From: Corallium rubrum | Taxonomy: Eukaryota; Cnidaria; Anthozoa; Scleralcyonacea; Coralliidae | DNA: 64,000 bases | NCBI GenBank assembly: GCA_964035015.1 | Contig: OZ036010.1 | Span: 9,620,620-9,684,619, forward strand | Reading direction: 5' to 3' | In this document: one piece after another, positions 1 to 64,000 of the stretch | Position numbering within the stretch: position 1 is the stretch's first letter | Layout of the letters: each line of letters starts with the position of its first letter | The notes under the pieces: model-generated | Databases searched by the model: none | The model's input: only the letters and a program-made list of their open reading frames with translations | What the model was told of the DNA's origin: nothing | Program-made: the position numbers and the translations under genes

Positions 1-437
1 CTAAACACACCGTTTTCTTTTTGTCTAAACGGTCTAATTAATTTTCAAAAATTCCGACAATCACAATTAATTAGACAACAGACTTTACATAAGCTATAAG
101 AGGACTAAGGGGCTGTTTCGGTGGGAAGCGGGACGAGACGTTTGCCGGGATCCTGCCATGCATGTATATATCTCTTATTTGTCCCGTTCCGTTTATATGG
201 AAAGAATTTTCCCGGGACGTTTTTCTTCCCGTCCTGGCAAAGCGGGATCCCGGCAAATGCAAGACAATTTTTCTCATGTAAACACTCCGTCCCGCTTTGC
301 CGGGAGAGAAACACAGAAAACAGTGTTCCAAAACCAAAAACAATGTTCCAAGCAGACCGGATTCTCCATGTAAACATGTGCCCGGATTGACTTCACTTGC
401 GTTTTTCAACTTGATTGGACTGTATCCGCTTCATCAT
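1..437. other. No gene seen; imperfect GC-richer inverted-repeat debris
   Basis: No ORF here has recognisable domains. Between about 115 and 380 are several partly complementary stretches around GGGACG / CGTCCC and GCCGGGATCC / GGGATCCCGG, with 'catgtaaaca' near the right side. This resembles a decayed foldback element, but I could not define its ends or a target duplication. Confidence 0.3.
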
Positions 438-733
438 ATAGTCAATCGAGATATGGTCTGGAAACTCGGCAAACTTCAAAGCGCCTATAATGAGCTGTGA
501 TTTTATGTTGAACCGTACCTTACACCGTGCACATCCTTCTGTTTTAGATTTATTAATATTTAAATAGCACGGTTGAGTGATTGGACTGAAACGTTGCTAT
601 TGGACAATTCGCTCATTATACTAAAATACAATGTGTTCAGCGACCGTGCACCGTGCACAAAAATGCATAAAGGCGAACAAAAAGATAGACCAAAGACTTA
701 GCTGAGTTTCCAGACCATATCTCGATTGACTAT
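438..733. mobile_element. MITE family M1, copy 1
   Basis: About 296 bp bounded by inverted termini: TAGTCAATCGAGATATGG at the left and its complement CCATATCTCGATTGACTA at the right. The same sequence recurs in opposite orientation at 1576-1873 and 23316-23614, with high identity including the internal GTGCACGGTGCACGGTC block. It has no coding capacity. It is a nonautonomous DNA transposon; the superfamily is unclear because the flanking duplication is not consistent between copies. Confidence 0.8.
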
Positions 734-739
734 AGCTTC

Positions 740-1575
740 ATAGACGAAATCGGAGTTTCGACTGAGCATACAATCTGAGTTGGGATAAAACGTAGTTCAA
801 GTAAACACAACATTTCTGATTTCAGAAACTTTTTAATGTTTAGGTATTCTATAAGGATAAAATTTGCTTATCGATTATCCTTGACAATAATCCTAAACGT
901 AGTGTCTAAATATAATGAACTCAAAACATGAAGAAAACAGTCCCAGCCTATATGTTATCTTCCCGTTATGCTTTAATAGACAGGATGTAATTTGCATAGG
1001 GGCCCAAATTGAATATGAAACTAATTTGCAAGTGGGCATAAATGAAACTACGATTTGGTGTATAGGGCCTAATGCATTTGAGCTCATTCATGCGTCGATT
1101 CCGTTTGATGTGGCGCGGTAATTATATATGTTACCTTGCATAATAAATAACTTATACTATGTTGCTCTACAACGACGTCTTGAATACTATGGCGACGGAT
1201 ATCATCTGTATCAGGAATGAACTAGGTAACTACCTATACTACCCCTTTCATTCGCATGGAACTGACAACTTTATCTTTTTACTCTGTCTAAAGCCAGACG
1301 ATCTGAGAAAACCATACATGAAATGTTAAAGTCTATAGGCAACTAACCTATACTTAAATGAATCCTTAGAAGATTTAACTATAATACTGCATGTAAAGTT
1401 TGTACTTTGGCACGCTTTACCTATTGATCATGCAACCAAAATCTATTCAAAACATCTCAAAGAGGAATCATTCATTGCAGACTTGTGGTTTCTGTTTTTT
1501 TTTACTTAAAGAATCCTTGGAGAATTTAATAACTATATAATACTGTAATTTTTGTAAAAAAATGTATAGTTTAGC
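740..1575. other. Gene-free stretch between two M1 MITEs
   Basis: AT-rich sequence without recognisable coding potential; short ORFs near 893-1121 overlap on both strands and match no family I know. No repeat structure was seen besides the flanking M1 copies. Confidence 0.4.
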
Positions 1576-1873
1576 CATAGTCAATCGAGATATGGTCTGG
1601 AAACTCAGCTAAAGTCTTTGGTCTATCTTTTTGTTCGCCTTTATGCATTTTTGTGCACGGTGCACGGTCACTGAACGCATTGTATTTTAGTATAATGAAC
1701 GAATTGTCCAATAGCAACGTTTCAGTTCAATCATTCAACCGTGCTATTTAAATATTACTAAACCTAAAACAAAGGATGTGCACGGTGTAAGGTACGGTTC
1801 AACATAAAATCCCAGCTCATTATAGGCGCTTTGAAGTTTGCCGAGTTTCCAGACCATATATCGATTGACTATG
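1576..1873. mobile_element. MITE family M1, copy 2 (inverted relative to copy 1)
   Basis: Starts CATAGTCAATCGAGATATGG and ends with the complement CGATTGACTATG. It is almost identical to the reverse complement of 438-733, so copies 1 and 2 together form a large inverted repeat around the 840-bp stretch between them. Confidence 0.8.
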
Positions 1874-1977
1874 GCTTATGTCGTGCACTTTAATCATGAG
1901 CCTCTGGCTCGGATGATTGGGGCAGGGCAACCACAGCCTGTGCTTAACGACGTTAAATAAATCATTACTCATTACTC

Positions 1978-2425
1978 AAACTTTTTATTTGACAAGTCGC
2001 GTTTGTTCGTGTGTTTGTTATAAGTTCAAATCGTGTTTGCGAAAACATGATTTCGAGCTTCGTGGGAAAGCTGCACAACTTGATAAACCATTACTGACCC
2101 AATGACGCGCTATTCTCAAGTGTACACGCATTTCCATTGGCAAGCTTGTCCAGTACAATCCATATATTGCACTCAGTTCATCAATTTAGGCAATTTCAAA
2201 TACAGAACATTATTTTTGAATGTTCTGGAAGCTTACACTCTCACAAGAGTACTGGCTTATAAATAAGAAAGAGTGTGAGACCGATCTAAAAGAGAGTGAG
2301 ATTTATAACTAATATTTTTTGGTCAACTTTTTATTTTGCAAGTTGTGTTTGTTCACGTGTTTGTTATAAATTCAAATCGTGTTTGTGAAAACATGATTTC
2401 GGGCTTCGTGAGAAAACTGCACAAG
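1978..2425. repeat. Two diverged direct copies of a ~100-bp unit
   Basis: The segment 1978-2078 (tttttatttgacaagtcgcg ... gctgcacaa) recurs at 2325-2425 (tttttattttgcaagttgtg ... actgcacaa) about 347 bp downstream. The copies share GTTTGTTATAA and GAAAACATGATTTCG. This is a dispersed-repeat duplication with no coding content. Confidence 0.6.
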
Positions 2426-2522
2426 TCAGTAAACAAGCCAACGCGAGTTAAAATCCAGCCCTCTTTCTATGGCTAGCCCTACCAAAAAAGCTCCTGTAAA
2501 CACGAGATAAATTCCACCCTTG

Positions 2523-2879
2523 CTATATAAACACCCCCTTAGTCTTTCTCTATTGCTGGTGTGCATCTTTACGTCATTGCCGCCATGTTGGTTGAACGTT
2601 TTCAAAAGATTTTCATCATCTGCAATGGCCAACATGGCGAAAATATCTTTGTCCTTCGAATCTCAAGGGGTTGGTTGCATGCACACCACCTATATAAACA
2701 CCCCCTTAGTCTTTCTCTATTGCTGGTGTGCATCTTTACGTCATTGCCGCCATGTTGGTTGAACGTTTTCAAAAGATTTTCATCATCTGCAATGGCCAAC
2801 ATGGCGAAAATATCTTTGTCCTTCGAATCTCAAGGGGTTGGTTGCATGCACACCACCTATATAAACACCCCCTTAGTCT
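2523..2879. repeat. 167-bp tandem repeat, two full copies plus a partial third
   Basis: Units start at 2523, 2690 and 2857 (ctatataaacacccccttag), an exact 167-bp period. The first two copies appear identical by eye. The unit includes 'gccgccatgttggtt' and its near complement 'ggccaacatggcg', so each unit can fold back on itself. The ORFs crossing it are repeat artefacts. Confidence 0.85.
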
Positions 2880-3642
2880 TTCTCGCCTTGTGGTTCAAAA
2901 GAATCTTTGCTTCCTACACAATGAGGCCAGAAAGGCTCATTTAGATGCAAATGAAAGAATATTTTAAGTTGTTGGCTTTTATGAAAGTGGTCTATGATCA
3001 AACTAGCTAGCTAGCCTGGTTAAGCTTATCAACCGCCTCATGTATAATTGGACCTTCACTGAGAGTCGACTATTGTCAAAGGGTTTATGTAGCGATAAAT
3101 AAGTTCGGGAGAGACTCTCTTATTTCAAAGAACTTTTGAAGTTATAAAGATTGACGTTTGCAGCTCTTCCATATCTCACTTCGTTCTTTAGATATTGAGA
3201 TTTGCGTGATATGCAAATAACATCACTTAGACGTCACACTACATTTGTGGAAAATCTGTACTTGTTGGAAAATCATGTCTATATTCTTGCAATAATTAAA
3301 GTAAATCACTTGAAACTTTTCATGTATAGTGTCCTGCGATACACAGAAGTACATGCACAGTTAAAGTGATTTCGTTAAATAATCTCAAATTGATATTCAA
3401 CTCAAGATTTTCCAACAAGTCATAAGTGTGACGTTTATAAGTGATGTTAGTAGAAATTTACAAGTTTATAATGCAAATCCTCGAATTTCATTGGCTATTG
3501 CAGGAGTTTATAATTGGTGATATAAACCTCTGGGATAAACCAATGAAAGTCATTCTTTTAAAGAAAATGACCAATGACAAAATGCGTAGTATAGCACGAA
3601 CAATGATCATTAGAGCCAGCGGTTGTTCTGTTAAGCAACAAT

Positions 3643-3761
3643 GGCGCCGAAATTACAACGGAGTATGCAAATGAAAGAAGAAATTGAACATTTAGGCGAA
3701 GCAATACGTTCTACAGAAAAAAAAACCGGCTACAAAATGGTTAGAATGGAAATTATTAATG
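3643..3761 (+). CDS. Possible small coding exon (unrecognised, low confidence)
   Basis: An ATG in good context (agcaacaATGG) opens a lysine/glutamate-rich helical stretch of about 40 codons (MAPKLQRSMQMKEEIEHLGE...), ending at a plausible donor (AATG|GTAAGA). The donor leaves phase 1, which would fit the next phase-1 acceptor at 6991. There is no signal peptide, which a secreted vWA/HYR protein would need, and the exon lies inside a foldback element. It may be chance. RNA evidence would decide. Confidence 0.15.
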
Positions 3762-4127
3762 GTAAGATCGTTAAATTGTTTATCTGTGTTCGTTTAAAAC
3801 GAAATAACTGGAAACAAAACACATTTCAAAATTACGCTTGCTGTTGACAAGATTTCGTGATGTAAACTATATGCTAAATTGTTTCTTTCAACTTTTTGTC
3901 ACTTTTACAAATCAAAGGAGTGGATATATATTGTTTCAATATTGTACATGAAAATCCATGCTAAATTATGCAAGAAAATTTTACTTTTCCATCGGTTACT
4001 GTACGGGCCAAGGAGATGTCCGAAATGACCGTTGAACGTTTGTTGTTGGCAGTTAAAAAAATGTATTAAACGAGCCTCAAAAAATATGTTATGTTCGAGA
4101 ATTTATTTAACTTTTGCTGGTAAATTT

Positions 4128-5098
4128 ATACTAAAACAATTAGACAACTCGCCCTCGTTTTCTATGAGCGATAGTCAACTCGGCTTCGCCTCGTTGACTA
4201 TTCGCTCTTAGTATAATTTCATAGTGAAAAAGAAGCTTTCCAGCCTTCTGATTGGTCCGCTCAGCGGTGAATCTGAGGTGATAGTCACCGCCTAGCGCGG
4301 TGACTATGCGGTGACTATTACATCACAAGAAATTGTTCTTCAAAAGTAGTTTTGGAAAAGAGACTGGTTACTTATTCAACACTGCACTGACTTTACTCGT
4401 TTGAGTCTCCCCCTCGGAGTTGTCATTTTGAAGTATGACATTTTAGAATTTGTCGATTCATTGAAGTGTTGATTTTTTTTCAAAATGGGGTCTGTAGTTT
4501 TTGAGACAAACAAAAGAGCATAATACTGAAAACACTTATCACTGAGATGTTGTACATATCAAATATCGTAAAAACAAAACTTTATAAAGGTAAGGAAGTA
4601 TATTTTCTATATTTCTTCGTATTTTTTTGTAGGTTTTGGCTAGGTTTTGGCCGTAGCGATGTTTTCGAAAAAACTCGTCATGAGTAAAGAACATGAATTA
4701 AGTGCAAAAAAGCCGTAACACAGGATCCAAAACACCAGAATAAAAGTCTTTTTAGCATATACTTGAGTGTATGTACAAGTTCAATTCCAAAGTAGGATGT
4801 TGTTTACTCGTTTTTTGAAATTATTTACTGACAAAGACTGTGGCTTGCTAACATCGTCTGTGAATAGACAGAATTACCACACGTTAAAATGAAAGCAGTT
4901 GTTTAAAAGTTTTTGTTTCAACGTTATTGGTTTTTTATCAACCTCTGAAATTATACTAAAACAATTAGTCACCTCAGTCTCGGTGACTATATCGGTGTAT
5001 TTACCTCGCCGCTTCGCGGCTCGGTAAATATTCACCGATAGTCACCTCGACTTCGGTGACTAATTGTTAAATAGAAAACTCGGGCTCGTTGTCTAATT
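4128..5098. repeat. Two related hairpin MITEs inside the foldback
   Basis: 4128-4222 folds around 'gcgatagtcaactcggcttc / gcctcgttgactattcgc'. 4950-5098 folds around 'caattagtcacctc...gaggtgactaattg' with a central CCGCTTCGCGG loop. Both are bordered by 'ttatactaaaacaatta'. Each could form a stable cruciform; neither has coding capacity. Confidence 0.6.
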
Positions 5099-5240
5099 GT
5101 TAATTATTTACAAATAAAACAAATCTCAATATCTCAAGAACGAAGTGAGATATGGAAGAGCTACAAGCGTCCATCTTTATAACTTCAAAAGTTCTTTTAA
5201 ATAAAAGAGTCTCCCCCAAACTTATTTTTCCATGCATAAG

Positions 5241-6228
5241 GCCTTTAAGTGGTCAAGTTATAGAGTAATATATTCGATATATTTCAATTCTATTGTTTTC
5301 TCATTCCTTGTACTTTAGAATTCTATTCTCTAGAATTCGTGCATGGTATATTCTGAATCGTATCAAATAACCTTTATGAGCTTTAACTCATTCCTGTCCG
5401 GGGGCTTCCCCAGAGGTGAATAAAATCGTCTGGCGTTAGCCAGAATAAAATACTAAAGACCAATTCGGACAAGAAAGAGTTAAACCACTACTTAACGTAC
5501 TGTTTACATACATATATAAGCAAGTCATTTTAGGCTGGCCAGAAGGAAAGCATAATTTTTCCGGTTCGCGGCCTCTGATCGAAATCTCTTTAACGCTTAA
5601 AATGTTTTTTTTGTTCTTTCATTGTTTTTGCTTTATTCTCTCGTTTATTTTTTAGTTCTTGGGGGCTGTTCATATGAGGCAGGCTGGCCCAGTTACCGGA
5701 CTGATTTTATGTCACGGAAATCTATCTTTTCCGACTACAACTAAGAGGAATTACAATACTCCGTGCGCTATACCTACAAAAAAAATTTTTTTTTGCTTCG
5801 TTATGTGATTTTGTATTTCCCAAATAGTCGTAATACAATTTCCGTGACATAAAACCCGCCCCACCCGCCTCAACGTGAAAGGATTATAGACCTAGACGTC
5901 ATTTTCAGCTTTTTGAATTCTATTGGAAATATACAAAAGCTAAGACAATAAACGAAATTGAAATTCAAAAGAAAAATTGAGAAGCAATTGACCTCATAGG
6001 ATAAAATGACTTATTCTATACTTATTAAAAGGGTCTATATATTTTTACCGTCATGAAATCTTTCTAACAGACACCATAAAAGAATTATAGAATATCCTGT
6101 TTGCTGTACTTACAGAAAAACAAAGTCACTTTTGCTTTATTATGTTATTCTGTCTTTCCCAAGCAAGTTTCTGTTTAGTTATAATTTATTTGCACTTGAC
6201 GTCATAGCGGCCATGTTGGAGGGACTTT
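5241..6228. other. Gene-free stretch with one inverted repeat (5668-5880)
   Basis: No exon recognised. Around 5703-5860 'gattttatgtcacggaaat' is matched by 'atttccgtgacataaaac', and the outer flanks 'gaggcaggctggccc' and 'gccccacccgcctc' are also partly complementary, indicating a decayed foldback MITE. Confidence 0.45.
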
Positions 6229-6440
6229 ACAATCATTTGCAACTCACTTTTCACCCAAATCTTCGGAAGTTCGTTGCATGGGAAGTTCCCAACTTGAACT
6301 ACGCATTTGGTTGGATGCTAGAAAGCAATCAACCAATCAAATGCAGAGTTCAAAACGAACTACGAACTTCCGAACGAACTTGCCAACTTCCAAACGAACT
6401 TCCAAAGATTTGGGTGAAAAGTGAGTTGCAAATGACTGTA
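6229..6440. mobile_element. Inverted-repeat element (~210 bp)
   Basis: The left arm ATTTGCAACTCACTTTTCAC is matched by GTGAAAAGTGAGTTGCAAAT at the right, with further pairing through 'ggaagttcgtt' and 'aacgaacttcc'. The 108-codon ORF running across it is a by-product of the repeat. Confidence 0.65.
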
Positions 6441-6743
6441 ACAAACGAATCTCATTAGCAGCTATTTTATTTAGTGAAGTATGTTTTAATCCAACGTGGC
6501 CGCCGTATTTTCGTCTCCTGATTCTCAAGAGATTGATTGCAAACCATCAATACAAGGACATGCATATCTTTGAACTGTAAACCTTACCGAATTGCAGTAT
6601 ATGTTTAACGTTACATAAATACTCTCTAGTTTCTGAGGCTCTCAGGATTTGTGGGTATAGAGGGATCGTGTCAGGTCATAACTGTTTGTAGAGCATCCTT
6701 TTCAAATAAAATGCTATGTTGGTTAAGTTATTAGTTATACTAT

Positions 6744-6924
6744 AGACTTTATTCAAAAATGGCCGCCGAATTAGAATTCTTTTATGTGCATGTAAATTAG
6801 CCCTTATGACCTCGTTTTAAAATAAAAATTCTTTTGAATTTCACACATGAAAACGAGTTCATAAGGGATAATTTATATGTATATAAAAGAAATTTAATTT
6901 GGCGGCCATCTTTGAATAAGGTCC
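6744..6924. mobile_element. Hairpin MITE just upstream of the first recognised gene A exon
   Basis: Termini GACTTTATTCAAAAATGGCC and the matching ggccatctttgaataaggtc are inverted, and the interior is a long imperfect palindrome (cccttatgacctcgtttt / aaaacgagttcataaggg). It ends about 65 bp before the acceptor at 6991. Confidence 0.65.
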
Positions 6925-6990
6925 ATATATACGTGCAAGTTTCTGTTTTACAGTTCTTCAAAATAACTATGAATATTTATTTTCATTTAG

Positions 6991-7041
6991 CGTTCGATTA
7001 TTTGAATGATCCTAACCATGAACCAACGGAAGTAAAACCAG
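6991..7041 (+). CDS. Gene A linker exon, 51 nt
   Basis: Acceptor ttttcatttag and donor CCAG|GTAAAA flank 51 nt read as x-FDYLNDPNHEPTEVKP plus one base. It is phase 1 on both sides and joins in frame to the vWA exon, making an Asp codon across the junction. Gene B has an equivalent 57-nt exon at 44597-44653 with a similar aromatic/acidic start. Further 5' exons are expected but not recognised. Confidence 0.6.
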
Positions 7042-10000
7042 GTAAAAAATACATCAAATCATTAAGAGAATAATTTTTCTCACTCTCCAACCATGTAATT
7101 GAATGGTTAGAGTGAGTGTAGTCTCATACTCAGTGAGGGTATACGTATATTTGCTTAGTAAATTCATTGGCGTAGTAATTTTGAAAAACTACTTTGTCTA
7201 AACCAAGAAAATGAAAAAAAGGCAAAGTTTATGTAAAAAGGGAATTTTTTTATCAGATATAAAACCACGGACATGGCACTGACTTACTTTGTGTTTTCCT
7301 CATGAATCATTACATGAATCATTACAAAGTTTTTGAAAATATTTTTAGACTGTAAACTCGATCTCTTGATAATTTGGGACAATTCAAGATCTATTGGCAA
7401 ATCCGCTTTTGATAACCAAGTAAAAGACTTCTTCAGGAATCTCATCAACGACGAATATTTAAATGTTGGTCCGGAAGGAACACATCTGGGCATAATCACC
7501 TTTAGTACCCAAGAAAGAACTAAAGTGTTGCTGGAATTTGGTAACAAAACAACAAAAGCTGACTTACTGCAGTATATTAACGGATTGACTTGGGCAGAGT
7601 TAGAAGGCGACGCTACAAGAACTGGGATGGCTTTGATGCTGGGCAGTCAGGTATATTTTTCTATAGGTAGTTTTGTGAAATGTTGATTTTGTAATTAATG
7701 GTTTTTGAAAAGAAAACTAACATTTGCAATTAAGGGGCTTGGAAAAAGAAATGTTTTGAAATGCAAATTAAGAGATAAAAGTACATTCTTGTGCGTAATT
7801 TGGTTAGATGTATTGATAGAAAACAGATTAATTACACTTTCAAAGTTGCTACCGTAAATCGGTTCTGCCATCTTGGATAGATTTTTTGATGTGAATGTGA
7901 CGTCGACTCACAGCTACGTCGACCCCAGAGTGAAAGCTAGCTGTTTTACTGACGTAATAAATTCGTAGTAACTGCTTATTTAAGTACGAGATTTTTCTTG
8001 AAACTCGTACTCATTCTCGTTCCCAGATCCCCTACTTTTCTTAGCGCGGCCACTCGTACTAAGATAAAAGGAACACCGCTGCCAAACGTTTTGCGCATGT
8101 GCGACGTCCAAGCTCGTCCTCGAAAAAAGAGCGGGAAAACACTGAAATATTTGGACTGGTCCGAGAGTCCGGCATAAAATTTAAAATTATAAGCATACTA
8201 CCAATTACAAAGAAATGCAAACATGCTACAGTAATAGATATTTCTTCTAAAGTCTTTTAGCAGCAAAAACGTAGCTTGAATATTTGACAAAAAACACAAT
8301 TTGAGTCCGAAACCGCGCGGATCTCTCGATTTTTTGTAGGGCAGCTACAAGTGTCGAGGTATCAAAAGTCAAGAAAAAAGTCTATGAACTATCCTGAATG
8401 AAATAAAGATCGCATTAATCAGGGCTAAAGCCTACTGAAATCTATAATCTGTCGAGCATATGGATGCGGACATGATCAATAAAAACCATAACTATTCAAT
8501 TTTCTGAGCAGTCAAAAAATCAAACAAAACACAGAAATACGAGCCGACAGTTTTAAAGGCATCAAAGATCAAAAATATATGTGGTCTTACAATGATTCAA
8601 AAGGTATGAGGAGACTATTCATAAGAGCAAAGGCACAGCTTGACAGGGTTGCAAGAATTCATAAAATAAAGGCGAATAAATACAAAATAAAACCTGAATT
8701 TTCGTCAGGAGTTTCCATCAACCAAGCAAAATTTTGCTTGCGTTTGGCTATATATTTCCTCCTTCAATCTATTTTTGCCAGCAAACATACCTCAGACAGA
8801 AAGGACAATAATTCTAATACACATTGGCTTCGTTATATCAATTCTAAAGAAGTTCAACTACAAAAAAATCAAAAAAATCTCGCTGGGCCATTGTTCTGTT
8901 TTCTACCGCTCCTTGCACGTCGGTCAGACGTTGCGTTGCCTCCGGCCAGCAGCCGGAAGTTTGGCTTCATCCAACCATAAGGCCGGCCTTATGAAGGTAG
9001 CGTTCCAGTCCTTATATAGAGTTCACTGCTACTACAAGTTCATCACGTCAGTACGTACGAGATGGCGAAAGAAGATGGAGAGTACAATGGCGAATCTCGT
9101 ACGGTAATCGCAATCAAATCTAAAGCTCCCTATTGCCTCAACGGTCACGTTGACCTTATTTGAAATGCATCTCTATACACACTGCACTTTAGTATAAAAG
9201 CCAGGAGGCTAGCCACATCAACTTTTCCTTTTTATGTTTAACTTTCAACTTTTATTTTTACGTTTTATTATTTATTTTTAACTTTCAACATTCTATTTTT
9301 ACGTTTTAAGTTTTTATTTTTGCGTTTCAACTTTTCATTTTTATTAAACTTTTAGCTTTTTATTTTCAACTTTTCATTTTTAACTTTTAACTCTCTATTT
9401 TTAACTTTTAACCTTTTCCTTTCAACTCTTCACTTTCGGCTATATTTTCAACTTTAAACTTCTTTTTTGTCATATTTTTAAAAAACTGAAAAGTTGAAAC
9501 GTAAAAATGAAAAGTTGAAACGCAAAAATTAAAAAGTTAAAACGTAAAAATAAAATTATAAAAGTTGAAAATAAAATGTTAGTATAGGAAATAACACGGT
9601 TCGAGAAGAATTAACGAAAAATCGCCCGCGTGTTTGGCGAAATCTTCATATTATGAATATTTCGCCAAACACAAGGCGATTTTTCATTAATTCTTCGAGA
9701 ACGAGTGTTATTTCCTTTTAATAACATTTCAATCAATTTTACCTTTTCTCAAAATAATGCAAAGCTTGACAAAACGGCGAAACTATAAACATCAAACTCA
9801 GCATATCAGAAGGACGTGGAGTTCATTCACAGCGTGATATTGATATAAACAGCATCTTTGAGTAATGTCTTCATCTAATTTTCAATTGTTTTAAGTTAAC
9901 CTTTACTTAACTTTCTTCATGACTAACTTCTTGAACGCTCGGCAAAAGCAAGTTAACCAGGATTCGTGTGGTTGAACTGACTTGTTTACTGTCAGCAATT

Positions 10001-11374
10001 GTTTCCATCTGCCAAATTGACATGACGTCATTTTATGTCGTAATCAAACCTTGCGGTATCAAGTCAGTTTGGCAAATGGAAACAAGTATTTACTGCAAAC
10101 ACCCGCGGATGTATGGTATTTAAAAAAATACCACATGTGGTATTTTTTAAATACTCCTTTTAAAAGTTAAAAATACAGAGTTAAAAGTTAAAAACAGAAA
10201 GTTAAGAGGTGAAAATATGTTAAAACATAAAAAAGAAAAGTTGATGTGATCTCCTGGGCTTCTATACGCCAGAGTTTTTCAGATTTCAGATTTCAAAGAG
10301 TTTTAGAAAACTCAGAAACATCAGAGTTTTCTAAAACTCTTTGAAATTGTTCTTCTTCTTATAGGTTTTTCATCAAAAGAGTCCTTTGAACGGGGGTGTG
10401 GGGAGAAGTAACGTGAAAGATGTAACGATGATTCTCACTGACGGCAAACCAATCAGAGCTAAAGGCGACACAACGTTCGGCTTTTATGATTACGATAATA
10501 GACCCGAAGAAACTGCCAGTGGACGACGCTCGCAAGGAGAGACAAAAATGGCCAAAGCTTTCTCAGAGAAACTGCGCGAAAATAGCAGGGTTGTTGGTGT
10601 TTACATTGGTAACTACGGCGACCCAAAATTGCTGGAACAGTGGACAACTACACCGTCCGATGCGATCCAAGCAAACAAAGCAGAATTTGACAAGGTTGTT
10701 TCTACAATGGTAGACAAATCGTGCAAAAAACCAGGTGAGAAGAAATTACTGACGCTAATTCATAAATTATAGTTAGTGAAAAAAACATGGTTTGAAAGCT
10801 CGACAAAAGTCATATTGTTTTATGTTTCGGTTCAGGTTTATCAAAATTTGAGAACTTTCACGGTTAATTACTGAACATATTGTTTTCTGTATAAAAAAGA
10901 AATCATCCAATAGCAGCATTTGAGTTCACCTACTCAGTCGTACCTTTAAATATTGATAAAGCTAAAACAAAAGATTTGTGCACCTTCAAGTACCTTTCAA
11001 CACTGAATCGTACGTAGTTCGATTGTTAACCGCCTTGAAGTTTCTGGGTTTCTTTCCAAACCATGTTTATTTTCTATATATATTACATACAAGAAAGACA
11101 AAATTGGTCCATGCATGTAAAACAAAAAAAAGTGAAAACTCAATACACTACAATTATTATCTCGCGCGCATACAGTATAGTAGCAGTAGCAGTAAAAGTT
11201 GATTGATCCCGGTAAGCGGTCACTTCGTTGCGTTCATATAAGGAACCAGGCTCGGGCCCACTTGCCAAGGTCTCAGCAAGCGGGATGAAATTTTCCCCGT
11301 ATGAATACTTAATTCATCCCAGTTAAACCGGATGAAGTCTCTGGCAAGGACAAAAAATTGGGTTTTTCTAAGAT

Positions 11375-11409
<35 letters not shown>

Positions 11410-11414
11410 CTTAC

Positions 11415-11465
<51 letters not shown>

Positions 11466-14400
11466 TTATGCTTCGCCTATTACAATACAACAATATAAAG
11501 ATGCTAAATTTTAAACTCCTAAATATGCAATTATAAAAATAACAAACGAGAAAAGCGGGGACACCACAACAGTTTAACACCAATTACTGTGGGCCTTTAG
11601 GGGGCGATTACATGGACCGAGCTGGACCGGTTAACTGGGATGAGTTTACGAAACGATTACATGGAGTGGGCTAGCCCGGTAAGCCGGGATGATTTCAGGC
11701 CAAGATTCGCAATTATCAAGTAAATAAGGGCAAAGTTACGTTAGTTTTACTTCAGTTTTACACTAATTGGTCTCTCTCCTCCGCAGAGGCGCGGGCATGC
11801 GGGCGAGGGAGAAGACGCGCGAGGAATGATGGGAAGAGGGAAAGAAAAGTAGCCTCTGCCAGATCATAGATAATGGAAGGGGAACTGGATAGGAAACTTC
11901 AAACGAGGTTAAAGAACCGGAAACGTTGTTTGCACAACTTGCTATGGTAATTACACACTTAAAAGCAGCTAATGCACCTATTGCTGAAATTAGACAAAAG
12001 TGTAATATCACTTAAGTTCAGCAGTGTCGGATTTTAGCCAAGTGGGACCACCCGTTAGGTGCATTGCCCGCTTATAAGCGTAGAATTACCATAGCAAGTT
12101 GTGCAAACATCGTTTCCGGTTTCGTAAGTTTCCTATCCAGTTCCCCTTCCATTATCTATGGCCAGATAATGTTGTCATTATGGCGCCCAAATTCCGTGAT
12201 GGACTAGGCACCAGACTCGGAATTTCAATATATAATCAAATTTAAAGTTGGAAATCCATAAATTGTGAATAAAAGACACATATTTAAATTGCTGGCAGAC
12301 AATTCTCAACTCGAGAATGTTAATATTGTTACACAAGGACAGGATTTTCCAGTTTTTAATTATGCAATTAAACATGTAAACAAACGCTAGCCGAGAAAGT
12401 TTATATCAAAAGACACTGAACTGTTGTAAACATAGATCTTACCTGTGATAAGCTGCACGTATATACGTAGTGCATGGGACATTTGCGAGCTTGGTCGGCT
12501 TTGTTTATCAACGATTCAACGTTCGATATTAAAACGTTTGTCAGTCTGGCAGCGTTTCGAATTTTTTTATTCGTTCCGCAGGTGATTTCCATAGAAAAAT
12601 TCAGAACTAATAACATCCAGAGCAACATTCTAGACTTAGATCTTGAAGAAAACATTGTATTTCGTGCAAACTATCGTCGCTATCTCCCATGACCAGAGAA
12701 CAGCCGATTTGTTACTTTACTGAAATCTCTTCGTATTCAGTTCTGCCGACTTGAAATTCGATGTTAAAAAATCCTTCTCCAGCGTACTTGCACTTATTGC
12801 AAAGCATTCTATATCTTCTTCTGCATTATGGTTATCGTAAAGAGAATAAAGAAGTCTAAATTAATTGAAATATAGTTTACATCTAAATTGATTTCAAATG
12901 GCAGACACGTAAATAACAGCAAAAATCAAATAAATTCATGTAATCGCACTATTTCTTCACGAAATTCGTCATGCTAACCTTTGGTACTTAGATCTTGAAG
13001 GGAGTGCTGAATTTCCCCCAAATCGTTGGGTTTTTATGGCATTTAGTAGCGCTTACCGCAGAACCGCAAATCCTGCCACAGAACCGCACATTATCTGGCA
13101 GAGGCTTCTCGCCTCTTCTCGCCGCTTTTTCCACCTTCCCGACGTTCCCCGCGCGCTTTACGATAGCCCGCGCGCCTGCGACAATTGCCTGCAACTAACC
13201 AGAATAGAGCCTCTGCGGAGGAGAGAGCTAATTGGTCTATTATTTATTTTGTAAGCCCATCGTTAATAAAAAGATTGTTAAAGTCTTAGCTAACCCAGGG
13301 AAGCATCTTCATGAAGACTAATTAATTTATTAAATCTGCGCTTTGATCACGAAACACACAAACAACGTTGATGTTCTATTTCAGTTCCTTTCAGCACTAT
13401 TTATTCACACTGTCAAGCAAACAAACGCGTATCACAGCGAGTTCAACAGTTTTTCAGTCCGGTTTGCCGGGATGAAAACGATTACATGGACATTTTCATC
13501 CCGGTTAACCGGGCTAGCCCGGTTGCCATGTAATCGAAATGGCAGGTCCATGTAATCGCCCCTTAGAATATAGAAATGAGAAATTTAATACCCCAAACCG
13601 GAAACAAGCATTGCACAACTTGCTAATTCTCGCCTCACTAGATTTATTTAGATTTATTTAGATTTTATTCTTTATTAGAATATAAATCACAATTGTATAA
13701 TAAAAGGATTGATTTTGAAGCAAAGAAACCTGTGTAATTACTAATACGACAAAATTGTGATCTTTGATGGTTGATGTCTTGCAGTATGTCTTGTCACGGA
13801 TTATCGGCAGGGGCGCCGGAAGCTACTTCAGGCGGCGGGGGCAGCCATATAAAAAGGGCAGTTTTTCGCAGCATAAATTTTTGCAGGTCGTAAATAATGT
13901 TCGCCAATTTTGCTCTATAGCATAAAATAAAATTCGACATTTTCATTGGTTGTTTGTTTTTCTTAAACGTTCCTCGTGAAGCATATTTATGCATAGTTTT
14001 GTGCCAGTTCTGATCAAATAGCTTCAACGGGACCGCCAACGGGACAAATAGGACCGCCATTAGAATCAACTTCTCCCACGGGGCTGGCATTACTCGAATG
14101 ATTTTGCATACTAAATTAAATTGCTAATTTATTACACCCAGTATTTTTGGGTGCTGTGACTAGCCCATGCCAGGGCTTTTTAACACCCTCCAAATTTCAA
14201 AAACGCCCTGAGAACGAGGTTGGACACAGCTAACCCAAGGCAAAATAACTTGCTGGCAAATAGTTTGCTGCCTCTGCGTGGTCTGCAGTAATTAGTTAGA
14301 TTGTGAGACATTTGAGGTATTAATACAAAAATCATTTAATACAATAATACAAATGGCAATTCCTGTAGAAAACATTCCTCTTACGAGAAAGGGCAATTGG

Positions 14401-17400
14401 TTGCCCCCGTGCTGCCCCCGCGCTGCCCCCGGGCAGGGGGGGGGGGGGCAGCTGCCCCCGCTGCCCCCGTGGCTCCGGCGCCCCTGATTATCGGACAAGC
14501 TATTTTTTTTTAAACGGGTATTAAAATCGTTAGTATTATTCGAGTGGATAATTCGCCCATATCGCTTTACAAAATTAGAAACATGAGCGTATTTATACAC
14601 GCAAACACATACATACTGCATATACGCATAAAGTGACTATTGTATATATGTTAGAAAGAAAGTTGTTTAATAAAGTCTTAAAGTTGATATTAGGAAGATT
14701 GATTTCATTTATGACTTCTCCGCGTTAGGTGGGATGAAAACTACATGCATATAAACGGCACAAGACAGACTTCGACTCGCTTACTGGGACCATATGAACT
14801 GGCCCAAAATTGAAACAGATTGACCCAAAATAGAAAGTTTATACATATTACGACATAAATGTCTAACCAAAATGTTTATTTTTATCCCCAGACTGTAAGA
14901 AAGACCCTACGAATCCAGAGTGCATCAAACCAGGTAAGAAACTCACCAACTTGGTGTATAAGTACCTTAATTAACCTTGCTCCGCTATCCGAGTTCTAGT
15001 GGCTCAATGGTTAGAGCGTCTGGCTAGCATTCAGAATGTTGTGGGTTCGAGTCCCGCTTAGAGCTCAGAGTTTTTCTGAGTATTACTAACTAACACAGCT
15101 TGTACAGCAAACAACTGACAATTATTGTTTCTGAACTTGTTGTCATAAGTTAATGCAACAAGCGGTTATATTGGTGACAGTATACACCAAAACAATAAAT
15201 GGCAGCCATATTGGTGTCACATTTTTCTCCTACGGGAAGTATTTTATATTTTATCTAATTTAATTTATAAGCTTTACTAATTTTACCTATTACAAACATG
15301 AACTGGACAAAAATTCTACAATAAACATAACATAAGATGGTGGCAGGGTAACCACAACAGCTTTTGGCCAATTACTGTGGTCCCAAATAAAATTCAAGCA
15401 AAACAGACACATTTACAAAGTTACATATACAGACACCAGGCTAGAAACAACATGAAAGCGGTTTTGATAGGCCATGTGCCCAATTCAATTTTCTGTAAAT
15501 CATTTTCTACAGATGAGGATCATAGACTACATTATAAGTAAGACATTGTCATTGTGTATAGTGCTAGTTCAAAGTGAAAACCAGTCAATTTTTTTTTCAT
15601 AAACTGGATATATCTTAGAAATAAGATTGAAAGGAAATTCTATTCTCTTTCCCTTCACTCAGCCGAATAGAAAATATTTTATGTCTAAGTGACTACAATG
15701 AGACAGGTTGGAGGTGACCGCCCAGCAAATGTCAGCTGGTCAAAGTGTTTATTACAGATCACGTGCGTCATAGTTTACAATGTCAATTGTCAAGCTAGGA
15801 CCTAGTCGTCATAGCCAGACACAAGGTTTACATAAAGAACTACACATGGGAACGTTCAGTATCGTTACTGAAATATTTTAAAAACGAAGAAAGATACAAA
15901 AAAGTTGCAAAAGATCTTCTATTACAATTGACAGACTTCATTTTTATTGCCAATGTCCTTTAATATATAATAAAATAATTAATAATATATTAAGCGTACA
16001 CACTCCGACGTTTAGCATTGTTCTTTATTATTCTTTAGGAGAATGTGAATGTGCTAGTACTACAGCAGTTAAGTATGTCAAGTCTGGTGAAAGCAGTGGC
16101 AAAGTCTACTGGGAAAAACCATCTCTTACCTGTTCAGCCAACCCACCAGTAATCACAGAGGTAGTGGTTAACCCTCCAGGCACAGAATCTCCGAAGGATT
16201 TTGACGTTGGCCGCGATCATATTATTAGTTATACATACAAATACCAGAATGGTGCTAATAGTTATCTAACACACACATGTAAAGTGACCGTGCAAGTGAA
16301 AGGTAAGTGTGCTACAAGAAACTTTATATTATATCTGCATAATGCTATGTATAAGTAATAGCATGGTTTTGAGTGCAATTTAAAAAAAACAAACATGCAC
16401 GAGTGAGTTTTTCAAAAACTATCAAAATGGCACAAGTCCGAAGGACGAGTGCTATTTGAGGTCTTTGAAAAACTCACGAGTGTATGTTTTCCCAAATTGC
16501 ACGAAAAGCCATGCTATTACTTATTAATAATATACATGAAAAAATGTCCAAGTCAACTGTACAGCTGTACTTACATTACAGTGTTCACTCCTCGTATATA
16601 TTTGGTTGTTTAAACAGGCTTTGTTTCTTCTACCACTACTCGAGAAAGTTTACTAAAAGCACTAAAAATCTTCTAGTTTTCTTGCAGGTACTTTACCTGA
16701 CAACAGTAAGGATTGTTATATAGCTAGAGTTTCACTGGATGCAACGATGACTGTCATTGGTTGGTTTGTGGTCACATGACCTTAGCTAAATTTCAATGTC
16801 TACCAAGCGGGCAATAATTGAGAACTTATCGCCTGCTCGGTCAGTAAGTTTTCAATTGTTGCCCGCTGGAACTTTGAACTCTCCACGGCATCCTAAAAAC
16901 AAAAGCTTGTTTGGTACGGAAAAAAGAATATTTACAGGTCTTCAAAGCATGTGTGAAGATTAACTGGAGAAGTGTATTGCTGTTCTTTTGTTCTGAGACT
17001 CATATTTGTCTGGTTTGAAGTGAAATTACGGAGCCACGCGAAATGTTTTGGTAAGTCTTAGCGTTTGTCTTTTGTGTACTTTCCCTTGATAAACGTCGAA
17101 ATTATTCAGCGAAACTCAAGCTATATAACAAAACACTTAATGTCTGCTCCCGCGAGGGAAACAGTTAGTTTTGTTTTCCCTCGAGTCTCGATGTTTCCCT
17201 CGACTTCGTCTCGGGAAATATCAAGAGTCTCGGGAAAAAAAGCTAACTGTTTCCCTCGGGAGCAGACATTAAGTGTATAATAATTAGCTTCAAATTTGAA
17301 CGAATTGTTCTCCTCCGTTGAAATCTTGGCCGCCATATTTGTTTATTATGTGCAGACAGAGCCTGGGCACGAGGTTGGAAAATGCCATCCGTCAAAATCT

Positions 17401-20400
17401 GTTTAGAACGTGATTGTCTCTTTTCAGTTTTTAAGGTGCTGTTACACCATGGACAGTAAAAAGACTTTTTCCTCTCCATGGTCACATGATGCGATTTTTC
17501 TTGCAACTTGCAACAAATTTACATATGGGGAAAAAATCGCAAGTTGCAGGAAGGGTGTTACACGTGCAGCAACTTGCGATTTTTGTTGTAAGTTGCAGCA
17601 AAAAGTAGAACCCTTAGTGTTTTTGATTAGTTCATTGGCTATGTATTTCCTTTTTTCTGCACTGTATTTCCTTAAAACTGCACTGCTCTTAGCCAATCAA
17701 AATTCAGAAATTTTTTCCCCATGTATATTATTAGTAGGATAAGGTGCGCAAAAACTTCTGAGTTCGCTGCCACACAATAATTATTCCAAACATTAAGACT
17801 ATGATTGTTTACTGTTCTGAAGGGAATCAAGAACAATCAGCTCATTACTTGAAACAATACGAAAACGTTCGGAAACGTTACCGTATATATATATGTACAT
17901 AGTCTGAGTCTCTCGATATTAAAACAAAAGATACTTCCCAAATTTGCTTCAGTAAGCACGAACAACGCTTGAAATCGAAACTGGCTATGAAAGTTAACAG
18001 TAAATGCATTACGATCTCATTGCCAACCTCAACTTGCGACTATTGTTTCGTGGGCATTGCAGCAAATTCGGGAAGCTGGTGTGTATTGACTGGAATTCAG
18101 TTTCAAACCAGACACAATGCTACAAAGCCCAAGCCTGTGGCGTTCAAAAATGTCGCGTCAAAAATATCGCTTGCTATTGATTCCTGACGAACGAACGAAC
18201 GAACGAACGAACGAACGAACGAACGAACGAACGAACGAACGAACGAACGAACGAACGAACGAACGAACGAACGAACGAACGAACGAACGAACGAACGGAC
18301 GGACGAACGAACGAACGAACGAACAAACGAACGAACGAACGAACGAACGAACGAACGAACGAACGAACGAAATCACACATAGAACAAGACACAATGCTAA
18401 AAAGCGGTGCCTTGTGGCGTTCAGAACATCACGTTAAAAATGTCGCGTCAAAAATGCGGCTTTCTATCGATTCCTAACGAACGAACGAAATCACGCACAG
18501 AATATAAAGCGGTATGAAAGTTAGCTGCGCCCGCAAGCTAACTTTCAGGGCTGCGCCCGTAAGCTAACTTTCATGGCACCGCAATATTACTGTCGTGGCA
18601 ATAGAAGCGTTCCTAAAATAATTGTGCAATTCGTTTGTTCAAATTGATCAATTCATTTGATGAACTTCCTGTTTATTATTGCTAAACTTCCTGTTTTGAA
18701 TTTGATTGGTTCCTGGTTTTTGAATAACCAATAAGAAAAAGGATTATTTGCCAAACACCAATCAAATTCAAAACAGAATTCAAAACAGGAAGTTTAGTAA
18801 TATTTTCATCAAATGAATTGTTCAACGTGAGGAATACAACTGCACAATTATTTTAGGAACGCTTCTATTGCCACGACAGTAAATATTAGTACCATCATTC
18901 CAAGACCTGCTGCCAACTTGACCATGCATGTAGCTCAGTCGGTAGAGCGTCGGACAAGTAAACCGAACTTCGCGTCTAGATCTCGAGTCTCAGCCGCGGT
19001 CGAGTAGAGTTTTTCTCTACACTTATATACCCGCGGTATGGTTCGTCACTGGAAGTAGCACCTAATATCATTATATATTTTTACAATTTTATTTTCAGTT
19101 TGCGACTGTCTATCTAAAGATCTGGGTGTCTTTTACGCCAGACCCAATTTTCCAACTTGCCCTGTTGATTTTGAAGTACCAAAACCAAACTGTCACGGAT
19201 TAAACAACGTCAGTATGTCTACAAGTGGCGTACTTGATTCCTATCAGATTGGTAAACATACACCAACGTATAACTACGTTATGTCGAATGGTAGGAAGGT
19301 GGATTGTCATCTCAACTTTGAAGTCAAAGGTTTGTAAAAAATCTCATCACTATTCTGCGACTAGACTGGTTTTCACGTCTGCGCGCGGCTTTGCTTATAA
19401 GAGCGGCGGGCATAGTCGAGCCCATGCACAGTATTAAAATGTGGTTGATGTTTCGTGTAAGACAATGAAATGGTTTGATAAAAGGTATCAGAATATGTGT
19501 ATTCGCCATTCTGATTCGATAAAAAAGACTAAATAGGGGTGAAGAAGGCTTTGTCTGAATGCAGAAGACTTTTTGAAAACAACATTATAGACGGAGCTGC
19601 ATGCAGATTGCCCTTGACATTAACCCTTTGGCTACGAACGGCGGCCAAAACGACCCCAGGACGTCAGATTGTTGACATGGTTTGAGTCTACTTGCATTAG
19701 AAAAAGCTTGTTTTAAATTTAACCATTCATTTTTAGCGAGTTTACTCACGACGTGAACTTCAGCAAATGATTTTGAATTGTTTGTCAAGTTTATTTGGGC
19801 GCTAAAGGGTTAACTGGAGTATTCTATATTTAAAAAAAATACTTAAAATGACAACGTAACATTTTTTGCAGTTTTCCGTTTCCTTGCTTCATTGTTGAGA
19901 TAATTCAGGTTTGTTTGATATAAATTAAACATCTTGATGTTACATGTGCATAATGTCTTTTCAGAGAAATTATATATCGTTGATAATATAAACCAAATTA
20001 ATTTTTGATAATAGCAAAGATATATAACCTTCTCCCAATCTCGTTCCCAGAGCCCACGTTCCCCTTACCCAACGGGCGGGAAACGAGAGGCTCAGCTGGG
20101 ATAATCCGTTCACGCCATCACAGGATTCGTGTTATCCGGAAGAAGAGTTACATAGAGTTCACTGTGTTCATCAGCCAATGAAATATCGATGTGAAACGGG
20201 TTATCCCAGAGTCTCTCGTTTCCCGGGTGGAGAACGTGGGCTCTGGGAACGAGATTGACCTTCTCCAAAAACACACATCATATGCACATGTGACGTCAAG
20301 ATGTTTAATTTGCATATCAAACAAACTCAAATATCTCAAGAACGAAGCAAGGAAACGAAAAATTGCAAAAGATGTTAGTCTATAATTTTAAAGTGCCTGC

Positions 20401-21140
20401 GAAACGAAAATTAAGTTCTGTCTTATTTGAAAGAACACTTAAAATGATAGAGTAACATCTTTTGCAGTTTTTCGTTTCCTTGCTTCGTTCTTGAGATATT
20501 TCAGTTTGTTTGATGTAAATGTCACATGTTGCGACGTCACACGTGCATAATGAGTTATCGAAAAACGTTATATATCTTTGCTATTGTCAAATATAATCAC
20601 TTGAAAATCTACATATTTAGTGTTTAGGGCGAAACACGCACTTGCTTCCTTCAAATTATTTTGGTTTGATAATAGCAAAGATACATAACTTTTTTCAATA
20701 ACGCATTATGCACATGTGTCGTTAAACTATTTAATTTGCATATCAAACAAACTGAAATATCTCAAGAACGAAGCAAGGAAACGAAAAACTGAAAAATATG
20801 TTACCTATCATTTTTAGTGTTCTTTCAAATAAGACAGACTTAATTTTCATTTCATAGGCACTTTAAGTGTAAGTTCTGAAGATAATCCCCCGCAATCTAC
20901 TTTTTTTTAAAGTGTTGTAATAATATATGTTTATCTGTTTTCTTAGTTATTCCATGCAGTGGGGAAGAATACAATCCTGACAAAGAAGTATGTTGTGAAG
21001 GACAATTGCACGCCAAGCAAAGTCAATGGGAGTGTTGCGGAATGAATTATTTCAACAAGGCAGATGAAAAATGTTGTTCTGAGTATGGTAACGTCGTTCT
21101 GGACACCGCAGAATGTCCAAACGCATGCCCAAAACGTTGA
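6991..21140 (+). CDS. Gene A: secreted-type vWA-HYR-HYR-dicysteine (galaxin-like) protein, 3' complete, 5' exons missing
   Basis: Exons 6991-7041, 7349-7650, 10365-10734, 14892-14933, 16039-16302, possibly 16688-16705, 19099-19329 and 20947-21140 join in frame and give roughly 490 residues. Order: acidic/proline linker, vWA (DxSxS at exon start, TRTG, then TDG: all MIDAS elements), a CKKDP..CIKPG linker, HYR domain, HYR-like domain and a C-terminal module with three CC pairs ending in TGA. Both neighbouring introns of each module are phase 1 except the phase-0 intron inside vWA, the pattern expected for shuffled extracellular modules. vWA with MIDAS binds ligands through a metal ion; HYR domains are adhesion-type Ig-like folds. 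The location and role (extracellular matrix or adhesion) are inferred. The signal peptide exon was not found. Gene B is an inverted paralogue. Confidence 0.8.
7349..7650 (+). CDS. Gene A vWA domain, first half
   Basis: Acceptor atttttag|AC and donor GTCAG|GTATAT. The peptide begins DCKLDLLIIWDNSRSIG, with the MIDAS DxSxS as DNSRS. It continues through the helix 'FDNQVKDFFRNLI', the strand 'HLGIITFST' and ends near 'DATRTGMALMLGSQ', where TRTG supplies the MIDAS threonine. It starts at phase 1 and ends at phase 0. It aligns throughout with 38327-38634 of gene B, including 'GTHLGIITFS.QERTKVLL' against 'GTQMALMIFSQEERTKMLL'. Confidence 0.88.
8015..8215. repeat. Dispersed repeat R8, copy 1
   Basis: The segment 8075-8215 (aacaccgctgccaaacgttt ... 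gcatactacca) closely matches 62685-62815, sharing GCGCATGTGCGACGTCC, GAGCGGGAAAACACTG and GGACTGGTCCGAGAGTCC. The left edge 'ctcgttcccagatcc' resembles one terminus of the CAATCTCGTTCCCAGAGCC element family seen at 20036 and 62558. Confidence 0.7.
9190..10273. mobile_element. T/A-rich foldback element (~1.1 kb)
   Basis: The left terminus gccaggaggctagccacatcaactt is mirrored at the right by aagttgatgtgatctcctgggc. Inside each arm is a run of degenerate 'aacttttaacttttt' units (9230-9480 on one strand, 9480-9570 and 10165-10245 on the other). No coding sequence. A separate hairpin sits at 9583-9717. Confidence 0.65.
9583..9717. repeat. Near-perfect hairpin, 135 bp
   Basis: The left arm ggaaataacacggttcgaga ... 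tttggcgaaat pairs with atttcgccaaac ... tctcgagaacgagtgttatttcc at the right, around a short 'cttcatattatgaat' centre. It is probably a MITE nested in the larger foldback. Confidence 0.7.
10282..10348. repeat. Short perfect hairpin next to the vWA exon 2 acceptor
   Basis: 'atttcaaagagttttagaaaactc' is complementary to 'gagttttctaaaactctttgaaat', with about 13 nt of loop. It ends 16 bp before the acceptor of exon 10365 and could fold in the pre-mRNA over the pyrimidine tract and branch-point zone. Confidence 0.7.
10365..10734 (+). CDS. Gene A vWA domain, second half
   Basis: Acceptor ttcttcttcttatag|GTTTTT and donor CCAG|GTGAGA. It opens VFHQKSPLNGG and carries 'VTMILTDGKP', the third MIDAS motif, then 'RVVGVYIGNYGD' and the C-terminal helix 'FDKVVSTMVDKSCKKP'. 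Starts phase 0, ends phase 1, as the gene B exon does. The region is co-linear with 'VIVLITDGAPHG' in gene B. No missing metal-site residue was seen. Confidence 0.88.
10735..11596. other. Intron sequence; decayed M1 copy and (TTTA)n
   Basis: 10885-11060 keeps blocks of the M1 MITE (ccaatagcagc, taaatattgataaa, aaaacaaaagat) but is degenerate. 11365-11467 is a (TTTA)n microsatellite interrupted by a TTAC variant near 11409. No exon. Confidence 0.5.
11772..13227. mobile_element. MULE-like nonautonomous transposon, 1456 bp, 9-bp target duplication
   Basis: Perfect 19-bp terminal inverted repeats CTCTCTCCTCCGCAGAGGC are flanked on both sides by the direct repeat CTAATTGGT (11763-11771 and 13228-13236). 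A 9-bp duplication fits Mutator-like elements. No transposase frame was recognised. It contains a further inverted-repeat insertion at 11867-12170. The superfamily call rests only on the duplication length. Confidence 0.8.
11867..12170. mobile_element. Inverted-repeat element nested in the MULE-like element
   Basis: The arm catagataatggaaggggaac...ggaaacgttgtttgcacaac is mirrored by gttgtgcaaacatcgtttcc...gttccccttccattatctatg. The arms are about 90 bp each, with a ~120-bp spacer. It is the third layer of nesting at this site. Confidence 0.65.
13567..13806. other. Short intron segment between two nested elements
   Basis: AT-rich, with a short 'gatttatttagatttatttagattt' direct repeat. Nothing else seen. 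Confidence 0.4.
13807..14486. mobile_element. hAT-like MITE, 680 bp, 8-bp target duplication ATTATCGG
   Basis: Inverted termini CAGGGGCGCCGGA and TCCGGCGCCCCTG are flanked by identical ATTATCGG at 13799-13806 and 14487-14494. CAGGGGCG-type ends with an 8-bp duplication are characteristic of hAT transposons. The ends carry 'gccccc' runs, giving a locally GC-rich block in an AT-rich intron. No transposase. Confidence 0.85.
14892..14933 (+). CDS. Gene A second linker exon, 42 nt
   Basis: Acceptor ttttatccccag|AC and donor CCAG|GTAAGA flank 42 nt reading DCKKDPTNPECIKP plus one base. It is a symmetric phase 1-1 exon. The two cysteines could close a small loop between vWA and HYR. No equivalent exon was found in gene B, where vWA appears to join HYR directly. 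Confidence 0.75.
14991..15080 (+). repeat. tRNA-derived SINE head, Ala(AGC)-like cloverleaf
   Basis: A-box TGGCTCAATGG and B-box GGTTCGAGTCC are present at tRNA spacing. GAGTTCTA and TAGAGCTC can pair as an acceptor stem, TCTGG/TCAGA as the anticodon stem around loop CTAGCAT, and GTGGG/CCCGC as the T stem. Two extra bases before the acceptor 3' strand and a following 'cagagtttttctgag' tail argue for a SINE rather than a working tRNA. The same tail type occurs at 18925-19022. Confidence 0.6.
15081..16038. other. Gene A intron, nothing recognised
   Basis: AT-rich intron between the CKKDP linker exon and the first HYR exon; no exon, clear repeat or element termini seen. Confidence 0.4.
16039..16302 (+). 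CDS. Gene A HYR domain exon 1
   Basis: Acceptor attctttag|GA and donor AAAG|GTAAGT; 264 nt, symmetric phase 1-1, 88 residues. HYR hallmarks: 'KVYWEKPSLTC' (W-x-x-P strand with first Cys), 'FDVGRDHIISYTYKYQNG' (FxVGxxxIxYTYxxxxG) and the final strand 'CKVTVQVKG' with the second Cys. A leading CEC pair probably bonds to the preceding linker. It aligns with gene B 29367-29618. Confidence 0.85.
16350..16526. mobile_element. Palindromic MITE in gene A intron
   Basis: 'aagtaatagcatggttttgagtgcaatt' is mirrored by 'aattgcacgaaaagccatgctattactt', with a second stem 'cgagtgagtttttcaaa / tttgaaaaactcacgag'. No coding capacity. Confidence 0.65.
16688..16705 (+). CDS. Gene A candidate microexon, 18 nt
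   Basis: Pyrimidine-rich acceptor cttctagttttcttgcag followed by 18 nt (GTACTTTACCTGACAACA) and donor GTAAGG. It would add G-T-L-P-D-N and keep the phase 1-1 pattern between the two HYR exons. Supported only by splice-site quality and phase; skipping it also keeps the frame, so it could be absent or alternative. Confidence 0.35.
17133..17276. mobile_element. Hairpin MITE
   Basis: ACACTTAATGTCTGCTCCC at the left pairs with GGGAGCAGACATTAAGTGT at the right; inner arms gagggaaacagttag / ctaactgtttccctc pair too. The interior carries several 'tttccctcg' repeats. Confidence 0.7.
18184..18371 (+). repeat. (ACGA)n microsatellite with duplicated flanks
   Basis: About 188 bp of ACGA units with a few GGACGG and ACAA variants. 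The left flank (ggcgttcaaaaatgtcgcgtca...ttgattcctgacg) is repeated to the right at 18416-18482 (ggcgttcagaac...tcgattcctaacg), so the array lies between two copies of one ~65-bp unit. ORFs here reflect the repeat only. Confidence 0.9.
18589..18881. mobile_element. MITE with ~130-bp arms
   Basis: Termini TACTGTCGTGGCAATAGAAG and CTTCTATTGCCACGACAGTA are perfect inverted repeats, continuing through 'cgttcctaaaataattgtgc'. AATAT occurs next to both ends, a possible target duplication. The centre is 'gaacttcctgttt' repeats in both orientations. Confidence 0.75.
18925..19022 (+). repeat. tRNA-derived SINE, degenerate
   Basis: 'tgtagctcagtcggtagagcgtcgg' is a tRNA D-arm with A-box; the B-box region 'tctcgagtctca' is decayed. 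It is followed by 'gtagagtttttctctac', a self-complementary pol III-terminator-like tail shared with 14991-15080. Lies 75 bp before the HYR2 acceptor. Confidence 0.55.
19099..19329 (+). CDS. Gene A second HYR-like domain
   Basis: Acceptor ttttattttcag|TT and donor AAAG|GTTTGT; 231 nt, phase 1-1. Peptide runs from 'CDCLSKDLGVFYARPNFPTC' to 'YQIGKHTPTYNYVMSNG' and 'CHLNFEVK'. The CxC start, the xIGKHxxxYxY signature and the C-xxNFEV end strand match HYR, although the tryptophan of the W-P motif is absent. It looks like a diverged duplicate of the 16039 exon; gene B has only one HYR unit. Confidence 0.75.
19840..20866. mobile_element. Cluster of TTAA-type MITEs in the last gene A intron
   Basis: A well-defined element runs from about 20395 (TTAA|AGTGCCTGCGAAACG) to about 20866 (..CATAGGCACT|TTAA). 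Its long arms contain 'tcgtttccttgcttcgttct' and its complement. The segment 19840-20390 is a related, more diverged copy, interrupted by 20036-20257. TTAA duplications with AGTGCC ends suggest piggyBac-like mobilisation. Confidence 0.65.
20036..20257. mobile_element. MULE-like MITE, 222 bp, perfect 9-bp duplication ACCTTCTCC
   Basis: Inverted ends CAATCTCGTTCCCAGAGCC and GGCTCTGGGAACGAGATTG are flanked by ACCTTCTCC at 20027-20035 and 20258-20266. It is inserted into the TTAA-type element around it. A 70-bp relative with the same termini is at 62558-62627. Confidence 0.85.
20947..21140 (+). CDS. Gene A last exon: dicysteine (galaxin-like) module and stop
   Basis: Acceptor tttcttag|TT leads to 64 residues and TGA at 21138. 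Cysteine pattern: IPCSG-EEYNP-x4-VCCEG-x9-ECCG-x10-KCCSE-x10-EC-x3-C. The repeated CC pairs separated by about a dozen residues and the CxGxxYxP lead-in match galaxin-type repeats of corals and related cnidarian proteins. Gene B ends in a co-linear module. A possible poly(A) signal AATAAA lies at 21219-21224. Confidence 0.85.
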
Positions 21141-23315
21141 AACACTAAAACCATTAGCTTTCATTAAGGCATTAACGCCATTTACTACATCATATTAATA
21201 GACAAAAATAGACGTTTAAATAAACACAGGTATAGATCTAGAGTTTTAGTCAAGGCATTCAGGTAGGAATAGCGAAGAAATACCAAAATATGAAGAAAAA
21301 AGAATTCTCAAGTTTGAACAAATGAATCATTTTCTGTCAGTGCAAAAACAATAGATTTGGGGGCAAATTCAAGTAATTGTCAGCGTGTTGAAATACATTC
21401 TGTGTATATCGTGCGTCGGATTTGACCCAAAACATGCAGTAGCGGATTGTCGGATTTTTGTTCCCCTATTCACCTCACCCCTTAAATGTACCATCGCATG
21501 AAATTCTCAGGTCAGTTTTTTTTTTACCAAAATAGTGTTTTTGAAAAGCTACAACTTTGCAATGTTTTAATACTTTTAGCTGAAATTTTCGGTGAGTTGC
21601 TAACTATATTTACAAATAGTGTCGGCAATTTTGGATAAGTTAGGCATTTTTTATTCATGCAGTTATCACGTTTTGATGTAAAACTACGATGCAGTCATAA
21701 AAGTTAAAAATAGTCTAAATTTCAAAAACCGCCCACGCGTTTTGGTAAGAAAGTATGTAGTTAATACCCCAGAAAATTTTCAAAAAAAAATTATAATTGT
21801 TTAAAAACACTATTTTGACCGATTGATTTGTTTTGTACTGATAGAAAATTATTTATTTTTTACAAAATTAAACTGAATATCTGCATGATAAAAAGTTCAT
21901 GTTCCTCGAAAACTGTTCTTATATTTTGGCATTTTATTACTATTCTATATACCAAAAGTCACTTATTCATAAGTAATCTAAGGAAAACAACAACGCGTAT
22001 CAATGTAATGTTCATGTCATAGAAATAAAGACAAAGCGTCATCAACATATTTTTCAGTCTTTTGTCGTATTTTCCTTTTGCAATTTTATCGAAGTGACAG
22101 AAGTTGAGTTGTCGTGAGAATGTCTCGTGCGCTCGAAGTGCCTACAAAGCGAAAAACCTTTTAGCGGTTTTGAACAGATCAGCATTACGGGAGTACTCGC
22201 CAAAAATATAAGCAATAAATCTGCTGGATATATAATAGTCTTTGAGCTATAAACTCTTAAAGTTTGCCATGGCATGGCTTATCCGAGACCCATTACTCCA
22301 AAACCGAGACCCATTATTCCAAGACTGAGACCCATTATTATAAAATAACATTTATACTACGCAAGCTCTGATTGGTCAATAACCGTACAGGATCAGAGTA
22401 TCCATGGAAACCGAAAGCACTTTTGCCGTATTTATTAAAAAGCAAAGAAATGTTGAAATAAACAACGTATTATAACCACAAATAAACAAGAGAAGGCATG
22501 TGTGTAAGGGTTTGAACTGTTGAAAAGCTTCATTCTTCAGCACAAAGAACAAGTTCAACAAATGTTTATCTCGTAGAAAAAACACGGATTTGTGCTTATG
22601 AAAAACATAGCAAAAAGTTCACGTTTTAAAAGCGACTTAACGGAATAAAATTGTGTATAAATACGTCTTGTATTCTTGCCTGATAAACTCACTTGGTAAA
22701 AAAAACAAATAACTATCTATATAGAGCAAAATGTCCACGAGCTCTCAACATAAATCCAAAATATTCCGGATGAAAAAGCTATCTTTCCTTTTTCGGAATT
22801 TTAGATCGTTTCATGCACACTACAACCTCCGACATTAATCGTTGGGACACTGAGTAGCTTTTTACGGCCACAAGGATGTTTTAAAACATGATCCAAACAC
22901 TGTGAGGCTGACTACGGTAGTTGCAAATACTTTTCAATGTTTTTCGATATTCAGAGTTGACTTTTTATACTGATAATTTTTTCTCCTTTTAATTCTGCAA
23001 AACACAGCCAAAAATGTTTTGGCTTGTCGACTTCTCTATTTCGCCTGCAGTTCAGTGCAGTTACGTCCTCAAAATGATAAAAGTGAAAATGTGATTGGTT
23101 GTTGAGTCACAAAAATGTTAGTGGAAGAAATGTGATTGGTAGTTGATGAATTTCGAGAGAATTGGTATTTTCATCATGTTTTTTCGACTAAATATACTGG
23201 TTTCTTAAGTCACTTTAAACTTGCGAAGTTGCTCGACTTTCGAAAAGCTAAAAACACTCGCCTAGCGTCTCGTGTTTTGTTACGCTATTCTCAAGTCTCG
23301 CAACATGCATCCCGC

Positions 23316-23614
23316 CATAGTCAATCGAAATATGGTCTGGAAATTCAGCCAGAAGTCTTTGGTCTATCTTTTTGTTCGACTTTATGCATTTTTGTGCACG
23401 GCGCACGGTCACTGAACACATTGTATTTTAGTATAATGAACGAATTGTCCAATAGCAACGTTTCAGTTCAATCACTCAACCGTGCTATCTAAATATTAAT
23501 AAACCTAAAACAAAGGATGTGCACGGTGTAAGGCACGGTTCAACATAAAATCACAGCTCATTATAGGCGCTTTGAAGTTTGCCGAGTTTCCAGACCATAT
23601 CTCGATTGACTATG
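23316..23614. mobile_element. MITE family M1, copy 3
   Basis: CATAGTCAATCGAAATATGG at the left, CGATTGACTATG at the right. Same orientation as the 1576-1873 copy and very similar throughout, including 'gtataatgaacgaattgtcc'. Confidence 0.8.
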
Positions 23615-23675
23615 ATCCCGCGTGTTTGGATCAGAGTATCCTGCACGGAAAATCATTTGGTATATTTTTTTAGTT

Positions 23676-24280
23676 CAAGACCGAGATCCATTAGTCCAAG
23701 ACCGAGGCCCAATAGTCCAAGACTGAGACCCATTAGTCCAAGACTAAGACCCACTATACTAGTCGAAGACTGCGACGCATTAATTCAAGACCAAGACCCA
23801 TTAGTCCAAGACCAAGACCCATTAATTCAAGACCGAGACCCATTAGTCCAAGACTAAGACCCATTAGTCGAAGACTGCGACCCATTAATTCAAGACCAAG
23901 ACCCATTAGTCCAAGACCAAGACCCATTAGTCCAAGACCGAGACCCATTAGTCCAAGACCGAGACCCATTAGTCCAAGACTAAGACCCACTAGTCGAAGA
24001 CTGCGACCCATTAATTGAAGACCAAGACCCATTAGTCCAAGACCAAGACCCATTAATCCAAGACCGAGACCCATTAGTCCAAGACTAAGACCCATTAGTC
24101 GAAGACTGCGACCCATTAATTCAAGACCGAGACCCATTAGTCCAAGACCAAGACCCATTAATCCAAGACCGAGACCCATTAGTCCAAGACCGAGACCCAC
24201 TAGTCCAAGACCGAGACCCATTAGTCCAAGACTGAGACCCATTAGTCCAAGATCGAGACGTATTAGTTCAAGACCGAGAA
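23676..24280. repeat. 21-bp minisatellite (GACCCATTAGTCCAAGACCGA)
   Basis: About 28 tandem units of 21 bp with variants (tcgaagactgc, aattcaagacc) arranged in a higher-order pattern. The reverse strand is open because 21 is a multiple of 3, giving an LMGLGLG-type repeat; this has no protein-like features beyond periodicity. Isolated units also occur at 22280-22340. Confidence 0.9.
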
Positions 24281-24479
24281 AATATAAATTAATGTGCATT
24301 ACAAAATTTACCATTCTTCTGCTTAAACAATAGAGAGTTTTACTCCCTATTTCAAATATGGTATAAGGAAATATATCTGGAAAATGACCTTTATAATTTA
24401 TTACCTAACCCAGATAAACTGGACGAAAATTACCCTGATTTAATGTTAAATAGTCTGACTTCTAACAGCAGTGTCAATT

Positions 24480-25155
24480 TAACTTCCTTATTTCATTGTA
24501 ATATATGACGCCTCCCATAAAATATTAACTCATTCGGGGACTTTGTTGGTGCACTTTCTTCAAGACCTGATATACTAGCAATTACTGAGACTATAGACTA
24601 AATAAAAATTCAGTAGTCAATATTAATATTCCAGGATACAATTTCTTTCATGATGATTCACCAACTGCGGCTGGTGGAGTTGGTATTTATATTTCTACCA
24701 AAAAGAATCAATTGCGAGACCTGATTTAAAACTTGATTCAGAATTGGTAGAATGATGTTGAATTGAAATTGATCCTAATAATAAATCCAAAAATCATATG
24801 ATTGTGGGTTGAGTTTACAGGGATCCTAAATCAAACATAGCAAATCTTACTGAAAAAATGGAAGAGTTGCTGTAGTATTTCAATGAACACAAACATGATG
24901 TTTATATTTTGGGTGATTTTAACATTGATCAGTTCCTAAAATATGTTGATTACCAACCAACAGACAAATACTTAGATATACTTTATTCTTACATTTTTAC
25001 TCCTTTGATTAACAAACCGACTGATCATACTAAAACACTTATTGATCACATTTATACTAATACATCTATTTCTCAGATAACTTCTAGTATAGCACTTATA
25101 GACGTCTCAGAATTAACCACCTACCAGTTTTTGTATCTACTGCACATGCGCTAGC
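24480..25155 (+). pseudogene. Decayed non-LTR retrotransposon endonuclease fragment
   Basis: The readable frame 24909-25154 contains 'MGDFNIDQFLKYV' (exo-endo-phosphatase GDFN motif) and 'LINKPTDHTKTLIDHIYTN', typical of APE-type endonucleases of LINEs. Upstream, broken frames still read 'ILAITET', 'AAGGVGIYIS' and 'VYRDPKSN', interrupted by stops. No RT domain follows; the fragment ends at the (GAGTT)n array. A dead, truncated copy from a lineage different from the 33-38 kb LINE. Confidence 0.75.
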
Positions 25156-25162
25156 AGATACA

Positions 25163-25495
25163 TTGCTTTAAGTTAAGCTAAGTTAAGTTTAAGTTAAGTT
25201 AAATTAAGTTGAGTTGAGTTGAGTTGAGTTGAGTTGAGTTGAGTTGAGTTGAGTTGAGTTGAGTTGAGTTGAGTTGAGTTGAGTTGAGTTGAGTTGAGCT
25301 GGGCTGGGTTGGGTTGGGTTGAGTTGAGTTGAGTTGAGTTGAGTTGCTTTGAGTTGAGTTGAGTTGAGTTGAGTTGAGTTGAGTTGAGTTGAGTTGGGTT
25401 GGGTTGAGTTGAGTTGAGTTGAGTTGAGTTGAGTTGAGTTGAGTTGAGTTGAGTTGAGTTGAGTTGAGTTGAGTTGAGTTGAGTTGAGTTAACTG
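25163..25495. repeat. (GAGTT)n pentanucleotide array
   Basis: About 330 bp of GAGTT units with GGGTT and one GCTTT variant. The opposite strand is open in frame (NSTQL repeat) by chance. It does not match metazoan telomere repeats. Confidence 0.92.
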
Positions 25496-25866
25496 TTAAG
25501 TTAACAATAGGAACCTTCTGAGTCAATGAGAATGCAGGTTAAACGGCAATTACCGAATGTTACCGGATGATGCCTTCGGAGCCAATGAAAATGCAGGGTG
25601 GCACGACAACTTACCGAGTGATAGCCGAATACTGTAGATCTGGTCGTTTTCCGAAGTGATTTTGAATTATAGCATACTTTGCCACGAATCTAATAGTTCG
25701 CGCTGAGTTGAGCACTGAATTGGCGAATAGAAATACGATGAGAACGACAAGTGGTGTCACAAAATAGTGATGTCCTCGCGCTGAATGTTGATCTAAAATG
25801 CGATCAGAGCGACATTTTGTGTTAATTAATATGTTAATTAATAGTGTGTTGTGAATATGTCCCCCT

Positions 25867-26650
25867 AACCCCAAAATAATTATTTTCTTATATAAAAGAA
25901 AACTTAAAAGTACAAAGTAACACATTTTACAGTTTTTCGTTTACATGCATCGTTTTCGAGATATTTCAATTTGTATTATATGTAAATGAGACAACCTGTG
26001 ACGTCATGTAAGGTGGAAGTCATTTGCACTTGTTGAAAAATATGTTGTATCTCCGCGATTATCCGACAAAATCATTTCAAACGCCATACACCGATGAAGC
26101 TAATAAAACTAAATAGCTTCTCGATAAAATTACGTTGTCATAGTAACAACTTCGTTCCCAGAAACATCACCCCTAAAAACAGAAATATTCTTGTTGTGAC
26201 GTGATAAAGCAAGATATCTTGCCTTAAGCAAGATAGGTAGTGTGTAAAATACTCAGGTCAGCGTATGTGATTTGTTGAGAATACAAAATATGTCAGGGGA
26301 AAGGCTGGAAAAGAGAATTATAGTTTATAGATTTAAAGGGTTTGGGAACGAATTTTTAACTATGACAACATAATTCCATTGAGAATCTTTTCAGTTTTAT
26401 TAGCTTCACCGGTGTATGGAGTTTGAAATAATTTTGTCGGATAATCGCGGATATAGAACATATTTTTCGAGATGTGTAACTGACTTCCACCTTACATGAC
26501 GTCACAGGTTGTCTCATTTACATATAATACAAATTGAAATATCTCGAAAACGATGCATGTAAACGAAAAACTGTAAAATGTGTTACTTTGTACTTTTAAG
26601 TTTTCTTTTATATAAGAAAATAATTATTTTGGGGTTAGGGGCACTTTAAA
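25867..26650. mobile_element. Foldback element with ~300-bp near-identical arms
   Basis: Left arm cccctaaccccaaaataatt ... tttgcacttgttgaaaaata and right arm the complement, ending aattattttggggttaggggcactttaaa. Both arms contain 'tgacgtcatgtaaggtggaagt' or its complement and 'tacatgcatcgttttcgaga'. The right end GGGGCACTTTAA resembles the AGTGCC/TTAA ends of the TTAA-type family. Confidence 0.75.
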
Positions 26651-26999
26651 CTATAGCATAGTTGATGAATTAAATGAACTTGCTTTGCTAGTGTTCACGC
26701 TGAATGATGTAAAATCCGATCAGAGCGACATGCTATTTTAATATAGTGTGTTGTGAATGTGTTCGGGCTGAGTTGAGTACTGAATGGCGATCAGAAATAC
26801 GATCAGACGATGTGTTGTGTCTGTTAGTGAATAGTTTATCCCTAATCGTAAAATGACAATTTTAGGTAAATTGGGAAAAACAGGAAACGCGGTCGCTAAT
26901 CGCATTGTTAAATACTTTTAGTTAATATTCGCCACTGGTTGAGTTTTTGACCAAATTTATCCCCCTTGGACTTAAAATGATCCTGAATGATCCTGGTTT

Positions 27000-27290
27000 T
27001 TTGGGGGCTTTTTTGGGGTTTTTTGTTTTTTTTGTTTTTTTTTGTTGTTTTTTTTTTGTTTTTGTTTTTTTTCTTGTAATATGAAACTATAATAATGTTA
27101 TATATAAGCTTATTCAATGTAATCTTAAGTCATTCTGAAGATGTTACTAGTTAAGTAACGAAACGTCAATAAATATATTTTGTTTTTTTTTTAAATGGTT
27201 TCCAAACGCTATGGTATTGCATTTTAAAATTTTGAGCTGGGCTCTTATATTCATTTTGCGATTACGGTTTCCGCCTGGTAAATCACTTGC
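27000..27290 (+). mobile_element. Penelope-like element 3' tail with ribozyme-like core
   Basis: 27130-27290 parallels 51530-51680: a CTGAAGA...GAAACGT hairpin, an A/T-rich stretch, then 'gctgggctcttatatt' and 'ttccgcctggt', matching 'gctgggctttaatatt' and 'ttccgcctggt' downstream of the Penelope element. No coding part is attached. A T-rich tract precedes it. Confidence 0.65.
27135..27166 (+). ncRNA. Compact hammerhead-like motif (Penelope type)
   Basis: CTGAAGA (27135-27141, CUGANGA box), stem II GTTAC/GTAAC with a 7-nt loop, then GAAAC (27160-27164) followed by GUC. The segment after GAA is ACGU, self-complementary, so stem III could form between two RNA copies as reported for Penelope-associated hammerhead variants. 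Stem I is weak here (AUU/AAU). Confidence 0.55.
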
Positions 27291-27627
27291 TGAATGATCC
27301 CTTTAATGAGGCCTTTATAACGTTATGCCATGAAGTACTACTGAGAACGCTGACCTAAATGTCCGGACATTCAATCTCGCGTTTTCTGCATCTCAACAAG
27401 GAGAAAGTGGCTTTTATTTGTCAATATATATAAGTGAAACCAATGAAAATTTAGACTCTAACAATTCCTAAAGTAAGTATAAGCATTTGTTGTAATTATT
27501 TCGTAGATTAGTAATAAATCAGCCAATTTAATATCGAACAAAATTTTGCCTAGACTTGTCGGCGTTCGTGAATGGCAAAGTGGAGTATTGTCATGCCAAA
27601 TAATCTAAAATCTGAATAGCTGACTTA

Positions 27628-27912
27628 GATCCCGTTTACACGATGCCGGTACAAAAATAACATGAAATGTTATATGCTGTATTTGCATACCAGCATGATT
27701 TTGTTCCGTTTTCAAATTGTACAGGTGTAACAGGACCAGATGCCCCCCCCCCCTTCAGAATGCCCCCCCCCCCGGGGCGACCAGTTGCCCCCCTTCAGGA
27801 CCAGATGCCCCCCTTGCAAAATCCTTTAAAATACTTCTTAAACCAAGTTCGAAATGTATTGAAACTTGTTACACCTGCACGAAAACCTATCCGGTATAGT
27901 GTGAACGGGGCC
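27628..27912. mobile_element. PIF/Harbinger-like MITE with TTA duplication
   Basis: Ends GATCCCGTTTACACGATGCC and the related complement of ggtatagtgtgaacggggcc are flanked by TTA at 27625-27627 and 27913-27915. A 3-bp TTA duplication fits Harbinger elements. The interior includes C-homopolymer runs (27741-27800). Confidence 0.65.
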
Positions 27913-28346
27913 TTAGGAGGCTAGTACCGTGGGTAAATCTGATCTTTATTATTTCCCAAGTTAATTCCATGCGCGGTCGAAAACATCCAGACAAAAATCA
28001 AGTTTATACATTTAGAGTATAAAGTTGCTTAGCGGCAGCAATAAAATAATTAAATGCATTCAGTAATTGGTTTTTGCTGTTGTGGTATTCCTTCCTAAAC
28101 TATTTTCATTTCATGTGTATATGGCTAAGCTAATATAAATAAATAATTTAATCCAAAATGTACAACGATACTCATGTAAACATTGAGTAGTATTTATTAG
28201 AACTTAACAAGTTTTTAAACAATATACAGTACGGTATATTCAGAAAATAACATTGGGAAAATAATAACTGATGAACTGTTCATTCAGAGGTTAAACGCAT
28301 TTGACTTTGCAAACATTTACAAAGGAAAGCTTGTTTATTGCTTCTT

Positions 28347-28525
28347 CTATTCCCTTGGACAAGACTCTTGACGAGACACAAGGTTTGCATTGGGGCAACA
28401 TCTGTGGTTGTGCATGTTGTAGTAATCTGGTCCACAACAGCCGTGGTTGCTCTTTCTTGCATGAATGCTACCACAGCAGCAGACTTGTGCTTTTGAGTTG
28501 AACACTCTCCCACGACACAGCTCTC
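28347..28525 (-). CDS. Gene B last exon: dicysteine (galaxin-like) module and stop
   Basis: Acceptor tttcaaag|GA (weak pyrimidine tract) then 58 residues and TAG at 28347-28349. Pattern ELCRG-RVFNS-x3-VCC-CG-x9-GCCG-x10-RCCPN-x9-SCP, co-linear with gene A, including the shared 'IHARKSN / LHAKQSQ' spacer. An AATAAA on this strand lies at 28339-28334. Confidence 0.82.
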
Positions 28526-28886
28526 CTTTGAAATTCAAAGTTCAATAATTGGCAAATTATTAGTGACAGTTAAAAACTATCCTTTATATTTTCGATGGCG
28601 CATCCTACTATTGGTGAAATGGCGTGTTCTGATTGGCTGAGACGTTCCGACTAGTGGCCATTATTTTCTCGTAAACGTTTCAGTTAAGGGTTGCAGCATG
28701 CGCGTGCAATGTTTATTTGATCGAGTTCAAATTTTTGCCACAAATAAACAACAGAAACAAACTTTAAAGAGCCTTAAAACAATACAATAAAAAAATTCTT
28801 TCCGAATAAAACAAGAAACACATCAACAACAACATACCAACAGCAAAAACAATGTTGACAACAGCAGCAGCATCAACAACAGCAAG

Positions 28887-28966
<80 letters not shown>

Positions 28967-29658
28967 CGTTAACAGCAGTGGCAGCAGCAGCAATGACAAT
29001 AACAACCTTGCACAACAACAACAAAAAGAACAGCATTACTAACAGCAATAACAGCAACAACGTCAACAACAACATACCAACAGCAAACATTAACAGCAGC
29101 AGCAGCAACGACAACAACAACCATGTACAACAACAACCATGCACAACAACAACCATGCACAACAACAACAACAAAAACAACAACAGTACAGTACTAACAG
29201 CAATAACAAGAACGTCAACAACAAGTTAACAGTAGCAGCAGTGGCAATGACAACAACAACCACAATAACAACAGCAGCAGGAGCAATAACAACAATCATA
29301 ACTATATATAGGGGTTTGGAAAAAATGTCTAATAAATATACATTATTATTATATACGTGCACTTACCTTTCACATTGAAATTCACCGGACACACCACATT
29401 GACACCACCCTTAAGTTTGTAGGTGTAGACGATAGTGTGCTTGCCGACTGAAAATGGGTGTGGCGATGTCACACGTGGCTCAACAATTGAACTTGTTACT
29501 ACTGGTTTACGACCAGTCATACAGGAAAACTGAGGTTCTGGCCACTCAACCATAGCTTTTGAAAGACCAGGCTTGACATAGATTGTCGAAGATCTCATTT
29601 CATGACAGAGACATTGACCTTTCACATAAAAAAGGAAAACAGACTTAAAAAGATAGAG

Positions 29659-29716
<58 letters not shown>

Positions 29717-32413
29717 GTTCAATAGCTTGCGTCTTACGCACGCTGTGATTGGCCAATTACCGTGTTTACATCAGGCTATGTAAACATGGTTCTGATGTCG
29801 CACCAAATTTCTTAGCCTTATTCTCGATGACGTCTTTCATAGAATCTTGTTTCCTTGTTTCATTCTTGAGATATTCAGATTTGTTTGATATGCAAATGTC
29901 ATACGTATGACATCACGCTGAGTAGTTAAAATTTTCCACTCGCATACATGCACGTAGTCGTGACTGGTCACTAAACGTGCGTAGTTTTGTGTAAAATATT
30001 TAAATCATCCTAAAATTGATGCTCTTTCAAAAAGTCATTCATTATGCAGTGTGATGTCATAAGTATGACTGATGTGATAAGTATGACATTTGCATATCAA
30101 ACAAACCTGAATATCTCAAGAATGAAGTAAGTAAGGGAAATTCTGCGAAAGGTGTTACTTTGTCATTTTAAGTGTTTTTTCAAATGCAAGCATAAAAAAC
30201 TGGGGTGAAATTTCGTTCCATAGGCAATAGTTGTATAGAAAAATGCATGTTTTGTATAGCAGCACGATGCAGTTTATGTAAGTCTCAAGGTTCAAGATGA
30301 CCTAAGAAGCTGTGAAGTGAAACCTCCGCTATTATCTCAGCAATGTGTGGTGTACCATTTCCAATGTGATCGGTGCGAAGCCGATTATGTCTGTTATACC
30401 AGCCAGCACTTGTACCAACGCATTGAAGAGCATAAGGCTTCAGCAATTGGCAAGCATATTAGAGTACTTATAAAGGAAATCTGGATAATTTAAATTATAT
30501 GTTTTCTATTCTGCGTAAGTGCAGAGGAAAATTTGACTGTTTGATCTTTGAAAGGTTTTTCATTAGGGACTTGAAACCGTCACTGAACACACCGAGTTAC
30601 CTTTGTGGACCAGTTTTCAGCCTATGGAACAAATTACAAACTAACGAACAATCGATCGTCAGATTTATATAGATACGGCTCATGTGGATTGCATCAAAAT
30701 AGTAATCCAAAATTTAGCAAAAAAACCCACCTATAATGAAGATGGTTGTGTGGAAGAAAAAATCAGTGTCTGAAAGGTTGTCACGGCACTTTTTACTTGA
30801 TTTCAACTTATTTCTCTTTGGTGCCAACTCCTGCCACAAATAGCGAATATTCCCTATAGGCTAGTGTAACTCGTATGTACCTGGCTTAATGCACGAACTT
30901 GCCACCAATTTGGCGAGAATTTCATCCATCTCCTTGAAGTCCGCTTCCAGAACATATTTATCAGAAGTAGCTAGCTTTTTTAATATTTCTTTAAATTTAT
31001 TTCGGTTACTTCCAACGGCAGCGCCTACAACTAGTACGCTCTTGTCCTTTAGCATTCCAGCGTATTTGATGGCTTCATCTTTTGTGTTGTGTCTTCCATG
31101 TGGCGCGCCATCAGTAATCAACACGATAACATCGTCAACATTAGGTCTATTATTTCTTGGATTGTTTGCCGGGAAGACCTACGAAAATGATGAAGTATAT
31201 TTGTTATATATCACGTGTCAAAGTCCATTTTTCAAGCTTTTGACTGGCCGCCATCTGCCTCTTACCCAGGCGCGATTCAGGGGGGGAGTGCGGGAGCGCG
31301 CAAGGAGCGATGGGATAGGAGCGCTTTAAGTGAAGTGCCCTCTTCCCATCAGCCCCTTCGCGCAAGACTCTCGTCCCCAAAAAGACGCCTGTTTACGCTA
31401 AATGGGAAAACTTTAAATGTTTTGAGGTAATTTTAGTATGTGTAATTTGCTTTGTAATTTGCCTGGATTATGTATTGTGTTAATAAAGTTTATATGCCAA
31501 CTAAACTCGATGTGAATGTGATTCAACTGCTTATTAATATAATCTCATTGAGTCGCTTGTTGTCGATCGTCTAGGTAATATACTGCTTGCTTAGTAAAAG
31601 AAACTGAGTCCATCATGGTATGACTTATAATAATGCAATAAAGCATAACGTAATACACAACTGAAGCACTACTGTTATTGAGGGTAGTAGATCAATCAAA
31701 TTCACCTTTTACTTACTGGTAAAACCACATCCTGTGTAATATAATTATAATATTGCTTCACTAGCTTATATAATTTCGTTGAGTGTGTGCATTTTTATAG
31801 TTCCTTGGCATGTTCGCTTGTTGTTGGTCGTCTAGGTAATATACTGCTTACTTAGTAATGGCTTGCTGCTTAGTCTAACAACTACAAAATGCAAGTAATA
31901 AGCACCAAATAATGCAAAAAATACTGATAAACATGTACTATGTCAAACTATTTGCACGTCTAGATTAACGCCGTGAAGTAGGCTAAGCTGCCAGTTCACC
32001 ACTGCACCAATGTTTTGCTGGTCCTGTAGCTCAATCAATCCAGCTTTTTCACTAACGGCTGGTGAACTGGCAGCTAACTTCACGGGGTTTCTAATGATCG
32101 CTTGAATTTACCGAATCTAGCATTGTAGGTTATTTCATTATCGGAAACTTTCGCATAGGCGTTTACGTTTTGCTGGTCACTGTGCAAGATTATATGGGCA
32201 ACCAGTGTCAGAGATTTTATTCTGTGTTTGCAAAAGGGAAAGCTGAGGTCGACAAGATCTTGCCTATCCTAATATTCTGAGAAGAAACTCAGGATTACCG
32301 GATCCAACAAAAATAAAATCACTAATGGAGGACTGCAACGTATATAGAGACGCAATATATATAGGATGTGTAGAAGAGGGGCTAGATTATTGATTGATGA
32401 TGATGATGATGAT

Positions 32414-32458
<45 letters not shown>

Positions 32459-35400
32459 GGTTGATGATGATGATGAGGTTGATGATAATGAGGTTGATGA
32501 TGATGATGATGATGAGGTTGTTGATGATGATGATGATAATGATGATGAGGTCATTACCAGAAATTTGGGACAAGATGGTGGCGCGCGTGCGTATTAAGGA
32601 CCATAATAATGGAGATTCTCAACAGTAAATAATAAGGAAAACACATAATAATTCAAATTTTGCTTAAACGGTGACATATTTCTTCTTTGCTCGACTCCAT
32701 GCATTTGACTTCAGCATGGACTAAATAAACATTTGCTTACTTCGACGACAAAATACTTCCCTAACTCGTCTTATTTTTGCACTGAAAGTGCCACTATCCA
32801 GGGTGCTAGAAATTGGGCAAATTGACCGACAACGTTACAGGCGATGCGAAGTGCCCGACTCGCGGTGCATTTGGCATGAGTCAGTCTACTTCGAGAGCAC
32901 ATAAAGGTCCTCATTTGTCCCTAGCATAGTACTTCCAAAAGCGTTTGAACTTGCTTGATTTCACAGTCCTTGTGCACATAGATAGAAGAAAGATAGAAAA
33001 ACTTTATTTACCCACGCTAACCCTGTCAACCGCAGCTGATTTCCACAGGGGGCGTGTAAAAAGGAAGTACAAAGATATAGTATTTTAGGCTATTTACAAA
33101 ATATAATATATCAACTAAGTTACAAAGTCTAAGTTATAAAGTTTATAAGTATAAAAAATATATATATTTACAGGTTGTTTTTTGAGTTCAGGTAATCAGA
33201 AAATGTGAGTAGCAATTTTATTTCGAAAATGGGAGAGGGTTTTGCACTCCCTGATTTCATTTGGAATAGAATTCCACACGTGTGCACCTTCGTACATAAA
33301 ACTGTTTTTCATATAATTTGTCCGGGGTTGTGGTAAACAAAGGCCACTGGAAATGCCCCGAAGTTTGTGATTTGTAATTTCGCTTTTATACGTAAAAAGA
33401 TTTGTAAGCTTCTCGGGACCCATTTTATTCAAAATTTTGTACATTAATATTGCTTTTGCCTTTTTTCTCATCAATTTAAGTGGTTCCCAGCCTAAGGCTT
33501 GTAAAGCAATAGTATGATCTACATCATTACTCATATTCATGATAACTCGAGCAGCTCGATTTTGGAGTTTTTGTAGTCGTTTTGATTGTGTTTCACCTAT
33601 TACATCCCACACTTCACAGCAATAATTGAAGTGTGGGCGAACAATAGCATTATATATGGAAATAAGTGTATCTTTCTCAACAAATGGTTTGACACGACGG
33701 AGAGCGGAAATTGCTGTTGCTATTTTTTTGCAAATATTTTTAGTATTATCATTCCAGGATAAATGCTGGTCAACTACTATTCCAAGAGTTTTGCATTCAT
33801 AAACCTGTTTAATCTGTTTATTTTTGATGAAAATATTCGGGTGAGAATCTGTTTTCATTCGTTTTGGACGAATCAACATAAATTCAGTTTTAGCGACATT
33901 CAAGCTAAGTTTATTGGCCATTAACCAATCTTTAAGATTTTCTAAATCAGAATTTACTGTAACTTCTATATCATTTATCGAGTCTCCAGAAGCTGTAAGA
34001 TTTGTGTCATCAGCGAATAGTCGGGGTCTTGTATTATCAAGGCACTCTGGCAAATCATTGATGTACAACAGAAATAATAATGGTCCTAAAATAGAACCTT
34101 GTGGTACACCACATTTGACCGTGTGTTCAGATGAGACAAATCCATTTATTTTGCACTTCTGGCTACGATTTGTGAGATAGGATTTTAAAAAGGAAAGTGC
34201 TTGTCCTCTTATTCCATAGAACTCCAACTTTTTAAGGAGAATTTGGTGATTAACAGTATCAAAAGCTTTTTTTAAGTCAATAAAAACTACCAAGTTAAAT
34301 AGCTTTCTATCTAAGTTAACGTACCACTCATTAGTACAGTCTAGTAATGCTGTGGCTGTGGAGTGAGATTTTCGAAAACCAAATTGGGAATTGCTCAGTA
34401 GTTCAAATTTGGTCAAATAGTTGTATAATTGATTATAAAGAATTCGTTCCATGATTTTGCTTATTGCTGGCAAAACTGAAATTGGCCTGTAGTTTCCAGG
34501 AATATTTCGTTGGCCATTCTTAAAAAGAGGTGTTACTCTAGCCACTTTCCATTCATCTGGAAAAGTGGATAGAGCAATAGCCTGGTTAAAGATATGTGTT
34601 AGTGATTCTGCAATGGCTGGTGCAGCTATCTTGATAATTTTACATGAAATTTTATCAATTCCAGTTGCTTTGTTGCTTGATAATCTGGACAATAAATGAA
34701 ATACATCATTTACAGTTGTAGGTTGGAATGCAGCAAACTCTGATTTAGTTTTGTTTATATAAGTTTCAAAAGTGCAATTTGGCACATCAATTTTACTTGC
34801 TAGGTCAGGCCCGATGTTTGAAAAATATTCATTGAAGCCATCTGCAATTTCCTGTGGATCATTTAGAATATTTTCACCCATATTCAATTCATTTACTACT
34901 GTTTGTTTAGTTTGTTTGCCTAATAAATGATTAATTGATTTCCAAGCTTTCTTTGGATTAGATTTTTGATCAGCAATTCTGGTGGAATAGTAGTTTTGTT
35001 TAGCATTTCTTAATTCAATATTGACCTGGTTTCTGGCTGCTTTATAGTTTATCCAATCTATTTCTGATTTACTTATAATTGCTTTTCGTTTCAATTTGTC
35101 TCTTGTATTTATGAGGTTCTTAATTTTATTTGTGATCCAAGGGATCTTGTTCGATCTGACCTTTTTTTGTTGGAGTGGTGCATGTTTATCTAAAATTTCT
35201 AGGAAAAGATCTTTCCAAATTTCCCACATAGCATTTGGGTCATGGCCAAAAAAATAAACATATTCCCAGTGCTGAGTTAAGAGTTCATCTACAAACTTTT
35301 TTTCATCAAACTTTTTCATATTTCTTATTTCAATTGTGTTTTTTTCCTTCTTTTGAATAATTCGGATTTTTCTGATCGCAAACACTAAGCTGTGATCACT

Positions 35401-38400
35401 GATTCCAGTATGAATAACACCAGAATGAGAAATTTTTTCTGGCGTATTTGTAATAATGTGGTCAATCAGGGTGGATGTTTTCAGAGTAATTCGAGTAGGT
35501 TCATCAATTAATTGAGACAATTGGTATAGCTCACATAAGGAGCTCAGTGTTTTTGTTGGTATATTGGAAAGTGTTTCCTTTTTTAATAGGTCACAGTTTA
35601 GATCACCCAACAAATACATTTCTTTATCTTCATCATCAATTTGTTTGATCAATCTTTCCAAATGATCAAAGAAATCTGATGATGCATTGGGTGGTCTGTA
35701 CACAGTTGAAACAATAAATGGTCGACTGTGTGGTTTGGTGATTTCTACACAGACAGTCTCTAATTCATTTCAAATTAGGTCAGATCGAATTTTGTAATTG
35801 TGGAGTTACGTAAATATATGCAAACACCACCCCCATTCCGTGATCTATCTTTCCTAATTGTATCATAGCCATCTAAGTGAATCAAGTTATCAGTAAAACT
35901 TGAATCAAGCCGTGTCTCATTGAAAGCAATTAAATCAATATTTTTGTTAGACATCAAGTGCCGAATTTCATCTATTTTTTTAGGCAGACTAACAATATTC
36001 AAAAAGGCCATTTTAAAACCTCTTTCATTTGGAATTGAATTAAGGGTTGTTGAAAAATTGCTACTCATATTTTTGTTTTCCGAATTATTACAAGATATTA
36101 CTGATTCATAACCCTCTCTACATATTTCAGATAGTCTGTCCAATCTCTTCTCTGACTTGTCTGAAAAACCTGCTTGTTAATATTTCTAACATTATTATTC
36201 TGATGATTTGTTCTGCCCTGTTTCAGATAGGCACAAAATGCACTTCCTAGGGCTCGATCTCCATTCTTATTCAAATGTAGGTTTGATTTATTTAGTAATG
36301 GCTGTTCAATACAGTCATTATCTATAAATGTTATTTTATGTTTGATACACAATTCATGTACCAAATGGTTAAAGTCAGAAATTTTTGTGGCACTAACTTT
36401 GTTATCATACCTCTTAATGACACTCGAGATTGCAATCTTCCTTGTTTTGCCTTTGACCAGGTTGATAAGTTCCTCCAGCTCTTTGGCAACTTTCTCGGGT
36501 TGTTCACGAACGAAGTCATTTGTACCCACATGTAAAATAATTTCTTCATGCTGGGTATCTTCACTCCAGTATTGCTGCATTTTCTGCCTTATTTGACCAA
36601 CTTTCGCTCCGCTGTACGAGTGGCAAACTGTATTTTTCCTGGCAGCTTTTCCCAATTTCTTCTCATTCATATTCTTCACCATGGAGTCTCCTATTATAAG
36701 GACAGTTTTTTCCTGAGGTGATGAACTGGTAGGTTTTTGGGTTGTTGAACTTTCTTTCGTCGATGTTGAGCTTTTGCTTTTGGTGATTGTTTTCTTCGAC
36801 TTTTCGAATTTGGCTCTTTGTTCCTTGCAATACGTGTTGATTTGCTTACTCAGGTCGTCGCTTTCTTCAATCCTCTCCATCTCATGGCCTTCTGAGCTCA
36901 CCACGTCATTCAAGCTGGCATCTTGCTCTTCTTCTACAGGAAGAACTTCGAAGCGGTTGTGACATGCGATGGAATTTGTTGTTTCAGTTTCTTGCTTCTT
37001 GCTTCGGGTCGTCTCAGCTTTCACCCATTCATGTTGCTTTATGTCAAGAATACGCTTTATAGTTGTGTTCTCCTCTGTAATTTCTTCGACTGTTGTCTTT
37101 AGTGATGATATTTCGGCCGCCATCTTCTCATTCTGTTCAAGAAGCGCCATTATCTTCGCATTGGTTTCGATTTTATTCTCGCATTCTTCACTTTGTTTTT
37201 TCTTTACATCGTTTATGATAACTATCAGATCATTTAAGTCCTGTTTGTATGAGCAGCATTGTTCGCATGCCTGATTATCGTCGACAGTTGTTGTTGTTTC
37301 ATCCGAGGTTTCATCAGCTTCGGTATTTGTTTTCATCACGTGCTCGGATGTATTTGGTGCATTTTCCTCATCTGTGGCTTTCGAACGGGTGGCATAGCTT
37401 CTCAAGATCGTGTAGAGTTGCTTCTCGTTATTATCCTTCGTCACAGTAATCTTTTTGTTAGTTGCACTGTCCCATTTCAAAGACAGTTCAGGATTACTGA
37501 ATTTGATGTTTTCACCACGCGGTGTCGACCATCTTCCGTTGATTTGTAGTTCGGTATTTACAAACCTTTTTAACGATTCTAAGTCGCCTTCCCATATCAA
37601 ATCATCGTCAGCTAATAATAAATGCGAACATTTTAAACTTTTGGAATCATCAGCATCGCTTTTTGGTGTAAAATTTTCGAAAGACGCGGAGCACGCGGAG
37701 GTGTGACTAGTCGCCATCTTGCGGTATACACTATCGCACATGTACGATTTAGGCAAATTACAAAGAACTCAATGACCTGAATAATGAGAAACACTAGAAT
37801 ACAATAGAATCACACGTTTTAGTCCACATGCACGATTTAGGCAAATTCTAAAGCCTGGTTTTCATATGTCGCCGATCGTCGGCGATTTGTGATTTAGATG
37901 CATGTTAAAACGGGAAATGCATGCAGCAGCATGTTAAGTAATAAAGAACAATGCAGAAAAGCAGTGCTTTTATTCTTTTACTTAACATTCATCTAAATTA
38001 CAAATCGCCGACGATCGGCGACATATGAAAACCAGGCTTAAAGAACTCAATGACCAACTCAGTCCACATGCACGATTTAGGCAAATTCTAAAGAACTCAA
38101 TGACCTGAATAATGAGAAACACTAGAATACAATAGAATCATCACACGCCTTAGAAGACGCTCAGAATACATAATTATATTATTTTATGCGAATAGTCAAA
38201 TTTCTGGTGATGTTGATGATGATGACGATAATGAGGTTGATGATGATGATGATGACCATGATGACGATGATGATAATGAAGATGATGATCATAATGACGA
38301 TCATTACGATCTAATGTATGTTTCACCTTTTCATTGGCAATCTTTAGTGCCAAATCCGTTCTTGTCTTGTCCCCTTTGACATCATCCCATTTTAAGTTAC

Positions 38401-41400
38401 GCACATACATTGCCAGTTCTTCTGCGTTGTATATGTCTCCAAAGTTTAACAGCATCTTCGTTCTTTCTTCTTGACTAAAAATCATCAGAGCCATTTGTGT
38501 TCCGTCAAGACCAACATTTAAGACTCGGTCGGTAACGAGACGTTCCAGGAACGGTTTGACATCTCTTTCAAAGGACGAGCGTCCGACGCTGTAAGACGCG
38601 TCGATGATTAACAAAAGATCTTTTTTACATTTCACTAAAAAAAGAGATAAGCATCTTTTAGACTTTCAGTGTGTGCACTGTAACTACACAGGCCTTCCGG
38701 CAGGAATTGAACCCACGAGGATCAAAATTAGCTGTGGCCTTCCGTCGAAAGTCTTTTTGAACTCACTTTATAAACTAAGTTTATTTATACTGGATATACC
38801 TCTATTAGTTCATTGATCTAGTGTTACTCAGTACAGGAGGAAACCGGAGTACACTAAACCAACGCTTTACTTATCTCAACTGTACTTCGTAGGAATTCAT
38901 TTAAAGGGCACCACTTATTGGTCCAGTGTTACTACAGGAGGAAACCAAAGTAAACTAATTCTATATTTATACTGGATAACCCCGCCATCAATTATATCGA
39001 AACTGTTTTCCCTAGAGGTCTAGTAAGGGTTACCCTCATTGATCCAGTGTTGCAACAGGAGGAAACCGGGGTACTCGTGGTTCAAAAAGGTCACAGCTTG
39101 CGCCCTTGCTTTTCCAAAAACACAGCTCAACATTGAAGCCTTGCATGGTGGCGGCTGTTATATTTTGAAAGCTTTCTTATACTCTTTATTTACACTCCCT
39201 CTCAGTGTCCTTCGCCCTCTCTACATGCCTCGTGACTCCTCATATACTATTGGTTACTTATTAACTAATTCTTTTCCTGAAAGGAAGTAGTTGCATCACC
39301 ATGCACATCCCTCTCTTTGTTCAGATAAAGTTTCTTAAACTGTCAACTAAAACAAAATGTGAAATATTTAAAATTTTATTATTGTTGTAGTTCGTGTTCG
39401 TCTTATTATTTTTTTAAGTCTACTTAATAACCATATTTGAGTTAATCGTAGCCTAGTTTCTAGGCCTTCCTCGGTTGACACGTTTCGGAAGTATCCGAAC
39501 GGACCGCTGGGGAAGGCCAAGCAACATTCGTAAACACTTTCACTTTGCAGCTCAGTTGTTTATTGAGGAAGAATTGTGATGTTATGACGTCCTAAGTGTT
39601 TCCCGACACTTACCATTTCCATCTGCATAAAATAATACAAGCCTACTCACCTCTGATCGGCGAAGGTTCACTGTCCTAGCTTCTTATCACTAGCTTTCCT
39701 TCTGCAATCGCCAAAAGTTGAAAGTTAAACAGTTAAATTTTCATTTCGAGCTCCAATTGGAATATATTCCATAATTTCCTTCTTTCGATCGCCAAGATCT
39801 TTGGTAAAATCTTCGCAGACATCCTTATGCTTTTTATATAATATACTGTCGCTACGCTAGATCCCAGGAACACTCGAAGGGCAGAATGATTCTGGGCAGG
39901 ACCTTTTTACGAATGTTACGCGCCAAGCTCATGGCGGAAACGAAAGGCTTAGAAACTAGGCTAAGTTAATCGGATTTCCATACAGTTCTCTTTCCATACG
40001 TCTCCTTGTTGATGTTGGAGTTTTGTTTTCGGATACGCTGTATTGTTCATCATCTGGTTCTGTCACTATCTTTTATTCGTTTGAAGAAAGATGCATTTCT
40101 TATAACTCAGTGTCTTTGATTTTCTGCAACGATTTTAGTCCCTTTGCGTTCGATCACAGTGCATGGGATAGATTCAAATCGTGTTGTAAATTTGTTTTTC
40201 TTTCTCAGCTTGAGGATGACCAAATCTCCAACTCTTAGATGTGAAGGTTGAGCATGTCGTCGTTTATCTGCGTATTCCCTTCCTTTGTTTTTCGATTTAA
40301 TGTCATTCTGTTTGGCTTCATTATGTCTATTCACCACTTTATCTTTTGGGTTTAAAGTGTCACTGTAATGAAAAATCGTCAGTCTTTTTTGGATCTTGTC
40401 ATAAAGTACATTTACAATGAGGATGAACGGCGTTTGTGGTTTGTCAATATCTCATCTCGTTCACGAAAACAACTAAAGTTCCACGTATTTTATTTAATAC
40501 TATAAGCATACACAATTTGAGCACTTTCTATTGTTTATTTCTAGAGATATTCCTAATTTTACGATTTTCATTTCTCTCGTTTTGGAGAAAATGACGTCAT
40601 CAGTCATATAATTTGCATATTTCCAAAACATGAATATCCCTTTGAAACTGCTGGTTCCTGACCCCCTCCAATGATAAAATTAAATTTGCTTATTTATCAG
40701 CAATCAAGTAGCGTTTACTCCAGCGAATAAAAGTGAAGATTAGGGCTTATGTAGGCATTGTAATTCAAAAGTTTAAATCTTTATATTTTTAAACAATGAA
40801 GCAAAAATGATAATTCCCTTTTTAAGGTTTAGAGAAACCTGTGAGCATGCGCTTAATATGGCAAACACAAAAGTTCCACAGAGAAATGTATTTTATTGGA
40901 TACTATAAGCATACAAAGTTTAAGTGCGTTCTATTGTTTATTTCCAGAGGTATTCCTTATTTTACGATTTCCATTTCGCTCGTTTGGAGTAAATGACGTC
41001 ATCAGCCATAAATTTGCATATTCCCAAAACACGAATATCTCTTGAACGAGATGAGATCTTGACAAACCACAAACGCCGTTCACCCTCATTTTAAATGTAC
41101 TTTATTTATGATAAGATAAAAAAAAGACTGACGATTTTTCCATCATAGTGACACTTTAACATTGGTAACGCTCCTCGCACTGGGCGGTTGAAAAGAAGTT
41201 GTGCTGGTGGTACATTGGTGGAACGGTGTGGACTGGTGCGATAGCTTAACAAGAAACGGGAAAGTTCTTGTATCCAATTCCGGTGTTCTGTACGAGCGGT
41301 TTTGATTGCTTTTCCTAGAGGTTTCATAAATGCTTCGGCCTCTGTATTTCCTTGTGGCCACTCAGGCGTTGACGTTTCATGTTTCACACCAAGCTGAGCT

Positions 41401-42785
41401 AAATAGTGCTTGAAATCTTTGCTGTTAAAAGAGGGGCCGTTATCAGATTTAAACTTGCACGGGACACCGTGTCGTGCAAAAATAGCGTCAACTTTAGGTA
41501 TGATTGTACTTGCTGACGTGCTTTTAACTATCCGCTCTGCTTCTGGGTATCGTGAGTATTTATCAATGAGAACGATGATATACTGTCCGCTGGGAAGTGG
41601 TCCGTAGAAATCAGCGTCAATGGTTTACCAAGGTCCATCAGGCATCTCTGGTGTCTGTAATGGTTCAGGTGCATTGACTGGTCCAGTAATCTGGCAGGGT
41701 AAACACATTTCAAGTTCATCTTTTACAACTCTATCCATATTGGGGAACCATGCATATTCTCGTATTAATTAATGCTTTTGTTTTCACGAGTCCTTGGTGG
41801 CCTTTATGAGCCAATTGGATAATATTTGCTTGTAGCGCCTGAAGTGTAATTATTCTTGTACCACGTAGGAGTATACCATTAGCGTGATCTACAGTATATC
41901 AAAGTTCATTTTGAATGATGTGGAATGGTTTAACAAGATCATTGCGCCAATCTCTGGACACAATTGCTTGTTTGACTGCCTGTAATATCGGATTGGAATC
42001 GGTGTGTGATTTGATGACCTCAAGTGGTACGGCTTCCGCGCTGCGTTGGCTGATATAAAATTGACGTGTTCTTCAGCCTCATTTCGTTTAGGTGTTTTTG
42101 ATCCCGGATGCCTTGACAGAAAATCAGCTGGGTTTTCACTTCCTGACCTGTAGATAACGTTGAAATTGTATTGCTGAAGTCTCAAGAACCATCTTGCGAT
42201 TCGTGTGGGAGGTCTGGAACGAGGGTTGTAGATTTGTTGTAGTGGTTTGTGGTCAGTGATTAAGTTGAAAGCTGCCCCATACAAATATAGGTGAAAATGC
42301 TCAATACCCCCAGACAATTGCCAGGGCTTCTTTCTCCGTTTGTAAGTATCGTCGTTTCACTGAGGAGAGAGCGCGTCTAGCGTAGGCGATGACGTTATTG
42401 GCATTCTGATGCGGATCTTTCTGTGTTAGTACATAGTAGCCCAAGTACACTGTGAGTGTATATATATATTAATTTACGCGATTTCTTTTAATTTTAATTT
42501 ATGTAAATAATTATTTTCTCTATATAAGTGGCTTCACTTCTCTTGTATAATTGACCTGAAGAAGGGGCTAGCCCCGAAACGTTGTAATTGAAGATTAAAT
42601 AAAGTTCCTCTTGAAAATTTATATATATATATATATATTAATTTACGCGATTTCTTTTAATTTTAATTTATGTAAATAATTATTTTCTCTATATAAGTGG
42701 CTTCACTTCTCTTGTATAATTGACCTGAAGAAGGGGCTAGCCCCGAAACGTTGTAATTGAAGATTAAATAAAGTTCCTCTTGAAA

Positions 42786-42867
<82 letters not shown>

Positions 42868-43653
42868 ACGTTAATACTATATTCTATTTTATAATTGATT
42901 TATTTTAAATGGCATAGAAATGCATACTGTTTAATACCATTTAACTGTTCATATCCTCTTTCATAAAATCAATATGTATCTATCTATATGACTTCATTGA
43001 CTTGTTAATTGACCGTAAAATTGAGCAGTGTTTTAATAATATAAATAAATAAAACTATTGGTCTTATCAGCTCAAATCGCGCAAGTACTCTACATTACCC
43101 CCTGCTGTGTTCACCTCGCTTAACCGTCGGATAAACATTGTTATGTTACTATTTATATTTTACCGTAAAATATACAGGAAAATCAAAATTACTGTTCAAC
43201 TGCTTACTTAATATACCATGTAAGAGGGAAAATTCACACATATACTTACAACTAGACGACTTTAAATCACGCTTGAAGTCGCCCAGGTTTTGCGGATTTA
43301 AAGTCGTCCAGTTGTAAGTATATTGTGTAAATTTTCCCTCTTGCACGGAATATTAAGAAAACAGTTATTCTGAACAGTAAATTTTATTTTCCTGTATATT
43401 TTAAGGTAAAAATAGTAATATAACAATGTTTATCCGACGGTTAAGCGAGGTGAACACATCAGGGGGTAATGTAGAGTAGCTGCATTTATTTATATTATTA
43501 AAACACAGCTCAATTTTATGGTCAATGAACAAGTCATATAGATACATATTGATCTTATGAAAGAGGATATGAACAGTTAAATGGTATTAAACAGTATGCA
43601 TTTCTATGCCATATAAAATAAATCAATTATAAAATAGAATATAGTATTAACGT

Positions 43654-43701
<48 letters not shown>

Positions 43702-44653
43702 TCACACAGTGTGCTTGGGCTACCTCTGTGGTCGTCACAGACTTCGATGCACTTCCGTTTATCTGATTTAAGTGAAGACTTATAAGTCCATGTTTTGGAG
43801 CTTACTAAACAACCACCGTCGTCGGACGTTACGTAGATTGTGGCAACCGTACCGTAAACTTGTGCTAACGAACGCAACCTGGTGTGATACTGATCTACTG
43901 TTTCAGACTCACCTTGTGTAGCTTGTCTAAATTTGTAAACTTCATATACAAACGGTTCTTCTGTGGCTCAAAATAGTCTGTAAGGAGTTGCTCTGCTTTA
44001 TCCACATCATCATTCTCGCCCGGGTCAGGAAACTACCGGAAAATTTCTCTTATGCGTGGTCCTGCTTGATATAATAACAAAGTGCGTTGACGGGTAGCCT
44101 ACGCATACCCTAGTTCATCCGGATCAAATGGTGGCATGGGAGAAACGATGGGAGAAACGAATGATGCCATAGTTGTTCTTATTACAATATCAACTCCTCG
44201 TCATTGTTATATTTTGAACGCTTTCTTATACTATTTATTTACACTCCCTCTCACATGCCTCGTGACTCCTCATATACTATTGGTTACTTATTAACTAATT
44301 CTTTTCCTGAAAGGAAGTAGTTACATCACTACAGTGGCCCAACAAGTAGTCACCTCATTGACGTTATTATGTGTATAGTTATTATGACAAGGAAGTACAA
44401 AGACATTTTCCAAAGTCATCGGGGAGTATACGCTATAGGGGAGTATATACTATAGTATATACAGTAATTGATTTGATACTCGTATTTTCGGTTAGTATGC
44501 CCGCATATCACGGGAAATAGATGCGCCGTGTCCGCGAATATGTGTTTATGTATAGTGAACTGATCAGAAGTTTAATTACCCATGCGTCTTGCTTACCTGT
44601 TTTTTCTGATGCTGAAGATGGTCTACCAACGTCATAAAACCAATCATCGTATC
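28347..44653 (-). CDS. Gene B: vWA-HYR-dicysteine (galaxin-like) protein, inverted paralogue of gene A
   Basis: Minus-strand exons 44653-44597, 38634-38327, 31178-30881, 29618-29367 and 28525-28347 join in frame. Order: aromatic/acidic linker, vWA with complete MIDAS (DASYS, TRTD, TDG), one HYR domain, C-terminal three-CC module, stop TAG. Intron phases match gene A, including the phase-0 intron inside vWA. Gene B lacks the CKKDP linker and the second HYR-like exon. Introns 1 and 2 are each 6-7 kb and carry a gypsy element and a CR1-like LINE, both in the same orientation as the gene. The 5' exons with a signal peptide were not found. Function as an extracellular adhesive or matrix protein is inferred from domains. 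Confidence 0.8.
28560..29366. repeat. Intron with long CAA/CAG-rich low-complexity tract (28800-29305)
   Basis: Most of the last gene B intron is (CAA)n with CAG interspersions, including a pure CAA run at about 28893-28965. The long ORFs on both strands (poly-Thr, poly-Leu, poly-Val) are repeat artefacts. Confidence 0.88.
29367..29618 (-). CDS. Gene B HYR domain
   Basis: Acceptor tatgtgaaag|GT, donor AAAG|GTAAGT; 252 nt, phase 1-1. Features 'CLCHE', 'MVEWPEPQFSC' (W-P-E-P strand), 'PFSVGKHTIVYTYKLKGG' and 'CPVNFNVKG', a textbook HYR layout. Closest in the window to gene A 16039-16302. The acceptor is poor in pyrimidines, so its exact position is less certain than the frame. Confidence 0.87.
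29660..29720. repeat. (AT)n microsatellite
   Basis: About 55 bp of AT dinucleotides within the gene B intron. Confidence 0.9.
29830..30235. mobile_element. TTAA-family-related foldback
   Basis: 'ttcattcttgagatattcag' and 'gatatgcaaatgtcatacgt' on the left pair with 'gacatttgcatatcaaac' and 'gaatatctcaagaatgaa' on the right. Ends near 'aatttcgttccataggca', as in the element at 20866. Same family as the elements near 20.4 kb; ends not exact. Confidence 0.6.
30300..30625 (+). pseudogene. Penelope-like element C-terminal (GIY-YIG) fragment
   Basis: Broken frames read 'VVYHFQCDRCEADYV' then 'QHLYQRIEEHKASAIGKHI', the GIY-YIG region of Penelope-like proteins (compare 'VYKFKCHDCESLYVGE' in the 48.5-50.7 kb element). 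A second frame, 'ILRKCRGKFDCLIFERFF' and 'IRDLKPSLNT', is the usual C-terminal end. A frame break near 30470 and the absence of an RT domain mark it as a 5'-truncated dead copy, from a different lineage than the 48-51 kb element. Confidence 0.72.
30881..31178 (-). CDS. Gene B vWA domain, second half
   Basis: Acceptor atcattttcgtag|GT, donor CCAG|GTACAT. Starts VFPANNPRNN, has 'VIVLITDGAPHG' (MIDAS TDG), 'SVLVVGAAVGS' and ends 'LAKLVASSCIKPG'. Phase 0 at the start and phase 1 at the end, exactly as 10365-10734 of gene A. 298 nt; slightly shorter than the A copy. Confidence 0.88.
31179..32980. other. Gene B intron 2, distal part: repeats only
   Basis: A ~48-bp unit (cgcttgttgtcgatcgtcta / cgcttgttgttggtcgtcta) occurs at 31553 and 31818. 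An inverted repeat 'gctgccagttcacc / ggtgaactggcagc' spans 31990-32080. A (GAT)n microsatellite with GAGGTT interruptions covers 32390-32550. No exon seen. Confidence 0.55.
33196..35703 (-). CDS. LINE ORF2 main part: endonuclease C-terminal half and reverse transcriptase, 835 aa
   Basis: Residues 1-120 continue the APE endonuclease: 'MYRPPNASSDFF', 'LLGDLNCDLLK', 'GVIHTGISDHSLVF' (catalytic SDH). The RT core spans roughly 340-620: 'LSSNKATGIDKISCKIIK', 'NYRPISVLPAISKIMERI', 'FIDLKKAFDTVNHQIL', 'GVPQGSILGPLLFLLYIND' and 'RLFADDTNLT' (FADD catalytic box). A C-terminal thumb/tail follows to the stop. The start shown is the first Met of this frame only; the real protein begins upstream at about 36143 and is split by a frameshift between 35760 and 35780. 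Confidence 0.92.
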   Translation of the reverse strand: MYRPPNASSDFFDHLERLIKQIDDEDKEMYLLGDLNCDLLKKETLSNIPTKTLSSLCELYQLSQLIDEPTRITLKTSTLIDHIITNTPEKISHSGVIHTGISDHSLVFAIRKIRIIQKKEKNTIEIRNMKKFDEKKFVDELLTQHWEYVYFFGHDPNAMWEIWKDLFLEILDKHAPLQQKKVRSNKIPWITNKIKNLINTRDKLKRKAIISKSEIDWINYKAARNQVNIELRNAKQNYYSTRIADQKSNPKKAWKSINHLLGKQTKQTVVNELNMGENILNDPQEIADGFNEYFSNIGPDLASKIDVPNCTFETYINKTKSEFAAFQPTTVNDVFHLLSRLSSNKATGIDKISCKIIKIAAPAIAESLTHIFNQAIALSTFPDEWKVARVTPLFKNGQRNIPGNYRPISVLPAISKIMERILYNQLYNYLTKFELLSNSQFGFRKSHSTATALLDCTNEWYVNLDRKLFNLVVFIDLKKAFDTVNHQILLKKLEFYGIRGQALSFLKSYLTNRSQKCKINGFVSSEHTVKCGVPQGSILGPLLFLLYINDLPECLDNTRPRLFADDTNLTASGDSINDIEVTVNSDLENLKDWLMANKLSLNVAKTEFMLIRPKRMKTDSHPNIFIKNKQIKQVYECKTLGIVVDQHLSWNDNTKNICKKIATAISALRRVKPFVEKDTLISIYNAIVRPHFNYCCEVWDVIGETQSKRLQKLQNRAARVIMNMSNDVDHTIALQALGWEPLKLMRKKAKAILMYKILNKMGPEKLTNLFTYKSEITNHKLRGISSGLCLPQPRTNYMKNSFMYEGAHVWNSIPNEIRECKTLSHFRNKIATHIF
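35775..36143 (-). pseudogene. LINE ORF2 N-terminal endonuclease part, cut off by a frameshift
   Basis: 122 codons with 'MAFLNIVSLPKKIDEIRHLM', 'IDLIAFNETRLDSSFTDNLI' (the catalytic NETRLD region) and 'GGGVCIYLRNS'. It is the N-terminal third of the APE endonuclease and leads straight into the 835-residue frame, which begins in another reading frame about 15 bp later. Stops occur in all frames right at the join, so this copy cannot make full-length ORF2 without frameshifting. It overlaps the end of ORF1 by 46 bp. Confidence 0.82.
36098..37717 (-). CDS. LINE ORF1 with coiled coil and SGNH esterase domain
   Basis: The frame is open from a Met at 37756, but the ATG at 37717 (aagATGG context, MATSHTS) follows the 5' UTR repeats and is the likelier start, giving about 539 residues. 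The N-terminal third is acidic/polar, then a coiled coil ('NAKIMALLEQNEKMAAEISS' onwards) and a Ser/Thr/Lys linker. The C-terminal SGNH hydrolase has 'VLIIGDSMVKNM' (nucleophile Ser), 'YSGAKVGQI' (Gly block), 'ILHVGTNDF' (Asn block) and 'LHLNKNGDRAL' (His block). All four SGNH blocks are intact. Esterase ORF1 proteins are known from CR1-type LINEs; their substrate is not settled. It overlaps ORF2 at its 3' end. Confidence 0.88.
   Translation of the reverse strand: MATSHTSACSASFENFTPKSDADDSKSLKCSHLLLADDDLIWEGDLESLKRFVNTELQINGRWSTPRGENIKFSNPELSLKWDSATNKKITVTKDNNEKQLYTILRSYATRSKATDEENAPNTSEHVMKTNTEADETSDETTTTVDDNQACEQCCSYKQDLNDLIVIINDVKKKQSEECENKIETNAKIMALLEQNEKMAAEISSLKTTVEEITEENTTIKRILDIKQHEWVKAETTRSKKQETETTNSIACHNRFEVLPVEEEQDASLNDVVSSEGHEMERIEESDDLSKQINTYCKEQRAKFEKSKKTITKSKSSTSTKESSTTQKPTSSSPQEKTVLIIGDSMVKNMNEKKLGKAARKNTVCHSYSGAKVGQIRQKMQQYWSEDTQHEEIILHVGTNDFVREQPEKVAKELEELINLVKGKTRKIAISSVIKRYDNKVSATKISDFNHLVHELCIKHKITFIDNDCIEQPLLNKSNLHLNKNGDRALGSAFCAYLKQGRTNHQNNNVRNINKQVFQTSQRRDWTDYLKYVERVMNQ
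37738..38147 (-). repeat. LINE 5' UTR tandem repeats (~80 bp, three copies) with a MITE inserted in one
   Basis: Units at 37738-37815, 37821-38052 and 38061-38147 share 'acgatttaggcaaatt' and 'aactcaatgacctgaataat'. The middle unit is split by the MITE 37853-38037. Tandem 5' repeats often act as promoter modules in LINEs; that role is inferred here. Confidence 0.75.
37853..38037. mobile_element. 185-bp MITE in the LINE 5' UTR
   Basis: GCCTGGTTTTCATATGTCGC and GCGACATATGAAAACCAGGC are perfect inverted ends, with an inner GCCGATCGTCGGC palindrome. The neighbouring uninterrupted repeat (gcaaattctaaagaactc) supplies an empty-site control and shows that TAAA was duplicated on insertion. Confidence 0.82.
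38170..38300. repeat. (GAT)n microsatellite just inside the vWA exon donor
   Basis: GAT/GAC-rich tract beginning about 30 bp after the donor of exon 38327. The His-rich translation across it is intronic read-through, not protein. Confidence 0.8.
38327..38634 (-). CDS. Gene B vWA domain, first half
   Basis: Acceptor atctctttttttag|TG, donor AAAG|GTGAAA. Starts 'KCKKDLLLIIDASYSVG' (MIDAS DASYS), then 'FERDVKPFLERLVTD', 'MALMIFSQEERTKMLLNFGD' and 'KGDKTRTDLALKIANEK' (MIDAS Thr). 308 nt, phase 1 start, phase 0 end. Co-linear with gene A 7349-7650 and similar along its whole length. Confidence 0.9.
38640..39155. repeat. Intron segment with SINE fragment and three spaced direct repeats
   Basis: 38675-38718 matches the tRNA-SINE tail of the 58.5-59.1 kb family (acacaggccttccggcagga...ttgaacccacgagg). 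The unit 'agtgttactacaggaggaaacc' recurs at about 38820, 38928 and 39047. Confidence 0.6.
39156..39304 (-). repeat. Gypsy 3' LTR
   Basis: Shares 'catatactattggttactt' and 'aactaattcttttcctgaaa' with 44205-44333 but has an extra ~17 bp (agtgtccttcgccctct). The short length (about 130-150 bp) is small for a Ty3/gypsy LTR. Confidence 0.8.
39449..39964. mobile_element. MITE with 8-bp duplication GTTAATCG inside the gypsy 3' region
   Basis: Inverted ends TAGCCTAGTTTCTAGGCC and GGCTTAGAAACTAGGCTAA are flanked by GTTAATCG at 39441-39448 and 39965-39972. An 8-bp duplication fits hAT-type insertion. 516 bp, noncoding. Confidence 0.82.
40040..40355 (-). pseudogene. Gypsy integrase C-terminal domain remnant
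   Basis: The minus-strand frame has 'VVNRHNEAKQNDIKSKNKGR' and 'LRVGDLVILKLRKKNK', the conserved GDLVxL-xxKKNK tail of Ty3/gypsy integrases. It is the continuation of the 41160-41700 integrase part, separated from it by the TTAA-flanked MITE. Confidence 0.75.
40356..41155. mobile_element. 800-bp MITE with TTAA duplication (piggyBac-like)
   Basis: Ends AGTGTCACTGTAATG and AGTGTCACTATGATGG (complement) are flanked by TTAA at 40352-40355 and 41156-41159. Reading across the empty site restores the integrase frame position, confirming insertion. The interior carries two diverged direct copies of a ~170-bp segment (40467-40640 and 40867-41040). Noncoding. Confidence 0.85.
41160..41800 (-). pseudogene. 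Gypsy integrase core remnant
   Basis: Minus-strand fragments show the zinc-finger CxxC end ('CLPCQITGPV'), the first catalytic Asp region ('DADFYGPLPSG'), the second ('FKSDNGPSFNSKDF') and the glutamate helix ('WPQGNTEAEAFMKPLGKA'), followed by 'LSRFLLSYRTSPH' and 'PAQLLFNR'. So the D,D,E triad positions are recognisable, but a stop (near 41625) and frame changes break the protein. Confidence 0.8.
41889..42436 (-). pseudogene. Gypsy RNase H domain remnant
   Basis: The minus-strand frame carries 'ARRALSSVKRRYLQTEKEAL' (RNase H Glu region) and, after a one-base frameshift near 42305, 'FNLITDHKPLQQIYN' (catalytic Asp), 'RIARWFLRLQQYNFNVIYRS' and 'SENPADFLSRHP'. Upstream it stops abruptly at the foldback 42437-43722, where RT should be. 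Confidence 0.82.
42556..42582 (+). ncRNA. Hammerhead-like motif, dimer copy 1
   Basis: CTGAAGA (42556-42562), stem II GGGG/CCCC capped by CTAG, GAAAC (42576-42580) then GTT. ACGU after GAA is self-complementary (dimeric stem III). Stem I can form between AATTGAC upstream and GTAATT downstream of the predicted cleavage site with one bulge. Confidence 0.6.
42725..42751 (+). ncRNA. Hammerhead-like motif, dimer copy 2
   Basis: Same core as 42556-42582, 169 bp downstream: CTGAAGA at 42725-42731 and GAAAC at 42745-42749. Two cores on one RNA in tandem would allow the paired (dimeric) fold. Confidence 0.6.
42790..42862. repeat. (TA)n microsatellite in foldback left arm
   Basis: About 73 bp of TA repeats between the ribozyme dimer and the inner palindrome; a matching tract lies at 43658-43700. 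Confidence 0.9.
43723..44176 (-). pseudogene. Gypsy gag remnant and unassigned sequence
   Basis: Minus strand from an ATG at about 44170 ('MASFVSPIVSPMPPFDPDEL'), then an internal stop, 'RTLLLYQAGPRIREIF', 'KAEQLLTDYFEPQKN' and, in another frame, 'SETVDQYHTRLRSLAQ', all typical of gypsy gag. At least two stops and one frameshift. The part 43723-43870 does not look like gag and may belong to the neighbouring foldback. Confidence 0.7.
44205..44333 (-). repeat. Gypsy 5' LTR
   Basis: 129 bp, TG...CA in element sense, closely matching 39156-39304. A start codon for gag follows about 35 bp downstream in element sense. Confidence 0.8.
44597..44653 (-). CDS. Gene B linker exon, 57 nt
   Basis: Acceptor attttttcttcattag|GA and donor ACAG|GTAAGC flank 57 nt reading x-YDDWFYDVGRPSSASEKT plus one base. 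It is phase 1-1 and joins in frame to the vWA exon at 38634 across the 6-kb intron filled by the gypsy element. Similar in size, phase and aromatic/acidic start to gene A 6991-7041, which supports both. Confidence 0.65.
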
Positions 44654-44689
44654 CTAATGAAGAAAAAATTGTAAGAGTCTAGTCAGCAC

Positions 44690-46810
44690 CATGAGTTTGA
44701 CTCAGCACGAGTCGAGTCAGTCGAATGTCGTGTCACTTGGGTGTTGATTGTTTAATTCCAAGACGAGTCAGTCGAGTGTCGAGTCACTTGGGTGTTGAGT
44801 TAATTATAAGTCGAGTGTCGAGTCACTTGGGTGTTGAGTTCTAAGTCGAGTCAGTCAAGCGTCGAGTCACTTGACTGTTGAGTTCCAAGTCGAGTGTCGA
44901 CTGTCGAGTCACTTGGGTGTTGAGTTCCAAGTCGAGTGTCGAGTCACTTGACTGTTGAGTTCCAAGTCGAGTGTCGAGTCACTTTGGTGTTGAGTTATAA
45001 GTCGAGTGTCGAGTCACTTGGGTGTTGAGTTCCAAGTCGAGTCAGTCAAGTGTGGACTCACTTTGGTGTTGAGTTCCAAGTCGAGTGTCGAGTCACTTGG
45101 GTGTTGAGTTATAAGTCGAGTCAGTCGACTCACTTGGGTGTTAAGTTATAAGTCGGGTCAGTCGATTCACTTGGGTGTTGAGTTATAAGTCGAGTGTCGA
45201 GTCACTTGGGTGTTGAATTATATAGGTCGAGTGTCTATATATAGTGTCGTAACTCAATGTAATAACATGTGGATCCCAACAGTGTCGAGTCACTTGGGTA
45301 TTGAGTTCCAAGTCGAGTCAGTCAAGTGTCGAGTCACTTGCAATTGAGTGTTGAGTTCCAAGTCGAGTGTCGACTGTCCACTCACTTGGGTGTTGAGTTC
45401 CAAGTCGGGCAAGTCGAGTGTCGAGTCACTTTGGTGTTGAGTTATAAGTCGAGTGTCGAATCGCTTGGGTGTTGAGTTATAAGTCGAGTCAGTCGACTCA
45501 CTTTAGTGTTGAGTTCCAAGTCGAGTGTCGAGTCACTTTGGTGTTGAATTATAAGTCGAGTCAGTCGACTCACTTTGGTGTTGAGTTCCAAGTCGAGTGT
45601 CGAGTCACTTGGGTGTTGAATTCCAAGTCGAGTCAGTCGTGTTGTGTCACTTGGGTGTTGAGTTATAAGTCGAGTGTCGAGTCACTCGGATGTTGAGTTC
45701 CAAGTCGAGTCAGTCGAGTGTGGAGTCACTTGGGTGTTGAGTTCCAAGTCGAGTCAGTCGAGTGTGGAGTCACTTGGGTGTTGAGTTCCAAGTCGAGTCA
45801 GTCGAGTGTGGAGTCACTTGGGTGTTGAGTTCCAAGTCGAGTCAGTCGAGTGTGGAGTCACTTGGGTGTTGAGTTCCAAGTCGAGTCAGTCGAGTGTGGA
45901 ATCACTTGGGTGTTGAGTTCCAAGTCGAGTCAGTCGAGTGTGGAGTCACTTGGGTGTTGAGTTCCAAGTCGAGTCAGTCGAGTGTGGAGTCACTTGGGTG
46001 TTGAGTTCCAAGTCGAGTCAGTCGAGTGTGGAGTCACTTGGGTGTTGAGTTCCACGTCGAGTCAGTCGAGTGTGGAGTCACTTGGGTGTTGAGTTCCAAG
46101 TCGAGTCAGTCGAGTGTGGAGTCACTTGGGTGTTGAGTTCCAAGTCGAGTCAGTCGAGTGTGGAGTCACTTGGGTGTTGAGTTCCAAGTCGAGTCAGTCG
46201 AGTGTGGAGTCACTTGGGTGTTGAGTTCCAAGTCGAGTCAGTCGAGTGTGGAGTCACTTGGGTGTTGAATTCCAAGTCGGGTGTGGAGTCACTTGGGTAT
46301 TGAGTTCCAAGTCGAGTCAGTCGAGTGTGGAGTAACTTGGGTGTTGAGTTCCAAGTCGAGTCAGTCGAGTGTCGAGTCACTTGGGTGTTGGGTTTTATAA
46401 GTCGAGTGTCTATAGTGCCGTAACTCAATATAATAACATGTGGATCCCAACAGTGTCGAGTCACTTGGGTATTGAGTTCCAAGTCGAGTCAGTCGAGTGT
46501 CGAAATATAGAAAGGTTTGATATACTGCCGAAACCGGCAGAGAACGTAGGAATCTGACGTTTCGCGCGAAGGCCCTTCGAGTCACTTGGGAGTTGAGTTC
46601 CAAGTCGGGTCGGTCGAGTATCGGAACACAGAAAGGTTTGATATACTGCCGAAACCGGCAGAGAATGTAGGAGTCTAACGTTTCGAGCGAAGGCCATTCG
46701 AGTCACTTGGGGGTTGAGTTACAAATCGAGTGTCGAGTCACTTAATTGTGTGTTGAGTTCCACGTCGAGTTAGCCGAGTGTCGAGTCACTTGGGTGTTGA
46801 GTTCCAATCA
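44690..46810. repeat. 2.1-kb satellite with 44-bp unit
   Basis: The unit GTGGAGTCACTTGGGTGTTG + agttccaagtcgagtcagtcgagt is nearly homogeneous at 45715-46260 and more variable, with shorter units, at 44700-45700. Two interruptions share 'taactcaatgtaataacatg' (45246) and 'taactcaatataataacatg' (46422). It begins only about 35 bp upstream of the gene B linker exon acceptor. Confidence 0.92.
46497..46700 (-). repeat. Two copies of a ~95-bp insert with a ribozyme-tail-like end
   Basis: 'gaaaggtttgatatactgcc' to 'cgtttcgcgcgaaggccctt' recurs from 46631 to 46697. On the minus strand each contains GAAACGT(C/T)AGA after a GC stem, like the Penelope hammerhead-type tail, but the CUGANGA box is lost. 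Confidence 0.55.
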
Positions 46811-47150
46811 GCTTATGTATAATCTAGCAATAAATTGTATTGGTTGGTGTGCAACCGAACTGTATAACTGTCCGACTTTGGTTCCAGAGGTTTTCTATTA
46901 ACTCTTTCGCTCGAATTGTTGCTGAGGGGAAACCGTGATTGTGCCTAACTCGTCCAGGAAGACGTCTGGCAAAGCCATGCATGAAAGTATTAAAAACGCG
47001 GTTGGTTAAATACAGTGCAGCTAAACCAAAACTGCAAGACTAAAAAGTGTTGCTTGTAAACAAGCATTTCCCCAACTGTCAATTATTGCACAATAAACAC
47101 AAATGAATACTGTTTTATGGCACTATACCAGAATTACCAGTAATATAGTG

Positions 47151-47420
47151 GGTGACGTCTCACCAAACGTTAAGCACAGTTAGACCGGGGTTAGTACTTG
47201 GATGGGTGACCGCTTGGAAATGACCCAATTGTCGAGCTTGGAACTCATGTGAGTAGAGTTGTCGTTGATCCCTACTGTGCTTTGAGGGTTTTCGCCGGGT
47301 TCTCCAGTTTTCTTCCCTTGGTAAAACCAACACCTATACAGCTGCGATCCGTGGTCTAAACGTGGTGTCGTATAGCGGCTGCTTCAGTCCTTTATCCTCT
47401 ATTTCCGAGTCGAACTGAAA
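47151..47420 (+). repeat. 5S-rRNA-derived SINE (SINE3 type)
   Basis: The head 'gtctcaccaaacgttaagca' and 'gttagtacttggatgggtga' + 'ccgcttgga' closely follow the 3' half of 5S rRNA, including the internal pol III promoter region (A box, intermediate element GATGGGTGAC). The body (gtcgagcttggaactcatgt onwards) recurs without the 5S head at 60050-60160. The upstream third of 5S is missing or unrecognisable, so this is a SINE and not a 5S gene. Confidence 0.82.
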
Positions 47421-48375
47421 GGAAAGTCATCGGACAGTTTATCTTACTGCTTCATTTTAAAACCTGGAACTTAGAAATGTCGTGGACTTCTGAGCAGTTC
47501 ATTTTCATTTAACATTACTTCATTTTTTTCTTGTAATTTACACCAGTAAATATTTTTTATAAGACTGAAATTTAATTATATATCTAAATACATCTATATC
47601 AATTATGAACTTTTTAAAGGTAGTATATATCAACTTTAAACTTGCAAACCTTCAGCAAAACTGGACATGGCAAAAAAATGCACAACACACAGCACCTGCA
47701 AGACTGCTACGAATCGTCTGAGATTAGACATATATATATATATATATATAACCAGAGCTCAATGAATACTGTTTTTCGGATGGAGATCTACCTTCTTCTG
47801 CAAGCTATCTGAATAAATGGTGAATGGTTTAAATGCTAACTGCTTTTATGTTATTCTAGTGTATCTATTATTTACAAATTTTAGTCTGGAAATGTTGAGG
47901 CTTTGCTATCTAATCAGTTTTCTGTATAAATATATATATATATGCCTTCAGGTTATACTCTATTTATAATGCGGTATACACGACAGCTGCGTGTCGATCT
48001 CTGCATGATGATATATTCATTTTCCGTTTGTTTTTTCTCTTTTTTTGACAAAGTTTTCTTGTTGAGTTTATGTATACGTTGCTTTTTGTACTATTACCTT
48101 AAGAAAACTGTCATGTTCTTGCCTTGTTTCTCACTATCTTGTTTTTCTCAACCGTTAAAATATGGTTTTATATCGCCTCAGAAACATAAGGCAATTCTCA
48201 TATACTGTCAATAATAGCACTCTGAATTATCTATGCAGGAATGGTTCACTAAACGAACTAAAATTTACAACGTACAAGCGATGCCAATTTCAAAATAAAT
48301 TATTTGTCAGTAAAAATACATAAACGTACTGTTTATTAAAACCGTAGCTTTAGTTATATATATATATATATATAC
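47421..48375. other. Gene-free AT-rich stretch with short TA tracts
   Basis: TA tracts at 47729-47748, 47929-47942 and 48355-48374; otherwise no structure or recognised coding sequence. Confidence 0.45.
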
Positions 48376-48516
48376 AATAACAGGAAATGAGTAACTGAGA
48401 GAGGGGTGGAAGTGACAGTTAATAAATTACAGTGTGAAGTAACAGGTATGATAGAATGTTTTCAGTTATGTGTCAAGACAAGTATAGAAAAATATAAAGA
48501 AAAACGTGTGTATAAA

Positions 48517-50661
48517 TCAAAATAAGTTTAAAGGAAGAGAACTGATTTTAGCGTTGAGTGAAGGATTTAACTTATTAATAAGCAGACTTTCTCTAAGAAG
48601 GAGTTCAAAATTGGAAGAAGAAGAGCTTAGAATAGAAAAATCTGTTAAAGAAACAGGGTGGCCGGTTTTTTTGTGGTGTGCTAAAACTCCAGACCAGGAA
48701 CTCAAAGAAAGAGGCTTTCCCGTGTAAGCCGAAACTCCCATGTGTTCAGAAGCACGCGTGTGTAAATGGCGAATGGTTTCACCAACATACAATGACTCAC
48801 AGTCATGACACTTAAATTTATAAACTACGCGTGATCTTAAAGCGAAAGGAATTTGATCTTTAAAACGGAAAAAACTTGAAAGGCGTCTAATAGGTTTAAA
48901 AACAACACGAAGTTGAATTTGTGGAAAAGCAGAAGCAAAGAGCTTAACGATTTGTTGGCGAATTTGAAGGGAGTGTTGACCGGTGAACGGAAGTGTAAAT
49001 AAAATGATACGTTTGGGTGCTATGGTAATTTTAGACGCTGGGCAAAAAATTTTTTCAAGAAATTTGCGAATACAACTATCTAAAAATTTGATAGGATAAC
49101 CATTTTGAAGCATGATACTTTTAAATTTCTCTAGTTCTTCGTGAAAAATTGTGTAGGAGGAAGAAATGTTAAAATAACGAAAAAGTAAAGTCATTACTAA
49201 GCCCTTTTTATACACAAGTGGTATGAAACTTTCAAAATTTGTGAAAAGCCCAGTAAACGTTGATTTACGATAAACGGAAGTTACAAATTTGCCATTCAAG
49301 CGTTGAATTTGGATGTCAAGAAAGGAAAGTGAGTTATTGTTTTCAATTTCATGTGTAAATTGGATACTGGGATGTTGAGAATTCAAGTAATTAAGGAAAG
49401 GTAAAATATGATCGCGAGACCGAAAAAGAATAAAGGAATCGTCAACATAGCGTCGATAGTACAGAGGTTTAAACTGAGGCGGACAATCATCAAGCCAATT
49501 AGTTTCATGAAAGGACAGAAAAATGTTAGCGAAAAGCGGGCCAAGCGGAGAACCCATCGCAACACCATCAATTTGCTCATAAAATTTCCCGTTAAATATA
49601 AAGTGACAATTTTTGACTGTTAAATTTAGTAGTTCTCTAAATTGCTCGGGCGTGAAGTTTTGAAAATGAGTTTTCTGGGAGAAAAGTTGGTTAATAATAA
49701 TTTCAATGGTTTCATCTAATGGAATATTTGTAAAGAGTGAAGTAATATCAAAACTGGCCATGAGTACATTATTAATATCAAATTTCAACTGAAATAAATC
49801 TTGTAAAAATAAAAAAGAATCAGTAATCCTATAAAAAGTAGAAGAAATGGGGCGAAGTAGAGGAACAAGAAATTTAGCAAGATTATAAGAGTGAGTGCCA
49901 ATGGAAGAGAGTATAGGTCTAAGAGGAACATTTAACTTATGTACCTTAGGTAGTCCATATAACACGCCGGGTCGAGAACCGGTTGGTGCTAATGACTTAA
50001 AGAGTTCTTGGTCAATAACGTTGGCATTCTTTAGACCGCGAAGGAAGGTTCTGACTTTGTTTTCCCGTTTTAAGGTAGTTTTGATGGGATCTTCATGGAT
50101 AGGAGCGAATTTAGCGGAGTCGTTGAGAATTTGAGTCATTTTGTCCCAATAATCAGTTCGATTAATGACAACCACGCCATTGCCTTTGGCGGGTTTGATG
50201 ATAAAAATAGAATCATCGTTTCGAAGTTGTTTCAGAATTTTGAACTCCTCATCTGAGAAAAAAAACGTAGGTCGTGTATAGCTACGAAAACCAGAAAGTG
50301 CTATGTCTTTCAACTTGGTTTTGATGAAATCTTTGTCGCAGCCAGATTCAGGGTAGATGGTCTCATGTTGTATTTTCCGGTGGAGAAGTTCAAACGGGAT
50401 CAAAAAGTCACAATAGTTCAAGGTCTTAGGTGGAATCGAAAAGTTAAGTCCTTTGGCAAGAACAAACTTTTCTTGGTCAGTCAGCGTTCGGTTTGAGTAA
50501 TTGAAGATGACTTTATCAGGATCAATCGTAGACGTACTAGAGACGTTGGCGCTGAGTCGAAATAATTTCTTCTGTTGAACCTTTTCGTGTCGTGAGAGTT
50601 GTCTGGTGTTTTCAGAATCTGAAAGAGATTTCAAATGCAAGAGATCCAACGACGACACCAA
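48517..50661 (-). CDS. Penelope-like reverse transcriptase with GIY-YIG endonuclease, 714+ aa
   Basis: The N-terminal part has 'FIIKPAKGNGVVVINRTDYW'; RT motifs follow: 'YGLPKVHKLNVPLRPILSSI', 'SFDITSLFTNIPLDETI', 'IDGVAMGSPLGPLFANIFLS' and the catalytic 'YYRRYVDDSFILF' (YVDD). 'LSFLDIQIQR' and 'TSVYRKSTFTGLFTNFES' are typical downstream blocks. C-terminal GIY-YIG: 'VYKFKCHDCESLYVGETIRH' with 'RASEHM', and a final helix to the stop. The frame continues beyond the first Met to about 50740 and is cut by the inversion, so the natural start is lost. All RT motifs appear intact. Confidence 0.92.
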   Translation of the reverse strand: MVSSLDLLHLKSLSDSENTRQLSRHEKVQQKKLFRLSANVSSTSTIDPDKVIFNYSNRTLTDQEKFVLAKGLNFSIPPKTLNYCDFLIPFELLHRKIQHETIYPESGCDKDFIKTKLKDIALSGFRSYTRPTFFFSDEEFKILKQLRNDDSIFIIKPAKGNGVVVINRTDYWDKMTQILNDSAKFAPIHEDPIKTTLKRENKVRTFLRGLKNANVIDQELFKSLAPTGSRPGVLYGLPKVHKLNVPLRPILSSIGTHSYNLAKFLVPLLRPISSTFYRITDSFLFLQDLFQLKFDINNVLMASFDITSLFTNIPLDETIEIIINQLFSQKTHFQNFTPEQFRELLNLTVKNCHFIFNGKFYEQIDGVAMGSPLGPLFANIFLSFHETNWLDDCPPQFKPLYYRRYVDDSFILFRSRDHILPFLNYLNSQHPSIQFTHEIENNNSLSFLDIQIQRLNGKFVTSVYRKSTFTGLFTNFESFIPLVYKKGLVMTLLFRYFNISSSYTIFHEELEKFKSIMLQNGYPIKFLDSCIRKFLEKIFCPASKITIAPKRIILFTLPFTGQHSLQIRQQIVKLFASAFPQIQLRVVFKPIRRLSSFFRFKDQIPFALRSRVVYKFKCHDCESLYVGETIRHLHTRASEHMGVSAYTGKPLSLSSWSGVLAHHKKTGHPVSLTDFSILSSSSSNFELLLRESLLINKLNPSLNAKISSLPLNLF

Positions 50662-50744
50662 TTTGGCTAGCTCGGAATGTAAGGAGGTTGATTGAGTAGA
50701 AAGTTCACGGATACGGCATTGTTTGTTTCGGCATTGTTTGTATC

Positions 50745-51341
50745 ATGCTTCAAAATGGTTATCCTATCAAATTTTTAGATAGTTGTATTCGCAAATTTCT
50801 TGAAAAAATTTTTTGCCCAGCGTCTAAAATTACCATAGCACCCAAACGTATCATTTTATTTACACTTCCGTTCACCGGTCAACACTCCCTTCAAATTCGC
50901 CAACAAATCGTTAAGCTCTTTGCTTCTGCTTTTCCACAAATTCAACTTCGTGTTGTTTTTAAACCTATTAGACGCCTTTCAAGTTTTTTCCGTTTTAAAG
51001 ATCAAATTCCTTTCGCTTTAAGATCACGCGTAGTTTATAAATTTAAGTGTCATGACTGTGAGTCATTGTATGTTGGTGAAACCATTCGCCATTTACACAC
51101 GCGTGCTTCTGAACACATGGGAGTTTCGGCTTACACGGGAAAGCCTCTTTCTTTGAGTTCCTGGTCTGGAGTTTTAGCACACCACAAAAAACCCGGCCAC
51201 CCTGTTTCTTTAACAGATTTTTCTATTCTAAGCTCTTCTTCTTCCAATTTTGAACTCCTTCTTAGAGAAAGTCTGCTTATTAATAAGTTAAATCCTTCAC
51301 TCAACGCTAAAATCAGTTCTCTTCCTTTAAACTTATTTTGA
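50745..51341 (+). pseudogene. Inverted duplicate of the Penelope C-terminus (GIY-YIG half)
   Basis: 198 codons starting MLQNGYPIKFLDSCIRKFLE, matching the C-terminal 198 residues of the minus-strand copy except for HHKKPGHP against HHKKTGHP. No RT domain; cannot be functional alone. The very high identity shows the duplication is recent. Confidence 0.9.
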
Positions 51342-51484
51342 TTTATACACACGTTTTTCTTTATATTTTTCTATACTTGTCTTGACACATAACTGAAAAC
51401 ATTCTATCATACCTGTTACTTCACACTGTAATTTATTAACTGTCACTTCCACCCCTCTCTCAGTTACTCATTTCCTGTTATTGT

Positions 51485-51690
51485 AAATATATTAGCATAT
51501 AAGTCGAGATAACCTTGTAAATAATTATTCACTCTGAAGATGTTGCAGGATTAGCAACGAAACGTTAGTTTTAATAAAAATTTGAAATAACTCATGTCTC
51601 TTTCAATATGGGGCTTTTTAAAATTATATGCTGGGCTTTAATATTCCTGACAAGATTACGCTTTCCGCCTGGTTCGTCTATTGCTATATA
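51485..51690 (+). mobile_element. Penelope 3' tail beyond the inverted copy
   Basis: Continues the plus-strand copy past the point where the minus-strand copy stops. It contains the hammerhead-like core and then 'gctgggctttaatattcctg' and 'tttccgcctggttcg', shared with 27200-27290. It ends at a TA tract (51688). Confidence 0.7.
51534..51565 (+). ncRNA. Hammerhead-like motif in Penelope tail
   Basis: CTGAAGA (51534-51540), stem II GTTGC/GCAAC, GAAAC (51559-51563), then GTT. Self-complementary ACGU for dimeric stem III. Stem I: ACT upstream with AGT downstream, then TTATT/AATAA across a small internal loop. Confidence 0.6.
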
Positions 51691-51699
51691 TATATATGT

Positions 51700-52194
51700 T
51701 GCAAGTTTGTGAAATAATTTTCCTGCAGAACCCTCACGGCCGATGTTCTTAAAAGGTGTCTCGTTTATCTAAAGCATATAAACACATTTTTATAGTTTCT
51801 AATTATTAATCAAATGTTGTACATTATATATATTTATTATATGGCAAGCGTCACATCCGGTGAAATAGCGCGCTGTGATTGACTTAGAAACATTTTTAGC
51901 GGTCCATTACTTTCCCGTAATGGACCAGCGGTCCATTACGGAAAAAAACCAAACAAATTTCTTATCAGCCATGTTGTTTGCAACTAAACAACGAAAGAAA
52001 ACCACAAGAATTTTGTGAATTCAACAACCTGAGGACTAAATTATGTATGATTGGGACGAGAGCAATCTGGAAGCGAGTTTAGGAGTCCGAAAGCGACGAC
52101 AACAAAAAGCAACAACATTGAAAACGATGAGTTTATGTCACACGCTCGAGGTCACACTAAACTGACTAAAGTACGTATCATGACAAGGTATAAA
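51700..52194. other. Gene-free stretch
   Basis: Contains a small palindromic repeat 'gcggtccattact...gtaatggaccgc'-like at 51900-51945; otherwise nothing recognised. Confidence 0.4.
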
Positions 52195-52231
52195 TGTAAG
52201 GTTTGTTGTTTCAAAATGCCATATAATAAAC

Positions 52232-52380
52232 TTTTTATTAACCTCGCTTGCTCGGTCTTTACAGAGAAATATCAGACCTCGGTCTTTGTGTACAAACCTC
52301 GCCCTACGGGCTCGGTCTGTACCAAAAAGACCTCGGTCCGATATTTCTCTGTAAAGACCTCGCGTTCGGTTAATAAGAAG

Positions 52381-52387
<7 letters not shown>
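52232..52387. mobile_element. Hairpin MITE
   Basis: 'cttttattaacctcgc...' pairs with 'gcgttcggttaataagaag', and 'ctttacagagaaatatcaga' with 'ccgatatttctctgtaaag', around 'cctcgccctacgggctcgg'. A related sequence with 'cctcggtctgta' is at 56985-57120. Confidence 0.65.
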
Positions 52388-52464
<77 letters not shown>

Positions 52465-52480
52465 TTATATATATATATAT
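52388..52480. repeat. (AT)n microsatellite, first of three around the ribozyme element
   Basis: About 90 bp of AT repeats; the others are 52601-52675 and 52879-52972. Confidence 0.92.
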
Positions 52481-52596
52481 GTTGATTTAACCTTAAAATC
52501 TTATCTTTATTTCCACCTTTTTCCGTATTGATGATTCTACTGTTTCCATATTGATGATTCTATACTGTTTCTATAAACAAATCTTGTCTATATATG

Positions 52597-52600
<4 letters not shown>

Positions 52601-52675
<75 letters not shown>
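52601..52675. repeat. (AT)n microsatellite adjoining the hammerhead
   Basis: About 75 bp of AT repeats directly after the predicted stem I. Confidence 0.92.
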
Positions 52676-52676
<1 letters not shown>

Positions 52677-52725
52677 CTACAGACGGTACCGTTTCGGCCT
52701 TTTGGGCCTCATCAGTGTGGTGCTG
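52676..52725 (-). ncRNA. Complete hammerhead ribozyme core
   Basis: Minus strand: CUGAUGA (52715-52709), stem II GGCC/GGCC with loop CAAAA, GAAAC (52695-52691), stem III ACGGUACCGU which can fold as a 3-bp hairpin with loop GUAC or pair between two molecules, then GUC with the predicted cleavage after C at 52682. Stem I pairs ACCACA with UGUAGU (one mismatch). All catalytic-core nucleotides of the hammerhead consensus are present. Confidence 0.82.
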
Positions 52726-52873
52726 ATGAGCAGGGTGAAGGTAACTGCTATTTACAGTCACCTTTGGTGCCTCACAAATTGTGGGACATCAAAAACATGC
52801 CAGAGCGCTCAAACTGCAAGCAGTGAGCGTGCGCACAATGCGTAAGCAGCAATGGCTCATCCTGTAGAGCGCT

Positions 52874-52880
<7 letters not shown>
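52676..52880 (-). mobile_element. ~205-bp hammerhead-bearing repeat between TA tracts
   Basis: A GC-richer block with AT microsatellites on both sides (52601-52675 and 52879-52972). The minus strand starts near 'ttttgagcgctctacaggat', with a second 'gagcgctc' at 52803, and ends in the hammerhead. Size and structure resemble Penelope tails or small ribozyme-bearing repeats. No coding sequence. Confidence 0.6.
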
Positions 52881-52904
<24 letters not shown>

Positions 52905-52907
52905 CTT

Positions 52908-52970
<63 letters not shown>

Positions 52971-52972
52971 AT
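52879..52972. repeat. (AT)n microsatellite
   Basis: AT repeats with a CATA interruption near 52910. Confidence 0.92.
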
Positions 52973-53439
52973 ATTAAACACTCGCAAAACATGCAGTTTC
53001 AAAATCGGCAAAATTGAAGTATCGCAAAAATAGTAACTTTATGGTATTATATACTTTCATCAAACCTTGGCGTGTTTTTTTTCTCGAAATTGACGAGTAA
53101 TTGTTGATCAGTATAGTTATCTGATACAAATCAGGTTTTAAAAGGTTTATATACGGCGTTATAAAGAAAACATTTCGGAGGCGTGATATCTTGTAATCTT
53201 GCGGCCTTACATGAATGTCACCTTGCTGATAAGGCAGTATACTGAAAACACATTACAAATTATTCATTGTCGTGTGTACTATAGACTTGTGGACTCACGC
53301 GGGCAACCTCAACAGAACAAATATTTGTCAATATTTTATAGTTATAGTGTACAAATAACGAATGTTTATGAGTGCAATAGCGAGAATATTTTTATGAGGT
53401 GAACGATTGACTGTTCCATTCAAAGAGGTGACATTCAAG

Positions 53440-53625
53440 TCAAACGGCAGATTTCATTACACGGTGATACGAAGATATGGATTTTATCTTCGAGGGTGAA
53501 CACAATATTTTACGAATGAGCGTAGCGAATGAGGAGTTAAATATTGTTTTCACCACGAGAAGATAAAATTCATATCTTCAAGCTACCGTTAATTTTCGTT
53601 TTATTATATGTAGATTCAATGCAAA
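53440..53625. mobile_element. Hairpin MITE
   Basis: 'gaagatatggattttatctt' pairs with 'aagataaaattcatatcttc', and 'gtgaacacaatatttta' with 'taaatattgttttcac', around 'cgaatgagcgtagcgaatgag'. Confidence 0.65.
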
Positions 53626-53728
53626 AAACGGTAAATTACGGCATGGATATATCTTCACTAGCGAGGATATGGAAAATATGTCACAGGATGGTTTCTAGTA
53701 AAACACGCACATCTATATAATAAATAGT

Positions 53729-53853
53729 ATAAGGTTGGATATACTGCCGAAACAGGGAACGCAAAGGTTTAAACTTCTACGAGAAGTAACTCATATAGCA
53801 GTTTATAGATCCCTATACGCTCCCTGTTTCGCCAGTATATCCAACCTTATAAC
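53729..53853. mobile_element. Hairpin MITE with ATAAGGTTGGATATACTG ends
   Basis: ATAAGGTTGGATATACTGCC and the matching cagtatatccaaccttat are inverted; inner 'gaaacaggga / tccctgtttc' also pairs. It shares 'atatactgccgaaac' with the inserts at 46520 and 46645. Confidence 0.7.
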
Positions 53854-53964
53854 GATATATTTCTATTCGTGTTTCAACACTGCCTATATACCCAAGCTGT
53901 TTGTTCAATATTAGATCTTTCACTCAATAATATGGAATTAGTAACCCCATTTTCAAGCTTGAGA

Positions 53965-54220
53965 CTGATATGAGTAATATATAGTTGGTCTCTTCTGTGC
54001 TTCGCGGGTTTATTAAGCTTTTCGAGTTTGTTTTCGAGCCGAACTAAAATCAAACGAGCCGAAAGCTCCGAATTTGAATAAAACATTGTGAAACCTACAA
54101 ACTGTGTACATTTAATTTTTAAAAGTAGTTATCAACGGTTTTTCGCCTGGTTCTTTGATTTTCTTTACTTTGTAAAATTGCGATAACTAAACCTTATAGC
54201 TGTGATCTGGCATGCATGTG
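53965..54220 (+). repeat. Possible decayed 5S-SINE body
   Basis: 'agttggtctcttctgtgctt' and 'tttttcgcctggtt...ccttatagctgtgatctgg' resemble blocks of the 47151-47420 SINE body (gttttcgccgggtt, cctatacagctgcgatccg), split by about 120 bp of other sequence. Confidence 0.35.
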
Positions 54221-54818
54221 TTGTATGTTGTCACAAGTTATCACATCCAGTCATTGAATAATTAACCTAGTATTTTCTTTACGTTAACTTGGCGGGTTTT
54301 TACCACTGTTAAATAATTTGAACTATTGGTTTTTGACATGCATTTATACAGGATTTTATTTAGCTAATGCTAAAAGCTTTTTGCTAGCTTTATTTTTTTG
54401 ATAAATTTGTTTGCCTGCTTTCCCTGTGGCTGCTTTGTTATCGGCATTCTCGGCTTGGAAAAATTACGCTATCTCAGTTTAAAAATATTTTTTGAGTACT
54501 AACCCAAACTCAACTAACCCAATCAAACTTTCTTTTTGAGAAAACGTTTTAAAACCAGTTTCTGATTTAGTAAGTTTTTTAAGCTTAATTATACCGGCTG
54601 CTATATATACAACAGTTTCTCCACCCACCCACAAACACACATTAGCTTATATTCCTGACAACATCGCTCACCCGTTTAACCACGGTTTAATTGAGATAAA
54701 GCAAAGCAAAAAGGTGGTAAACTGCCAAGATTAGTTTGATAAAAAAATACTGACGTGTCGAGTGGAGCCTTTCATCATAAAACGCGATGAAATAAAGCAC
54801 GGCTTATCATTAGACTTT
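54221..54818. other. Gene-free stretch
   Basis: AT-rich, nothing recognised. Confidence 0.4.
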
Positions 54819-55035
54819 CCTACCTACCTACCTACCTACCTACCTACCTACCTACCTACCTACCTACCTACCTACCTACCTACCTACCTACCTACCTACC
54901 TACCTACCTACCTACCTACCTACCTTCCTTCCTTCCTTCCTTCTTTCCTTCTTTCTTTCTTTCTTTCCTTCCTTCCTTCCTTCCTTCCTTCCTTCCTTCC
55001 TTCCTTCCTTCCTTCCTTCCTTCCTTCCTTCTTCT
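54819..55035 (+). repeat. (CTAC)n followed by (CTTC)n
   Basis: CTAC repeats from 54819 to about 54924, then CTTC with a few CTTT units to 55031. ORFs through it are artefacts. Confidence 0.95.
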
Positions 55036-55157
55036 CTGATGTTCTCTCTCCCCGTCTCAATCTCTCGTTTTTCGCTTTTCCACCAGAAATCGAGAAAGAG
55101 AGACTTGTAACACGTCTGGACTTATACATGCAGTATATGCCAAAAGGGTGACGTAAT

Positions 55158-57335
<2,178 letters not shown>

Positions 57336-58145
57336 ATATAATCTTAGGATTCAATTATTCAATCTTAGGATTCAGTGATTCAATCTTAGGATTCAATGAT
57401 TCAATCTTAGGATTTAATGATTTAGTTAATCTTAAGATTTAATGATTCAACGTTAGGGTTCAAAGATTGAATCATTGAATTCTAAAATTGAATCATTGAA
57501 CCCTAAGATTGAAGTTTTGAATCCTAAGATTGAATCATTGAATCCTAAAATTGAATTATTGAATCCTAAGATTGAATTATTGAATCCTAAAATTGAATTT
57601 TTGAATGCTAAGATTGAATCATTGAATCCTCAGATTGAATCACTGAATCCTAAGATTGAATCATTGAATTCTAAGATTGAATCATTGAATTCTAAGATTG
57701 AATAATTGAATCCTAAGATTGAATTATTGAATCCTAAGATTTAATCATTGAAGCCTAAGATTGAATCATTGAATTCTAAGATTGAATAATTTAATTCTAA
57801 GATTGAATTATTGAATCCTAAGATTTAATCATTGAATCCTAAGATTGAATTATTGAATCCTAAGATTGAATCATTGAATCCTAAGATTGAATCATTGAAT
57901 CCTAAGATTGAATCATTGAATCCTAAGATTGAATAATTGAATGCTAAGATTGAATAATGGAATTCTAAGATTGAATCATTGAATTCTAAGATTGAACCAT
58001 TGAATACTAAGATTGAAGCACTGAATCATTGAATCCTAAGATTGAATCATTTAATTCTAAGATTGAATAATTGAATCCTAAGATTGAATCATTGAATTCT
58101 AAGATGGAATAATTGAATCCTAAGATTGAGTCATTGGATCTAAGA
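57336..58145. repeat. 21-bp minisatellite (AATCCTAAGATTGAATCATTG) with orientation switch
   Basis: 57336-57465 reads in the opposite sense (cttaggattcaatgattcaa), then from about 57466 the direct sense runs to 58145 with some 32 units. The flip makes the left end a potential long hairpin. A 76-codon ORF (ESLNPKI heptads) is a consequence of the 21-bp period. Confidence 0.9.
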
Positions 58146-58460
58146 TTTCGCTAATTTAGGATTTTCTGCAAACTCCACAAACGTAGGACGTGTTTCAGTT
58201 GATGACTGTCAGATAAAAAAATATTTTTTTTCTATTGTCCGTCCGTTTTTATAGTGACTCAACACAATAGTTCTAATAAGACTATAGTCATTGTCATATA
58301 GGCATAGTCATATAGTCATATTTAGTGACATTTTTCGCCAAGTGGAAATATAGCTTAAAGGCGGTTTGTGACTTGACTGCTGGTCGTAGAATAAATTATT
58401 TTAACTATAGGTTCGTTACCAAACCCGAGGTAACTAATTGCCCGGGCTAATATATATTAT

Positions 58461-58620
58461 GTTCTAAGGATTTTGGTGAAGGAAAATTCGAGTGTAGAAT
58501 ATATACATTTTAAGACCAAACCGGGACCAGTTGCGAAAAATGCAGGAATTGAACCCACGACCTTGCGATTCTAGTGCAATGCTCTGACCACTGAGCCACG
58601 GAGGGCGTTGCCGAGAGCTT
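58461..58620 (-). repeat. tRNA-derived SINE family S2, copy 1
   Basis: The minus strand starts gctctcggcaacgccctccg, A-box TGGCTCAGTGG, B-box GGTTCAATTCC, then 'tgcatttttcgcaa' and an end at 'ccttcaccaaaatccttaga'. The anticodon-loop region is CTAGAAT. Copies also at 58714-58893 and 58971-59132. Confidence 0.8.
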
Positions 58621-58713
58621 GATCGTGAGTTCTGTATATAAAAAGTTGGTAATGCCAGGAGAGAATTGGGTATATTATAAGTAATATTGGGCATTTCACT
58701 CGATTACATAGCA

Positions 58714-58893
58714 TGTTCTAAGGATTTTGGTGAAGGAAAATTCGAGTGTAGAATATATACATTTTAAGACCAAACCGGGACCAGTTGCGAAAAATGCAAC
58801 TACACAGGCCTTGCGGAAGGAATTGAACCCACGACCTTGCGATTCTAGTGCAATGCTCTGACCACTGAGCCACGGAGGGCGTTGACCAGAGCT
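58714..58893 (-). repeat. tRNA-derived SINE family S2, copy 2
   Basis: As copy 1, but it retains an extra 'actacacaggccttgcgga' segment between B-box and tail. Copies 1 and 2 are direct repeats including the flanking 'ggtaatgccaggagagaatt'. Confidence 0.8.
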
Positions 58894-58970
58894 TGATCGC
58901 GAGTTCTATATATAATAAGGTGGTAATGCCAGGAGAGAATTTGGTATATTATAAGTAATATTGAGCATTA

Positions 58971-59132
58971 AGCTCTCGGCAACGCCCTCCGTGGCTCAGT
59001 GGTCAGAGCATTGCACTAGAATCGCAAGGTCGTGGGTTCAATTCCTGCCGCAAGGCCTGTGTATAGTTGCATTTTTCGCAAATGTATATATTCTACACTC
59101 GAATCTTCCTTCACCAAAATCCTTAGAACATG
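58971..59132 (+). repeat. tRNA-derived SINE family S2, copy 3 (inverted)
   Basis: Same unit on the plus strand. Together with copies 1 and 2, and the outer 'cgggctaatatatatt / aatatatattagcccgg' ends (58443-58459 and 59163-59179), the cluster forms a large inverted repeat. Confidence 0.8.
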
Positions 59133-59199
59133 CTATGTAATCGAGTGAAATGCCCAATATTACTTATAATATATATTAGCCCGGGGCATTAACTTCATT

Positions 59200-59526
59200 T
59201 ATGCGTGGTTGCATGGGAGTGATTATTATAAATAAACAACCGTGGTACATCAAATAAAACCGAGGTGATCATGAACTAATACGGTATATTACTTTTTCAT
59301 AGGACTTATAGGAATGAAAGAAATTCAGCCAAATATGGTATTGCATCTATATATTCGTGGGTTTAGAAAAAGAAAACTGGTGTGTAAAAACAGGTATGAG
59401 TAAGTGTTGTGCGTCCCGATACGAGTCTTACTGTCTCAGTTGTTCTCCATGCATAGTCTGAGATTTCCTGTTATTGTTCTAGTGGCAAAGTTTTTTGTCA
59501 AATAGTTTCGGTAGCATGTTCAAAAC
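59200..59526. other. Gene-free stretch
   Basis: Nothing recognised. Confidence 0.4.
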
Positions 59527-59650
59527 ATATAAATAAGTTTTGTGGAAACACCACGTAAAATATTAGCAAAGAAATATTTTACGTGGTGTTTCACGTAAAA
59601 TATTAGCAAAGAAATATTTTACGTGGTGTTTCCACAAAACTTATTTATAT
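59527..59650. repeat. Nested perfect palindromes with an internal direct repeat
   Basis: 'aataagttttgtggaaacac' is mirrored by 'gtgtttccacaaaacttatt'. Inside, 'cacgtaaaatattagcaaag' + 'aaatattttacgtg' is itself a hairpin and occurs twice in tandem. Confidence 0.8.
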
Positions 59651-60004
59651 TACATTATCGCCATGAAAACTTTCAAAGAATTAATGTTCAAAACACATTC
59701 AACTATTCACGCATTTACTATTCAAACCATATTTGTGTCTAACTGTTGATGTCTTATATACACGAAGTCCGGGTATAACGTTCGGTCGGTTTGTCTTTTT
59801 AATAGGTTTTGCATGGGTATTCTTACAAAGCTGCAGTCTTGTATGTGACGGTAGCCTAAATAGAAAGTTATTAGTTTGGCTTCAAACAGCCTGCTGTTGC
59901 GGGTTCTTCGTGATGTGCGAGATACTGGATCAGTGCACGTGTTACTCTCGCACGAGATAAAACACAGCAAGCGTCAACGGAAAGGCTGACACGAGACTTG
60001 CACA

Positions 60005-60215
60005 TACCGTGTCATACCAGGTGACTGATTTGGAATGATCCCGTTGTCGGGCTTAGAACTTATGTGAGTAGGGTTGTAGTTGATCTCTCCTGTTCTTGGC
60101 GAGGGTTGTTCGCCGGTTTTCCTCCCTCCGTAAAGTAAAATCAACGGCCTATATCATGGTAGTCATGTTCAATTGGGGCATTTCGTCCTGTTTCACCACC
60201 AGATGCTATAGGCAA
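60005..60215 (+). repeat. 5S-SINE body, 5'-truncated copy
   Basis: 'gtcgggcttagaacttatgt' + 'gagtagggttgtagttgatc' and 'gttgttcgccggttttcctc' match the body of 47151-47420; the 5S head is reduced to 'gtcataccaggtgactgatt'. Confidence 0.7.
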
Positions 60216-62548
60216 TAAAGTTATTAAATCTAAATAAAGTTATTAAATCCGTGGCGAAGATAGTGCGACATTCTATCGCACTGCATGCATGTGCTGCTCA
60301 GCGTACGGACATGTACACTTTTCATATTCGATAGAATATTTTGCTCATTAACGTTCACATTAACATAATCACTTGTCACTTTTTCAAGTTCACGCAAATC
60401 AAATGTAACAAACAGAATGGCGGAGCTCGAATATATAAGTGTATTTCTGGTGTTTGTGCATTAAGGGGGTCTATTGTTGGGGTTCTGCCCTTTCAAAATC
60501 CGTTCTGTTTTAACCGCAAGCGCTTTTCCGTTTCACTTAGGAAGATATTAACGGCATTTTTGAGAAATCATTGCCAGTTCTCCGAAAAGCGCCCTGCATT
60601 CTAAAAGATAACCGTCTCCGATGAGGACATTTCAAAACTTCCCGCAACCGAACGGTTCTCAGTTCAACCGCAAACCACCCCGAAAAACTGAAGATATGAT
60701 CGAAATCCGTCCTAAAATAATGTTAGGCTAAACCGCCTAACTGCCAAACTATTATAATAGACCCCCATTAAGGAGATGTCTCTATGTTTCGACACCACAT
60801 TTTGTTGGTCTCAGTCTCGGTCTTGGACATTTAGGATCTCGGGATTTGCTGGTCTCGAACATCGAGATCAAGAAAAATACCTTCTCTTTTTAGTGCAAAG
60901 TTTCACAGAAACTTTGCAGTATTGTGATGAGTGGCGAAAATTCACACGATAGATAGATAGTGTAAACTTTCCGGGGGTAAACTTACCAGGTTTAACGACA
61001 CACATACTTGTCGTAGTTGAAAGGCTAAAACCAGCGAAAGTGTGAAACACTAGTATCAGTCTTTCATAGACGACAAATATTTATGTCGCTTAAAGCTCGT
61101 AAGCCCTAAAGAGCGATAACAGACAGGTTTGTACCTTATCTATGGATGTTTCGTGAAAGACGTGTATATCTTAACATACCAAGAATGAAAGAAGTTTCCC
61201 CCCGGAATATATTAGAATACCACTGCGCATGCGTGGTTTTGTTTGGTTGGCGAATACAACAATGGCGGAGAAACACAAAGGAGTGATCAATTTTCTTCTC
61301 GAAACAACGAATTTCTAGGCTTAACTGCATGGCTAATTAAATATGGTCTGGGGTGCGAATAAATATTAAAAGTTTTATATTTAACTTTAATACGGTCTGG
61401 ATTGTTGTTGGTTCGTGTCTGTTATATTTTACACGAGTGGCGCTCGAGCAGTTTTGCACGTAAGCTCAGTAACAAATTCTGTATACTGGAGATTGTAGAC
61501 TGTATTCGCATTTTGATTTGGCATTCAATAAGCAACTACGAAGAACCCTGGCCATATAGTAAACATGAATGTTTATACTGCGTGAACTTAGCGCGTGATT
61601 GGGCAGACGATTCGCAAAGTTAATAACGTGAAGCTAGCAACATAAATAACATAATCATCAGACGATCGTAATTTGTAAAGGCAACAAAAACTTACTTATC
61701 TTTGTAAATGCACTTGGTAAATTTTAGTTAATTTTAATCTGGATTGACTGGACGTCACACGATACGTGTTATAGTATCAGAATTCTTGTGATGCGCCAAG
61801 CTTTTTATGCAAAAATTTCGAGCGGTTCAAAAAGATCTTGATGTTATTAAACAGACTGGAAAACAATAGTGAAGGGCACAAAAGACGTCAGTATTCATGT
61901 TTGTCAGAGTTTATAATTTTTTTTGCGTTCTTGACAAGAGAAAATGACTCTTTAAGAATCCCTCGAGATTCTATTTTGGGTTGTTTGTCTGAGTTTTTGC
62001 TTGTATTAAATTAACTTGGGCTTTGCTCAAGAAAATGGGCTGGCAGGTTGCAGGGCTGGCAGCTCTGTCCATACACGTGGCAAAAATTGTTATTATCTTT
62101 GACTAGAAACTTTGCACTATCCTTGGGATCTAGTTTACATTGGTGTTGCGTAGATGTTTGAGACTTGAGCTGCGTGCGTTGCGAAGAACGTTTCTCGACA
62201 TTTTTATCGCCGAATTTAACTTTGATGGATTTTTTGTCCAAATTTTTGACGGGTCGGATTTCTGTCTGTTTTTCGACACTTCTTTCTATTACGAATCATC
62301 GTAGATAAATTCGAATTTCTACTCCGGCTTAGCTAATTCTGTTCTGACCTCGGAGTGAATAAGGAGTGAATGTTTCACGGGAGTGGGGCTTATTTTTGAA
62401 ATTTTATGAAATATTCGAAGTTTCTTGGTCTTCGAGGTAGCATTTCACTTACGATAGTAACTCCTAGTTTTCCAATTTACTAGTTTTCTAATAATCGATC
62501 TTACTTTGGAACGAACATGCTTATTAGCGGCGTGCGGCAGTTAAGCAC
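60216..62548. other. Gene-free stretch; no element termini recognised
   Basis: Several short ORFs (for example 60341-60604, 61402-61623 and 62011-62241 on the minus strand) have no recognised domain or splice context. No repeat boundaries were identified. Confidence 0.4.
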
Positions 62549-62557
62549 CGAATCTCA

Positions 62558-62627
62558 CAATCTCGTACCCAGAGCCTGCGATCCTTCTGGTCATTACCAG
62601 AGATCACAGGCTCTGGGTACGAGATTG
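62558..62627. mobile_element. 70-bp miniature relative of the CAATCTCGTTCCCAGAGCC family
   Basis: CAATCTCGTACCCAGAGCCT and aggctctgggtacgagattg are inverted termini with almost no interior. Flanks CGAATCTCA (62549-62557) and CAAATCTCA (62628-62636) form a 9-bp duplication with one difference, as for the copy at 20036. Confidence 0.78.
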
Positions 62628-62684
62628 CAAATCTCATTGCTGGCGTTATATGCGCGTCAAAAGTACTGGGTTTTAGCTCGTACA

Positions 62685-62820
62685 CAACACCGCTGCAAAC
62701 GTTTTGCGCATGTGCGACGTCCGAACTCGTCCTCGAAAAAGAGCGGGAAAACACTGAAATATTTGGACTGGTCCGAGAGTCCAACACAAAAGTTAAAATT
62801 ATATGCATACTACCAAAAAG
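62685..62820. repeat. Dispersed repeat R8, copy 2
   Basis: Matches 8075-8215 (see there). Part of its start recurs inverted at 63009-63035 (gcgcaaacgtttggcagcggtgtt). Confidence 0.7.
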
Positions 62821-62829
62821 ATAAGGTAG

Positions 62830-64000
62830 GTAATTTGTGCATGGCTTCCTTGTCAATATTGTAACATATTCTGAATTTATCCTTTCGTAATTTTCTTTAC
62901 CCTTTTTTTAAAACACAAATGAATAGTCTTACTTAGTCTTCACTGTCTGGTTATTGTCGCCACGGCTAGTTCCCATTTCTCTTGCAATATTTACTCAGCG
63001 AATTCACGCATGCGCAAACGTTTGGCAGCGGTGTTTCGTACACAGGGTCTTATCTTCGATTCGTCTTGGCGCCATTTTGGTTACACTTAATTATACAAGC
63101 AATTACACGGTTTTACAATCATCAATGTTGAGCTCTCATTATTGCTAGAAATTAAATAATGGGTATGATTTTAGAGTAGACTTTTAGTCATGAACCAGAG
63201 GGTCTCTGTCTCGGTCTTGGACAACTGGCAGCCCAGACATAGGCTTTTCCGTAGCTGAGGTGTGGCCCATGGGACTGGGAACTAAATTCGCTTCATGACG
63301 TGAGCAGAGTTAATGACCCGGAAAAGCCCAGTAGATTTTCCAAATCCTAGACCATTGTATTTATTAATATTTCTCACAGTTACAACCATGGGCATCGAGC
63401 AACCACTTAAATATCAAATCTATATTTTACAACCATAATATTAAGTTAAAATTATGTTTAGCAATTGTCGTCTGATCGATTCCTATCAACTTCACTCTCT
63501 GAATTCGACTATTCGACACATGAAAATATGACATCTTTCAAGCGTAAAATACTCCTGGCAAATATATTACCATTTCAGAATCATCTTCAGAAAACCATGA
63601 AGCATTGGCCATGCATGTGGCGAACGTTTACACTACACTCACGAATTCACCTTCATTTGACATAAAATGCATTCGATTCGTTTCTTAACTTTTTTCGGGA
63701 AATCAAATAACTTTCACAGAATGCCAAGAATACTTGATTTATATCGTAAATGCTTCAACTATATCTTGAACTTCCATTAACTCGACAAAAATATCAACAA
63801 CTTAAGATTTGGCGCCACCAACTTTGAGAATCTAGAGTGGGGGCAGTTTTGGGGCAGTTTTGAGCACTTTGTTGGGGAGCCTACTAGGTCTTCTATTTCC
63901 CGTTGTTTCTCCCCAGTCCTCTCGGCTCTACCGCCTCAAATGTATAGCCCCGAAATAGGAAATGTAGAAGGCCTAGGTCTAGGCTGGACTAAAGAGTCTT
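62830..64000. other. Gene-free right edge with partial hairpin at 63878-63990
   Basis: 'cctactaggtcttctatttcc' near 63878 is partly complementary to 'ggaaatgtagaaggcctagg' near 63958, suggesting a foldback element at the window edge. No exon recognised. Confidence 0.4.

Follow-up and report, generated by a model that had tools for sequence, protein, structure and literature searches.

The metal-binding site of vWA domains is marked by the motif DxSxS, T, D, and the HYR fold is an Ig-like beta sandwich. SVEP1/Polydom and the cnidarian Polydom-like proteins, according to passages of PMC12549020, carry an N-terminal vWA domain and HYR in one secreted protein. Another extracellular vWA protein of corals, the TSP-1/VWA protein found in the skeleton, is described in passages of PMC4890752 as containing three vWA domains, TSP-1 repeats and F5/8C. 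Galaxins and calcarins, as portrayed in excerpts of PMC12419799, have hairpins with dicysteines (CC) and a single Cys on either side of the CC region. The same source mentions large sponge proteins in which a galaxin-like stretch lies between other domains; a galaxin-type stretch within a multidomain secreted protein is therefore not new in kind.

The window analyzed here, a stretch of 64,000 nucleotides of the Corallium rubrum genome (C37:9620620-9684619, within the 474 Mb that were searched), contains two convergent genes, termed A (+) and B (-), in which a vWA domain and HYR are followed by a terminal exon with a dicysteine tail (Table 1). In comparison with Polydom/SVEP1, this tail stands in place of Sushi, EGF, pentraxin and ephrin-type domains, which were not called in A or B (Pfam, E 0.01); nor were TSP-1 or F5/8C called, unlike in the coral TSP-1/VWA protein. 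Among solved sequences, A matched just two, a collagen VI alpha 3 chain and proximal thread matrix protein 1 (PTMP1). Both are matrix proteins by name, but A and B each have one vWA domain and no collagen domain was called in them. The HYR module is shared with hyalin and other HYR proteins, from which the exons of the family described below differ in that they begin with CxC (18 of the 18 fetched) and contain four cysteines in 16 cases (five in HYR 2 of A and in its copy). The tail resembles galaxin and galaxin-like proteins (PF24748; PTHR34490) in its dicysteines, spaced at 10-15 residues, and in the single Cys before and after them. However, it has only three CC, in a terminal exon that follows vWA and HYR, and tandem dicysteine repeats do not make up most of the protein. 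That this combination is not a named family had been suggested earlier, and no paper naming it was found in open-licence PMC full text; within that literature the vWA-HYR-CC order is, as far as seen, new. As a kind of protein, A and B are ordinary; their combination of modules was not found described.

The exon borders of A and B were taken from the sequence and joined via AG/GT sites. Every exon of both genes has AG/GT borders, and the joined exons form a single open frame through to the stop codon, encoding 498 (A) and 391 (B) residues once the candidate signal-peptide exons are included. The introns are in phase 0 inside the vWA domain and in phase 1 at all other junctions; the match between the two genes in this respect, which the earlier note had read from the letters, is confirmed by the in-frame splice joins. 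Both genes also end, as described there, in a three-CC module and a stop codon, with the variant C-CCC-CC-CC-C in B. The shared module order holds for vWA-HYR-CC, but not for the number of HYR modules (two in A, one in B).

The earlier note had recommended a search for the signal-peptide exons, and this yielded candidates for both genes. The scan (a hydrophobic ATG exon with a phase-1 donor) found none for A inside the window; a relaxed scan extended upstream gave three candidate places, of which the nearest, which is also the most hydrophobic, was chosen. For B, only one upstream place in the window passed. Apart from these candidate signal peptides, no further long hydrophobic stretch was noticed by eye in A or B.

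Table 1. Exons of genes A and B, and the position of gene C. Positions are those of the window unless preceded by C37.
Gene	Feature	Position	Strand	Basis and remarks
A	candidate signal-peptide exon	C37:9620213-9620297		relaxed scan; joins in frame; ~0.3-0.4 kb outside window
A	linker exon	6991..7041	+	phase 1-1, AG/GT borders, in-frame join
A	vWA 5′ half with DNSRS	7349..7650	+	ends phase 0; Pfam VWA 56 bits
A	vWA 3′ half with TDG	10365..10734	+	phase 0-1; family HMM
A	HYR 1	16039..16302	+	phase 1-1; Pfam HYR over cut-off
A	HYR 2 (divergent)	19099..19329	+	phase 1-1; family alignment and HMM
A	terminal exon, C-CC-CC-CC-C galaxin-type module and stop	20947..21140	+	Pfam Galaxin_repeat
B	candidate signal-peptide exon	47650..47731	-	sole upstream place in window passing scan; in-frame join
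B	linker exon	44597..44653	-	phase 1-1, splice check
B	vWA 5′ half with DASYS	38327..38634	-	ends phase 0; Pfam VWA 44.6 bits
B	vWA 3′ half with TDG	30881..31178	-	phase 0-1; Pfam VWA 29.1 bits
B	HYR	29367..29618	-	phase 1-1; family alignment
B	terminal exon, C-CCC-CC-CC-C module and stop	28347..28525	-	Pfam Galaxin_repeat
C	near-identical inverted copy of A	C37:9703782-9691851	-	just outside window (L013/L014)

Two introns of B contain mobile elements. A LINE-type element on the same strand as B lies in the vWA intron (window 33196-37768, -); it encodes an endonuclease and a reverse transcriptase, and a second frame has a GDSL-type match. Retrotransposon frames (integrase core, RNase H), probably of LTR type, are found in the linker-vWA intron (window 41106-42356, -).

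Domains were called by Pfam twice, in single open frames and then in the joined whole proteins, with cut-offs of 23.8 bits for VWA (PF00092), 21.7 for HYR (PF02494) and 28 for Galaxin_repeat (PF24748). The vWA assignment is solid in both genes: the whole proteins scored 67.6 bits (A, residues 50-175) and 78.7 bits (B), with no Pfam match for the 3′ half of A when it was taken alone. The vWA metal-binding motifs had been called complete, and the required residues are indeed present in A (DNSRS, T, TDG) and in B (DASYS, T, TDG).

HYR is solid in A, where HYR 1 reached 26.0 bits as an open frame and 28.4 in the whole protein; HYR 2 gave no Pfam match. In B, the assignment appears to rest on alignment (43% identity to HYR 1 of A), the open frame scoring 17.2 bits, under the cut-off, and the module being absent from the whole-protein listing. 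Across the family, only two HYR loci reached E 0.001 in a genome scan (C37:10.216 and C12:4.731 Mb), and two further exons given to Pfam (L013, L020) had no match. An AF2 model of the HYR exon of A, built with 16 family exons, was all-beta with a mean pLDDT of 91. Its PDB matches were weak (pilus chaperones and cadherins; best E 0.007). PDB searches by Foldseek and VIA-align yielded no match of weight.

The relation of the two tails to galaxin is borderline by profile. Galaxin_repeat scores were 30.6 (open frame), 29.1 (genome search) and 27.8 bits (whole protein) for the CC exon of A, and 29.4, 26.0 and 24.8 bits, respectively, for that of B. The Pfam check advised by the earlier note thus bore out vWA in both genes and HYR in A, but not HYR in B, and placed Galaxin_repeat over its cut-off in the open frames but just under it in the whole proteins.

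A and B had been regarded as a pair, but the same order of modules occurs at many other places in this genome. Among the 83 matches of the PF24748 profile were short terminal exons not only near A and B but also on C12 and C25, with many more at C37:11.0-11.18 Mb; tblastn of the A and B exons in fetched loci placed HYR and vWA beside several of these short CC exons. Family HMMs agreed with tblastn, although they were built from the same exons and their scores are not independent. Genome searches with the exons of B gave 39 matches for CC, 17 for HYR and 89 for vWA. The 23 vWA matches of at least 55 bits comprise 15 5′ halves and 8 3′ halves; the next score was 48, and of the 66 below 55 bits three, which are 3′ halves adjoining a 5′ half, were used and 63 were dropped as other vWA genes.

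vWA, HYR and CC are collinear, on the same strand and within 30 kb at 11 of the 15 family vWA loci, which lie on four contigs (C1, C12, C25 and C37), and the 3′ vWA half was also found at nine of these 11. At the remaining loci, vWA and CC were found without HYR (C1:2.714-2.720 and 2.869-2.881 Mb), vWA and HYR without CC (C1:13.37 Mb) or vWA with neither (C25:2.80 Mb). Within the 15 loci lie 17 of 19 HYR exons; the chance of a same-strand HYR exon in a random 30 kb is ~0.0006. Thirty-six terminal CC exons were entered (35 after the removal of four inside galaxin-repeat frames, plus one from the family-HMM scan), of which 13 end family vWA genes, 18 form an array and five are elsewhere.

Among the family exons fetched, phase-consistent acceptors and donors near the domain ends were present, by raw count, in 13/13 vWA 5′ halves, 9/9 3′ halves and 18/18 HYR exons, and a phase-1 acceptor lay within 12 bases in 17 of 19 CC rows, the two exceptions being a half exon cut by the locus end and a truncated copy (L033). 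The vWA 3′ half begins at the same residue in all nine cases; DxSxS occurs in 11 of 13 5′ halves (DxSxT in the other two) and TDG in 9/9 3′ halves, and genes that keep the full module order have one to three HYR modules. The conserved collinear order is taken here, in place of a transcript, as evidence that the exons belong to a single gene. The order at the 11 loci and the shared splice phases support the earlier proposal that vWA, HYR and dicysteines are united in one predicted secreted protein.

Judged by their sequences, A and B are two distant members of an expanded, partly clustered gene family. We read its products as small secreted extracellular adhesins, a reading to which we give a probability of roughly 0.55. 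The family is defined and countable, this genome alone having no fewer than 11 vWA-HYR-CC loci, and its signature (a vWA domain split at phase 0, CxC-type HYR and a terminal CCCG module) can be used to search skeletal, mucus and single-cell data sets.

The 18 arrayed terminal CC exons occupy C37:11.00-11.18 Mb. In the 50 kb fetched from this array, which hold five of them (L028-L032), no vWA or HYR was found. Comparison of the copies with one another showed an acidic stretch that closes with RKK, along with two small exons containing cysteines, and these copies seem to belong to small cysteine-rich proteins. Compared with most vWA genes, the splice acceptor is shifted inward by two codons. Since the arrayed tails fetched lack vWA and HYR, at least two kinds of protein seem to share the CC tail.

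A and B resemble each other much more than chance would allow (blastp E 1e-29 in the vWA 5′ half, 2e-17 in HYR and 8e-11 in CC), but the two genes are not the inverted duplicate that they had been taken for. In the vWA 5′ half, A is 44% identical to B, compared with 83% to the gene at C37:9.598 Mb and 93% to gene C, which is the inverted copy of A; the closest kin of B are on another contig (61% identity to two C1 genes). In a tree of 13 family vWA 5′ halves and 6 other vWA domains, the family was set apart from the latter (96/99) and A paired with C (93/87). B grouped with C1 and C12 genes in a clade of six (94/96), nested in one of nine (90/90) to which A, C and the genes at C37:9.598 and 10.24 Mb do not belong; the last two supports are just under the usual 95.

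The exons of C are open. Its 5′ end was not found, the similarity to A stopping between the linker and vWA exons of A. In the DNA blocks shared by A and C, identity is ~90-98% as far as the intron preceding HYR 2 and 83-91% from that intron onwards, and divergence is greater in HYR 2 and CC than elsewhere. The coding comparison gave a Ka/Ks of 1.51, with 58.5 of 70 differences non-synonymous. By our own arithmetic about 54 of 70 would be expected to be so under neutrality, and neither positive nor purifying selection is therefore claimed; that purifying selection is not visible counts against our adhesin reading.

The mostly non-synonymous differences between A and C, the clustered copies on C37 and C12, the occurrence of the same tail in the array, where the fetched copies resemble small cysteine-rich proteins, and the squid galaxin-like EsGal1, described as antimicrobial in passages of PMC7853314, would all suit secreted proteins of recognition or defence (in mucosal immunity, as effectors or for recognition) that evolve fast and were diversified by tandem duplication. 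We consider this unlikely, given that the bootstrap intervals of Ka/Ks include 1 in both parts of the gene (0.90 to 7.9 for vWA and HYR 1; 0.66 to 2.7 for HYR 2 and CC), that the divergence of the A-C 5′ introns (~3-6%) is no lower than Ka there (2.7%), and that the metal-site residues of the vWA 5′ half are invariant among the four members closest to A.

A near-neutral Ka/Ks may also mean that A and C are recent duplicates under little constraint, while older members (B and its kin, and the genes on C12 and C25) carry the function. C may lack the 5′ exons of A, and fragments of the family do exist, as is clear from the B-like CC exon at C37:9.7706 Mb, which is truncated. Nevertheless, the 452 aligned A-C codons contain no stop or frameshift and the examined splice sites of C are intact, which leaves this explanation very improbable. 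The truncated exon itself (C37:9770584-9770688; L033:4584-4688) is 80% identical to that of B in the match, has no HYR in the 7 kb fetched, and is likely a fragment.

Fifteen tails, all of at least 50 bits, were compared (11 from vWA genes and four from the array; four weaker rows were dropped). Fourteen have nine cysteines and one has ten. CCCG is present in 13, the exceptions being A and its copy C, in which the extra Cys is near the end. In contrast, no CCC occurs in four open frames with galaxin repeats from the same genome, each of which has 20-22 CC. An AF2 model of the tail, built with 13 family exons, predicted three hairpins (strands 14-17/20-23, 28-31/34-37 and 41-45/49-52) with the CC in the first strand of each (16-17, 30-31 and 43-44); the best of five models had a pLDDT of 79 and the rest 61 to 51. 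The tail would thus share the hairpin ladder of galaxins, with moderate confidence and in one model of five. The galaxin-type character ascribed to it earlier is in agreement with the Galaxin_repeat scores at threshold, the hairpin model and the published galaxin layout. It is not galaxin proper, but a minimal version with the CCC motif of the family.

A tail of this type could place a vWA adhesin in the calcifying matrix, that is, the genes may encode skeletal organic matrix proteins. Passages of PMC2726143 and PMC4890752 present galaxins as coral skeletal matrix proteins, vWA proteins are reported in coral skeletons or as aborally expressed at settlement (passages of PMC3204972, PMC4890752 and PMC9532382), and galaxin-repeat matches are, as noted, numerous in this genome. 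However, tail pI ranges from 4.6 to 9.3, and in 8 of the 11 fetched vWA-gene tails it is 7.6 to 8.95, with three acidic, including that of A; such values do not suggest a conserved surface for mineral binding. This is weak evidence, and charge does not decide on a mineral role, because calcium binding by galaxin itself is reported to be absent (passage of PMC2726143). Moreover, galaxin-like proteins occur in cnidarians without skeletons, according to a passage of PMC12419799, and the passages of skeletal and galaxin literature consulted name no vWA-HYR-CC protein. A mineral role is not indicated by these sequences, since the tail is mostly neutral or basic, is not galaxin proper and also occurs on the array without vWA or HYR (in the five exons fetched). 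We consider a skeletal function unlikely, and a galaxin-type tail alone does not imply a skeletal protein.

The products of the family are most likely secreted adhesins of a matrix or a secretion, as predicted above, and adhesion by the vWA domain is their most probable function. The protein would be secreted via the candidate signal peptide, which is followed by the linker, vWA, one to three HYR modules and the terminal CC module. The vWA domain would bind a protein ligand via a bridging Mg or Ca ion, HYR may act as a spacer, and in the CC tail three beta hairpins would make up a small ladder held by disulfides. The published ladder pairing uses eight of the tail cysteines and leaves one over; as mature B has an odd total of 15 cysteines (16 minus one in the signal peptide), we infer one free thiol in B-type members, available for an intermolecular disulfide. 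Such bonds could dimerise or cross-link the protein in mucus, mesoglea, a basal adhesive or skeletal matrix. The even total in mature A (20, five of them in HYR 2) counts against a free thiol, and the adhesin reading as a whole is weakened by the low Pfam scores of HYR across the family and by the fact that only one of the five tail models is fairly confident. The odd-cysteine tail nevertheless provides a testable cross-linking idea.

A wider scheme is doubtful: lineage-expanded vWA-(HYR)n-CCC adhesins in which the surplus tail Cys would serve as a point of covalent dimerisation or cross-linking, with the tail shuffled onto small cysteine-rich peptides and the family diversifying under selection for ligand or microbe recognition. 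If this were true, the CCC tail would serve a cnidarian secretion as its general dock module.

The window also contains repeats outside the exons of A and B. A TATC microsatellite of ~1050 bp is located at 55161-56211, and minisatellites at 23670-24279, 44749-46394 and 57463-58147. An RT frame of 741 aa (-), which we take to be Penelope-like, lies within 48517-51341, and its last ~200 residues recur near-identically in the opposite orientation at 50700-51341 (+).
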